Part shown: piece after piece, positions 1-64,000 of the stretch
Numbering within the stretch: position 1 is the stretch's first letter
Layout: each line of letters opens with the position of its first letter
Origin: Styela clava
Lineage: Eukaryota; Chordata; Ascidiacea; Stolidobranchia; Styelidae
Length of the DNA stretch: 64,000 nucleotides
Direction of reading: 5' to 3'
Assembly: GCF_964204865.1 (NCBI RefSeq)
Contig: NC_135255.1
Location: 18,443,135-18,507,134, forward strand
Notes under the pieces: model-generated
What the model was told of the DNA's origin: nothing
Databases searched by the model: none
What the model saw: only the letters and a program-made list of their open reading frames with translations
Program-made: the position numbers and the translations under genes

Positions 1-1196
1 AATAAGTTCTGGGTCTAGCATTGGGAAATTTTGTATGACGTCATCGAACACAATAAACGAATCCCGTAGAAAAGCGTTAATACCAATGAGAAAAATACCA
101 ACAACAGGTGAAGGAACAACAACATAATAACAAAACAACCCATATGTACATTTCGTGTCCAATAAGAGGAAGGCAGTAATTTTGATTTTTGTTTCGTTCA
201 ATTTTGACACAATACTATGTTAACACTTAAGTATACCGAATTATCATTTCAAGGGCTTGGGAATGTGATGTCATATTTTAAACTGTGACGTGGCGATATG
301 GGGTTGCGAAACTTAATATTCTTGAAGTTTTCCCAAATGTATAGTTTGCTTCATTTTTCATCATCGAAAATCATCCATCTTGACAATTTCTTCGAAACGA
401 CTGGCTAGATATAACGATAAACGTCAACAATGAAATAGTCCACTGATTCACAACGTACGTACAGGAAACTACGTAAATAGGCTTCTTCAAAAAAATCTGC
501 TTGGAATGCAAGATAGTTTATTCAAATATTTGTATGGGCTATTGAATGAAATATCTGACATTTCGATAATTTGCTAAATGAGGTTGAATATGTCTATTCG
601 GATAAGTCATCCTAATCTCACTAGCTCCAATACATTGCTTAAAATATGCTAGAGAGGGGGCAAGCAACCCTAATAGAATTACACTCAATATCATTCAAGA
701 TGTTTTGCACTCTAAGTTTATTTTATTCTTACAATATTTATTATTTACACAATTTCATCCAAAAAAAAGAAAAATACAATTTGCTTACCCAACAGAACTC
801 TGAAAATTGAGCCTATTTCAAATAAAAATTGAAACCTATATAACTAACCTAAGAAACAGTCCATATTGAGTCCACGAAAAGTTTAATTTTAGTTTTAAAA
901 TATACAACAAACGATATTAAAGGTATTGCAGAAAAGTTGCATGAGAACTAGTAATTGAAAGTCGATATCCCTGCATCGGTTGATGCTTTTGCCCGATACA
1001 GATATACATTATGAAGCGTGCCAGTATATGTTTTCCCTGTTTCAGAAATTAAAAAAAAGATTGCATATGTTCCTATATAGTTTCTAGAAAAGTAAAAAAA
1101 AAGATCTTAGAACAGTCGAAATAATTTCACACATTTTCCTTCTATGTTTCAACGCAAGTTACAATCGGCTTTGAATTCTGATCGGGAAAAATCACA
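1..1196 (-). other. 3' flank of receptor copy 1 (duplicated block)
   Basis: No gene seen. The stretch is a diverged copy of sequence that follows the tail exon of other family members: it matches 4150-5207, 32880-33800 (and its tandem copies) and 48800-50333 in the same orientation, and 16236-17850 and 58147-59040 inverted. Shared landmarks include a run around 'tgcttggaatgcaag' and another around 'gcatcggttgatg', just downstream of the stop codon. It probably includes the 3' UTR. No function is visible. Confidence 0.6.
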
Positions 1197-3695
1197 TTAC
1201 AAATTATAGATTTCGTTGACAACAACTTCTTGCTCGGATCTGGCATTAGATGCCTCATTAACAACGCTGTATACATGTTCGCATTTATTTCCCTGGCTTG
1301 TATTCGCGACTTCCACATTTGCAGTTGGCTGTCCTTGTAGCTGGTAACTGATGTTTCGACATCTAAAATTAGGGTGAAAAAATTATTGTGAGTAGATTCG
1401 CCCTATTACTATTTCCTACTTTTGAACATATTTGATATGATTCAAAAAGGTTTTTCCCGTTTTCTAAAACCCACAAAGGATGCAGCATGTTTGGAATTCT
1501 TTGTTTGCAAATTCTGGTTGTTGCTATCTAGCAATTCAATCTCTTTCAATATGTTTGGAAACATGCAACTCAACGGTTGCTTATACAAGACTAATATAAG
1601 ACTCTAAAATTATCGATTGATTCATAACTATATACAGTATTTTATACCGAATCGCTTCGTAATAAATAGTCACCAACCTGACAATCACCACAAATAGAGC
1701 GACCAAAACTATAAACACAAGAATCCCAAAAATTATTGCGAGTTTGCGGTCCGTAAATACTGCTTGATCTTGTTCAGAAATTTTGGTCGAGTGTTGAGCA
1801 GTTGTTGACATCTGCTGTAAAATTGCGATTTCGTCAACTGCAAATTAAATTATGTTCAATATTACCAACTTGTTAACGGCGTGCAACCTCAATCATTTTA
1901 TTAACCAATCAAGTATTTTTTTATTTATAAAATATTTATCTCCATAATATACCGCATCCTTCGTAATCCAGTGCGGAATAAATAACTAGGATGAGCACTT
2001 CATGAAAATTCATTCTTGGTTGATTGCTTCCACCGTTTCCACTGCATTCGTTGATTTTTGTTATAATCATCATTATTTGAATTTCATAACATGAATTAAA
2101 TTCAAGGGTTATCTAGTTATTGTGTCCACTGTGGGTAACTATGGCTTTAATAGTGTAGTTGGATTTGTAATGGTATTGGGTTGGGTAATGCTCCTCAGGT
2201 GACGTATGTACGTAAAATGGCACCAGTGACAATGTTTGCAAATGCGCGCTCTTGATCGTTGACTGGCAACAATTATTTAATTAAGTAAAAATTTGAGTTT
2301 TAATTCTTCTCCAAGTTGAGAATATTTTACTGAAACATTTTACGATTAGAACTTTTTACTCATTTTGCGCCCAATCCATTCGGCACCCATGGCACAAGCC
2401 ACGGCTGTCATACCTTAGATACGCCACTGTACATATGTTGCTTCTATCTATAGTCGTGTATAAAGCATTTTCATTTCTTACCCGATGAGGTAAATGACTG
2501 ATAGATGATTCTAATTTCGAAGTGTTGCCAAAGCTTAAAAACCCAATATTCGGACTCATACTCAATAGTAATTGGGAAAATATTTTCCATGTTGGTCCAT
2601 ATTACTTTGGTACAAGCGTCGGCAATGGAGGCGTTGACACAAGTAGAGCGTTTGGAGAAAAAAACGAAGCAGGTGTTTTCATGGTATTCGCAAATATTAT
2701 TGCTTTCAAGATAAGCTGCAACGAGAATGAAATATGTTTGAGACCGTGTTTGTTGTTTGCACCATTGTTGGTGAAAAATGCTTTACCTGAAATGGTAAGA
2801 GATACGTAACAGTCGGAGAAAGGTTTTAGATCCATCTTCGTCAATCTCACAAGTAAGACCTCGTTTTTGGATTTACAATTTTGATTGGTCAGAGTCCATC
2901 TAAAGCTGACTTTATTATATTTCTTATACTCGATAGATCTTATCGGTTGTGGGCATACATTTATGTTTTCTCCAAGAAGTCCACGTGCCAAAGCTGAAAA
3001 TAATTTGACAATATATTTTTTCTCGTGATATGATTAATTCATGTTCATATAAATAATTAATATATTCATTTTCTTCTTTGCTGTTGCAGAATATTTTAAT
3101 TAGATGTCACTGATATCAGATTATTGCTTATTGTAAACCAATACTACAGCAATATTCAGAGTGGTCTGTGGAAATAACTTCTTCTGCATAATAACAGTGT
3201 ACAAAAACAGCGCTCTGCAATTTTGTACGGTTTCCCCCAATCTGCTGGGGGTATATTATGTTGAGTGCCGGATTCGATTTTGAGTCAAACAATAACACTT
3301 TTTGAAACGCATTCCAAATCGCGATTATTGCAGAAGAGGTAACAAAGATATGTATTAAAAATACTGCGTCTCACACTTTTTTGTTCTTGTCCTACCATTT
3401 CCCAATTGTTCCGATTTTGTTATACACTTTCACCGTGTCTCTACCACGAATGCCACCCCATATGTTAACTATAACGATTTGCCCAAATTTTTATATATAT
3501 CCAGAACTTAAGATGTATCCCATCTGATATACCTAAATAATCAGTTGTTTCCAATTTTATACGTATTCTGAGCCAAAACAGTGGTACAAGTGATTTGCCA
3601 TTCACAGTGTTTACATTGAAGTTCCCAGTACCGCCATACTTGCCTAGGACATCAAAGATATACAAGGCGAAATATCTTGACATCATCCTTCTCAT
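1197..3695 (-). CDS. Receptor copy 1: signal peptide, D1, D2, stalk-TM, tyrosine tail
   Basis: Five exons on the minus strand: 3695..3644 (leader), 2993..2787 (D1), 2715..2482 (D2), 1837..1678 (stalk plus TM), 1362..1197 (tail, TAA). They sum to 819 nt, an open frame of 272 aa. The leader starts MRRMMSRYFALYIF. D1 has Cys, Trp-x6-Cys and a third Cys. D2 starts AYLESNNICEY and carries Cys-x6-Cys. The helix (LAIIFGILVFIVLVALFVV) is followed by Arg and a tail with EHVYSVV and the C-terminus VVVNEIYNL. The start is the first ATG in frame in the leader exon. Intron 1 has an AG|GCAAGT donor (GC-AG type) where copies 3 and 5 have GTAAGT. D1 is the short, 207-nt form shared with copy 5. It is presumably a type I membrane receptor signalling through phosphotyrosine; ligand unknown. 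I do not recognise it as a named family. Confidence 0.8.
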
Positions 3696-4150
3696 CGGTA
3701 TTTCTCTTTTCACGTTGCCAGAATAGAAACGTCTCTTGAAATTGTAAATACAGTTTTTATATCTGAGTTATTCTTCATCTACTATGCTTACAACTTTTTT
3801 ATATAACTGATGCATCATAGGATGGCACGTACAAATATATTGTGCAAAGTGCTGTGAAGTGTCACTGCTGAAGTAATACTTAGAACAAAGTGATATTTGC
3901 ACACTGAAATGTAGGTGAATGGAATTCGTGGGCGACCATTTGGGTATTGTGTACAAAGCAGTTTTGCGTTGTAGGTTAGTATTCTTCCCAGATAAAACTG
4001 TGGCATTGACGCGTGATGATTTGCTTGAATGGGGTTCTTAGGAACAAGCATTGTCATGTGAATAACCGCAAACATGCGTTTTAGGAAATAAACATTCGTC
4101 ACAATTTCCTCATCGGATTCTACGACATTTCATCTGACACTCAATTTCTG
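3696..4150 (-). promoter_or_regulatory. Class A 5' flank of copy 1 (putative promoter/5' UTR)
   Basis: Sequence upstream of the leader that is clearly similar to 13490-13842 (copy 3) and 55440-55807 (copy 5) but not to the upstream regions of copies 2 and 4. The similarity runs through a block around 'gatgcatcatagg' (seen inverted in the plus copies). I see no certain TATA box, so the promoter call is inferred from position and shared sequence. Confidence 0.45.
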
Positions 4151-5207
4151 ATGGCAATGTAAAGATAAAAATTACCGTCTTTGACCAAACCCGTCAAAAT
4201 TTATAGTAAGACTGGGTTTCTCGTTTTGTTGCAAAAATATTATTTTTGAATTTTGATGACTTCCCAAACATTTCGTTTTATGCTCCATTTAATCGCTATA
4301 GAAAATCATCCATTTTACCATTTCCTGAAAACAATTGGCTAAATATAACGATACACTTTATCAGTGAACTAGTCCACAGTTATACTACGTGCGTATGGGT
4401 AATCACGGAAATGCAAGCTTTCTTGACAAATCTGCTTGGAATGAAAATATTTGTATGGGCTTTTGAATGAGAAATTTGACATAACAATGAGTTGCTATAT
4501 AAGGTTGCATATGCCTATTCAAATATTTCATCCCAACCTCAGTAGCTCCAATACACTGTTTAAAATATGCTAAGGAAGGTGTCGAGCGATCTGAACAGAA
4601 TTATACTCAATAGTATTCAAGATGTTTTGCATGCTAAGTTCATTGCTTTCTTAAAATATTTACACAATTTCATCCAAAAAAGAAGAACAAATACACTTTG
4701 CATAGTATACCAAACGCAAAAAAATTGAACTTATTTCAACTAATCTAAGAAATAATAGTTCATATTGAGTTCTCATCAAAATGTTTAAAATATACAACAA
4801 ACGTTAAAGAAATAGATATGTTGCATGAGAACTACTAACTGAAAGAGATATCCCTGCATCGGTTAATCCTTTTGTCCGATACAGATACATATTATGAAGC
4901 GTGTCTATATATGTTGAATATTTCAAAAAAGAATGATTGCATAATGATTATAGAGTCTGTACAGAAGTTAAAAAAGATCTTACGAAAACAATTATTATAT
5001 TATGAAAGTCGATATCTTTGGTTTTGCCCGTTACACATATAATTAGAAAAAGTGCCTATATATGTTCCCTTTTTTCAAAAAATAAAAGATGATTGCTTGT
5101 AGAGAAGTGAAAATATTTTGAAACAACGGAATACCTTTTTTTGTTTTACAACGCAAGTTACTATTTTTTTTACCGGTATATCGAATTCTGGTATATCGAA
5201 ATTCACT
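4151..5207 (-). other. 3' flank of receptor copy 2 (duplicated block)
   Basis: Diverged relative of bases 1-1196 and of the flanks of copies 3, 4 and 5. No gene seen. It ends directly at the tail remnant of copy 2. Confidence 0.55.
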
Positions 5208-5228
5208 TCACAAATTATAAACTTCAAT
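5208..5228 (-). pseudogene. Remnant of a receptor tail exon (last codons only)
   Basis: On the minus strand the bases read GAAGTTTATAATTTGTGA, that is E-V-Y-N-L-stop, matching the invariant C-terminus of the other tails. The rest of the tail exon and its upstream intron are absent: the sequence jumps straight to intron sequence next to the TM exon. This marks a deletion breakpoint near 5230. Confidence 0.7.
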
Positions 5229-5302
5229 AGTTTTGAAAACATCTTTCAACCGCCCATAGAACTTTATTGAAAACAAACGCACTAAAACCTTCGAAAATAT
5301 GT

Positions 5303-7062
5303 TTAAGTAATCACCAACCTGACAATCCCCGCAAAGAGAATGATCAAAACAATGAATAGCAGAATCCCAAAAAGTATTGCAAGCGTGCGTTCCGAAGACA
5401 CTGCTTGAACTTGTCCGGAATTGCTGGATAAAACGGTTGATTGTTGAGCAGTTGTTGACATCGGCTGTACAGTTGTGGTTTCGTCAACTTGAAATCAAGA
5501 AATGAAATCATGTTCAATTTAGTTCAACATTAACAACCCTTTAATCGATCGTGTAGTTAATAATAAGGCATAAGATACATATTAACGATCGAAAAATTGT
5601 GTTTCATTTGAAGACAGCAATTTATTTTTGTAAGTTTTTATTTTGATAATTTGGCGCAGCACGAACAAAAAGATTTGGAACCGCCGACATAAAGCGTTCT
5701 CGCTGCATTTTCGTTATGATTATCATGTACCTGAATAAATTTAATCCAAGGGTAGTGATTCGGTTGGGTAATGGTATTGTGTCGGGTAATGTATAGCTGA
5801 CTTTCATCTGTTGTTCATACAGCTATGTATAAAGCATTTACATTTCTTACCTGATGAATTGAATGACTGGTAGATGATTTCAATTTCGAATTGTTGAATA
5901 TGGCCACCAGCCCAATGTTTCGAAGAATACTTCACAGTAATCGGGAGAATATTCTCCATTCTGGTCCATATTACTTTGGTACAGGCGTCGGCGATGGAGG
6001 CATTGAGACAAGTGGAGTGTTTGGGATAAAAAACAAAGCAGGTGTTTACACGGTATTCACAAATGTCCTTGCTTTCAAGATAGGCTGCAAACAAAAAGAA
6101 TTGTATTCAAGATATTGTTTATACCATTATTACTGAAAGTTTGTTACCTAAAATTTCCAGATATCCGCGGCACTGAAAGCGCTGACTACGTTTAATATTC
6201 ATCTTCGCCAATCTCAGAAGTAAAACCGCGTTTTGAAATTTACAATTTTGATCAATCAGAGTCCAACTATTGCTGACTTTGTCGTTTCTCTTATATCCGA
6301 TCGATCTAGTTGGTTGTGAGCATACATTAATGTTTTCTGCAAGGAGTCCACGTATCAACGCTGAAAATAATAACAAATAACTGCTTTTCCTGATATGATT
6401 GAATTACCTACAACTATTGCGACTTTTTCATTGTTGCTACTCATCATCGTGTATTTTGATGTTTTTCATTTGTTGGTTGAATGTTTTAATGTACAAAAAT
6501 ACATTTGTGTTAGTGTGCAGGAAGACATTCGATTTGCATAGTATGGTCATGTTTATTCCTGCTACAGCATCCTTGCATTATACGCATGCGGATCCACTAG
6601 CGCAAATGCATTGAGGAGTGATTGGGAGTTAGTCTCGCGTAACGTCTACTGATAGTTATACCAAAAGTTGGTTGCTAAGTAGTTCACAGACGTTCGTACT
6701 GGGCGGGATTTTATTTTGTTTTTGAAGCGAACTGTTGGGGTACCTGGGTTGAGTGTCGGGTTTGCCATTTAGTAAGAATCTCACGAACAAAACACCTTTC
6801 AAAGCACACATTAATGAACCACGACCTCGTAAAACCGATTATGTATGTGCCTTGTATCATATATGACATATGCAGTCATAACCGGATACTCTTACAGTTC
6901 TGAGAATGATTTTATTCGAGACTGTTCAACTAGACTAGAGCCAATTACACGTCTAATCATAAACCTACGAGTTCATCAGTCTATTTTGTGATTTGGCAGA
7001 ATTAAATCACTCAGCAACTTACCTGAATATAGAAGCGTTTTGAGCATTCCAGCTTTCTTCAT
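5303..7062 (-). CDS. Receptor copy 2: tail-less form
   Basis: Exons on the minus strand: 7062..7023 (leader, starts MKKAGMLKTLLYS), 6360..6148 (D1, 213 nt), 6084..5851 (D2, 234 nt), 5487..5319 (stalk plus TM, helix ILFGILLFIVLIILFAGIV). All frames and phases fit the family. The tail exon has been deleted (see 5208-5228), so without splicing the frame runs through the old donor as R-L-V-I-T and stops at 5305..5303, giving about 223 aa. The acceptor of the stalk exon is TTCAAG instead of the usual TTGCAG. In D1 the motif near the third Cys is RSQRFQC rather than the RSGYYQC type. The product would be a membrane receptor with almost no cytoplasmic part, as in decoy or adaptor-dependent members of paired receptor families; no charged residue is seen inside the helix. 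It may instead be a pseudogene. Confidence 0.65.
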
Positions 7063-7595
7063 TTAATTTGAACTCAATATACCGTACAATTGCACTTTCA
7101 TTTAAATAAAACTAACACCTTCCGAGCTTTTCTGATTGATCAGGCCAACAAATCGGAACAAACGTGCTTTTAAAATAATTCGTTTACTTTACTTCAGCTT
7201 ATAGTCTCCTCTTCCCTCATTATGTAAATGAACAGGAAATATTCGTAATAGGTCTCTTGTATTAGCGAATGCAAATATATTATGTAACCTATTGTTATAA
7301 AAAGCCCTATTTTGCAGAAATCATTAGGTAAATTTCGGACAATTCATGGCCTTATTCTGAGTCACCTATGTAAAACAGATAATTATTTTAAATTTAAATT
7401 TACATACATATTTTAGAAGCTGTAAAATAGAAGCTTCGGTTCAGTTTTCATAGGTAATATTCAACATATAATTGTTTTGGAATCGTAATTTTCAGTTAAA
7501 AATGAAAGTCTTTCAGACCCCAATGTTTTTGCCATCGAATAATTTTTGTCAATTATGATTCGAAATCGGAATTTTTGAATCACTCAAATTGTGGC
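7063..7595 (-). promoter_or_regulatory. Class B 5' flank of copy 2
   Basis: Upstream sequence similar to 52871-53607 upstream of copy 4, and unlike the class A flanks of copies 1, 3 and 5. Shared pieces include 'atgcaaatatattatgtaac' against 'atgcaaatgttttatgtaac', followed by 'aaaaagcc'. The promoter role is inferred from position only. Confidence 0.4.
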
Positions 7596-7910
7596 TCGGG
7601 GGTGTGGCCGGTCGTGCTCGTGTTAGGAATACGCTCGCCACCGCGCATCTGAATATCCTGTGTGGGTTCGAATTCCGTAGGTTATGAATATGTGCGAGAG
7701 GATTGCTGGACTTCTCGCCGCCGTAGGGTGGTTCATGTAATCTCTGGTCGGTCACAGCTTCCTCCATCATCAGGTCCATGCATCTGAAAACAAATACCTG
7801 GCCAACTAATCCCATACTCGAGATGGACTGGTAACCAGTGAGGCCGTGGTTCGTCATATGATTAAGTCGTCTCAGAGGCTTTCCTCTCCCCTCGATAAAT
7901 ATGTAAATTC
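7596..7910 (+). mobile_element. tRNA-derived SINE-like element
   Basis: Contains a tRNA-like 5' part with a near-perfect B box (GGGTTCGAATTCC, about 7664-7676), then a body shared with 15216-15552 and, in part, 53608-53735 (landmark 'gtgcgagaggattgctgg'). The 53.6-kb copy lies in the paralogous flank of copy 4, so the insertion predates that duplication. Confidence 0.6.
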
Positions 7911-7929
7911 TATCCAATGTTTGTTTTCC

Positions 7930-9020
7930 TACCAGAAACTACCATAATAATAAATATGGTGATAATAAAATGAGAAACTCATTTTTCCTTCAATTTTAGA
8001 TGAAAATTAGTTAAATATTTTAAGAAAGAAATAAACTTAGTATGCAAAACATCTTGAATGATATTGAGTATAATTGTTTTATTTGTTTTATAATTTTAAG
8101 CAGTATATTGGAGCTACTGAGGTTAGAATGACTTATCCGAATACGCATATTCAACCTCATTTAGCGACTTATTAAAATTTCGAATCTCATTCTCTCATTC
8201 GAATGTCCATACAAATCTTTGAATAAATTATCTTGCATTCTTAGCAGGTTTGTCGAGAAAGCTTGCCCTTACGTAGTTTTCCGTACGTACGATGTGAATC
8301 AGTGAACTAGTTCATTGTTAACATATATCTCTATATTTAATTAGTGGTTTCTAAGAAATGGTCAAGATGGATGGTTTTCTATGGTGACAAATTGGGCATA
8401 TTTCTTAGCTATATATTTAGGAAACTATCAAGCATATTACGTTTCACAATAAAACTAGTAACCCCATATCGCCAAGTTTGAAATATGACAACATAATACA
8501 ATCCCCTTGACATAAACCTGTTTGCCATAGTGTTTGTACATTCTACGTCAAGAGAACTTGCTTCAGTATTACTACTTCCAAACCAGCACAGCCACGAGTA
8601 GTCAGTATATTGATGTCATATATTTTGAGAAACGAAAATACGCGAAACTCAGATCTATGTTTAATAATTATTATCAAACAAAATTATTTCTAATTAACGC
8701 ATAAATCACAATTATATATATAGTGCGCAATAGTATATCTAACATGAACATGACATAACTCATGTTGGAATTATAATCAAAGTGAATTGCGCCAATTACA
8801 TCCGATTGCTAATTTCCTCTCTTACAAACACAATAGTTCTTCGATATTTGTATAAAAGAAACATATTGTATTTCAGTGTTTCCCAACCTACAGAAATCAT
8901 GTTGGGTCGATTGATTTCTCAACAAAAATTTAATTTTATTTTTTCACTAAATTTCATCGTTTGTTTTATATTTGGTATGGAAGTGTTGCGCAATTGCATA
9001 CATACGTTCAACCGGTCTAC
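7930..9020 (+). other. Orphan 3' flank of a plus-strand receptor gene
   Basis: Matches the downstream flank of the plus-strand copies (58690-59040 and 60528-61300; also 17390-17830) in plus orientation, but no tail or TM exon stands to its left: it abuts the SINE in the flank of minus-strand copy 2. A plus-strand receptor gene appears to have been lost at about 7.93 kb. No coding region is seen. Confidence 0.55.
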
Positions 9021-9129
9021 GTAAGATAATAGAATTATGATAAAATTCTTCACAGCATCAATAGATTCCACGAGCATATTTAAAACATCGAATGCTTAAA
9101 CTCTAACATTACAAATACGATTGGAAGGT

Positions 9130-10715
<1,586 letters not shown>

Positions 10716-10887
10716 TGATTTGTTTAGGAAAGGAAGTTTTTCCAATTAGGAACGGACTTCTTTCCAAGAGAGGGATGGGATTTTTTTGGTACTTGCGAAG
10801 TATGTATACCAGGTAAGGGTTAGGTCATAATTTTATTCCGATTTTATGTTCATATGCAGCCATACAACAACTATTGCTGCTGTAAAG

Positions 10888-11342
10888 CAGGGGTCCGGCA
10901 ACCTTTTGTCGCTTGCGGGCCAAAAGTAAGGGTTGAAGTGGTTGGCGGGCCGCACATATATTTAGAGAGTTGAAAACTGAACCAATGATCCTTTTTATTC
11001 CATACATTTCGATACATTTCTCGAATAGAACAAAGATTTTTTTCCTTGTTGCATTGCATCTCAAAAATTCCTTTCGAATATTTCCTGCGCCATTGAACCC
11101 TTTTCACTTAGCATCAACTTTTCTGCGTTTTGTTGCCATTTGTCTAATTATAATTAAATTAGAATCGCATTGAACGAGTAATTGTGAATAATACACTTTT
11201 TAGGTTATAATATAATTTATTCTACACGTGATTCTGTTACTTAAAGAATGTAATCGTAAAAACAGCTGCATTGTTATTATAATTCAGTGAAGCGTCGCGG
11301 GCCTGATTATAGTATCCGCGGGCCTTAGGTTGCCGACCCCTG
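10888..11342. mobile_element. Non-autonomous hAT element
   Basis: Ends are CAGGGGTCCGGCAACC on the left and GGTTGCCGACCCCTG on the right. It is flanked by 8-bp target copies CTGTAAAG (10880-10887) and CTGTAAAC (11343-11350), which differ at one base. GC-rich 'gcgggcc' subterminal motifs are typical of these elements. No transposase is seen. Confidence 0.85.
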
Positions 11343-11862
11343 CTGTAAACTATTTTATTATGAAGAAATACAATCTGTGCGATATATACAAATATCGCCA
11401 GTCTATTTTATTTACGAATGAGGAAAAAAGAAAAAAGAACTCAATTCACGTCTTAGATTATAAGTTACACATAAAAATTCAATGGGTTGAAATGATTATG
11501 AAATTGTTGAGCGACAAATGGTTTCAATGAACTACATACAATGTGAATATATATCAAATTTTCTAGTGCAATTGCTTCTCTTTCTACTCCATGTCGGATA
11601 AATGACATCTACATTTTGTGTATTATTCAAACGTGTGTTTTTAGCAATCATAAAAATTTATTTGAAAATGAATAAAATTGTAAGAATGCCCAAATAAAAA
11701 TACTGTCAACTTCTCCTTTATCTCTCTACCTTTTATGATTACCATGCCCAATTTATTTACTATTGCTTCAATTTGTACTTGACCAAAGAGAATTGGAAAA
11801 CAAGAGAAATTAATGTTTCGAAAATATTACTCAAGGTTGCCAAACAACGTATCTTTAATATA

Positions 11863-12460
11863 AAGGGTGTCTCAAAAGTAAGTATACACTTTTAATTATG
11901 ATTCGCTTTTCGGGTACTCATCATAGAGCGTTCATTTTTCAGGAAACATAGTATAGATGAGTAGTAACATTTAGGTATTGTTTGCATTATTCAACAACCC
12001 ACTGAATGACAAGAAGATTACCCAGAGAAATGAGGTGAAAAATTGCTGTTTTAAGAAGCATATTAAACAGTAAGGCATTCGGCACTTTTACAGCGCAGAA
12101 TTACGAAATTCTTCAAAAATTCATGGAAACTGGATCTGTAGTTGATGACAAAGATCAGAAAGGCCAAGGAGCGGACGCTCTGAAAAAACATTCGAAGCTG
12201 AAATAATTTCAAATTTTCTGTTAACGAAATGCTCGGTTTGCCTTACTGATTTACATCTTCTTGCCAAGCAGCAATGTTGCACCACATTGCTTGGGGAAAT
12301 CTCTTGTCATTCTGTGGGTTGTTGAAAAATGCGAACAATACCTAAATTTTACTACTTATCTATACTATGTTTCCCGAAGAAATGAACGCGTTATGGTAAG
12401 TACCTGAAAGCAAACCAAAATTAAATTAAAATTGTATACTTACTTTTGAGACTCCCTGTA
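11863..12460 (+). mobile_element. Degenerate mariner/Tc1-like element
   Basis: About 600 bp with inverted ends: left 'gggtgtctcaaaagtaagta', right complement of 'tacagggagtctcaaaagta', and TA at both borders. Inside, broken frames read pieces such as ILQKFMETGSVVDDKDQKG, similar to the helix-turn-helix linker of IS630/mariner-type transposases. There are several stops; it is a dead element. Confidence 0.65.
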
Positions 12461-12755
12461 TATCACTTGGCTTGCTTAAAAAGTTTGTCCTGATAAAAGA
12501 ATAGTAATGTATTTTTTCTGCTACTACTCAATTTACTCAACAAGAATTCAAAAATGGCTTTTGTCTATGGTTAGAAAAATTGTTGCTTATTCATCAACCT
12601 AGTGACGTAATTAACGTTGTAGTTAGTATTTCTATTTACAGACGCTTGATTCAGTTTTAGTCATTCAATGACTGATTCAGATTGAATTGCGTACAACAAA
12701 ATCGGGATAAATAGAGTGGGTGCTCTTACCAACTTTTTGATATCCGACGGAGTAT

Positions 12756-12785
12756 ATGATCGCTATTTTCATTCTTGTGACCTAA
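12756..12785 (+). pseudogene. Broken copy of the small secreted peptide ORF at 55243
   Basis: Same context as 55243 (about 200 bp of shared upstream sequence) and the same start, MIAIF, but TAA follows after nine codons. Confidence 0.45.
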
Positions 12786-12974
12786 CTTGTTGCATCACAT
12801 CACACGTAGGAATTTCTGCATTAAATATTTCTATTCAAATCGAAATACCAATTATTTATTGTATACTAAACCAATTACTAGAAAATGCGCTAAATCGTCA
12901 GCTCTGAGATGAATAAACATTATATCAGGCATGCCGTTGTTCCTATCACGTAGGAAACTTTGCAGTTTGCACCT

Positions 12975-13207
12975 TAATTGTTTTATTGAATTTGAGTTAT
13001 GAGCGGATTCAATTTCAAGCCAAAACAACTGTGGTATCACGTCGAAAATGATTGGTAACGGTAATTGTTTTATTGAATTTGAGTTATGAGCGGATTCAAT
13101 TTCAAGCCAATTGGTAACGGTAATTGTTTTATTGAATTTGAGTTATGAGCGGATTCAATTTCAAGCCAAAACAACTGTGGTATCACGTCGAAAATGATTG
13201 GTAACGG
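12975..13207. repeat. Three-unit tandem repeat (87 / 59 / 87 bp)
   Basis: Units at 12975-13061, 13062-13120 and 13121-13207 each start TAATTGTTTTATTGAATTTG. The middle unit lacks 28 bp (the 'aacaactgtggtatcacg' part). Units are otherwise identical by eye. Confidence 0.9.
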
Positions 13208-13489
13208 CAAGTTTGACTGAATAACCCAGAGATGTAAAATGGAATTTTCATATTTCAGCTGGTGCTGTGGAACCTATGCGTTTATCATATGGCGAACACA
13301 TCGATCGGTTGCCATTACGATTACCTAAGTAGTTTATTCGTATATTATAATATATACAGTCTTTATTTCAATTCATTTGATTTTGTAAACAATTTCAGTT
13401 ATTCGTTTATTACAAAATTACACTTAACTTCATGAGATATAAAAAAATAAACTGGAATAACACGTGCAATAAAACTATCAAATGTGACC

Positions 13490-13842
13490 CTAGTATGACA
13501 TTGCTTGTTTCGAACAAACCATCACTCGTGCAACAGCGTCACCCGTAAAGAATGCCAACCGCCAACGCGAAACTGGTTGCTACACGGTAAAAACATAGAT
13601 GACAACCATTGGCAGTCACTTACATTTTCGTGTGTAAATATCACTCTGTTGCAAGTATTACTTTAGCGATGATACTGACAAAGCATTTTGTATACGTGCC
13701 ACACTATGATGCATCAGTTATATAAAAAGTTGGCAACGTAGTAGATGAATAATAACTCAGAACGTATCAGAACTGCATTTACAATTACGAAAGGCATTTT
13801 AATTCTAGCAAAGTAGAAAAGCAAACAACGATTCGTTGAACA
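13490..13842 (+). promoter_or_regulatory. Class A 5' flank of copy 3
   Basis: Close relative of 55440-55807 (copy 5) and, inverted, of 3696-4150 (copy 1). It is probably the promoter and 5' UTR, inferred from position. Shared pieces include 'gccaaccgccaacgcgaaac' and 'tgatgcatcagttat'. Confidence 0.5.
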
Positions 13843-16235
13843 ATGGAAGGATATTTAGCCTTTTATATATTAGCTATTTTCAGTAAGTATTGCAATCTCC
13901 TGGCTGGGAATTTTAATGGAAATAGTGTGCTTGATAAAACACTCGTACCACTGCTTTGGCTTAAAAAAGACTCATAATTGAAACCAAATGGTTAGTTTAG
14001 GCATATGAAATGGGGATTCATGATATGTTTTGAGTCAGTAAATCTATAAAATGTTGGGCAGTTGGTCAGAGTAGACATATTGAGTGAGATTCGTGGAATG
14101 TTCTGAATTAGATAAGTTATGAAATTTTTTCAATATGGTTAGAGTAAACATATTAAATGGGATTCATGTTATGTCCACGGCTAGCATATTGACCGAAGCG
14201 TAAAAGTGCGGGGCAAGTAAGGCACGATTTCTGAAATTTATACACTTTTCTTATTATTAAGTTTTTGGTGATTACATTATTTTCAGCTTTGACACGCAGA
14301 TTTCACGGAGAAAGCATAAATGTATGCTTACAACCAATCAAATCCATCGGATATAATGGATATAGAAAAGTCAGCTTTAGTTGGACGCTGACCAATCAAA
14401 ATTGTGAATCTCAAAACGAGGTTTTACTCCTGAAACTGGCGAAGATTAATCTTAAACGCAGTGGGCTCTATCAGTGCCGCGGATATCTAAAAATTTCAGG
14501 TAAAAACCTTTAAGCACAATAGTGCAAACATTATCTTGACTACAATTCATTATGTTTGCAGCTTATCGTGAAAGCAAGAACATTTGTGAATACTCTGAAA
14601 ACACTTGCTTTGTGGTTATTCCCGAAAATTCAACTTGGTTTGATGCCTCTATCGCCGACGATTGCACCAATATAAAATTGATAAGAATGGAGAACATCTT
14701 TCCGAGTACTGTAACATATGTTTCTAAAAGTTGGGCTAATACGTATTTGCAACATTTTGAAATTGGGATCATCTACCAGTCATCCAATTCAAAAGGTAAT
14801 AAATGTTGATTTTTTTAAAATACGATTTTCATACATATTTCTGACTAGATCGATTATAAAATTTTCTTGGGTGTTTTGTTCTTTACAAAAACTTGATAGC
14901 TACTAATTTCATTTTTCAGTAGATTTTATTGTTTTATCATAACATGAGAACTGGGAAGCATGGGCCTGTAATACATTATCCAATCTCTACCAGGGTATTA
15001 ATAAAGTGGTTGCGAAAGACTTTGTTCTGGATTATCTATAAATTGAATCTATGTCGTTGATTTTAAAAAATTGATAACAAAAAATAAACGAGTGCACCAG
15101 ATACCGTCAAAATAATCAACCAAGAGAGATTCTTCATAGAGTCTGAACGGGGGATGTACCTGTCAGCCCAGACGATTTGCCGATAACCATCCAAGTTATT
15201 TGTTCACCATTGAATGACCAAAGGTATGGTTCAGCGGTGTGGCGCATCGTGGTAAGCGTTAGGAATACGCTCGCCACCGCAACTTTGATTACCCCGCGTT
15301 CGCAGATTCGAATCCTATGCGACGATAGTTATGTGCGAGAGGATTGCTGGACTCCTCGCCGCGGTAGGGTGGTTCACGTGACCGCTGGTCGGTTACGGCC
15401 TCCTCCGCTATCAAGACCATGCTTCCAAAAACAAATACCCAGCTGAATAATCCCATATCCGACATTTACTGTTACCCGGACGACAGGCCGTGGTTCGCCA
15501 TAGGATTAAGCCGTCTTATCGGCACTCCTCTCCGCGGGATAAATATTTACTGATGTTGAAAATGATTCATTTGCAGTTGACAAAACAACAACTGTACAGC
15601 AGATGTCAACAACTGCACAGCATATATCAACGACTGTACAGCAGATGTCAACAACTGCACAACATATATCAACACATGTACAGCAGATGTCAACAACTGC
15701 TCAACAGTCGACCGTTTTATTCATCATTTCTGAACAAGTTCAAGCAGCATTCATCGACCGCACACTTGCATTCATTTTTGGAGTTCTACTGTTCATCGTT
15801 TTGATTGTCCTCTTTGCTGTGATAGTCAGGTTGGTGTTGCGTTTCACTTGTTTGGTATGGACGATTATATAGAAATTGGCAAATCGATACTTTTGGAGGT
15901 ATTGCAGGTGTGTTCTGAATGAATAAAAGTCTAAAAAGAATAAGAGGTATTAGGAGTTGCTATCCCTATTGAATATACGTACATTTTAAAACTTATAAAT
16001 GAAACAACTTCGGGCTGTCTCATAACGATCCTGTTTTGAACATTTTAGATATTGTAGGAAGATCGGTAACCAGCTACAAACACCCCAAGATCAGCAACAA
16101 CAGCTTCCTCCGAATGTGGAAGCCGCGAATACAAACCAGCAAAATGAGTGCGAACCTGTATACAGTGTCGTTAATGAGGCATCCAATTCCAGATCCGATC
16201 ATGAAGTTGTAGTCAACGAACTTTATAATTTGTAA
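13843..16235 (+). CDS. Receptor copy 3: complete, longest stalk
   Basis: Five exons: 13843..13882 (leader MEGYLAFYILAIF), 14287..14499 (D1), 14562..14795 (D2), 15577..15829 (stalk plus TM), 16049..16235 (tail, TAA). They sum to 927 nt, 308 aa, one open frame with phases 1,1,1,2. D1 contains SFSWTLTNQNC (Trp-x6-Cys) and RSGLYQCRGYL, which resembles the Tyr-x-Cys end of an Ig-like fold, although overall Cys spacing is unusual. D2 has CEYSENTC. The stalk is Ser/Thr/Gln-rich with a 14-residue tandem repeat (15594-15719). The helix is FIFGVLLFIVLIVLFAVIV. The tail has a poly-Gln stretch (DQQQQ), EPVYSVV and ends VVVNELYNL. It is probably a type I surface receptor with SH2-binding potential; ligand unknown. 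A SINE (15216-15552) sits in the intron before the stalk exon. Confidence 0.82.
15216..15552 (+). mobile_element. tRNA-derived SINE-like element in intron 3 of copy 3
   Basis: Contains a tRNA-like head with a stem-loop GCGTTAGGAATACGC and a B box (GATTCGAATCC), and shares its body with 7596-7910. The head could derive from a tRNA with a long variable arm such as tRNA-Ser (loop triplet GGA); this is a guess. It ends just before the acceptor at 15576. Confidence 0.65.
15594..15719 (+). repeat. 42-bp coding tandem repeat in the stalk
   Basis: Three 42-bp units (15594, 15636, 15678), each starting GTACAGCAGATGTCAACAAC and encoding VQQMSTTAQHISTT and variants; the third degrades after its first half. 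Units are built of two 7-residue halves. Copies 1 and 2 have one unit, while copy 5 has diverged 7-residue units. Length changes therefore keep the frame. Confidence 0.9.
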
Positions 16236-17853
16236 TAATTAAGTATACCGGTAAAAAAGATGGTAACTTGCGTTGAAACATAAAAGGAAAATGTATGAAA
16301 ATATTTTGGCTGTTCTAAGATCTTTTTACCTTTCTAGAAACTCTATATTTGACATGGTCAAACTACGGCCCGCGGGCCCACTCTGGCCCGTCGGGTAATT
16401 CAATCTGGCCCGCAGGATACTGCCACAACCAAACTAAACCCAAATTTTGATGTTTCAGCTGAAAATACCTCAAGGAACTTGTCCAAATTGCGATTTAATT
16501 TAGTTTCGGCACAAAGCTTATTGTTTTCAAATTTTGCAATTGTAACATTGTAAATATTGTTCATAAAATTTAACAGGCCCGCCAGTTTAGATGGGCAAAT
16601 TGTCTGGCTCCAGGTCCAAAAACTCTGCCCACCCCTGCAATCTATAAAAACATATGCAAATATTTTTTTTTGTTGAAATAAGTAAACATATATATATTGG
16701 CACGATTTATAATTTGTATCTGTGTTGGGCGAGATCATGAACCGTTGCAGGGGTATTGAGTTTTATAATTCAGTTATCATGCAACATATCTTCTATTCCT
16801 TAAGCCTTCCTCTTATTGGACACGAAGTGTACATATGGATCGTATGTTGTTGTCCTAATGCCTGTTTGTTAGTATATTTTTTCATTGTTATGAAAAAAAA
16901 TCGCTTTTCTCATGAACTCCTGGATCAATTGCTTTGAAATTTTCTGTGGTTAAAATTATATTTTTCGCTAGAAGGCGATTACTTTTATTTATTTCAAAAA
17001 TTTACGCGGGCTTTTTGGGATTCGTTTTTTTTTATGTGCAATGACGTCATCAAAATATCCCAACTTAGTCGTGAAGTTTGCGGTACGTTTTGGCTTCGTG
17101 TCTATTATGTTTGAGCTTCGCTGTTTTTTCTTCTCTCTCAAATCGAGGGTGGAAATTTTTTGAAGGGAAATTGTCGATGCTTCATCTTCCGGAAGTATAG
17201 CTTTAATCTATACTCATGTAGCAGTTCCTATTCTCGGGTCAAAATACTGTGACTTGAACGTCGGAGTGTCTTATGATGACATGCCGATAGTAGAACTTTT
17301 AGTTTTATCTGCAAGAGTAATTCTTGTCAGGTGGATAGGAGGCAAAGTACTAGTCATAAGTGAGATTTGTTAAGTCCAGTTATCGCAACTACTGGGCAAT
17401 ATATCAATCCGCACTGCGCATTCTACGTCATCAGGGCTTGCTTTTGGTAGTATTACCATTTCTAATCCAGCACATGCATTCATGAATGAACCCAAGCCAG
17501 TAATAGTCAGTATATTGGTGTGATATTTTGAAAAACGAAAGTACGCAAAACTCGGATCTTTATTTAATGATTGACTAACAAAATGATTTCTCCTTTACGC
17601 ACAAATCGAGATTAAGATCAAAATTATTTCTTATTTACATAAATCATAATTATATGTATAGTACACAATGGTATTTCTAGCATGAACAAGCAATAAATCA
17701 TGTTTGAATTATATACTAAGTGGATTGTGCCTATTACATCCGATTGCTAATTTCCCCTTCCATAAACACAATAGTTTGGTGATATTTGTATAAAAGGCAC
17801 ATATTGTATTTCATTATAAGAGAAATATTGAATAGTTTCCATGTGTTGCATAG
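16236..17853 (+). other. 3' flank of copy 3
   Basis: The region after the stop resembles other family 3' flanks. At 17185-17390 a reading frame (pieces ALIYTHVAVPILGSKY and DLNVGVSYDDMPIVE) matches a minus-strand frame at 32632-32886 and a broken one near 48690-48815. I cannot name it and do not call it a gene. Confidence 0.5.
16353..16637. mobile_element. hAT-like MITE in the 3' flank of copy 3
   Basis: Starts CATGGTCAAACTACGGCC and ends with the complement of CAGGGGTGGGCAGAG; the interior has repeated 'ggcccgc' motifs. It is similar to 62866-63151. The target duplication is not clear here. Confidence 0.6.
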
Positions 17854-17974
17854 CAGTGGTTCCCAACCTTTTTATCGAGCGACCCAAATTTTGTGAAAAA
17901 TAAATTTTGTAAAATCTCGCGATCCCAAGGATATGCTTAAATACGAGGCTGTGTGCAATGCTTATGCCTTATAT

Positions 17975-19024
17975 CAGGCCTGCACAACTCAAATTACCAC
18001 GAGGGTCACAAGCATAAATCTGAAGTCCCGGCGGGCCGCAAACTTTGCCACATACATATTTCACAAGATGAACTACAAATCAAAATAATTTTGTAAAACA
18101 CTTAAATTAAATGAACACTTTCATTACTGGGGAGCTTAAAAATATGAAGAATCTTATTTTCTTGAGTAAAAACAAGGTACAGTATTTTTGCATATGAGAT
18201 GGCAAATATGTATTTAGTGATCATCATTTTCATCTACCTTGAAACCCACCCTTCATTTTCAATACTTCTTTTGTATTAGAATTAGGTATTGTGTGTTGCA
18301 GTATAAACTGACTGCAGGAAAATATTTTACTCGAGTTCAGTTTTGTAAAATCGTCCCAAATATAAGTATGACAATTTATTTAGTCATATGTATCATTATT
18401 GGATATTTCCATTGTATGCTAGACTAGACAAACAATCCGCTTAGTAGCAATAGATTCTCCTCTGTTGTACTTTTTGACTGTTAAATTACATTTTTCTACA
18501 AAATCTGTTCCAATTTATTTGAAATTTTACAGTAAATAGCATTATCTTTTGTGCGAGAATTTCTGTACTATTCATAAAAAAGGAATTGTTTTTTAAGTTC
18601 GAAATTCGAATCAAAAAAGAAACTTCAGTTTTATAAACTGCTAGTAAAAAATGATGGGGTTAATAATAGGTTGCTAATATGCACTAATGGGTGTGAGATT
18701 GTATACCGATATTGTTTCAAGCGTGATTCAGTCTGAATACTGAGATATCTAAATCAGGGTTTCCCAAACTGGGGGTCGCGGGATCGAGCGACGAATTTTA
18801 GGGGTCACGAAGTGCACACCAATTTCACACAAAGTTCGATATTCATTGAAACTAGTGCAAAACATAAATCTCACGATTTTGAATATGATTGGAGTAGCGG
18901 CGGGCTTGCATAACAATGCCGGCTTTGATTGTTAGACACGAGAAGTGGCGTGTTTCCAAATCACCCGCGGGCCGCACAGAAGTATCTAGCGGGCCGCATG
19001 CGGCCCGCATGTTGTGCAGGCCTG
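17975..19024. mobile_element. hAT element nested in the outer hAT
   Basis: Ends are CAGGCCTGCACAAC and GTTGTGCAGGCCTG. The 8-bp target duplication CCTTATAT is perfect (17967-17974 and 19025-19032). Within it, near 18755, lies the left end of a further hAT-like piece (CAGGGTTTCCCAAACTGG) without a clear right end. No transposase is seen. Confidence 0.85.
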
Positions 19025-19247
19025 CCTTATATGGTCACAAAATAATCTGACTAATGTAAAACAAGCCTTTAAAGTTATATATTTAAACATTAACTCAAAG
19101 TGAGAAAGCTGCGCTTAATTGCCAAAAGCCAGTTATTGAAAATCGTGGCGTGGCTTTACTTAATCAAAACAGCAGCCCCCAAGTTTTTACGCTGGGTTAC
19201 TGTCCACATGTATAATTACTATTGAGTCACACTTCAATAAACTAGAT

Positions 19248-19552
19248 CAGTAGTTTTCAAACGGTGTGGCGCGCTCCATAAGGAAGGCGTAGACAAATTT
19301 TGGATGTGGTGTGAAGCTAATTAAAAATAAAAGCTCTTGTTAGATTTGATCTTGCCCGCATCGTATTTTGGATAATTACATTTCAAAACTTTTCATTTAT
19401 TTTATTATTCACGTCACGTTGAATAAACCATATACTTTGACCGTACTATCTGTTACTTGTAGCTCACTGCTAACTAGTTATTTCTAAGGTGGGGCGCGAG
19501 ACTTGGCCAATTCTAAAAAGTGGGCGCGGCTCTAAAAGTTCGAGAACCACTG
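19248..19552. mobile_element. hAT MITE nested in the outer hAT
   Basis: Ends are CAGTAGTTTTCAAACGG and GTTCGAGAACCACTG. The flanks AACTAGAT and CACTGGAT match at 6 of 8 bases. Confidence 0.65.
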
Positions 19553-19696
19553 CACTGGATCGAATCCACATATCGAACACACTAGAAAATAAAAGCAGTA
19601 ACTTTAGTTTTTTGTTGAAGAAACAGGCGACCCAAGAAAATTTCAGGCCACCCCACATTGGGTTGCGAATCATAGTTTGGGAACATTGTTGTATAG

Positions 19697-20392
19697 TATT
19701 TAAAACATTAAACCCATGACTAGTTAGTTCATTTAGAAGAGCGAGATTTATTTCGTCAACCCGAATAAACAGTCGTAATAATGAAAAATAGGGCTACAAA
19801 AAACCCTTTTTCGGTATGGACTAGAGGGAGCGATACGACCACGCGGTCATCGGAGTCAGCTCTCTCCAAGTTTGCGCTGATGAGTTCACAGTAAAATATG
19901 ACTATTAGAAGTGGTTAAAGTTCATGAAACAAAATTTGAAAATAACGCCAAACATGAGTTGCACAGGGTTCTACTTGTAAGAGTATTGCTAACGACTCTT
20001 GGTGGAAATACCGTTGAAATCTTTATCATTACCAAGGCAATACCTAATTCACGAAATTCCCATGCAATAAATACAGTACAATGCCTACATTTTTGATTAA
20101 CGTTTTGTATTTGAAATGTTTTACATCCCAGATTTGATACCTCAATGTCCACGAAGATTATTATAGCTACTCAAATAACTTTTCCATTTCTACACATGTT
20201 TTTTGATTTTTTTGTGTCTTTTTTATACATGACATTTACTCAAAAATAATCAAAAAAAAATCAAAAACGTGATAAATACAAATCAAACAAATACAATATG
20301 AAATAAATGCATCAAACTTTGATAAATTCAGAGAACATTTTTTTGTTTGTATTTTTTTGAGTGAAAGTTGTATGAATTGTCATCAATTTCAG
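19697..20392. other. Intergenic region, part duplicated at 61550-61700
   Basis: No gene seen. Bases about 20110-20260 match 61550-61700 (shared 'tttgatacctcaatg' and 'aacaacttttccatt'-like pieces). AT-rich homopolymers occupy 20205-20290. Confidence 0.5.
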
Positions 20393-22335
20393 CGGGAGTT
20401 GCTGGCAACAAGGCAGAACCTTTTGGTTAGTCTTTCTTTTTGTTTATCGTAGCTTCCCATTTTCATATGGTATAACGCCAGATCAAATTTGTTGAGCAAA
20501 GTATGCGGTATTTCCCTACAATTTCTAACATATCAGGCATATGGCTTTGTTTAAACGATAAAGTTGTCTCGGACTAATGCTACCATCATATTAATCGAAC
20601 ATGGTGTGTCCAATTCGAACACTTCAAATAGTTCAAATTGCAGTTACGCAACAGTTGTTGTTCTAATTAATCTAATAGATTCATGATTGTACTATGTTTC
20701 CACAGTTTGTTGGATTTTTATCTAAAAGTAGTCTAATTCTTATTTTAGCACGACTGGGAATAAATTCGATGCAACCTGGAGAACGCCAACCACCACATGA
20801 TGAAAATGCCATTCAAGAAGGTAACCAACCACCACATGAACAAAATGCTATTCTAGAAGGTGAATTTGAACTAAAAATTATATTTTCCGATACCTACGAT
20901 TTGCTGTCTTTTCCACGAACAATCTGTTATACACTTCCAACAATACTTTGACTATCTTTCTAAGGTTTTAAGTCATTGGAGTCCGTTCAGTTATCTAGTT
21001 TGGATCAGTTCTAGCTTCCGCAATGAAGTTCTGCTCATAGACATTCTGTAGTTATCTGGCCCCGACTATGAATTTCTACTTACTTTGCATAATCTCGCTT
21101 TAATTTACTATATTAAAGTATCTAGATCAGTGTTTTTTGAACTTATTTAGCCGCACCCCCGTTTTAGAATTTGTCAATTCTCTCGCCTACCTTAAAAATA
21201 ACAAGCTATCTATAAGCTACAAATAACAGCTAGTAAGGCGAAAGTATGTTTTATTCAAAAAACACGTTGAAAATACGTGGATGGAACCCAAATAATGAAA
21301 TAAAGTGAAAAGGTTCGAACTGAAAGGATCTAAAATAAGGTGATCAAATCTAACAAATTATTTTCTTCACGCCCCCTCAAAATTTGTCTACACACGGACA
21401 ACTAATTACATCTAATGGGGGCGTCTACAACGACTTACATCTAATGAGGCGCTACCCACATTTGAGAACCACTGATCTAGATGATAACATTGATTACGTT
21501 AGTTTTCAAAGCACTATACACAAATATTTTTCAGAAATAGAGGTAATCCGTCAAGATATTGGTAATTTACGCCAAGAATTCCGCGACGAAGTTGGGGAGC
21601 TTCGTAATGGCATGAACCAAATTATGGCTTTGCTTATGGAGCAGAATGCACAAAGACAACAAAGTGCGAGAAATAAGCAAAAATATTTATCAATATCATT
21701 CACTAAATTGAAATATGCTTAGTTTTTTAACACACCCTTGATAATATATTTCTAGTGTTATGAAAATCGATAAATAACCTTTTTTAAATTCAAGTTTCAT
21801 TGTCTTCTGCCAAAATAAAGAGATTGTGAAGAAACACGTAAACCATGATTTTACAACTACCACCGAACAGCCCTCAAAGTTTTAAAAAATACATTATATG
21901 GTGTATATCATTTAATATCACACCTTTCAATATAAACATTTGCTATTTTTCAGATCAGCAACCCTCAGGCGATATGGGGCAGCAACCATCAAGCGACATG
22001 GGTCAGCAATCATCAAACGACATGGGGCAGAGCAATCGCGGTATAAAGTTTTTATATTTATTACCACAATCAAAGTTACTAAATTGATTGTGTTTGTTTG
22101 CATTTATTGACACATTTCATTTCAGCAGCTTTATGCAATCTGAGGATTTAGAATAATTAAAGCATATACTGTTATATTAAAATAACAGCATACCTATTTT
22201 AAGATTCAATTCGAGTAATATAGATATCCCTCAGTAAAAGTAAAAACTTAAATTGTCTTCGATATTCACCCAAATTTTACCAAGTTTTAATTTGACGTGT
22301 AATCCAAATATTTTGTTTCCACAGATCGCCAATAA
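20393..22335 (+). CDS. Candidate gene: chain of phase-1 exons, coiled-coil and short-repeat protein (5' end unknown)
   Basis: Plus-strand exons with consensus-like acceptors: 20393..20425, 20749..20859, 21535..21663, 21954..22040, then a terminal exon at 22126..22151 or 22325..22335. The four internal exons are 33, 111, 129 and 87 nt, all multiples of three and all symmetric phase 1, so the frame is preserved whichever are skipped. Exon 2 has a doubled motif QPPHDENAI / QPPHEQNAI. Exon 3 is a charged heptad-like segment (EVIRQDIGNLRQEFRDEV, then ELRNGMNQIMALLMEQ), probably a coiled coil. Exon 4 repeats QQPSGDMG / QQPSSDMG / QQSSNDMG. No membrane segment or leader was found; the first exon must lie upstream of 20393 and I could not identify it. 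Product unknown. The donor of exon 3 (AACAAA|GTGCGA) is weak. The intron before exon 3 carries a hAT MITE. Confidence 0.5.
21128..21474. mobile_element. hAT MITE in an intron of the coiled-coil gene
   Basis: Ends are CAGTGTTTTTTGAAC and TTTGAGAACCACTG. The 8-bp target duplication ATCTAGAT is perfect (21120-21127 and 21475-21482). Confidence 0.88.
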
Positions 22336-23502
22336 GCTGCCGCTGCAATAATTAAAGCTTTCTTGCAAAAACCAAGGCCAAACAAGATAATGCTTTTTGG
22401 AAATATATTCGTTTAATACAATTGTAATTTTTAGATTAATTAGTGACCATTTTTTCTATTATATCATTAAGATAATTTATTTGCGAACAGTTTGCTTATA
22501 TGGTAGAATTATCACATCATAAAGAGAGCAATGCACACATTTAGGAACTCGAAAGTCAAACCGTCTTAAATCGGAGCTATTATTAGAATTAGGATCCAGA
22601 TAGGCATCAGTTGAAAAATGAATACGACTTTTTGTAAGATAATTTTTGTTTTAAGAAATTGTTCTCATAGGTCAATGTAATAAATTAAATTACAACAACA
22701 ATTGAAACGACTCCCCAGAATGACGTATTGAATTGATCTACTTCGTTTCTATTTCGCAAATTTGGAATTTATTGTGTTGTTATTCAACAATTGTATTTTA
22801 CCATTTCATTAATTAAATGCTTCATTTAATTTGAATAAATCCATCAAGTTTAAAGTTGTTATTTTTGAATTTGCCATTGGCTTCCAGGATTCAGAATGAG
22901 AAATCCAGTACAACCTTAGGAATCTTGCTCCATCACAGCAGCAAAGCACTTGCTAATTGCTACAATATAAACTTCATTGCTTGGATCTTTTCGAAAGTAT
23001 AATTTTGTGATTCATTGTTGAAATAGCCCAAAATGGTTTACACACAACAGGTTTCTGGGAGTAAACAGCGAGTTAATGTAAAGTAAATTTGAAACCCAAT
23101 TCACGACCCAAACAGGTCGTATCGTTTCCTCTCAGTCATATAACGAAAGTATGTGTTTAATTATTATTTATATATGTATGCATATGTTGTTTTCTTGGTC
23201 TGAAAATAAAAATAAACACTCTTTCGTCTCGGTAAATCAAATTCAAGAAAATTAACAAATTTATTACACCATTCGTATTCGAAAGCAATGCTTGGTGTCA
23301 TTCTTCTAACTATAGAACCGATATTTCTTGCTTTTAATTGCACCGATAGAGTCATTGCATTTACCCAATTTCGAATAATTTTGATAAATTTCGGTTACGT
23401 AAAACACCAAATAATTGAACTGTTTGAAGTAATAATCTAAAATAAAAAAAATTTCCTCTGGGAAGTCGTCTTCTAATCCGTAGTTCGATTGTGACGTCAT
23501 GA
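22336..23502. other. Intergenic, nothing recognised
   Basis: AT-rich sequence between the plus-strand coiled-coil gene and minus-strand gene 7. No coding exon, repeat or RNA gene could be supported. It must hold the 3' ends of both, if they are real. Confidence 0.4.
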
Positions 23503-26083
23503 TTAATTCATTGTATATAGTTCATTGATGACAATTTCATCCTGATTCATCATGTCGTATGGATTTTCAATGAAGTTAGCTGCATTGTCTTGTTCGATTA
23601 CGATATCCAGGTCTGGTTCGTCGTGGGCGTTGTCATATATATTGTTTTCGTGATGTGAATGTTGAGTATCACTGCTACACTTTTGTGTAGTTTTCTTGCT
23701 TATTAATCTGTGTAAAAAGTATCGTTATTTGTAATTTTGAAATTTCATGTTATTGAAATAGACATTTGCATACACATACTCATGCTCCACAAGTATATCG
23801 AAATTAGAAAAGTGTTCATGTGGCGTGAAAATGCCGTAAATTTGAGCAACCGTTATATAAAACTACCGCAAAATATTGGGCGTAGCAAAGTATCCTAAGG
23901 TAAAACACCCTGGCACGTATACTGCGGTAGCACCAAATATTGATTGCGTTATTACATACTTCCATGACATACAAAACTTAGATGCTGAAGTTACATTTCA
24001 AACTCTGTCTCGAGTTACGGAATATTTTTTTTTTATTGATGTTGGAGAAAAAAATTTTCAAAGTCAAGTATTGTTGTACATTGAAAATAAAAATAAATGA
24101 AAACTTTAAGACTCTGATGATGTAAAATTCATAACTTAGATTGCCTAGAGCCGAATGCTTTGAAATCAGATTCGGATCCGGAGATAAATGCTCCGCCAAC
24201 TTGGAGTCAGTTTATTAATTAAATGGCTCAGCGGCAAAGATAGGCACAGCGAGTAGGCATATAGGCTTACCTTTGAATGACCAAAACCAATAATGCAAAA
24301 CCTTCCATCAAAGCAATAACTCCAAATACAATTGAGAGGGCAACTCCAGTGTTGTCGCTCACGATGGACTCAGTTCGGCGATCCCCTGTGGGGATAATTC
24401 CGGTTCGGTTATCCTCTGTAACCGTTTTCTTGGGTGGTTGGGGACGTCGTCGTGAGTGAATATTCTGTCACACCGTTGGACGTAGCAGTCATCATTGGTG
24501 TATCTAGATTATAAACGATTGACTTATTGACTATGTATAAGAAGCATTTGTGAAATGTAACCTATGTTTTTTTACGTGTACGGAAAATTCAGCGCAGAAA
24601 ATTCGCCGATTTTTTCATAAAAACATCAAGGCTGTTTATAGGGTTAGGGTAAACTCTTAAATAACGAATCATTTTTAAATAAAAAGGTACTTTGACAATC
24701 CAACTGTTTTTATCACAAATACTTGTCTTACAACAAAATGCTCTTGCGCAATTTTTCCTATGCGGCGAAATTTCCTGCGGAGAGATTTCATACGGCGAAA
24801 TTTACTGCGGCGAATTACCCAAGAACCTTTTCTCACTCTATGTTTTAAAAATTGTGCACCTCAAGCAATAACCATATGTCTTGGTAAATAAAATTCAAGA
24901 AAACTTATAAATTTATGACACCGCATGCGCCTAATTATTGCTCGTATAATAACATAAAAAAGGGAATTTCCGTTTTGTGTTAACGTTGGCATAACGTAAT
25001 CAGATTTTGAATAATATTCGACAGAATTTCAAAGCTGGTTCAAATTCTGTTATATGGCATAACGCAATTTTTACGACGTTTATGGTTTATATCTCCAAGG
25101 AATCACTAAAAAATTCATATACATATTTAAATAGACATTATATAATAAATATACAAGCGTAACCATTCATTCATTGTTCATAAGACAAACCTAATATATT
25201 TTCTTCATTCATTATGTATTCATAACCAACGTTTAGCTTCATGTTTCTATTGTAATAGCCTTTACTAAAATCAACCACAACCGGAACGATCGAATCTTGG
25301 AAGATTAGAATACATCCGTTGATGAGTGTTCTGTTTGAAAGTGATGATTTCGTCGAGACGACAACAAAACATAAACCTTGTTGAAATTCACAAAGTTCGC
25401 GATTGTTCTGAAACGCTAGAAAACAAAAAAAAATATTTGTATTTATACAGCAGTTTGTTCGGGATAGCTCCCCAAATATAAATTGAAAAAGGGGAGTCAG
25501 TTTTTATGACTTTATTTTTTGTTTTCAAAGCACAACAATATTCAAAATGGTGATATTTCTAAAAATATAAAAAATATCAGCAGGTATTAATGAAAATCAA
25601 ATTCCTCAAACAAACCGGATATTTTTAGAGATGCTTTGCAATCGCCGTTGTATGTCAGACTCATTGTATTCAATCGAAGTATCAGAGCGCTTTCTTTGTA
25701 AACACAGTTATTCGCAGTCATATACCACTGCCGAGAGAACCAGTCATAACCATCATACTCAAATACATCAGTACTCTTCTTGCAGAGATCCACAACTGCC
25801 CATCCGTTCGCCATGAAGAAAAATCCTTCAAAAATTACTGAATGGGGTTGGAGGAACGACTATACAAATAAATTGCGGTGACAGTGGGGATACCGATGGG
25901 GTGGTAAACTGAATCGACGTCGAAATTATTGACTTTTTAAATTATTTTCTCGGATTATATGTTTACCTGATAAAATATTGCCCAGTACAAATATTCGATA
26001 ATATTTTACACCTTGCGCCGAAGTAGATAGAAAATACATGAACCATATGAAAGCTTACCTAATAATAAGATTATCCTGAGCAT
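23503..26083 (-). CDS. Receptor gene 7, divergent subfamily; frame break in the stalk
   Basis: Minus-strand exons: 26083..26059 (leader, MLRIILLL), 25837..25616 (D1; the leader continues VIFEGFFFMANG), 25415..25191 (D2), 24503..24271 (stalk plus TM), 23707..23503 (tail, TAA). D1 keeps Cys, Trp-x6-Cys (WYMTANNC) and a third Cys (GDCKASLKISG); D2 keeps Cys-x6-Cys (CEFQQGLC), so it is a distant member of the same family. The stalk reads Thr-rich (YSLTTTSPTTQE), then a +1 shift is needed to enter the helix frame (GVALSIVFGVIALMEG, FALLVLV): the total is 910 nt, one too many. The helix has a central Glu. The tail carries NNIYDN, NPYDMM (a YxxM, PI3-kinase-type motif) and ends VINELYTMN. It is either a pseudogene, a sequencing indel, or a gene with an unrecognised splice site. 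Confidence 0.65.
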
Positions 26084-27313
26084 GTTCCACGGTCATTGAT
26101 TAAGAACTTCCTCAGCTTTACAATCTATAGAAAGTAAAGCAATCACTCATTCACTAATAAAATAATTCGCAGTTAAAACAAGCTGCTATGCAGTTTAAGA
26201 TTCTTCTCAGCCCTTCTTGTTGATCTGGTATCAGATATAATGCAATAGCTTCTTTGGCTGCGCTAATGTATGATACATAAGCACGTGCTAACAGCAAACA
26301 CATATCTCCCGGAAGATTACCTATCTCAAAATAGTGTGGGGCGTGTATAGGTCATTTTATTGTAAATGTTTCAGCTGTAGATTATCTTCATAAACGTTAC
26401 TGCTGAGATAATACATTTTACTTGCACAAATGAGCTATAACTCACTGTATATTAATTTAGTGAGTGTGATAAGCTATCATTTGCTGCAGATAACTATGAT
26501 TATTTAGTCCCAGAAGGAAATTTATAATCAATTTATCAGAATTCATGTTAAAGAAATCGCCCACATTTTTTTACACGTCATCTGTACGAGAAAATATTTG
26601 CGACGTCTGTCTCTGTTTCCTATGGCATATGAAAATTGCCCCATACTGGATGTATTATTATTGAAACAACATCAAAATATACGCAATAGTGTCATAAAAC
26701 GCAGATGATCCCCGATTCAAGCATGGTGTTAGTTGTGATGCACTAATGTGGTTGATATCTTGCTATCAACTTGAATTCATATGGTTTTCACATAAGTATA
26801 ACATAATAATGAGGTTAACGACAATTTGAGCAAGAATCTCAAAGCTCCATCAAATACCAGGAAAAGCAACATCTAATAACCGTTTATTGAATTTAAATTT
26901 TATCTGACAGACGGCTACGACCCCTCACGTTTCAGTCACTTTCATTTTACGTGACGTAAAATGTTCGAAACGCAAAATAGATTCTGAAAATTTTACTCTC
27001 AATGCAAGAAGCTTTTCACTGTGACAACCTAAATACACTATTGGCATTAAACTATTAATTGTTTAACGACCTAAGTCCTAAATAAACGTTACTGCTAAGA
27101 TAATACACTTTATTTGTACCAATGAGCTATAGCTCAGTGGATATTATTATGTAGATAATGGTTATTTAGCCACAGGAGGAAATTACTCCCACGGTAATTC
27201 TACAGTTGGCCCACGTTTGTTTTCGTGAATCAACTCTTTTAGTATATTAATCAGATCATAAAAAATTATACAAACTAGAAATGCGCATGCAATACAAACT
27301 GCAAATTTTAAAT
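26084..27313. other. Intergenic with a local duplicated segment
   Basis: No gene seen. Bases 26390-26540 reappear at 27083-27190 ('aaacgttactgctgagataa' against '...gctaagataa'), and 26651-26740 reappear at 27728-27820 ('acatcaaaatatacgcaata'). This suggests an old local tandem duplication of about 0.7-1 kb. Confidence 0.55.
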
Positions 27314-27565
27314 TTATAGAATATTGTACGATGGACCCAAGGGGTTGCATGTGTGAGCAAAATGATGTTTACCATCAATTTGCGAGCTACAGTAGTATGA
27401 AATTGCCTGTGTCTTTTTTCCCAACGCTGACGAAAATTTCCCCCTACTAATACTATGATTGATAGACCAATAATTGCTTATATCTAATTCAATACAAGGC
27501 AATTCACCCACAACTTCTCTGATATGTCTCTCATCAAATACAAATGACTCGTGACAGCCTTCCAG
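27314..27565 (-). CDS. Possible terminal exon of an unknown protein
   Basis: An open stretch of 83 codons plus TAA after a possible acceptor (GTGCTAG). It reads LEGCHESFVFDERHIREVV and later ISYYCSSQIDGKHHF and AHTCNP, with four cysteines and a soluble composition, so it could be extracellular. I found no leader or upstream exon, and the acceptor lacks a good pyrimidine tract. It could be chance. Confidence 0.25.
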   Translation of the reverse strand: MEGCHESFVFDERHIREVVGELPCIELDISNYWSINHSISRGKFSSALGKKTQAISYYCSSQIDGKHHFAHTCNPLGPSYNIL

Positions 27566-28782
27566 CTAGCACGTTTATAATCAAATGTATATACGTATTC
27601 AACAACTTGTGGCCATCATATTGTGAGAATCCAGGCATTTAAACAATGCAATTTCGACTTATCTCGAAGTGATCAAACACATGCCATTCAACAAGTAATA
27701 TTTTGCAAGTTTATTAATCAACATTGCAGTATTGAAACGACATCAAAATATACGCAATAGTGTCATAAAAATAACGCAGATGATCCACGATTCAAGCATG
27801 ATATGTGTATGTCATGCACGAAGTGATTTTTTCACATCGTCCTGTTGACTCATATAATAAAGATTTACGAGTTTATGACAACCATGCATAGTCCCATACT
27901 TAGCCTGCTAATTCGAACCTACAAAATTGAAAACTAACATTTTGTAATTATACTTTGTATATCATTTAGGCCCTTCGGTGGCATTTGCCAACAGATATGT
28001 TTGACATGAATATGGTTTCACACATTTGATTTTGTTGTTAAGAATTATAAACAATATTTCCAAATCAATATTTTTCCAATCCAAATGCAGTATCGAGTGC
28101 GTTCGAGTCATATCCTAATCAGTACACAGCAGCAAAGAATCATTTCATTGTGCGTGTGAAACAAAATTACTTTACAAAGATAATAATAAACTAGCTAGAC
28201 AAACGATCGAAATCGTAATATTTGGGTATTTTCACTCTCAAAGAAAAAAAATATCGAATAGGCCGTACAAATTCTGTAAAATACCGATTCATTTCGCTGA
28301 GAAAATTTTCCAACTATATTGAATTGTGCCGATTACTTCCGATTGCTCAATTGTTTAAGCATTAGCCTGAATAACCTCGCGATGCTGGTATAGTCGAGGT
28401 CGATCATATTTCAACAATATCTTATGAAACCAATAGCTTCCGTGTATTTCATATTATAAATACATTAGGTTTTCAATTAACAACAATCTGTCTACACACT
28501 CAGGCCTATAGAAAAAAATTATATTATCTAATTTATGGGCATAGATTGACGACAACACACAAATATGATCTTTGTAAGCGTTGTGTGCCTGTCAGTTGCG
28601 CGTGAAGCTAGCTTGCTAAATGCATGAGTGAGGATTTCACGATCCAAACCTGTATTTTGTAATGCAATAAATATGGTTGGCATTTGACAACTGTTCCAGA
28701 CAAAGTTTCATCGTTTTGTTTCTTATATATTTGGCCCGGGGTTATTTTGAAAGATCTTGGTTATTGCACTTTTTTGAATGAC
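27566..28782. other. Intergenic, nothing recognised
   Basis: AT-rich region ending at the left border of the tandem array. Apart from the short duplicate at 27728-27820, no feature could be supported. Confidence 0.4.
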
Positions 28783-29563
28783 CCAGTGATATATCTACAA
28801 CCCTTATAAGGGGTGAACACCCCCTTGATTTTGAGTTGTGACACCTCACTTTATTCCCAGAATTCAACAAAATTGTGTTTAAATATCCAGAAAGTAGATT
28901 AGTTTGATCAGTCAAATACATAACATATTTTTACAATAGTTACAAATAGTTTTATCACTGATAGCAAGATTTCTACCACCCCCTAAATTTAGAATCCTCC
29001 CCCGCCCCGCCCCCCTAAAATAAAAAGCTGGGGAACCTATTAGAATGACAACTAGTAAACTACTCCATAAAGGGCTATAACTTCACCATCTGTCCGTGGA
29101 CAGGAATAGGTATGTCGACGTAAACAATTTTTTTTACAATAGTTTTGTGTTTTTCTCATTACATATTAGGAGTTTAGCGTTAGGAGTGTGAAACATATTT
29201 TCCGTTTTAAGCAAAGTGTTTGCTTATAGATAAGGGTTAAGGTTTAGCTCACAAGTCCTAATTGAATGTTGCTATTGTTTTCATTTTTAGAATTAAAATT
29301 AAGTAAGTTGTCGACCTGTTTTTTAGATTAGTCGTAAACTTTAGCAACCCATTTCTTTACAGAGTCTACCATAACCATTTCAAACTGTTTCTGTAAGGAC
29401 GTCGAGTACTTTCGCTACTGTTTCCACAATGCAAATCATCATTTTTCAACACATATAAGCGACTATGTCGGGTATATCCGTCTATTTCATGCTTGTAGAC
29501 TAGGTATTTCACTGATTGCAATAGACTTCAATTAAAGTTGTGGAGTTGTGAAGATTGAGAAAC

Positions 29564-30361
29564 CTGGCATATTATAGGTTTAAGGAAGTTAAGAGCGCGA
29601 AGTGTCTCCGCAAACACGTTATAGGCTTTTGTGCAGTCATTTCCCTCCAAGATCCAGTTTCTCGCCAGCCCCTTGCCATTACCAATTTGCGCAGGATACT
29701 TTGCACACAGATCAATTGTTTCAGTATCTTGCCCCAAACACCTGTTTGCCACTGTGACGAAAACAAATTACGATATGAATCAGCTATAAGCTGCCTTATC
29801 GCAGTTCAGGAAAGTAATATGAGTAAAAAATGAATACATTTATTATATTATAAACAAAATTGTTTATATATCACTTTTCATTACTATATTTTACCAGAAA
29901 ATAGTCACTATGATTAGATACTATACCACGTCGCTGGAACATGAAATGCTAGCCCATTTTATAGAACTGAGATAATAATTTAACACGCTTGAGTGTTCAA
30001 AATGAATATGAGGTAAAAAAGTACTGAGCCTCATTCATTAGGGTTCTGATATACAAATTGTGAAGATTTATTGGGGTCGCCTAACTTCTGCTGTACATGC
30101 GCACGTATGGCACTAGGCTTCGAAGGTATCGAAGTGAAATTTGTATGGCCTGAACTGTGGCCTTAAAATCGAGAGTAAATCGAGAGTACTAAATTTCTAA
30201 ACTTTTGAGGCACAATATTAGATTAAAACGTATACAAAAAGTACATATTACAGTATGTTTTAACATAACTTCTTTCAAATGAAGTATATTTTCTTCTTAA
30301 CTCGCGCAGTAATTATTAATGAAATTTATATATAAATCGCTGCAGATAGGTAATGATACGA

Positions 30362-30394
<33 letters not shown>

Positions 30395-30811
30395 CATCTA
30401 GGTTCCCTATATGGTGCGTAACTGCGCCGACCATTGGGTGTGGGTCGTCATATTTTCTAACGCCGAGCTAGATGTTCGTTCCATGTTTGAATTACATGTG
30501 TAGTTTGCTCGCATTTTGATAATACTGTTGTAATATCTGACATAGTTTGTAGACTCTGCTCAGCCTTAAAATATTCATGCTCATTAGAACAAACATTTGC
30601 TCAGTGTAACATTTTCTTGGAGGAAATACTGCTCGTCACCCACGTTATCCGATACAACAAAAATTTAAACGGCCATTATTCACGCCACTAAATTTGGCAC
30701 AATTCAGCAGGACAGGGACATGATCTTTAGCTAATTCCTTACACAAAGGTTGCCCTTTCCAACGATTAGAAAAAAGGAAGCCTTACCTATCAATAAAAGT
30801 ATGAAAAACAT
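29564..30811 (-). CDS. Gene 8, unit 1: leader plus D1 only, possibly secreted
   Basis: Exon 1 30811..30787 (MFFILLLI) is joined in phase 1 to exon 2 29751..29564 (VANRCLGQDTETIDLC, later NWILEGNDC, ending KPIICQ). Leader exon length (25 nt) and phase equal those of gene 7, and Trp-x6-Cys is kept, so this is a divergent family member. The D1 exon is 10 nt shorter than gene 7 from the aligned start, which moves its end to phase 0. No D2, TM or tail exon was found on the minus strand below it. If the donor (CCAG|GTTTCT) is not used, the frame stops at 29528, giving an 82-aa protein with a signal peptide and one D1 domain. It is either a soluble decoy-like form or a gene fragment. Confidence 0.55.
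30362..30389. repeat. (TA)n microsatellite in unit 1
   Basis: About 14 TA repeats. The same length is found in units 2 (about 36117-36144) and 3 (about 41872-41899). Confidence 0.9.
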
Positions 30812-30944
30812 TTTATCGATTCCTTGAAATATCCCGATGCAAAAGTAAGATACTTGACCCTTTAGACCACACAGTGTCTAATGACAAACAATTTCATGTA
30901 TATACGCCAAGCTGTCCACATGAAAGTATAAATGAATCATTTCC

Positions 30945-31160
30945 CGTAGTGCGTGTACCAGGTTAGGGTTAGGCCATGATTTTATTCCGATTTTCTTTAT
31001 TTTAGTTCCCTATTTTAGTTTCGATTTCGAGGACTGTAGTGTTAGCCAAGTGATATACCCTCTGCCCATAGTGTTCCGTCCCCATGCACAACTTGATGTA
31101 AAGTAGGCGAACAAAATTGGTTACCTCCCTATTGGTACACATACTTCTGGAGCGCCCCAT
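30945..31160. mobile_element. Palindromic MITE relative in unit 1
   Basis: Contains 'tgtaccaggttagggttagg' and the shared interior 'ttttattccgattttc', ending near 'ggtacacatacttctggagc'. It also occurs at +5755 and +11510. A diverged copy is at 47900-48115. Confidence 0.6.
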
Positions 31161-32004
31161 ATTTAGCGTTTGTTTGCAAGGAAATGTACAAATGACTACT
31201 AATACAACCTCCTACAGTATTTATTTTTGCTTCGTCAAAATTAAAATATCTGCGAGGGTTACCTTACAAGCTAGCTGTTTGATTTTATTTATACTAACGC
31301 CGCCTCCTTTCATAAAAGAGAACACGGCACATTGTATGCACGTCCATATTTATTGTTTGACTACTGTATTTATTTATTGTCATTCTCTATTCAAACTGGC
31401 AATACGAAAAATATGTCGTTTGGCACATTATTGAGTTGTCATAATGATTTTTCTCATTTTTGAAATAAAAATATGTCCTATGCTATTCCAATACCCTTTC
31501 TTCTGTGCTATTAAAATGGAGATAACACTGGTTTCGCCTACCAACTACTGCTGTGGGCTATAGACATAAGAAAGTTGCTATGCAATACATGGAACAATGC
31601 AAGTCATTGACAGTTTATGTGGATCTATAGAAAAGCTATTGACACAAAGTCTTGCCTTATTATGGAGTTCGGATGTTTCAAACAATGAATCGCGCTCAAC
31701 CTCCACCGTTTTCTTTCATATACACTCGTGTTGATTTACTGTTTATAAATATTGCGTGGCTGCGCATTGTAAGTAGTAAATACTTACCTGAGTGCATTAC
31801 CTAAAAACATTATAAAAAATCATGTATCAATACTGGTATGCAAAGACTCAATGAAACTTCGCCGCCCATATTTAAGAATAAAAGGTTACATTTTTGTAGG
31901 GCAATGCTTGGTTTTATCGTAACTAGTTATATATCAACCTGGTAGCGTGATTAAAATGTGACCAGAACCCTTATTAAACTTTCTAAGCTTTGAAATCGCT
32001 GGTA

Positions 32005-32318
32005 CAGTGGTTCCCTAACTTTTTATGGCTCGTGGACCCCTTCGTGGCTTTTAGCACTCATAGGTCCCTTCCTAATCATTCCCGTGGTATTTATAGTGGT
32101 ATTGTAATTGGTAGATTCCAAATCCCATAATGTACAAACAATTAATGCTCAACAAAGTGAAAACATCCTTTGAAATACCCTTATCAAGCAATGAAACTAA
32201 GAAGAACGGTGTGTTTTCTTGTAAAGTGAAAAGCAAAATCAGTTCTACGCCTAGCACTGTGCCCCTTCCCATATACTGTTCTGTGGGTCACTTGAGAAGC
32301 CATGGTTGGGAACCACTG
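32005..32318. mobile_element. hAT MITE in unit 1
   Basis: Ends are CAGTGGTTCCCTAAC and GGTTGGGAACCACTG. The flanks CGCTGGTA and CGCTAGTA differ at one base. Confidence 0.8.
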
Positions 32319-32879
32319 CGCTAGTATGACCCCATATAGTATGGCATGACGTATTGATATGATACTGATTTGAAACACTTATCCGAATTCATCAGAAAAA
32401 TATATTCTTTCAAATAGAAGATCTGTTCATCTAAAAATTCAATTTACTTTGCTTTTACATTATTTATTATTAATGTACCTTCTGTTCAGAAAACATACAT
32501 AATCCGGCGTGATTCAAAAATTTCGTTTTCGACTCTTAACTAACAAAAAAAGAAGGTGGCAAAACCATCGGAGTCTGAAAGACTCAAAATGTATAACACC
32601 AATATATTGACTTCTCCTGGCTTGAGTCAAATTAAGAACTCATGTGCTGGTGTAGAAATGAAGATACTGCCAGGAAGCAAGGTCTGATGACGTAGAATGC
32701 GCAGCAGGGATGATAAAGATAAATGTTGTTATTACTGCAACTAACATCTCGGGGGTGACTGAAAATGGTCCAAACTAAGGGTTCTACTATCGGCACGTCA
32801 GTAAAGGACACTCCAACGTTCAAGTCACGGTATTTTGACACTAGAACAGGGACTACTACATAAGTATATATTAGAGCTA

Positions 32880-33810
32880 TAATCAAGGAAGATCATAAAA
32901 ATAGACATTTCGATTTAAAAAGTTCTACCCCAATTTGGTATGGAAGATAAGAGAAGGGCAGTAATTTTTGTTCTCTTTCGTTCGCCTATAGTTGTAGAAA
33001 ATGTACAATGCTCACCCAATAGAATGTGAACAATAAATTATTGAGAAATAATATGATGAGAGAATTGAAATGTGACGTCATGTTTCTAACTGTGACGTAA
33101 GTATATTGGGTTTCTCGTTTTGTTGCGAAAAATAATAATCTTGCTTATTTCCTAAATATATCGTTATGTTATATGCCTCATTCATCACCTCCGAAAACCA
33201 TCCATCTTGACAATTTCTCAGAAACGACTGGTATTGTTCAGCGACATACTTTAACAATGAACTAGTACACTGATTTACAACCTATGTTCCGGAAACTACG
33301 TAAAGGCAAGCTTCCTCGACAAACCTGCTTGGAATGCAAGATAGTTTATTCAAATATTTGTAAGGACTTTTGAATGAGAGATTCAACATTGCGATAAGTT
33401 GCTAAATGAGGTTGAATACGCGTATTCGAATAAGACATCCTTACCTCAGTAAATCCAATACAGTGCTTAACATACGCAAAGAAAAATATATTTTGCTTAC
33501 CAAACAGAACTCTGAAAATAAACCTATTTTAACTAACATAAGAAACAGTCCATATTGAGTCAAAAAGTTCAAGGTTAGTTTTAAATATACAACAAACCGT
33601 ATTAAAGGAATTGCAGATACGTTGCATGAGAACTAGTAACTGAAGTCGATATCCTTGCATCGGTTGATGGTTTTGCCCGATACAGATATATATTATGAAG
33701 CGTGCCAATAACAGTCGATATAATTTCATACATATTCCTTCTATGTTTCAACGTAAGTTGAAAACGAACTGCTTCGAATTCTGGTCGGGGAAATCACATT
33801 ACAAATTATA
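32880..33810 (-). pseudogene. Truncated receptor gene relic: 3' flank and last four codons (unit 1)
   Basis: Minus-strand 3' flank closely related to 1-1196 and 48800-50333. At 33810..33799 it reaches TATAATTTGTAA (Y-N-L-stop), the end of the tail exon, and then breaks off into unrelated sequence. The gene body is gone. Repeated at 38635-39565, 44390-45320 and (from 46223) 46223-47080. Confidence 0.7.
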
Positions 33811-34476
33811 GATATATCGCAAAACATAACATGAATTATGGCCATATTTTGAGCTATCTAGTCAAGTACAAATATAACAGGCCTGATTAAGATCGAGAGT
33901 ACTAAACTTTTAAGGGCACAATATTACATGCGTTAATACGTATACAAAAAATACATATTATAGTATGATTTAACATTACTTCTTTCAACCTAAATATATT
34001 TCTTTTTAAACTCGCGCGGTAATTTTAAAGGACTTTTATATAAAATTTCTGCATATATATAAGATATATATATCGGGTGTGTAACTGCGTCGACCATTTG
34101 CGCAGTAAAATCTCATTCTCACGCACACAAAGTGTGGGTCCTCATATTTTCTAACGCCGAGATAGATGTTCGTTCCATGTTCAAGTTACATGTGTACTTT
34201 GCTCGCATTCTGATAATACTGTTGTAATATTTGACATAGTTTGTAGACTCTGCTCAGTCTTAAAATATCCATGCTCACTAGAACAACTTTTGCCCACTGT
34301 AACATTTTTTTAGACGAAACACTGCGCGTCACGCAAGTTATCCGATACAACAAAAATTTATACGGCCATTAGTCACGCCACTAAATTTGACACAATTCAG
34401 CAGGTCAGGAATATGATAATCAGCTAATCCTCTACAAAAGGTTGCCCTTTCCAACGAATAAATAACAGAACCTTAC

Positions 34477-34501
34477 CTATCAATAAAAATATTGAGAAAA
34501 T
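34477..34501 (-). pseudogene. Dead second leader exon (unit 1)
   Basis: Aligned base for base with the gene 8 leader (30787-30811), including the GTAAGG donor, but ATG is changed to ATT. Also at 40232-40256, 45987-46011 and 47747-47771. Confidence 0.7.
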
Positions 34502-35318
34502 TTTATCTATTTCTCGAAATATTCCGATGCAAAGATACCAGTGATATATCTACAACCCTTATAAGGGGTGAACACCCCCTTGATTTTGAGTTGTGACACC
34601 TCACTTTATTCCCAGAATTCAACAAAATTGTGTTTAAATATCCAGAAAGTAGATTAGTTTGATCAGTCAAATACATAACATATTTTTACAATAGTTACAA
34701 ATAGTTTTATCACTGATAGCAAGATTTCTACCACCCCCTAAATTTAGAATCCTCCCCCGCCCCGCCCCCCTAAAATAAAAAGCTGGGGAACCTATTAGAA
34801 TGACAACTAGTAAACTACTCCATAAAGGGCTATAACTTCACCATCTGTCCGTGGACAGGAATAGGTATGTCGACGTAAACAATTTTTTTTACAATAGTTT
34901 TGTGTTTTTCTCATTACATATTAGGAGTTTAGCGTTAGGAGTGTGAAACATATTTTCCGTTTTAAGCAAAGTGTTTGCTTATAGATAAGGGTTAAGGTTT
35001 AGCTCACAAGTCCTAATTGAATGTTGCTATTGTTTTCATTTTTAGAATTAAAATTAAGTAAGTTGTCGACCTGTTTTTTAGATTAGTCGTAAACTTTAGC
35101 AACCCATTTCTTTACAGAGTCTACCATAACCATTTCAAACTGTTTCTGTAAGGACGTCGAGTACTTTCGCTACTGTTTCCACAATGCAAATCATCATTTT
35201 TCAACACATATAAGCGACTATGTCGGGTATATCCGTCTATTTCATGCTTGTAGACTAGGTATTTCACTGATTGCAATAGACTTCAATTAAAGTTGTGGAG
35301 TTGTGAAGATTGAGAAAC

Positions 35319-36116
35319 CTGGCATATTATAGGTTTAAGGAAGTTAAGAGCGCGAAGTGTCTCCGCAAACACGTTATAGGCTTTTGTGCAGTCATTTCCC
35401 TCCAAGATCCAGTTTCTCGCCAGCCCCTTGCCATTACCAATTTGCGCAGGATACTTTGCACACAGATCAATTGTTTCAGTATCTTGCCCCAAACACCTGT
35501 TTGCCACTGTGACGAAAACAAATTACGATATGAATCAGCTATAAGCTGCCTTATCGCAGTTCAGGAAAGTAATATGAGTAAAAAATGAATACATTTATTA
35601 TATTATAAACAAAATTGTTTATATATCACTTTTCATTACTATATTTTACCAGAAAATAGTCACTATGATTAGATACTATACCACGTCGCTGGAACATGAA
35701 ATGCTAGCCCATTTTATAGAACTGAGATAATAATTTAACACGCTTGAGTGTTCAAAATGAATATGAGGTAAAAAAGTACTGAGCCTCATTCATTAGGGTT
35801 CTGATATACAAATTGTGAAGATTTATTGGGGTCGCCTAACTTCTGCTGTACATGCGCACGTATGGCACTAGGCTTCGAAGGTATCGAAGTGAAATTTGTA
35901 TGGCCTGAACTGTGGCCTTAAAATCGAGAGTAAATCGAGAGTACTAAATTTCTAAACTTTTGAGGCACAATATTAGATTAAAACGTATACAAAAAGTACA
36001 TATTACAGTATGTTTTAACATAACTTCTTTCAAATGAAGTATATTTTCTTCTTAACTCGCGCAGTAATTATTAATGAAATTTATATATAAATCGCTGCAG
36101 ATAGGTAATGATACGA

Positions 36117-36149
<33 letters not shown>

Positions 36150-36566
36150 CATCTAGGTTCCCTATATGGTGCGTAACTGCGCCGACCATTGGGTGTGGGT
36201 CGTCATATTTTCTAACGCCGAGCTAGATGTTCGTTCCATGTTTGAATTACATGTGTAGTTTGCTCGCATTTTGATAATACTGTTGTAATATCTGACATAG
36301 TTTGTAGACTCTGCTCAGCCTTAAAATATTCATGCTCATTAGAACAAACATTTGCTCAGTGTAACATTTTCTTGGAGGAAATACTGCTCGTCACCCACGT
36401 TATCCGATACAACAAAAATTTAAACGGCCATTATTCACGCCACTAAATTTGGCACAATTCAGCAGGACAGGGACATGATCTTTAGCTAATTCCTTACACA
36501 AAGGTTGCCCTTTCCAACGATTAGAAAAAAGGAAGCCTTACCTATCAATAAAAGTATGAAAAACAT
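35319..36566 (-). CDS. Gene 8, unit 2: leader plus D1 only
   Basis: Exons 36566..36542 and 35506..35319. Translation is identical to unit 1; see 29564-30811. Read-through stop at 35283. Confidence 0.55.
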
Positions 36567-37759
36567 TTTATCGATTCCTTGAAATATCCCGATGCAAAAG
36601 TAAGATACTTGACCCTTTAGACCACACAGTGTCTAATGACAAACAATTTCATGTATATACGCCAAGCTGTCCACATGAAAGTATAAATGAATCATTTCCC
36701 GTAGTGCGTGTACCAGGTTAGGGTTAGGCCATGATTTTATTCCGATTTTCTTTATTTTAGTTCCCTATTTTAGTTTCGATTTCGAGGACTGTAGTGTTAG
36801 CCAAGTGATATACCCTCTGCCCATAGTGTTCCGTCCCCATGCACAACTTGATGTAAAGTAGGCGAACAAAATTGGTTACCTCCCTATTGGTACACATACT
36901 TCTGGAGCGCCCCATATTTAGCGTTTGTTTGCAAGGAAATGTACAAATGACTACTAATACAACCTCCTACAGTATTTATTTTTGCTTCGTCAAAATTAAA
37001 ATATCTGCGAGGGTTACCTTACAAGCTAGCTGTTTGATTTTATTTATACTAACGCCGCCTCCTTTCATAAAAGAGAACACGGCACATTGTATGCACGTCC
37101 ATATTTATTGTTTGACTACTGTATTTATTTATTGTCATTCTCTATTCAAACTGGCAATACGAAAAATATGTCGTTTGGCACATTATTGAGTTGTCATAAT
37201 GATTTTTCTCATTTTTGAAATAAAAATATGTCCTATGCTATTCCAATACCCTTTCTTCTGTGCTATTAAAATGGAGATAACACTGGTTTCGCCTACCAAC
37301 TACTGCTGTGGGCTATAGACATAAGAAAGTTGCTATGCAATACATGGAACAATGCAAGTCATTGACAGTTTATGTGGATCTATAGAAAAGCTATTGACAC
37401 AAAGTCTTGCCTTATTATGGAGTTCGGATGTTTCAAACAATGAATCGCGCTCAACCTCCACCGTTTTCTTTCATATACACTCGTGTTGATTTACTGTTTA
37501 TAAATATTGCGTGGCTGCGCATTGTAAGTAGTAAATACTTACCTGAGTGCATTACCTAAAAACATTATAAAAAATCATGTATCAATACTGGTATGCAAAG
37601 ACTCAATGAAACTTCGCCGCCCATATTTAAGAATAAAAGGTTACATTTTTGTAGGGCAATGCTTGGTTTTATCGTAACTAGTTATATATCAACCTGGTAG
37701 CGTGATTAAAATGTGACCAGAACCCTTATTAAACTTTCTAAGCTTTGAAATCGCTGGTA

Positions 37760-38073
37760 CAGTGGTTCCCTAACTTTTTATGGCTCGTGGACCCCTTCGT
37801 GGCTTTTAGCACTCATAGGTCCCTTCCTAATCATTCCCGTGGTATTTATAGTGGTATTGTAATTGGTAGATTCCAAATCCCATAATGTACAAACAATTAA
37901 TGCTCAACAAAGTGAAAACATCCTTTGAAATACCCTTATCAAGCAATGAAACTAAGAAGAACGGTGTGTTTTCTTGTAAAGTGAAAAGCAAAATCAGTTC
38001 TACGCCTAGCACTGTGCCCCTTCCCATATACTGTTCTGTGGGTCACTTGAGAAGCCATGGTTGGGAACCACTG
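37760..38073. mobile_element. hAT MITE in unit 2
   Basis: Same element and site as 32005-32318. Confidence 0.8.
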
Positions 38074-41073
38074 CGCTAGTATGACCCCATATAGTATGGC
38101 ATGACGTATTGATATGATACTGATTTGAAACACTTATCCGAATTCATCAGAAAAATATATTCTTTCAAATAGAAGATCTGTTCATCTAAAAATTCAATTT
38201 ACTTTGCTTTTACATTATTTATTATTAATGTACCTTCTGTTCAGAAAACATACATAATCCGGCGTGATTCAAAAATTTCGTTTTCGACTCTTAACTAACA
38301 AAAAAAGAAGGTGGCAAAACCATCGGAGTCTGAAAGACTCAAAATGTATAACACCAATATATTGACTTCTCCTGGCTTGAGTCAAATTAAGAACTCATGT
38401 GCTGGTGTAGAAATGAAGATACTGCCAGGAAGCAAGGTCTGATGACGTAGAATGCGCAGCAGGGATGATAAAGATAAATGTTGTTATTACTGCAACTAAC
38501 ATCTCGGGGGTGACTGAAAATGGTCCAAACTAAGGGTTCTACTATCGGCACGTCAGTAAAGGACACTCCAACGTTCAAGTCACGGTATTTTGACACTAGA
38601 ACAGGGACTACTACATAAGTATATATTAGAGCTATAATCAAGGAAGATCATAAAAATAGACATTTCGATTTAAAAAGTTCTACCCCAATTTGGTATGGAA
38701 GATAAGAGAAGGGCAGTAATTTTTGTTCTCTTTCGTTCGCCTATAGTTGTAGAAAATGTACAATGCTCACCCAATAGAATGTGAACAATAAATTATTGAG
38801 AAATAATATGATGAGAGAATTGAAATGTGACGTCATGTTTCTAACTGTGACGTAAGTATATTGGGTTTCTCGTTTTGTTGCGAAAAATAATAATCTTGCT
38901 TATTTCCTAAATATATCGTTATGTTATATGCCTCATTCATCACCTCCGAAAACCATCCATCTTGACAATTTCTCAGAAACGACTGGTATTGTTCAGCGAC
39001 ATACTTTAACAATGAACTAGTACACTGATTTACAACCTATGTTCCGGAAACTACGTAAAGGCAAGCTTCCTCGACAAACCTGCTTGGAATGCAAGATAGT
39101 TTATTCAAATATTTGTAAGGACTTTTGAATGAGAGATTCAACATTGCGATAAGTTGCTAAATGAGGTTGAATACGCGTATTCGAATAAGACATCCTTACC
39201 TCAGTAAATCCAATACAGTGCTTAACATACGCAAAGAAAAATATATTTTGCTTACCAAACAGAACTCTGAAAATAAACCTATTTTAACTAACATAAGAAA
39301 CAGTCCATATTGAGTCAAAAAGTTCAAGGTTAGTTTTAAATATACAACAAACCGTATTAAAGGAATTGCAGATACGTTGCATGAGAACTAGTAACTGAAG
39401 TCGATATCCTTGCATCGGTTGATGGTTTTGCCCGATACAGATATATATTATGAAGCGTGCCAATAACAGTCGATATAATTTCATACATATTCCTTCTATG
39501 TTTCAACGTAAGTTGAAAACGAACTGCTTCGAATTCTGGTCGGGGAAATCACATTACAAATTATAGATATATCGCAAAACATAACATGAATTATGGCCAT
39601 ATTTTGAGCTATCTAGTCAAGTACAAATATAACAGGCCTGATTAAGATCGAGAGTACTAAACTTTTAAGGGCACAATATTACATGCGTTAATACGTATAC
39701 AAAAAATACATATTATAGTATGATTTAACATTACTTCTTTCAACCTAAATATATTTCTTTTTAAACTCGCGCGGTAATTTTAAAGGACTTTTATATAAAA
39801 TTTCTGCATATATATAAGATATATATATCGGGTGTGTAACTGCGTCGACCATTTGCGCAGTAAAATCTCATTCTCACGCACACAAAGTGTGGGTCCTCAT
39901 ATTTTCTAACGCCGAGATAGATGTTCGTTCCATGTTCAAGTTACATGTGTACTTTGCTCGCATTCTGATAATACTGTTGTAATATTTGACATAGTTTGTA
40001 GACTCTGCTCAGTCTTAAAATATCCATGCTCACTAGAACAACTTTTGCCCACTGTAACATTTTTTTAGACGAAACACTGCGCGTCACGCAAGTTATCCGA
40101 TACAACAAAAATTTATACGGCCATTAGTCACGCCACTAAATTTGACACAATTCAGCAGGTCAGGAATATGATAATCAGCTAATCCTCTACAAAAGGTTGC
40201 CCTTTCCAACGAATAAATAACAGAACCTTACCTATCAATAAAAATATTGAGAAAATTTTATCTATTTCTCGAAATATTCCGATGCAAAGATACCAGTGAT
40301 ATATCTACAACCCTTATAAGGGGTGAACACCCCCTTGATTTTGAGTTGTGACACCTCACTTTATTCCCAGAATTCAACAAAATTGTGTTTAAATATCCAG
40401 AAAGTAGATTAGTTTGATCAGTCAAATACATAACATATTTTTACAATAGTTACAAATAGTTTTATCACTGATAGCAAGATTTCTACCACCCCCTAAATTT
40501 AGAATCCTCCCCCGCCCCGCCCCCCTAAAATAAAAAGCTGGGGAACCTATTAGAATGACAACTAGTAAACTACTCCATAAAGGGCTATAACTTCACCATC
40601 TGTCCGTGGACAGGAATAGGTATGTCGACGTAAACAATTTTTTTTACAATAGTTTTGTGTTTTTCTCATTACATATTAGGAGTTTAGCGTTAGGAGTGTG
40701 AAACATATTTTCCGTTTTAAGCAAAGTGTTTGCTTATAGATAAGGGTTAAGGTTTAGCTCACAAGTCCTAATTGAATGTTGCTATTGTTTTCATTTTTAG
40801 AATTAAAATTAAGTAAGTTGTCGACCTGTTTTTTAGATTAGTCGTAAACTTTAGCAACCCATTTCTTTACAGAGTCTACCATAACCATTTCAAACTGTTT
40901 CTGTAAGGACGTCGAGTACTTTCGCTACTGTTTCCACAATGCAAATCATCATTTTTCAACACATATAAGCGACTATGTCGGGTATATCCGTCTATTTCAT
41001 GCTTGTAGACTAGGTATTTCACTGATTGCAATAGACTTCAATTAAAGTTGTGGAGTTGTGAAGATTGAGAAAC

Positions 41074-41871
41074 CTGGCATATTATAGGTTTAAGGAAGTT
41101 AAGAGCGCGAAGTGTCTCCGCAAACACGTTATAGGCTTTTGTGCAGTCATTTCCCTCCAAGATCCAGTTTCTCGCCAGCCCCTTGCCATTACCAATTTGC
41201 GCAGGATACTTTGCACACAGATCAATTGTTTCAGTATCTTGCCCCAAACACCTGTTTGCCACTGTGACGAAAACAAATTACGATATGAATCAGCTATAAG
41301 CTGCCTTATCGCAGTTCAGGAAAGTAATATGAGTAAAAAATGAATACATTTATTATATTATAAACAAAATTGTTTATATATCACTTTTCATTACTATATT
41401 TTACCAGAAAATAGTCACTATGATTAGATACTATACCACGTCGCTGGAACATGAAATGCTAGCCCATTTTATAGAACTGAGATAATAATTTAACACGCTT
41501 GAGTGTTCAAAATGAATATGAGGTAAAAAAGTACTGAGCCTCATTCATTAGGGTTCTGATATACAAATTGTGAAGATTTATTGGGGTCGCCTAACTTCTG
41601 CTGTACATGCGCACGTATGGCACTAGGCTTCGAAGGTATCGAAGTGAAATTTGTATGGCCTGAACTGTGGCCTTAAAATCGAGAGTAAATCGAGAGTACT
41701 AAATTTCTAAACTTTTGAGGCACAATATTAGATTAAAACGTATACAAAAAGTACATATTACAGTATGTTTTAACATAACTTCTTTCAAATGAAGTATATT
41801 TTCTTCTTAACTCGCGCAGTAATTATTAATGAAATTTATATATAAATCGCTGCAGATAGGTAATGATACGA

Positions 41872-41904
<33 letters not shown>

Positions 41905-42321
41905 CATCTAGGTTCCCTATATGGTGCGTAACTGCGCCGACCATTGGGTGTGGGTCGTCATATTTTCTAACGCCGAGCTAGATGTTCGTTCCATGTTTGA
42001 ATTACATGTGTAGTTTGCTCGCATTTTGATAATACTGTTGTAATATCTGACATAGTTTGTAGACTCTGCTCAGCCTTAAAATATTCATGCTCATTAGAAC
42101 AAACATTTGCTCAGTGTAACATTTTCTTGGAGGAAATACTGCTCGTCACCCACGTTATCCGATACAACAAAAATTTAAACGGCCATTATTCACGCCACTA
42201 AATTTGGCACAATTCAGCAGGACAGGGACATGATCTTTAGCTAATTCCTTACACAAAGGTTGCCCTTTCCAACGATTAGAAAAAAGGAAGCCTTACCTAT
42301 CAATAAAAGTATGAAAAACAT
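41074..42321 (-). CDS. Gene 8, unit 3: leader plus D1 only
   Basis: Exons 42321..42297 and 41261..41074, identical in translation to units 1 and 2. Read-through stop at 41038. Confidence 0.55.
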
Positions 42322-43514
42322 TTTATCGATTCCTTGAAATATCCCGATGCAAAAGTAAGATACTTGACCCTTTAGACCACACAGTGTCTAATGACAAACA
42401 ATTTCATGTATATACGCCAAGCTGTCCACATGAAAGTATAAATGAATCATTTCCCGTAGTGCGTGTACCAGGTTAGGGTTAGGCCATGATTTTATTCCGA
42501 TTTTCTTTATTTTAGTTCCCTATTTTAGTTTCGATTTCGAGGACTGTAGTGTTAGCCAAGTGATATACCCTCTGCCCATAGTGTTCCGTCCCCATGCACA
42601 ACTTGATGTAAAGTAGGCGAACAAAATTGGTTACCTCCCTATTGGTACACATACTTCTGGAGCGCCCCATATTTAGCGTTTGTTTGCAAGGAAATGTACA
42701 AATGACTACTAATACAACCTCCTACAGTATTTATTTTTGCTTCGTCAAAATTAAAATATCTGCGAGGGTTACCTTACAAGCTAGCTGTTTGATTTTATTT
42801 ATACTAACGCCGCCTCCTTTCATAAAAGAGAACACGGCACATTGTATGCACGTCCATATTTATTGTTTGACTACTGTATTTATTTATTGTCATTCTCTAT
42901 TCAAACTGGCAATACGAAAAATATGTCGTTTGGCACATTATTGAGTTGTCATAATGATTTTTCTCATTTTTGAAATAAAAATATGTCCTATGCTATTCCA
43001 ATACCCTTTCTTCTGTGCTATTAAAATGGAGATAACACTGGTTTCGCCTACCAACTACTGCTGTGGGCTATAGACATAAGAAAGTTGCTATGCAATACAT
43101 GGAACAATGCAAGTCATTGACAGTTTATGTGGATCTATAGAAAAGCTATTGACACAAAGTCTTGCCTTATTATGGAGTTCGGATGTTTCAAACAATGAAT
43201 CGCGCTCAACCTCCACCGTTTTCTTTCATATACACTCGTGTTGATTTACTGTTTATAAATATTGCGTGGCTGCGCATTGTAAGTAGTAAATACTTACCTG
43301 AGTGCATTACCTAAAAACATTATAAAAAATCATGTATCAATACTGGTATGCAAAGACTCAATGAAACTTCGCCGCCCATATTTAAGAATAAAAGGTTACA
43401 TTTTTGTAGGGCAATGCTTGGTTTTATCGTAACTAGTTATATATCAACCTGGTAGCGTGATTAAAATGTGACCAGAACCCTTATTAAACTTTCTAAGCTT
43501 TGAAATCGCTGGTA

Positions 43515-43828
43515 CAGTGGTTCCCTAACTTTTTATGGCTCGTGGACCCCTTCGTGGCTTTTAGCACTCATAGGTCCCTTCCTAATCATTCCCGTGGTAT
43601 TTATAGTGGTATTGTAATTGGTAGATTCCAAATCCCATAATGTACAAACAATTAATGCTCAACAAAGTGAAAACATCCTTTGAAATACCCTTATCAAGCA
43701 ATGAAACTAAGAAGAACGGTGTGTTTTCTTGTAAAGTGAAAAGCAAAATCAGTTCTACGCCTAGCACTGTGCCCCTTCCCATATACTGTTCTGTGGGTCA
43801 CTTGAGAAGCCATGGTTGGGAACCACTG
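43515..43828. mobile_element. hAT MITE in unit 3
   Basis: Same element and site as 32005-32318. Confidence 0.8.
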
Positions 43829-46022
43829 CGCTAGTATGACCCCATATAGTATGGCATGACGTATTGATATGATACTGATTTGAAACACTTATCCGAATTC
43901 ATCAGAAAAATATATTCTTTCAAATAGAAGATCTGTTCATCTAAAAATTCAATTTACTTTGCTTTTACATTATTTATTATTAATGTACCTTCTGTTCAGA
44001 AAACATACATAATCCGGCGTGATTCAAAAATTTCGTTTTCGACTCTTAACTAACAAAAAAAGAAGGTGGCAAAACCATCGGAGTCTGAAAGACTCAAAAT
44101 GTATAACACCAATATATTGACTTCTCCTGGCTTGAGTCAAATTAAGAACTCATGTGCTGGTGTAGAAATGAAGATACTGCCAGGAAGCAAGGTCTGATGA
44201 CGTAGAATGCGCAGCAGGGATGATAAAGATAAATGTTGTTATTACTGCAACTAACATCTCGGGGGTGACTGAAAATGGTCCAAACTAAGGGTTCTACTAT
44301 CGGCACGTCAGTAAAGGACACTCCAACGTTCAAGTCACGGTATTTTGACACTAGAACAGGGACTACTACATAAGTATATATTAGAGCTATAATCAAGGAA
44401 GATCATAAAAATAGACATTTCGATTTAAAAAGTTCTACCCCAATTTGGTATGGAAGATAAGAGAAGGGCAGTAATTTTTGTTCTCTTTCGTTCGCCTATA
44501 GTTGTAGAAAATGTACAATGCTCACCCAATAGAATGTGAACAATAAATTATTGAGAAATAATATGATGAGAGAATTGAAATGTGACGTCATGTTTCTAAC
44601 TGTGACGTAAGTATATTGGGTTTCTCGTTTTGTTGCGAAAAATAATAATCTTGCTTATTTCCTAAATATATCGTTATGTTATATGCCTCATTCATCACCT
44701 CCGAAAACCATCCATCTTGACAATTTCTCAGAAACGACTGGTATTGTTCAGCGACATACTTTAACAATGAACTAGTACACTGATTTACAACCTATGTTCC
44801 GGAAACTACGTAAAGGCAAGCTTCCTCGACAAACCTGCTTGGAATGCAAGATAGTTTATTCAAATATTTGTAAGGACTTTTGAATGAGAGATTCAACATT
44901 GCGATAAGTTGCTAAATGAGGTTGAATACGCGTATTCGAATAAGACATCCTTACCTCAGTAAATCCAATACAGTGCTTAACATACGCAAAGAAAAATATA
45001 TTTTGCTTACCAAACAGAACTCTGAAAATAAACCTATTTTAACTAACATAAGAAACAGTCCATATTGAGTCAAAAAGTTCAAGGTTAGTTTTAAATATAC
45101 AACAAACCGTATTAAAGGAATTGCAGATACGTTGCATGAGAACTAGTAACTGAAGTCGATATCCTTGCATCGGTTGATGGTTTTGCCCGATACAGATATA
45201 TATTATGAAGCGTGCCAATAACAGTCGATATAATTTCATACATATTCCTTCTATGTTTCAACGTAAGTTGAAAACGAACTGCTTCGAATTCTGGTCGGGG
45301 AAATCACATTACAAATTATAGATATATCGCAAAACATAACATGAATTATGGCCATATTTTGAGCTATCTAGTCAAGTACAAATATAACAGGCCTGATTAA
45401 GATCGAGAGTACTAAACTTTTAAGGGCACAATATTACATGCGTTAATACGTATACAAAAAATACATATTATAGTATGATTTAACATTACTTCTTTCAACC
45501 TAAATATATTTCTTTTTAAACTCGCGCGGTAATTTTAAAGGACTTTTATATAAAATTTCTGCATATATATAAGATATATATATCGGGTGTGTAACTGCGT
45601 CGACCATTTGCGCAGTAAAATCTCATTCTCACGCACACAAAGTGTGGGTCCTCATATTTTCTAACGCCGAGATAGATGTTCGTTCCATGTTCAAGTTACA
45701 TGTGTACTTTGCTCGCATTCTGATAATACTGTTGTAATATTTGACATAGTTTGTAGACTCTGCTCAGTCTTAAAATATCCATGCTCACTAGAACAACTTT
45801 TGCCCACTGTAACATTTTTTTAGACGAAACACTGCGCGTCACGCAAGTTATCCGATACAACAAAAATTTATACGGCCATTAGTCACGCCACTAAATTTGA
45901 CACAATTCAGCAGGTCAGGAATATGATAATCAGCTAATCCTCTACAAAAGGTTGCCCTTTCCAACGAATAAATAACAGAACCTTACCTATCAATAAAAAT
46001 ATTGAGAAAATTTTATCTATTT

Positions 46023-46222
46023 NNNNNNNNNNNNNNNNNNNNNNNNNNNNNNNNNNNNNNNNNNNNNNNNNNNNNNNNNNNNNNNNNNNNNNNNNNNNNN
46101 NNNNNNNNNNNNNNNNNNNNNNNNNNNNNNNNNNNNNNNNNNNNNNNNNNNNNNNNNNNNNNNNNNNNNNNNNNNNNNNNNNNNNNNNNNNNNNNNNNNN
46201 NNNNNNNNNNNNNNNNNNNNNN
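46023..46222. other. Assembly gap of 200 N
   Basis: Exactly 200 N, a conventional gap size, so the true missing length is unknown. It falls inside the tandem array. Confidence 0.99.
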
Positions 46223-47806
46223 GAAGGGCAGTAATTTTTGTTCTCTTTCGTTCGCCTATAGTTGTAGAAAATGTACAATGCTCACCCAATAGAATGTGAA
46301 CAATAAATTATTGAGAAATAATATGATGAGAGAATTGAAATGTGACGTCATGTTTCTAACTGTGACGTAAGTATATTGGGTTTCTCGTTTTGTTGCGAAA
46401 AATAATAATCTTGCTTATTTCCTAAATATATCGTTATGTTATATGCCTCATTCATCACCTCCGAAAACCATCCATCTTGACAATTTCTCAGAAACGACTG
46501 GTATTGTTCAGCGACATACTTTAACAATGAACTAGTACACTGATTTACAACCTATGTTCCGGAAACTACGTAAAGGCAAGCTTCCTCGACAAACCTGCTT
46601 GGAATGCAAGATAGTTTATTCAAATATTTGTAAGGACTTTTGAATGAGAGATTCAACATTGCGATAAGTTGCTAAATGAGGTTGAATACGCGTATTCGAA
46701 TAAGACATCCTTACCTCAGTAAATCCAATACAGTGCTTAACATACGCAAAGAAAAATATATTTTGCTTACCAAACAGAACTCTGAAAATAAACCTATTTT
46801 AACTAACATAAGAAACAGTCCATATTGAGTCAAAAAGTTCAAGGTTAGTTTTAAATATACAACAAACCGTATTAAAGGAATTGCAGATACGTTGCATGAG
46901 AACTAGTAACTGAAGTCGATATCCTTGCATCGGTTGATGGTTTTGCCCGATACAGATATATATTATGAAGCGTGCCAATAACAGTCGATATAATTTCATA
47001 CATATTCCTTCTATGTTTCAACGTAAGTTGAAAACGAACTGCTTCGAATTCTGGTCGGGGAAATCACATTACAAATTATAGATATATCGCAAAACATAAC
47101 ATGAATTATGGCCATATTTTGAGCTATCTAGTCAAGTACAAATATAACAGGCCTGATTAAGATCGAGAGTACTAAACTTTTAAGGGCACAATATTACATG
47201 CGTTAATACGTATACAAAAAATACATATTATAGTATGATTTAACATTACTTCTTTCAACCTAAATATATTTCTTTTTAAACTCGCGCGGTAATTTTAAAG
47301 GACTTTTATATAAAATTTCTGCATATATATAAGATATATATATCGGGTGTGTAACTGCGTCGACCATTTGCGCAGTAAAATCTCATTCTCACGCACACAA
47401 AGTGTGGGTCCTCATATTTTCTAACGCCGAGATAGATGTTCGTTCCATGTTCAAGTTACATGTGTACTTTGCTCGCATTCTGATAATACTGTTGTAATAT
47501 TTGACATAGTTTGTAGACTCTGCTCAGTCTTAAAATATCCATGCTCACTAGAACAACTTTTGCCCACTGTAACATTTTTTTAGACGAAACACTGCGCGTC
47601 ACGCAAGTTATCCGATACAACAAAAATTTATACGGCCATTAGTCACGCCACTAAATTTGACACAATTCAGCAGGTCAGGAATATGATAATCAGCTAATCC
47701 TCTACAAAAGGTTGCCCTTTCCAACGAATAAATAACAGAACCTTACCTATCAATAAAAATATTGAGAAAATTTTATCTATTTCTCGAAATATTCCGATGC
47801 AAAGAT
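46223..47806. repeat. Partial tandem unit after the gap
   Basis: Repeats 44463-46046 at a constant offset of 1,760. It ends at 'gatgcaaagata' and continues into unique diverged sequence rather than into a new unit, so it is the natural right end of the array. Confidence 0.93.
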
Positions 47807-48944
47807 ACTTTTGTTCTTTTTAAACCACACAGTGTCTAATGACAAACAATTTGATGCACGACAAGCTGTCCACATGAAAGTATAACTGAATCATTTCCCG
47901 TAGTGCGTGTACCAGGTTAGTGATAGGCCATTATTTTATTCCGATTTCTTTTATTTTAATTCCCCATTTTAGTTTCGATTTTGAGGACTGTAGTGTTAGC
48001 CAAGTGATATACCCTCTGCCCATAGTGTTCCGTCCCCATACACAACTTGATGTAAAGTAGGCGAACAAGATTTGTTACGTCCCTATTGGTACACATACTT
48101 CTGGAGCGCCCCATATTTAGAGTTTATTTGCAGAAAATGTACAACAGACTACTAATACAACCTCCTACACCTACAGTATTTATTTTTGCTTCGTCAGAAT
48201 TAAAATATCTGCGAGGGTTACCTTACAAGCTAGCTGTTTGTTTATAGTTATACTAACGCCGCCTTCTTTCATAAAATAGAACACGGCACATTGTATGCAC
48301 GTCCATATTTATTGTTTGACTATTTATATCTTGTCATACTCTATCCAAACTGGCAATACGAAAAGTATGCCGTTTGGCACATTATCGAGTTGTCATAACA
48401 ATTTTTCTCTTTTTTGAAATAAAAATATGTCGTATGCTACTCCATTACCCTTTCTTCTGTGCCTTTGAAATGGAAAGAAATGAACATTTGGGGAGAAAAC
48501 AAACATAATCGAAAATTCCAACCGACTTCTAAATAACAACAAAAAAATTGATGTCAAAAACAGACTCAAAATATATAACACCAATATCCCGTCTTGAGTT
48601 ATTTTAGGAATAAATGTGCTGTTTTAGAAGTGGTAATACTGCCAAAGGCAGGTTCTGTTTACGTAGAATGCCGTAGGAGAAGGGGGTTCTAAGGGTTTTA
48701 CTATCGGTACAACAGCAAAAGACACTCCAACGTCCAAGTCTCAATATTTTAACAGGATTACAGGGACTGCTACATAAATATAGATTAGAGCTATAATCAC
48801 GAAAGATCACAAAAATAGACAATACCTATTTAAAAAATTCTTTCCTCAATTTGATAAGGAAAAATAGAAGTTCGTTCGCCTACAATTGTAGGAAATGTGC
48901 ATTGTTCACCAAATATAATGTGACAATAAATTATAAAGAAATAG

Positions 48945-49060
48945 GCGCTCCCGTAGTATGTATACCAAAATGGCGCCCAACATGATAACCCTAACCTGGT
49001 AAACATACTATGTTCAGGCTGTGCGCCATCTTGGTACACACACCACTGGAGCACCGAGAA
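48945..49060. mobile_element. Palindromic MITE (short version)
   Basis: 'ggcgctcccgtagtatgtat' at the left, and the complement of 'ggtgctccagtggtgtgtgt' at the right end; the core is 'ccctaacctggtaaacatac'. Confidence 0.6.
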
Positions 49061-49668
49061 ATAAAATTACGAGTGAAATGAAATGTGACGTCATGTTTGA
49101 AATTGTGACGTAGGTGCATGCGGGTTTCTCGTTTTGTTGCGAAACATAATATTTGTGATGTTTTCCCAAATATATATTTAGGTTACATGCTTTATTCATC
49201 ACCATTGAAAACCATCCATCCTGATCATTTCTCCGAAACGACTGGGCGATTTTCTTTAACAATAAACTAGTCCACTGATTCACAACCTACGTTCAGGAAA
49301 TTAGGTAAATGCAAGATTCCTCAACAAAACTGCTTGGAATGTAAGATATATTATATTCATATATTTGTATGGGCCTTTGAATGAGAGAATGAGATTTAAC
49401 AATTCGATAAGTTGCTAATTGAGGTTGAATATGCCTATTCGAATAAGTCATCCCAACCTCAGTAGCTCCAATACATTGCTCAACATATGCGAAGGAAGGT
49501 GCCAAGTTCTCCTAGCTAAAACAATTATACTCAATATCATTCAAAATGTTTTGCCTACCAAGTTTACTTCTTTCTTAAAATATTTACACGATTTCTTTCA
49601 AAAAAGAAAAAAAAAGATATTTTTCTTACCAAACACAACTCTAAAAATTTAACTAACCTAGAAAATAG

Positions 49669-49880
49669 GGCGCTCCCGTAGTATGTGCATCAAGTTAGGT
49701 CTAGGACACAATTTTTTATTCCAATTTTCCTTATTTCAGTTCTACTACGAGTTCGGGGACTAGCCAAGTGACTCCCGTAGTATTTGTACCTGAAATTATG
49801 GTCTAACCCTAACCCGGTACACATACTACGTTCCGGTGTCCGCCATCTTGGTTCACATACTACATGACTACCGAGAATAG
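49669..49880. mobile_element. Palindromic MITE
   Basis: Starts 'gggcgctcccgtagtatgtg' and ends 'gtgtccgccatcttggttca' with an inverted end; same family as 9471-9650. Confidence 0.65.
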
Positions 49881-50333
49881 TCCACATTGAGCCTTCAGTA
49901 ATTAGTTTAAGTTTAAAATATACAACAAACGTTAAATGAATAGTTAATATGTTGCATGAGAACTAATAACTGAAAGAGATCCCTGCCCCGGTACATGCTT
50001 TTGTCCGATACAGAAATATATATTATAAAGAATTGCTATATATGTTCACCATTTCAAAAAATAAAAAAAATGATTGCATAATGGTTATAGAGTCTGTACA
50101 GAAGTCCAGACTATAATTCTATTATGTACGCCGATATCTTTGGTTTTGCCCAATACACATATAATTAGAAAGAATGCCTATACATCTTCACTTATTTCAA
50201 CAAATAAAAGATAGTGCATATAAGTTTGTAGAGAAGTAAAAATATCTTGAAACAAGGGAATATTTACTTCTATTTTTCAACGCAAGTTACCAACTGTTTT
50301 ATACTGAATTCTGGTCGGGGAAAATCCCGAAAT

Positions 50334-52870
50334 TCACAAATTATAAAGTTCGTTGACAACAACTTCTTGCTCGGATCTAGCATCAGATGCCTTAATAACG
50401 CTGTATACAGGTTCGCATTCATTTCCATGGCTTGTATTCGCGGCTTCCACAGTTGGAGAAGGCATGTGTTGGGGTGTTTGTAACTGGTTACCAATCTTCA
50501 TTCGATATCTAAAATGTTCAAAAAGATATCATTTTGATACAGCAACCCTCAATATCAACAAAAATAGCAAAGAATAAAATGGGTCATATGTATTTTATAA
50601 AAGTAAATTAATCATATCACGAAAAAAAATATTTTATTAAATTATTTTCAGCTTCAACACGTGAACACGTGTAAATATATGCTCGCAGCAAATAATCGAT
50701 CGCATACAAGTGATATGATAAAGTGAGTTGGTCGAATTCTGACAAATCAAAATTGTAAATCTAAAAACGAGGTCCCCCCATCCGTTTTTTTATACGTTTC
50801 AATATATATATATTGGATATATTACTTCGATACAGCACTTTTCGATTTTCCTCAGTCACACGAAGGATAACGCAAGTTTGAAATTCTTTGTTTGCAAATA
50901 ATTTTGATATAGTTTAAAACGTGAGTTTCAACGAACTTTATCGAGAACAAACTGCATAAAACCTCCAAAAATGCGTTTCAAGGCGTCACTATAATATTCT
51001 TTTATTTCACACTAAGTTTATCATTTTGTAATACGTAGACACCAACCTGACAATCACCACAAAGAGAACGACCAAAACGATGAACAGTAGAACTCCGAAA
51101 ATTATTGCAAGTTTGTAGTCCGAAGACACTGCTTGATCTTGATCAGTAATGCCAGATAAAACGGTCGAGTGTTGAGTAGTCGTTGAAATCGGCTGTTCCG
51201 GTATAGATGGTGTAGTTTTTTGTATTGTTTCTTTTGCTGTTGTTTAAAATAAAAGCATGCTTTATCCTATGATATGAAGACGTGTAATCGAGCGTTCAAT
51301 TGTTAGGCAGGTGGGGCACAGGAACAAACATAAACTTGTAATTGACATCATTTCAGAATAACGCATTCCCATTCAAAAAATCAATAATTAGGTCCTATAT
51401 AGACTAAGAGTAGTCCTCCCCCATCCATCATGAAACAGTGGCAACTCCTAATAGACGTAACTGAGTCTAAACACTTATACAGATCTTACTTGTTGGTATT
51501 AATGGCTGGTAGATAATTTCCATTTCAAATTGTTGCCGATTGTTCGAAGCTCGTGATTCTGTAAAATACTTCACAGTAATCGGTAAAATATTCTTCATTT
51601 TGGTCCATATTACGTTGGTGCAATCATTGGCAATGGAAACGTCGACAAAGGTAGAGTTTTCGGGATAAAAGGCGAAGCAGTCGTTTTTATGGGATTTGCA
51701 AATGTTCCTGCTTCCACGATAATCTGCAAGGTAAATAAAATATATTCGATATCTTGTTTGATGCGATAGATGGTAAAAACTTTACCTGAAATGGTTAGAT
51801 ATCCGCGGCATTGATAGTACCCACTATCTCTAAGACCCATCTCCGCCAATTTCAAGAGTAAAACCTGGTTTTGAAATTTACAATTTTGATTAGTCAGAAT
51901 CCAACTAATGCTGACTACGTTGTATCCAGTATATCCGATAGATCTGATTGGTTGTGAGCATACACTTATTTTTTCTGCAAGAAGTCCGCGTGTCAACGCT
52001 GAAAATATAATTTAACAAATGAATGCTTTTCCTGAAATCATTGGATCACTTTTAAAAAGCAACTAATGCGACTTTTTCATTGTAGCCACACATAATCGTT
52101 TTTTTAGATGTTTCCCACTTGCTGGTATAATGCTTGATTAAACCAAATATACCAAATGTTGTACAATTCAAGAGTCCTGCTGAACAACAATACATTTTGG
52201 TAGTGTGCAGAAAGACTCTGAAATTGATTAGTATGGTCATGTTTATTCCTGTTGCAGCAGCCTTGCAATATACGCATACAGATCCACTGGCACAAACGCA
52301 TTCGGGAAAGATTGGGAGTTAGTCTCACGTAATGTCTACTGTTAGTTATGCCAAATGTCGGTTGCTAATTAGTTTTCAGACGTTTATACTGGGCGGGAAT
52401 GCATTCTGTCTTTGATATGAACTGTTGGAGTACGTAGGTTGAATGTCGGGTTTGCCATTCAGTGAGAATCTTGCAAAACACTTTACAAAACACAAAGTAG
52501 ACCACGACCTCGTAGAACCGATAGTGGCGCGTATTCAAATGCAATGACTCAATTTTTATGCTTCGGAAATCCAAAAATAAAAAGGAGGTTTCGTCTTGTA
52601 GATTAGGATTTGAACCGACCAAAAAAAAAGAGCTCGCGATCTTGAAGTCCACGCTGCACCTCGTATCATAAATGTAATCATACCTCCATGCTCTTACAAT
52701 TCTGAGAATGGCTTACTCAGACACTATTTAACTAGACTATAGCCAATTAAGGATCTAATCATAAAACTACGAATTCATTAGTCGATTTTGTCATTTGGCA
52801 GAACTAAATCACACGGCAACTTACCTAGAAGAAGAAACGTTTTAAGCATTTGTAATCCGGTTTTCTTCAT
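50334..52870 (-). CDS. Receptor copy 4: complete
   Basis: Five exons on the minus strand: 52870..52825 (leader MKKTGLQMLKTFLLL), 51998..51786 (D1), 51723..51490 (D2), 51236..51047 (stalk plus TM), 50508..50334 (tail, TGA). They sum to 858 nt, 285 aa, one open frame. D1 has SISWILTNQNC and GLRDSGYYQCRGYL; the D-S-G-Y-Y-x-C string is the best Ig-like signature in the cluster. D2 opens DYRGSRNICKSHKNDC. The stalk (KETIQKTTPSIPEQPIST) differs from the other copies at its start and uses an AACAG acceptor. The helix is IIFGVLLFIVLVVLFVVIV. The tail has ECEPVYSVI and ends VVVNELYNL. The leader and upstream region are class B, as in copy 2. The intron before the tail holds an inverted D1 fragment (50652-50773). 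Confidence 0.82.
50652..50773 (+). pseudogene. Inverted D1 pseudo-exon inside an intron of copy 4
   Basis: On the plus strand, ATTATTTTCAG is followed by sequence aligning with the first two thirds of a D1 exon (pieces 'aaatatatgctcgcag' and 'caaatcaaaattgtaaatct'), with stops and a break at 'gaggt|cccccc'. It is antisense to its host gene. Confidence 0.75.
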
Positions 52871-53607
52871 TTAATTTGAACCCAACTAATATAGCCTACC
52901 TTACAAATGCACTTTCATTAAAGGAAACTAACACGTTTCGTGCTTCTCTGACTGAACAGCCCAACAAATCGAAACAAGCGTGTTCGTCTGCTCTTGCTGT
53001 GCTTATTAAATTTTTTCTTCACTTCAATTCACCTCTTCCTTCATTATGTAATTAACAGGAAATATTTGTAATAGGTATCTTGTCTCAACGAATGCAAATG
53101 TTTTATGTAACCTATTGTTATAAAAAGCCTCATTCTGCAGAAAAGCAATTCTAGCGTCTACTATGTAAAACAGGTAGTCAATTGAAATTTTCCTAATTTA
53201 ATTGAAAGCTGTGAACTATCAGTTTCTACGATTAACAATGAAAATTCCAATTTTTTCTCATCTCGCTTCCTTATGTAAATGAAACAGAAATACTTGTAAT
53301 AGGTCTCTTGTCTTAGCGTATGCAAAAATGAAATTGCCTCTTGTTGCAGAAAACCACCATGTGAATTACGGGCGATTCATTACCTCATGGTGAGTCACCT
53401 ATGTGAAACTGGTATTCTTTTTAAATTTTAATTTCCATACATATTTCAGCCTCGGTTTCAGTTTCCACGAGTAATATACAAAATTTTAATTGTTTTGGAG
53501 TCGTAATTTTCAATTAAAAATGAAAGTTTTCTAGACGCCAATGTTTATGCCATCGAATAATTTTTGTCAATTAAGATTCGACGTCGGAATTTTTGATTCA
53601 CTCAAAT
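52871..53607 (-). promoter_or_regulatory. Class B 5' flank of copy 4
   Basis: Counterpart of 7063-7595 upstream of copy 2. It contains an internal partial duplicate: 53035-53120 against 53265-53340, both with 'tatgtaa' plus 'acaggaaat'-like sequence and 'ataggt'. Promoter role inferred from position. Confidence 0.4.
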
Positions 53608-53735
53608 GGTGGCTCGGGGGTGTGGCCGATCTTGCTAAGACTTGGGGAATACGCTCGCCAGCGCACCTCTGATTACTCTGCGTGGGTTCGCAGGTCGAAT
53701 CATGTGAGGGATGATTATGTGCGGGAGAATTTCAG
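53608..53735 (+). mobile_element. 5' fragment of a tRNA-derived SINE
   Basis: Shares 'tggctcgggggtgtggccg' and 'aatacgctcgcca' with 7596-7910, then breaks off after 'tatgtgcgggaga'. Confidence 0.6.
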
Positions 53736-53769
53736 TGGCTGATAACTATGTTTTTTTTACACAATAGAA

Positions 53770-54790
53770 TATTAAATTTAAAATACGAGACGCAAAGCAC
53801 CCTCGTCGAATGCATGATATTGAAATTTCAAAACATGATAAAGGTACTTACTGATTTGAAATAGAAATATTCAAATAAATATAATTCACAGAAAGTAATC
53901 AGTGAGATCCATCGGTACTTTATAAATTCTATTTCAGTCAATTCGAAAGCGCATAACATTTTAGTGGTGAATGTTCTCAATCTTGGTGTTTAGATTGTTC
54001 GCTAATAAGTTTTTCGTGTTTCTCAGAACAAGGAAGTGTTTTTTTAATGCCATTGACAATTTTGACTGAACTTTAGGGGCTGCATTTATGCGTGCACTCA
54101 CTCTCATTATACAAAGTAACGCAAAATCAACAGAAGTGATCAACAAATGAAATGCAACCTGAAACATTTAACGACTGACACCTTTTAACAGTATTGAGTT
54201 ACAATGAAATGTCATTTAAACATTTCACGACTGACGCTTTTTAACAGTTACTTTTTATAAGTTGCCATGACAAAAAAGATTTTACCTTAATTTTGCGTAA
54301 CTTTTTTAACACCTGGTTAATTTTAAAACGTATCAAGTTGATCTGCTTCAACAGTTCAATCAGATTAAAAATATCGAATTACCGATACCGATAATTAAGT
54401 AGAACAAGTTTTTCTTTTTTTCTTTAAATTTACATCAACTTATATTGCATGTTAAAAAATTGGCTCAAACATTTGAACCATACGATCAAATTTGATTGCA
54501 TCTATTTGCTTTCTATGTTTGTGGACTGAACATATAAAAAACTAAAAATAGCAACAAAATTAAAAAAAACTTTCCATTGAAAAGTAGTAATCAGTGAATC
54601 TCAACAACACAAGCTTAAATATTCTGCTTCTGGCTCCCATGTTCATGGCAAAGTCAAAATTAAGGAATATTTGCATATAATAAAATGCCATCAGTTACAT
54701 TTCGTAACGTAAGTTTAGTTGGATTGTTGTTGGTATCAGAAAATATTGATTTTCTCCCACATATCAATATTCAAAGAGAAAGATTAAAAC
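53770..54790. repeat. Segmental duplicate of 9130-10300
   Basis: Diverged non-coding counterpart of the block upstream of copy 3. It continues at 54980-55270 with a match to 12500-12780, skipping 10.3-12.5 kb (PDE exon, hAT, mariner). Confidence 0.6.
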
Positions 54791-55242
54791 ATTTATCAAG
54801 CGCAAATATGTCAATTATAGACAAAATTATGAGCAGGACAGAAGAAACCACTGTTTATTACGCCTTTATCTTGTTAGTGATGTTTTAATGTGTTCTTGAC
54901 CCAAGAGTAATGGGACAACTAATCAAATATGATGTTTTGAAACCATTACTTATTTAGTGCTCCTTTACCATGGGGACTACCTTCTCGTTAGAATTTTAAT
55001 GTATTTTTGCTGCTATTTCTAAACTCACTTTACAAGAATTAACTAGATGTGATTAGAAAATCGTTGCCTGGGATTATTTATCAACCTAGTGACGTCATTA
55101 ACGCTGTAGATAATGTCTATATTTACAGACGGGTGATTCAACCTAAGTCATTCAGTGGTTGATTCGGATTGAACTGCATACAATAAAATCTGGATAAATA
55201 TAGTGAGTGCTTTTATCAATATTTTAATATCCAACCGAGAAT

Positions 55243-55428
55243 ATGATCGCTATTTTCGTTTTTGTAACCTTACTAGTCACATCACATCAGGCATTGTTTG
55301 AAGGGTTCTGTTACATCACGTTTAAATCAAATTTGAATCAATACGGTTTTTTTAATACAAAAAATATCAAATTCGACTGCCCGAAACTATCTACTTCACA
55401 TGAATTGGACTTTAAATATTGCTGTTAA
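55243..55428 (+). CDS. Candidate small secreted Cys peptide (61 aa)
   Basis: An uninterrupted ATG-to-TAA frame. The N-terminus MIAIFVFVTLLVTSHQALF looks like a signal peptide; the remaining 40 residues contain four cysteines, ending KYCC. A GATAAATATAG box lies 45 bp upstream. The duplicated site at 12756 has an early stop and diverges soon after, so conservation does not support it. It could be chance. Confidence 0.3.
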   Translation: MIAIFVFVTLLVTSHQALFEGFCYITFKSNLNQYGFFNTKNIKFDCPKLSTSHELDFKYCC

Positions 55429-55439
55429 AAACGTATATG

Positions 55440-55807
55440 TGAGGTTTCTAGTATGACATTGATTGTCTATGTGGCCTAATTAAACAAATCATCACTCGTG
55501 TAACAGCGTTACTCTTGGAGAATGACAACCGCCAACGCGAAACTGGTTGCTGCACGGTAACATTTCGAATGCCAACCATTGGCACCCACCTACATTTCCG
55601 TGTGTAAAATCACTCTGTTGCGAAAATTATTCAGCAGTGATACTTACACAACACTTTGCACAATATAGTTGTACGTGTCATGCTATGATGCACCAGTTAT
55701 GAGAAAAGTTGGCAACATAGTGGATGAGGAATCACCCAGATATCTAATCTCTATTTGCAATTTCAAGAAACATTCCTATTCAAGCAACGCGAGCGGAGAA
55801 GCAAACA
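55440..55807 (+). promoter_or_regulatory. Class A 5' flank of copy 5
   Basis: Similar to 13490-13842; ends at the leader ATG. Promoter role inferred. Confidence 0.5.
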
Positions 55808-58146
55808 ATGATTCGTTGGACAGCGACAGGATGTTTTGCTTTTCATATATTAGCTCTCGTCAGTAAGTATTGCGATTTCATGGCATGGAATTTCAACGGA
55901 AACGGTTTGCTTAGTAAATCACTTACTACTGCTTTTGCTTGGAATAGGTAAAAAATTAGAAACAACTGGTTAGATTAGGTATATGGAGTGAGGATTTATA
56001 GTGTATTCAGTAGTATATAAACGTAAATATATAAAACGTTTGGAATGTGTTTCAGAAAGTGTTTGTGTTCTGATCCATCAAATGACATTCAGCGTGAAGT
56101 ACTTAACAGTTTGGGGGAATTGTACAAAATTGCAGAGCGCTACATTTATACGCTGTTCTTATAATTAAGGATTGTTTTATTCCACAAACCACTCTGAATA
56201 TTGTTACATTATTTGTTCTCCATAAGCAATATCAGTAATATCTAAACAAAATGATATGGAACAACAAAGAAGGCAATGGGCCATTGTGTATATTGAAAAT
56301 AATTTTATCATATCACGAAAAAAAAATTGTTGATTAAATTATTTTCAGCTCTGTCACACGGACTTCTTGCCGAAAACATAAATGTATGCTCACAATCAAT
56401 CAGATCTATCGGATATAAGGGAAGTAGCAAAGTCAGCTTAAGTTGGACTCTGATTAATCAAAATTGCAAATCTGAAAACGTGGTTTTACTTTTGAGATTG
56501 GCGAAGATGTATCTCAAACCATACTCATATTGTCGCGGATCATTTACCATTTCAGGTGAGGTCTTTTATCAACAATATAGTATGGACAAAATCTCGAATA
56601 TATTTTATCTTTCTTTGCAGCCTATCTTGAAAGCAAGAACATTTGTGACTACCCAGAAAACACCTGCTTCGTTTTTTATCCCGAAAAATCTACTTATATC
56701 GATTCCTCTATCGCCGAAAATTGCACCAATGTAAAATTGATCAAAATGGTGAATATTTTCCCGATTACTGTGAAGTATAATCCAAATATTGGAATCATTG
56801 GCAAAACTTTGGAATTGCAATCATCTATCTTTCTTCCAATTCATCAGGTAAAAAATATAAATGCACTGTACTTAGAGTTAAAAGAAGCCTTTTATCTATA
56901 TATTACCCTAATTAACATTATTACGACCCGCAAGGAAAACTAGCGCGGCCCGCGTTGAAGTGACAATTTTGAATGGTGCGCGGCCCGCAAACCGATATTT
57001 TAGTTTAGTTTTATCAGGTACATAGTGATTCCAATCCTTTGGGTTGCAATGCATATACCTGAGTCCAATTATTAGCTATACTTATGACGTCACAATGCTA
57101 TGACAGCGGGCTTCAGTGAAACGAACAACGCATTTCATAAGATCAATAGCCAGAATTGTTGTGCATGCAACTACTAGTAAGCATATGTTGAATGACGGTT
57201 CGGCCCGTGATTTCACCCACTTCATTCATGTACATGTTAATTGTAACAACTCTTCTCCATCATATCTAACTTATTTTCCTTCGTAATGCTACAAAATCTG
57301 AAATACTAGAAAGTAAAGTGAATTATGGAGCTTGTACCCCAGCCAATTATTAACTACGCGGTCTTTTAAAGAGTTGTTATAATACTAATATTGAACATGA
57401 TTTCATTTGCAGATGACAAGGCCACAACTGCACAGCAGATTTCAACAATCGTACAGTCGGTTTCAACAGCTGCACAGCCGGTTCCAACAACAGTAGAGCT
57501 GATATCAACAACTACTCAGCAATCCACCGTTCTGTCAAGCATTTCTGAACAAGTTCAAGCAGTATTCATTGACTGCACACTTGCAATACTTTTTGGGATT
57601 CTACTATTCATCGTCTTGATCGTTCTTTTTGTGGTGATTGCCAGGTTGGTGATTACATATTACAAGATAATATACTTGGTGTGACATAGAGTAATATATG
57701 ATGACTGATCAACCGATATCTTCAGAGATATTGGACGTTTGTTCTGATAAATGAAAGTGTAAAAAAGTTATAGTCTCATACCAAAACATTTTCTTACATC
57801 TTCGGTAGGATGGGGTTGTTCGCTAGCTTGAATCGCCAGAAGTTGCAAACAAAAAGTTTCAAACTTGCGATACTCCTTGCGCAACTGAAAATCTGAATAT
57901 TGTTGCGAAGTACTATATCAAATATGCATATTGTGAGCTGTTGTCTTTTGATGATCTTTTTGTGCTTATTTTAGATATCGAAAGAAAATCGGTTACCAGC
58001 AACAAACGTCCCAAGGTCCGCAACATCGGCCTTCTTCGAATGTGGATGACGCGAATACAAGCGAATCGTTATACAGCGTCATTAACAAGGCATCTAATGC
58101 CATATCCGAGCAAGAAGTTGTTATTAGCGAGCTTTATAATTTGTAA
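55808..58146 (+). pseudogene. Receptor copy 5: frameshifted in D2 (pseudogene or secreted form)
   Basis: Exons: 55808..55862 (leader MIRWTATGCFAFHILALV), 56349..56555 (D1, short 207-nt form), 56621..56847 (D2), 57413..57644 (stalk plus TM), 57975..58146 (tail, TAA). D2 is 227 nt, whereas all four other copies have 234: seven bases are missing between about 56775 and 56815. After splicing, the frame enters the stalk exon one base off and stops after about 27 codons, before the helix, so the protein would lose its membrane anchor. Restoring nothing, the TM and tail exons themselves remain open: helix ILFGILLFIVLIVLFVVIA, tail SLYSVI (the only copy matching the full ITIM consensus S-x-Y-x-x-I) and C-terminus VVISELYNL. 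The stalk has 7-residue repeats (TAQQIST, AAQPVPT, TVELIST). Open downstream exons suggest a recent lesion or an alternative form. Confidence 0.72.
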
Positions 58147-59380
58147 TATGGATTTCCCTGACTATTATACGGTATATCGGTAAAAAAGAGAGTAACTTGT
58201 GTTGAAAAACTGAAGAAAAATAATTAGTTTTTTACGATAAACGAACAAACTTTATAATTTGTGATGTGATTTTTCCACGAATAGAATTCAGTAAAAAACA
58301 ATTGGTAACTTGCGTTGAAAAACGAAGAAAAATATTCCGGGCGGTTGAAGATTTTTATTCTCAAACTTTTCTATAAACTCTATGGAAACATATGCAATCA
58401 TTTTTTTTATTTCTCGAGATATGTATACATCTATTGGCACGCTTTATAATATATATCCGTGTCATGCAAAAACATGAACCGATGCATGTATATCGACTTC
58501 GAGTTATTAGTTCATATCTTCTATTCCTTTAATAGCGTTTGTTGTATATTTTAACTTAAACTTTTGATGAAGAATCAATTTGGACTATTTCTTAGGTTAT
58601 TTTAAGTATGCTCAAATATTAAATATTTTAGGGGTCTGTTTAGTGAGCAAAAAAATGTATTTCTTCTTCAATTTTTTTTTGGATGAAATTGTGTAAATAT
58701 TTAGTAAAGAAATAAACCTAGTATGAAAAACATCTTGAATGATATTTACTATAATTTTTTTTGGATCACTTGACACCTTCTTTTTCATATGTTAAGCATT
58801 TTTTTAGAGCTACTGATGCTGGGATGACTTGTATGGGATGACGATGACGAATACGCATATTCAACCTCATTCAGCAATTTAGTGAAATGTCAAATCACAT
58901 TTTCTCATTCGAAAGTCCATGAAAATATTTGACCAAACTATCCTGCATTTCAAGCAGTTTCGTCGAGATGGTTTATTTACATCGTTTCCTACACGTACTT
59001 CGAGAATTAGTAAACTAATTCATTGTTCAAGTATATCGTTATATCTGCTAACAAACAACAAACTGTTCTACGTCGGGTATATATTCGCTCCAAAGCTGTG
59101 CGCAATCCCCTTGAACTCATGCCCACTGACTGCATCACACATACTTTGAATTTTAAGATACTGTTTATTGCAGCAGTAGCGGATGAAATGGTGCTCTTTA
59201 TTATACGTGTTTGTTATAACTTATACCACTGTTCCCGTATATATGAATCGCGACCCAAAGCGGAGTCGCCATTCAGCAACGTGTCGCAATGTCGAATCTC
59301 TCATTCAAAAACCCATAAGAATATTTGAATAAACTATCTTGCATTCCAAGCATATTCATCGCAAAAGCTTGCCTTTACGT
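58147..59380 (+). other. 3' flank of copy 5
   Basis: Similar to other 3' flanks. It includes a second copy of the tail end at about 58246-58264 ('aactttataatttgtgatgt', reading L-Y-N-L-stop in frame) and a repeat of the following 'ggtaacttgcgttgaaaaac' piece, so about 100 bp after the stop are duplicated in tandem. It continues at 60528 after a hAT insertion. Confidence 0.6.
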
Positions 59381-60527
59381 CAGGCCTGCCCAACCTTTTT
59401 CGTCTTGCGGGCCACTTTCAAATGATAAATATCGTTTCTGGCCGCAAACGTTGTCCCAAATTTTAATACCAGCCAAGTCCCGATTTTGTTAGAATTCACA
59501 TACTACATAAAAGGCAAGATTATTACGGTAACATAAAATCAATCGAGTTGATAATTATTTACTGGTTACTGATTAGTGCTGGTAAACTATTCGAATATCA
59601 GCAGTTTACTATTCAAATATCTGGTAACATGGGGCGTGAACAAGACACCCGCAGGTCGCTGAATCAAAACATCAACCCTTACACAACGCACTTGTGGATT
59701 TCTGACGACCACATGAGAATCTGCACACAGTTTTCACTAACAAACAAAGACGTCAAAAGAGAGTCTTATATTTGAGTCATGGTGTTTTTTATTTATTTAT
59801 TTTCAGTGGCTAGGTTACTGTTTAAATGAGCGTCGTAATGTGCGCCAATGTCGCGGGAACATCAAATTTTAGTGGGCCGTTTCGTAAAATTTGAAACTTC
59901 AATAGAAGTATTTAATGAAGAAACATTACAAAGTCTTCTGGACAAATATATATACTTATCTAATATGTATAATTGCCATTTAAGTCAATTTTATCAGAAT
60001 TATTGACGAATACGGATGGACGACAATTCCAAATTTTTATTCAACGCCAACATAAGATAAACAAAAATACGAACCAAAAAAAAAAACGAGTCCCGGAGCC
60101 AGCAGCAAAGATATTGTTGACTATTTATTTTACATTGGCAATAAAGACGATCAAAGCCTACACAAAAGAAAGTAATCAAAATGAAAATAATTTGGAAATT
60201 TAGGTTCCAAATTCATCCCTATAATTGCGCTTAACGTTCGTCGTCAATGATCGCACAATATCGCACAAGCTCGTCGTACAATACGCTTAGTTCTGCTAGA
60301 AATAAAAAAAAAACTTACTCCGATGTTCATCAGGGCGCAAGACTTGATACATACATAACAATAAGAATCGACATCCGGATGTAGATAGATGGATGGAATA
60401 ATCACACCAAAATCACGAAATATACTTCCGCCTATATAACATAGTAAACATACAAAAAGTCTGCTTACAAAATTCATTGGGCCGGCCGCCAAAAACAGTA
60501 CGACGGACCGCGTGTTTGGCAACCTTG
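59381..60527 (+). mobile_element. hAT element with transposase remnant
   Basis: Ends are CAGGCCTGCCCAACC and GTTTGGCAACCTTG. The 8-bp target duplication CTTTACGT is perfect (59373-59380, 60528-60535). A plus-strand frame near 59640-59775 (pieces TTHLWISDDHMRICTQF) resembles the C-terminal end of hAT-type transposases, from memory. No intact transposase is present. Confidence 0.8.
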
Positions 60528-61930
60528 CTTTACGTAGTTTCCCGTACGTACGTTGTGAATCAGTGGACTAGTTCATTGTTGAAGAATATCGTTATATTTA
60601 ACTCGTGGTTTCCGAGAAATGGTCAAGATGAATGGTTTTCGATGGTGATAAATGAAGCATATTTCCTAGCTATATATTTAGGAAACTATCAAGCATCTTA
60701 CGTTTCGCAATAAAACGAGAAACCCCATATCGTTGAGTTTGAAATATGACTACACAATACAATCCCCTTGACATAATTCTGTTTGCCTTGGTGCTTGTAA
60801 ATTCTACGTCAAGAGAACTTGCTTCTGTCAGTATTAGCACTACTAAACCAGCACATTCATTCTTATATTCACTCAAGCCACGAGTAGTCAATATATTGGT
60901 GTGTTATATTTCGAAAAAGTCACAAAACTAATCTTTGTTTAAAGATTGGCAAATAATTTTTTTTCTAATTTACTTATAAATGGCAATTATACATATGAAG
61001 TGTGCAATGGTATATCTAACATGACCATGGCATATTTATGTTTAAATTATAATCTAAGTGAATTGTGCGTATTACATCCGATTGCTAATTTCCTCTTTCA
61101 TAAACACAATAGATTTTCGATATTTGTATTAAAGGCACATATTGTATTTCAGTGTTTCCCAACCTATGGGTCGCGTCCCAAAACTGGGTCGCATGAAAAT
61201 CTTGTTAGATCAACAAAAACTCAAAGTTACTGGTTTTATTTTTCAGTAAATCTTATCGTTTATTTTATATTTGGTAGGGAAGTGTTGCTCAGATGTATAT
61301 GTAGGGAGTATCACAAAATAGGAACCAGTCAAGGTAGGCAAACACGTTCAGCTATTTCACTTTGAAGTGATTTATGAGAAAATAAGTGTAAAATGATTAG
61401 TATTAGAATTAGTACTAAATCGCGTTCTGTATTTGAGAATGTTCTTAATGTTAATAAATAGCTCTCACGTGCTGTATAGCATCTAAAACATTGAACACAT
61501 AATTTGAAACACTGAAACAGTGCTGAATATTTAGGTAATAATTATCATTAACACGACATGTTTCTCATCCCAGTTTTGATACCTCAATGCCCACAAAGAT
61601 TAATATATCTACTCAAACAACTTTTCCATTCCCTCGTATGTTTTTATTTATGTTTTAGTGACTTTTCTATATATGAAATTTACCCAAAAATAATATATAA
61701 GCAAAACTTGACTAATAATTAAAAATCAAACAGAAAAAGTTCATGAAATCATAGTGCGGTGGCATAGCAAATTAGGCGGTGCTACTTTAGCATGTGGTCT
61801 ACCGCGATGTAGTCTACACTTTACCTCACGCTTAAGTGCTAACGCGAGGGTTGACCTCGTGCTAAAGTGACACAAATTGACCCAAGTTTAGTACTGACAT
61901 TTAAGGCCCGGGAGCCAAATTCGTCCGTTG
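60528..61930 (+). other. Continuation of the copy 5 3' flank, then intergenic
   Basis: 60528-61300 resumes the flank ('gtagtttcccgtacgtacg', matching inverted 8280). 61145-61210 carries a hAT-like end (CAGTGTTTCCCAACC). 61550-61700 matches 20110-20260. From 61750 to 61890 there are short inverted pieces ('acctcacgcttaagtg', 'gacctcgtgctaaagtg'). No gene seen. Confidence 0.5.
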
Positions 61931-61935
61931 GGTAA

Positions 61936-62165
61936 TTTTTAGGTACTCCCGTACTATATGTACCAAGTTAGGTAGATCATAATTTTATTCCGATTTTCCT
62001 ATTTTAGTTCTATTACAAGTTCGGGGACTGTATGTGTTAGCAAAGTGAATATATCCCCTGCCCATAGGTTTCAGTCCTTTTACACAACTTGATGTAAAGT
62101 GGGCGAACAAAATTAGTTATACCTCTATATTGGTACATAGTAGTCTACATACACTTCTGGAGCGC
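61936..62165. mobile_element. Palindromic MITE relative
   Basis: 'ggtactcccgtactatatgt' at the left and 'acacttctggagcgcc' at the right, with the interior 'ttattccgattttcc' shared with 30945-31160. Confidence 0.6.
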
Positions 62166-62272
62166 CGATTTTTATGCTTGATAGAAAAAATGCTTCAAAT
62201 TTCATGCCGAATACAGATCACATTTAAACGACATAGGAAAAATAATTGAACTTTAAAATTTCATGTATATAT

Positions 62273-63590
62273 TCACATTGTATATAGTTCATTGACTACC
62301 GTTTGCCTCTCATCAATTTCATAGGCATTTTCTGACTGATTTGTCAGAGTTACAACTCTATTTGTTGCACTGATGTTGGGCGGGTCGTCAGCAGTTTCGT
62401 AATATGCCTCATTTACTGTGTCAAGATTATTCGTTGCACCGAAAGAGTTGTTTGAAGTATTCGGGGGAATATTTCTGCATCTGAAATAAATTTTTTAGTA
62501 TGATTAGGATCCTTGTTTTCAAAAATTTACTAAACGCAAAGTAATGAAATATTGGTCATAAACATGAGGATATCAGGGCGTCATTGCTAATGTTTATAGG
62601 TATAAATTCATAAACTACACATTTGAAAATTAAGTAATTGCGTCATACCAGCGTGTGTAAATATTGTAAATCTGATTTTATCTAACAGCCTGCCAGAATT
62701 GATGGAAACATAATAAAGCTTGTAATTAATAAATTATAATAGCTAGGTGTTGGTATATAGAAGACCTGTTGTGAACTTAAAGTGAAATGTTTGTCTTCAT
62801 AAGTCCGTATAAAATTTGATCAAGTAAAATTACCTATTTGAAATCAAACAAATGTTGGTTTATATCAGACATGGGCAAACAACGGTCCGCGGGCCAAATC
62901 CGGCCCGTTGGGTAATTTAATCCAGCACGCCCGATGCTGTCACAACCAAACTCAAACCAAATTTTGATATTAACCAATGTAATAGCGGAAGGAATTTGTT
63001 GAGATTGCAATTAAATTTAGTTTTGTCACGGGGCTCATTGTTTTTCACTTAGACTTTTGTCACACTGTAAATATTTTTCATAAAATGTAACTTTTACGTT
63101 ACACTTACAAAGCCCGCCAGTCTAGGTGGGCAAAAAACCGTGACCACCCTGGTTTATATGTAAGGCGTCATACCTTGGTTTTCCGTAATCAAATTGTAAC
63201 ATTCATCAGGTGGATTGATAATACAAAAGTTATAAATATTGCACTTCCGCTATAAATAAATAGAGGGTTATTGGTACTTGGTATGTGATCTCAGCGGTTA
63301 TGTGATCTCAGTGATTTTAGTTAGAGTTAGGGCTTGGAACTGAATTCTATGAAAATGTCTCTGTGCCATTGAGATCACGTTAAGCATGTGAGATTGCATA
63401 AAGCGGCACCGACATAGTATATTCTAATCATCAGACTTATTCACCTGAGAAAAACTAGAACCGCAATAATTATCGCTTCCACGGTAGCAAGAGCTGACAC
63501 AGCAATTGATAGGATATTGAAACTGAACGATCCTCCGCGTTTTTGTTCAATCATGCCAATAGTATCAGCACACAGCGTCGAGTTGTTATC
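62273..63590 (-). CDS. Receptor gene 6, divergent subfamily: stalk-TM and tail exons only
   Basis: Minus-strand exons 63590..63445 (stalk plus TM) and 62480..62273 (tail, TGA). The leader, D1 and D2 exons must lie beyond 64000. The helix frame reads FSFNILSIAVSALATVEA then IIIAVLVFLR, aligning without gaps to gene 7 over 22 residues, including a central Glu. As in gene 7, the stalk frame (DNNSTLCADTIGMIEQ) and helix frame differ by +1, here at a run of six A. The stalk acceptor (AACAACAAG) is poor. The tail has EAYYETADD, ENAYEIDE and the C-terminus TVVNELYTM. A hAT MITE (62866-63151) sits in the intron. Confidence 0.6.
62866..63151. mobile_element. hAT MITE in an intron of gene 6
   Basis: Ends are CAGACATGGGCAAAC and the complement of CAGGGTGGTCACGG. 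The 8-bp target duplication GTTTATAT is perfect (62858-62865 and 63152-63159). Confidence 0.85.
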
Positions 63591-64000
63591 TTGTTGTTGT
63601 TATTACTTTTCTCTATATAGGAAAACTCCTCTTTTTCCTAGTTTCATTGCTTGATAAGATTATTCCACATGTTTTTTGTACCTTGTTGAGCATGAATTGT
63701 TTGAATTTAATGGGATTCGAAATTTACCAATAAAAACTTCACTTTAAATACTACTGTGATGACAAAGAGGGGGGTCATGACTGCTAAAAATATCTGGAAA
63801 GGGGCCACGCGCCATGAAAGGTTGGGAACGGACCATTTAAGCGCTGAGAGCTGAATAAAACCATGTTCCTCATAGGCGCATTGTCTATCGGCACGAAGTG
63901 GCAGGGAATTGATTTGGTTCCCACTTTCAATTTTCAAAAGTACCAAATATGAATTTCATTCGGAACAAATGATATATTTTATACAATTATACGGCCTAAT
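63591..64000. other. Upstream intron of gene 6 with a hAT-like remnant
   Basis: No exon seen. Around 63765-63835 'ggggggtcatgactg' and 'ggttgggaacgg' look like the end of another hAT-type element. Confidence 0.4.

Follow-up and report, generated by a model that had tools for sequence, protein, structure and literature searches.

Clustered receptors with interchangeable tails recur in animal allorecognition and innate killing, the well-known examples being built on Ig, lectin or sushi domains. KIR, LILR and the cnidarian Alr genes lie in clusters that include broken and tail-less copies, with related ectodomains carried on different signalling modules. CDCP1, DCBLD and NETO have a CUB fold outside the cell and one transmembrane (TM) helix, some of them with signalling tyrosines; each is a conserved gene present singly, contains several CUB or other domains, and is not known from clusters with swapped tails. 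Spermadhesins are secreted, and have no stalk, TM helix or tail. In the tunicate Botryllus, over 37 new loci of the fester family (FF) and 53 loci of the fester co-receptors (FcoR) are spread over several chromosomes, and the review that gives these counts describes the FcoRs as type I proteins of 520-610 aa, with V-type Ig, sushi and two C2 Ig domains and with tails bearing ITIM, hemITAM or core YxxI/L/V motifs (PMC12065747).

Here we analysed a stretch of 64,000 nucleotides of the Styela clava genome (the window), which we consider moderately likely to belong to an extensive set of clustered tyrosine-signalling recognition receptors of tunicates, with a CUB-like rather than an Ig ectodomain. 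This system and fester/FcoR have in common the tunicate host, large clustered receptor families on several chromosomes, and a type I layout with tyrosine tails. Unlike the FcoRs, copy C of the window has 308 aa, with what appears to be one split CUB-like domain between leader and stalk, and the Ig plus sushi ectodomain is not shared, since the Pfam scan of the ectodomains of copies B, D and F at E <= 1 shows neither Ig nor sushi. Among the papers listed by our literature searches none describes this receptor family, in keeping with the first-pass annotation, which had called it apparently undescribed, and the available part of a lancelet pangenome paper (PMC12373286) contains nothing on it.

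Five close copies (A-E) lie in the window, together with copy F, which is divergent, a gene G represented by its 3' part only, and broken pieces; both orientations occur. A tblastn search of the window with exon translations located the D1/D2 exon pairs of the five close copies at 3003-2477 (-), 6370-5846 (-), 14277-14779 (+), 52008-51485 (-) and 56339-56778 (+), upholding the proposed cluster of close relatives in both orientations; when the copy at 52 kb served as query, the remaining four D1 exons were matched at E 3.8e-32 to 4.6e-26. A divergent D1/D2 pair was found at 25793-25201 (-), its D1 at E 1.7e-8. Stalk/TM exons were matched at 1820-1671, 5476-5309, 15573-15842, 51195-51085 and 57421-57654, and tails lie at 1361-1200, 16047-16232, 50510-50337 and 57973-58143, with two further ones located through their last residues (23538-23509 and 62383-62276). 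The features were modelled as follows.

1197..2993, minus strand: copy B; D1 2993-2787, D2 2715-2482, stalk/TM 1837-1678
1362-1197, minus strand: tail of copy B, EHVYSVV...NEIYNL, stop
5208..6360, minus strand: copy A; D1 6360-6148, D2 6084-5851, stalk/TM 5487-5319; tail (minus strand) nearly absent, a remnant alone, ending EVYNL, stop
13843..16235, plus strand: copy C, complete model; leader 13843-13882, D1 14287-14499, D2 14562-14795
15577-15829, plus strand: stalk (Thr/Gln-rich repeat) and TM of copy C
16049-16235, plus strand: tail of copy C, EPVYSVV...NELYNL, stop
23503..25837, minus strand: divergent copy F; D1 25837-25616, D2 25415-25191, TM 24415-24271 (acceptor picked so as to avoid an upstream stop)
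about 23607-23503, minus strand: tail of copy F, ENPYDMMNQDEIVINELYTMN, stop
28769..46033, no strand assigned: three tandem 5755-bp units, with one truncated D1-like exon per unit
29531-29767, 35286-35522 and 41041-41277, minus strand: the truncated D1-like exons of these units
50334..51998, minus strand: copy D; D1 51998-51786, D2 51723-51490, TM about 51195-51046, tail 50508-50334
55808..58146, plus strand: copy E; leader candidate 55808-55862, D1 56349-56555, D2 56621-56847
57413-57644 and 57975-58146, plus strand: TM and tail of copy E
62273..63536, minus strand: gene G, 3' part only; TM 63536-63444, tail about 62482-62273, ...VVNELYTM, stop

The five exons of copy C join into a single open frame of 927 bases with a terminal stop, encoding a complete predicted type I membrane protein, and the phases 1,1,1,2 that had been suggested as the common exon plan were verified in it exon by exon. 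In copy E the D2 exon has 227 bases and the frame is broken near 56780. Intact (C), tail-less (A) and broken (E) copies thus stand side by side, as had been claimed, but neither the secreted form included in that claim nor the leader exons of A, B and D could be confirmed in the window. No ectodomain for gene G was found within the window, and an Rfam scan of the window gave no match. The open reading frame at 16400-16762 (-) looks like repeat sequence and was set aside as a receptor candidate.

The tails share a YSVV-type core and, in many copies, a C-terminal N-E-[LI]-Y-[NT]-[LM], which has 8 exact matches in 30 sequences, the reversed motif having none. These findings support clustered, tyrosine-tailed and apparently type I receptors. 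The strict ITIM [SIVL]xYxx[ILV] is present in none of the nine listed tails, and L044 matches TxYxx[VI]; the tail of copy E, missed by the pattern search, contains an ITIM-like SLYSVI that fits [SIVL]xYxx[ILV] by eye. With this one exception, the close copies show neither the strict ITIMs nor the basic TM residues found in KIR and LILR. A Glu is found in mid-membrane in the TM helices of copy F and gene G. In copy A, which lacks a tail, the helix is free of charged residues, and a reading of this copy as activating was set aside.

Judging from the genome sequence, the family extends far beyond the window: at E <= 0.01 there are 13 match groups on the contig of the window and 32 on another contig, making about 45 or more, arranged in several clusters, and splice phases and tails recur on the two contigs. 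The most telling point comes from L038, whose ectodomain is 73% identical to those of F and L042, whereas its tail is 79-82% identical to those of L045/L046 against 12-23% to F/L042, and its TM helix 64% against 28-36% (gene models of all five joined by order and strand). In these models one ectodomain type is carried on two different TM and tail modules, which is a signature of paired receptors and strengthens the comparison made in the first-pass annotation. Clustering, broken and tail-less copies and related ectodomains on differing modules are all shared with KIR, LILR and Alr, whose ectodomains are Ig-type whereas those described here are probably CUB-like.

As a separate observation, a gene with a GH6 domain (PF01341 over cut-off, E 1.5e-6) is located at C9:16179895; to our knowledge, GH6 is known among animals only from tunicates. 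Its presence in this group is reported in PMC7464555. The genome is therefore very likely that of a tunicate. A search of the assembly for COX1 gave no match at E <= 0.001.

Comparing the close copies with one another gives a dN/dS (ratio of means) of 0.47 for D1 (9 sequences in 36 pairs; stretches carrying about five codons of flanking intron) and of 0.44 for D2 (7 sequences in 21 pairs, omitting copy E and L009, whose D2 is broken), so both exons have been conserved as protein on average, and these averages, being below 1, do not point to diversifying selection. If the copies were largely decaying duplicates without an organismal role, the debris of repeat-driven birth and death, one would point to the broken copies E and L050, to L013, where Trp and Cys have been lost, and to the tandem 5755-bp units; we find this quite improbable in view of such ratios in both exons, the completeness of copy C, and the recurrence of phases and tails on two contigs.

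Regarding the ectodomain, copy A was modelled with AF2 from window sequences only (pLDDT 74.6, pTM 0.72), with a 21-residue intron translated in frame and with two residues misplaced in the alignment. The model points to the beta-sandwich of a CUB fold and lends no support to the new fold that had been thought possible. The best Foldseek match is the spermadhesin CUB 1spp_B (probability 1.00, E 4.7e-3), and no match has E <= 0.001. Thirteen PDB matches among the 50 listed of 726 have a probability >= 0.90, and all 13 are CUB; Neto2 structures are also listed. None of the 50 is plainly an Ig fold, though two have an antibody-complex title. The family would share with CDCP1, DCBLD and NETO the external CUB fold and one TM helix, and with some of them the tail tyrosines, and would differ from them in its clusters and swapped tails.

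Sequence-only tests for CUB are weak. The Pfam CUB (PF00431) cut-off was reached in none of seven scans (family ectodomains B, D and F, and four neighbour constructs, L043 twice), for which reason we write "CUB-like" and not Pfam CUB; the best score was 14.8 bits against a cut-off of 21.4, on the neighbour L043. Apart from this CUB match in L043 (E 0.037), Pfam and PDB sequence searches returned only weak unrelated names, and a profile of 17 sequences run against PDB had eight matches at E <= 10, none of them CUB. In hhalign comparisons with eight PDB CUB sequences, the score of 14 members was reached by 0 of 200 column shuffles, that of 24 sequences including three neighbours by 1 of 200, and a weaker score, with seven members added, by 5 of 200. 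The same comparison with four Ig V-type domains was flat (p 0.31-0.69, no similarity), so that the half-Ig resemblance once seen in D1 is not borne out.

Two neighbouring genes, L043 and L047, carry CUB signatures (SPNYP/SPLYP) and are split in the same way as D1/D2; they resemble the family weakly. With a D2 profile from the window copies alone, four neighbour D2-like exons were found at E 0.0087-0.04, directly below family members among the matches listed (eight sources). A 42-sequence D2 profile without neighbours gave E 0.0079 for L043 and 0.014 and 0.074 for two L048 exons, with L047 falling to 7.4; these values are the valid ones, the neighbour E-values near 1e-17 to 1e-20 being inflated by the entry of neighbours into the iterated profile. 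D1 profiles matched L043 at E 0.23 only. A CUB domain has a Cys shortly before its first Trp, and an SPxYP region; family members have W-x6-C in place of this pattern, and L043/L047 have C-x2-W. The Asp of the CUB calcium site, in C-x-Y-D, is absent in six window D1 exons and 14 compared members, so the domain is probably a non-calcium form. Among the CUB matches of the genome, 74 are confined to the 5' part of the Pfam model; 35 of them end between positions 60-69, close to the D1/D2 site, and a further 31 between 37-59. Ordinary CUBs break at several places, the D1/D2 site being one among others.

Taking structure model, profile comparison and neighbour signatures together, we consider a CUB-like ectodomain quite likely, a confidence already lowered on account of these break sites and of the poor L047 leave-out score. 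D1 and D2, which had been taken for two separate domains, probably make up a single divergent CUB-like domain, each supplying one half, with a phase-1 intron between them, as favoured by the fold search and the profile comparison. The original proposal of a new two-domain family, Ig-related or of a new fold, could appeal to the lack of any Pfam match over cut-off and to the weak CUB sequence evidence, but the uniformly CUB high-probability structure matches, the flat Ig comparison and the same split in neighbours with CUB signatures make it improbable.

The best structural match to copy A also brings in another possibility, namely CUB-based gamete or developmental adhesion receptors, expressed in the germ line or embryo, whose expansion would have served specificity at fertilisation and not immunity. 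Spermadhesins are single-CUB proteins, and tunicates have gamete recognition through other molecules such as HrVC70. We consider this unlikely, because signalling modules swapped between copies suit signal-sorting receptors better than simple adhesion. Unlike spermadhesins, the family has a stalk, a TM helix and a tail.

In the recognition-receptor reading that we prefer, each protein would be a single-pass receptor with a leader, a divergent CUB-like domain encoded over two exons, a stalk (Thr/Gln-rich in copy C), a TM helix and a tail, about 60 residues long, in which tyrosines are conserved. The CUB-like domains may bind cell-surface or microbial ligands, and phosphorylation of the tail tyrosines would recruit SH2 proteins, modules with different tails giving different or even opposing outputs by analogy with paired receptors. 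Unequal exchange could place an ectodomain onto another tail by way of the phase-1 intron that separates the ectodomain from the stalk. The most likely use, we infer, is self/non-self or pathogen recognition. A bolder and rather doubtful extension would be that chordates here have a recognition system whose variable receptor uses one split CUB-like domain in place of an Ig or lectin domain, with ectodomains and tails reassorted, an independent route to NK-type paired receptors that possibly controls allorecognition or blood-cell killing in tunicates. If true, the sister group of vertebrates would have a large CUB-like family that behaves in the genome as the well-known receptor clusters do, suggesting that it is the signalling layout that recurs, and not the binding domain, and the cluster would supply concrete candidate genes for self/non-self and microbial recognition in tunicates.

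Within the 64-kb window, part of a genome of 376.6 Mb in 379 contigs, tblastn recovered paired D1 and D2 exons, the two Cys-rich ectodomain exons separated by a phase-1 intron, in five close receptor-gene copies (A to E) and one divergent copy (F), with stalk/transmembrane (TM) exons and tails lying on the same strand as D1/D2 and in the expected order. This bears out the cluster of five close copies proposed in the first-pass annotation, whose exon plan with phases 1,1,1,2 we verified in copy C. The altered copies that it had described side by side are also present, since only a remnant of the tail is left in A and the D2 frame is broken in E.

Copy C: complete gene model of five exons, with AG/GT at 8 internal splice ends and phases 1,1,1,2
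Gene G, right edge of the window: TM and tail, ectodomain not found within the window

The copy C frame is open over 927 bases, a single ORF of 308 aa plus stop, and its stalk is a tandem repeat with periods of 21 and 42 bases. A 19-residue hydropathy scan gave a single strong segment (residues 217-254), and the N-terminal leader MEGYLAFYILAIF fell below the threshold of 1.6, so that we treat it as a putative signal peptide. Pairwise NG86 comparisons, as ratios of means, gave dN/dS values of 0.47 for D1 (pairs 0.21-0.96), 0.44 for D2 (0.19-0.65) and 0.55 for the tail (10 pairs from 5 sequences, 0.40-1.57), which indicates average constraint at the protein level; such averages are no proof of diversifying selection.

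The window also contains three 5755-bp units in tandem (28769-46033). At this period they are 99.8% alike, and units two and three show no letter difference across 5755 compared bases. The array runs into a 200-N gap (46023-46222) and is probably an assembly artefact or a very recent amplification. Separately, stretches with GGCCCGCGGG and GGGGGTCGCGGG motifs (16350-16660 and 17860-19000) are, by eye, reminiscent of hAT-type element ends.

D1 and D2 had been regarded as two separate ectodomains, a reading that we replace, on the Foldseek matches of a structure model, hhalign and nearby split genes with CUB signatures, by a probable single CUB-like domain. Copy A, the sole close window copy with a frame-keeping D1-D2 intron, was modelled from window sequences alone (11 rows). 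The best model (pLDDT 74.6, pTM 0.72) consists largely of strands, with confidence lowest in the intron loop; the four remaining models had mean pLDDT of 70.2 to 34.9. In Foldseek against the PDB the top match was a spermadhesin CUB (1spp_B, E 4.7e-3, prob 1.00), but no match reached E <= 0.001. Among the best 50 of 726 matches, all 13 with prob >= 0.90 were CUB proteins (spermadhesin, PCPE-1, MASPs, TSG-6, C1s and MAp19), and those of lower probability included unrelated beta proteins.

In hhalign against eight PDB CUB domains, Trp aligned on Trp and the end of D1 fell before the CUB mid-domain turn. The p values were 0.015 with 14 members, 0.0038 with three neighbouring genes added, 0.034 with 21 members and 0.013 with 24 sequences; column shuffles matched the CUB score in 0/200 (14 members), 5/200 (21) and 1/200 (24) cases, and reversed alignments gave p of 0.1 and 0.49. 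HHalign itself assigned low probabilities to CUB, between 1.5 and 8.7 percent; the three neighbours on their own reached 73 percent. The weak resemblance of D1 to half of an Ig fold suggested earlier finds no backing in four V-type domains (hhalign p 0.31-0.69).

The neighbours L043 and L047, 9 and 43 kb outside the window, have the same split and carry CUB signatures (GSIQSPNYPERF..NCRTW and SGVISSPLYPKDF..DCKKW, respectively). Searched against 6688 ORFs, a D2 profile of six window copies found four neighbouring D2-like exons (two in L048, one each in L043 and L047; E 0.0087-0.04), and a profile of 42 members gave E of 0.0079 for L043, 0.014 and 0.074 for L048 and 7.4 for L047. The D1 profile reached L043 at E 0.23, and Pfam CUB matched it weakly (E 0.037). 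For the ordinary CUBs of the genome (150 scored out of 350 candidates, 150/150 over the cut-off), 35/74 matches to the 5' part stop at positions 60-69, near the place corresponding to D1/D2; 31/74 stop at 37-59, which makes the break site a mild argument. Taken together, these lines of evidence make it quite likely that D1 and D2 are one domain of CUB-like origin. Relative to CUB the family cysteine plan is changed (W-x6-C), and family members have no Asp at the calcium site.

Judged by sequence similarity, the receptor family extends far beyond the window. A typed D1+D2 composite gave 80 genome matches at E <= 10, of which 32 had E > 0.02 and are insecure taken singly. The 80 comprise 32 on C6, the contig on which the window occupies 18443135-18507134 (19 groups by 2-kb linkage, 18.205-18.541 Mb), 37 on contig C1 (27 groups, 27.58-28.05 Mb) and 11 over five further contigs; all family counts are lower bounds, and groups of matches are not equivalent to proven genes. 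Tightening to E <= 0.01 left 40 matches, which fall into 13 groups on C6, 15 on C1 and one on C3. At this cut-off a C1 member as query gave 78 matches, 72 on C1 (32 groups, 27.58-27.95 Mb), 5 on C6, where three window copies were reached (E 0.003-0.007), and 1 on C16. With L047 as query, related pieces appeared on C6 as far as 18.582 Mb (E 1e-4 to 0.2). Letter-level reading covered a portion of C6 and nine stretches from C1. In C1 genes the first D2-like exon is frequently followed, ~300-400 bp further downstream, by another one (L022, L023, L026, L028, L029), which may offer a different second half for the CUB-like domain or belong to a second copy. A separate CUB array lies on C19 (9355475-9389392 and 12129629-12141873), with long ORFs, mostly of 619-1028 aa, and many CUB domains. 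To our knowledge, GH6 is absent from animals other than tunicates. A GH6 match over the cut-off on C9 points to a tunicate genome; GH6 genes are reported in tunicates (PMC7464555).

Common to the tails of many copies are a YSVV-type core and a C-terminal N-E-[LI]-Y-[NT]-[LM]; a slightly wider C-terminal motif gave 8 exact end matches in 30 sequences, and its reversal 0. Variant motifs are YDMM in F, YHTV in L043, L047 and L048, and TIYSVI in L044. The ends -YTM/-YNL could also be a class II PDZ ligand. A tail class without the terminal motif ends in KSAMQQ, with the stop observed in L038 and L050, stretches outside the window. The TM bears a mid-membrane Glu in several genes:

24270-24359: TM of copy F
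63444-63536: TM of gene G
Outside the window: TMs of L042, L047 and L048

This Glu, which would possibly pair with a partner bearing a basic residue, is absent from A-E, L033, L035, L037, L038, L045, L046, L050 and both L043 helices. In L043 a tail ends in NQLYTM though neither TM has Glu, so Glu and tail class are not strictly linked.

Modules have been swapped between copies, as seen in the gene models. L038 has an ectodomain of the F type, with 73% identity to each of F and L042 (F and L042 share 72%), and its TM and tail are 64% and 79-82% identical, respectively, to those of L045/L046, versus 28-36% and 12-23% to those of F and L042. L050 shares this combination, although both D1 and D2 are broken in it. 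Paired receptors characteristically carry one recognition half on differing signalling halves.

Among the papers listed, largely from outside subscription journals, none described a CUB family with an ITIM, an allorecognition role, a tunicate expansion or an invertebrate-immunoreceptor role. The nearest described system found is Botryllus FF/FcoR, whose ectodomain is unlike that of the CUB-like family (PMC12065747). We propose that the receptors would be expressed at the cell surface, where the CUB-like sandwich may bind ligand; phosphorylation of the tail tyrosines would then recruit SH2 phosphatases or kinases, different tails giving differing outputs, and the family may serve in the recognition of self/non-self or of microbes.
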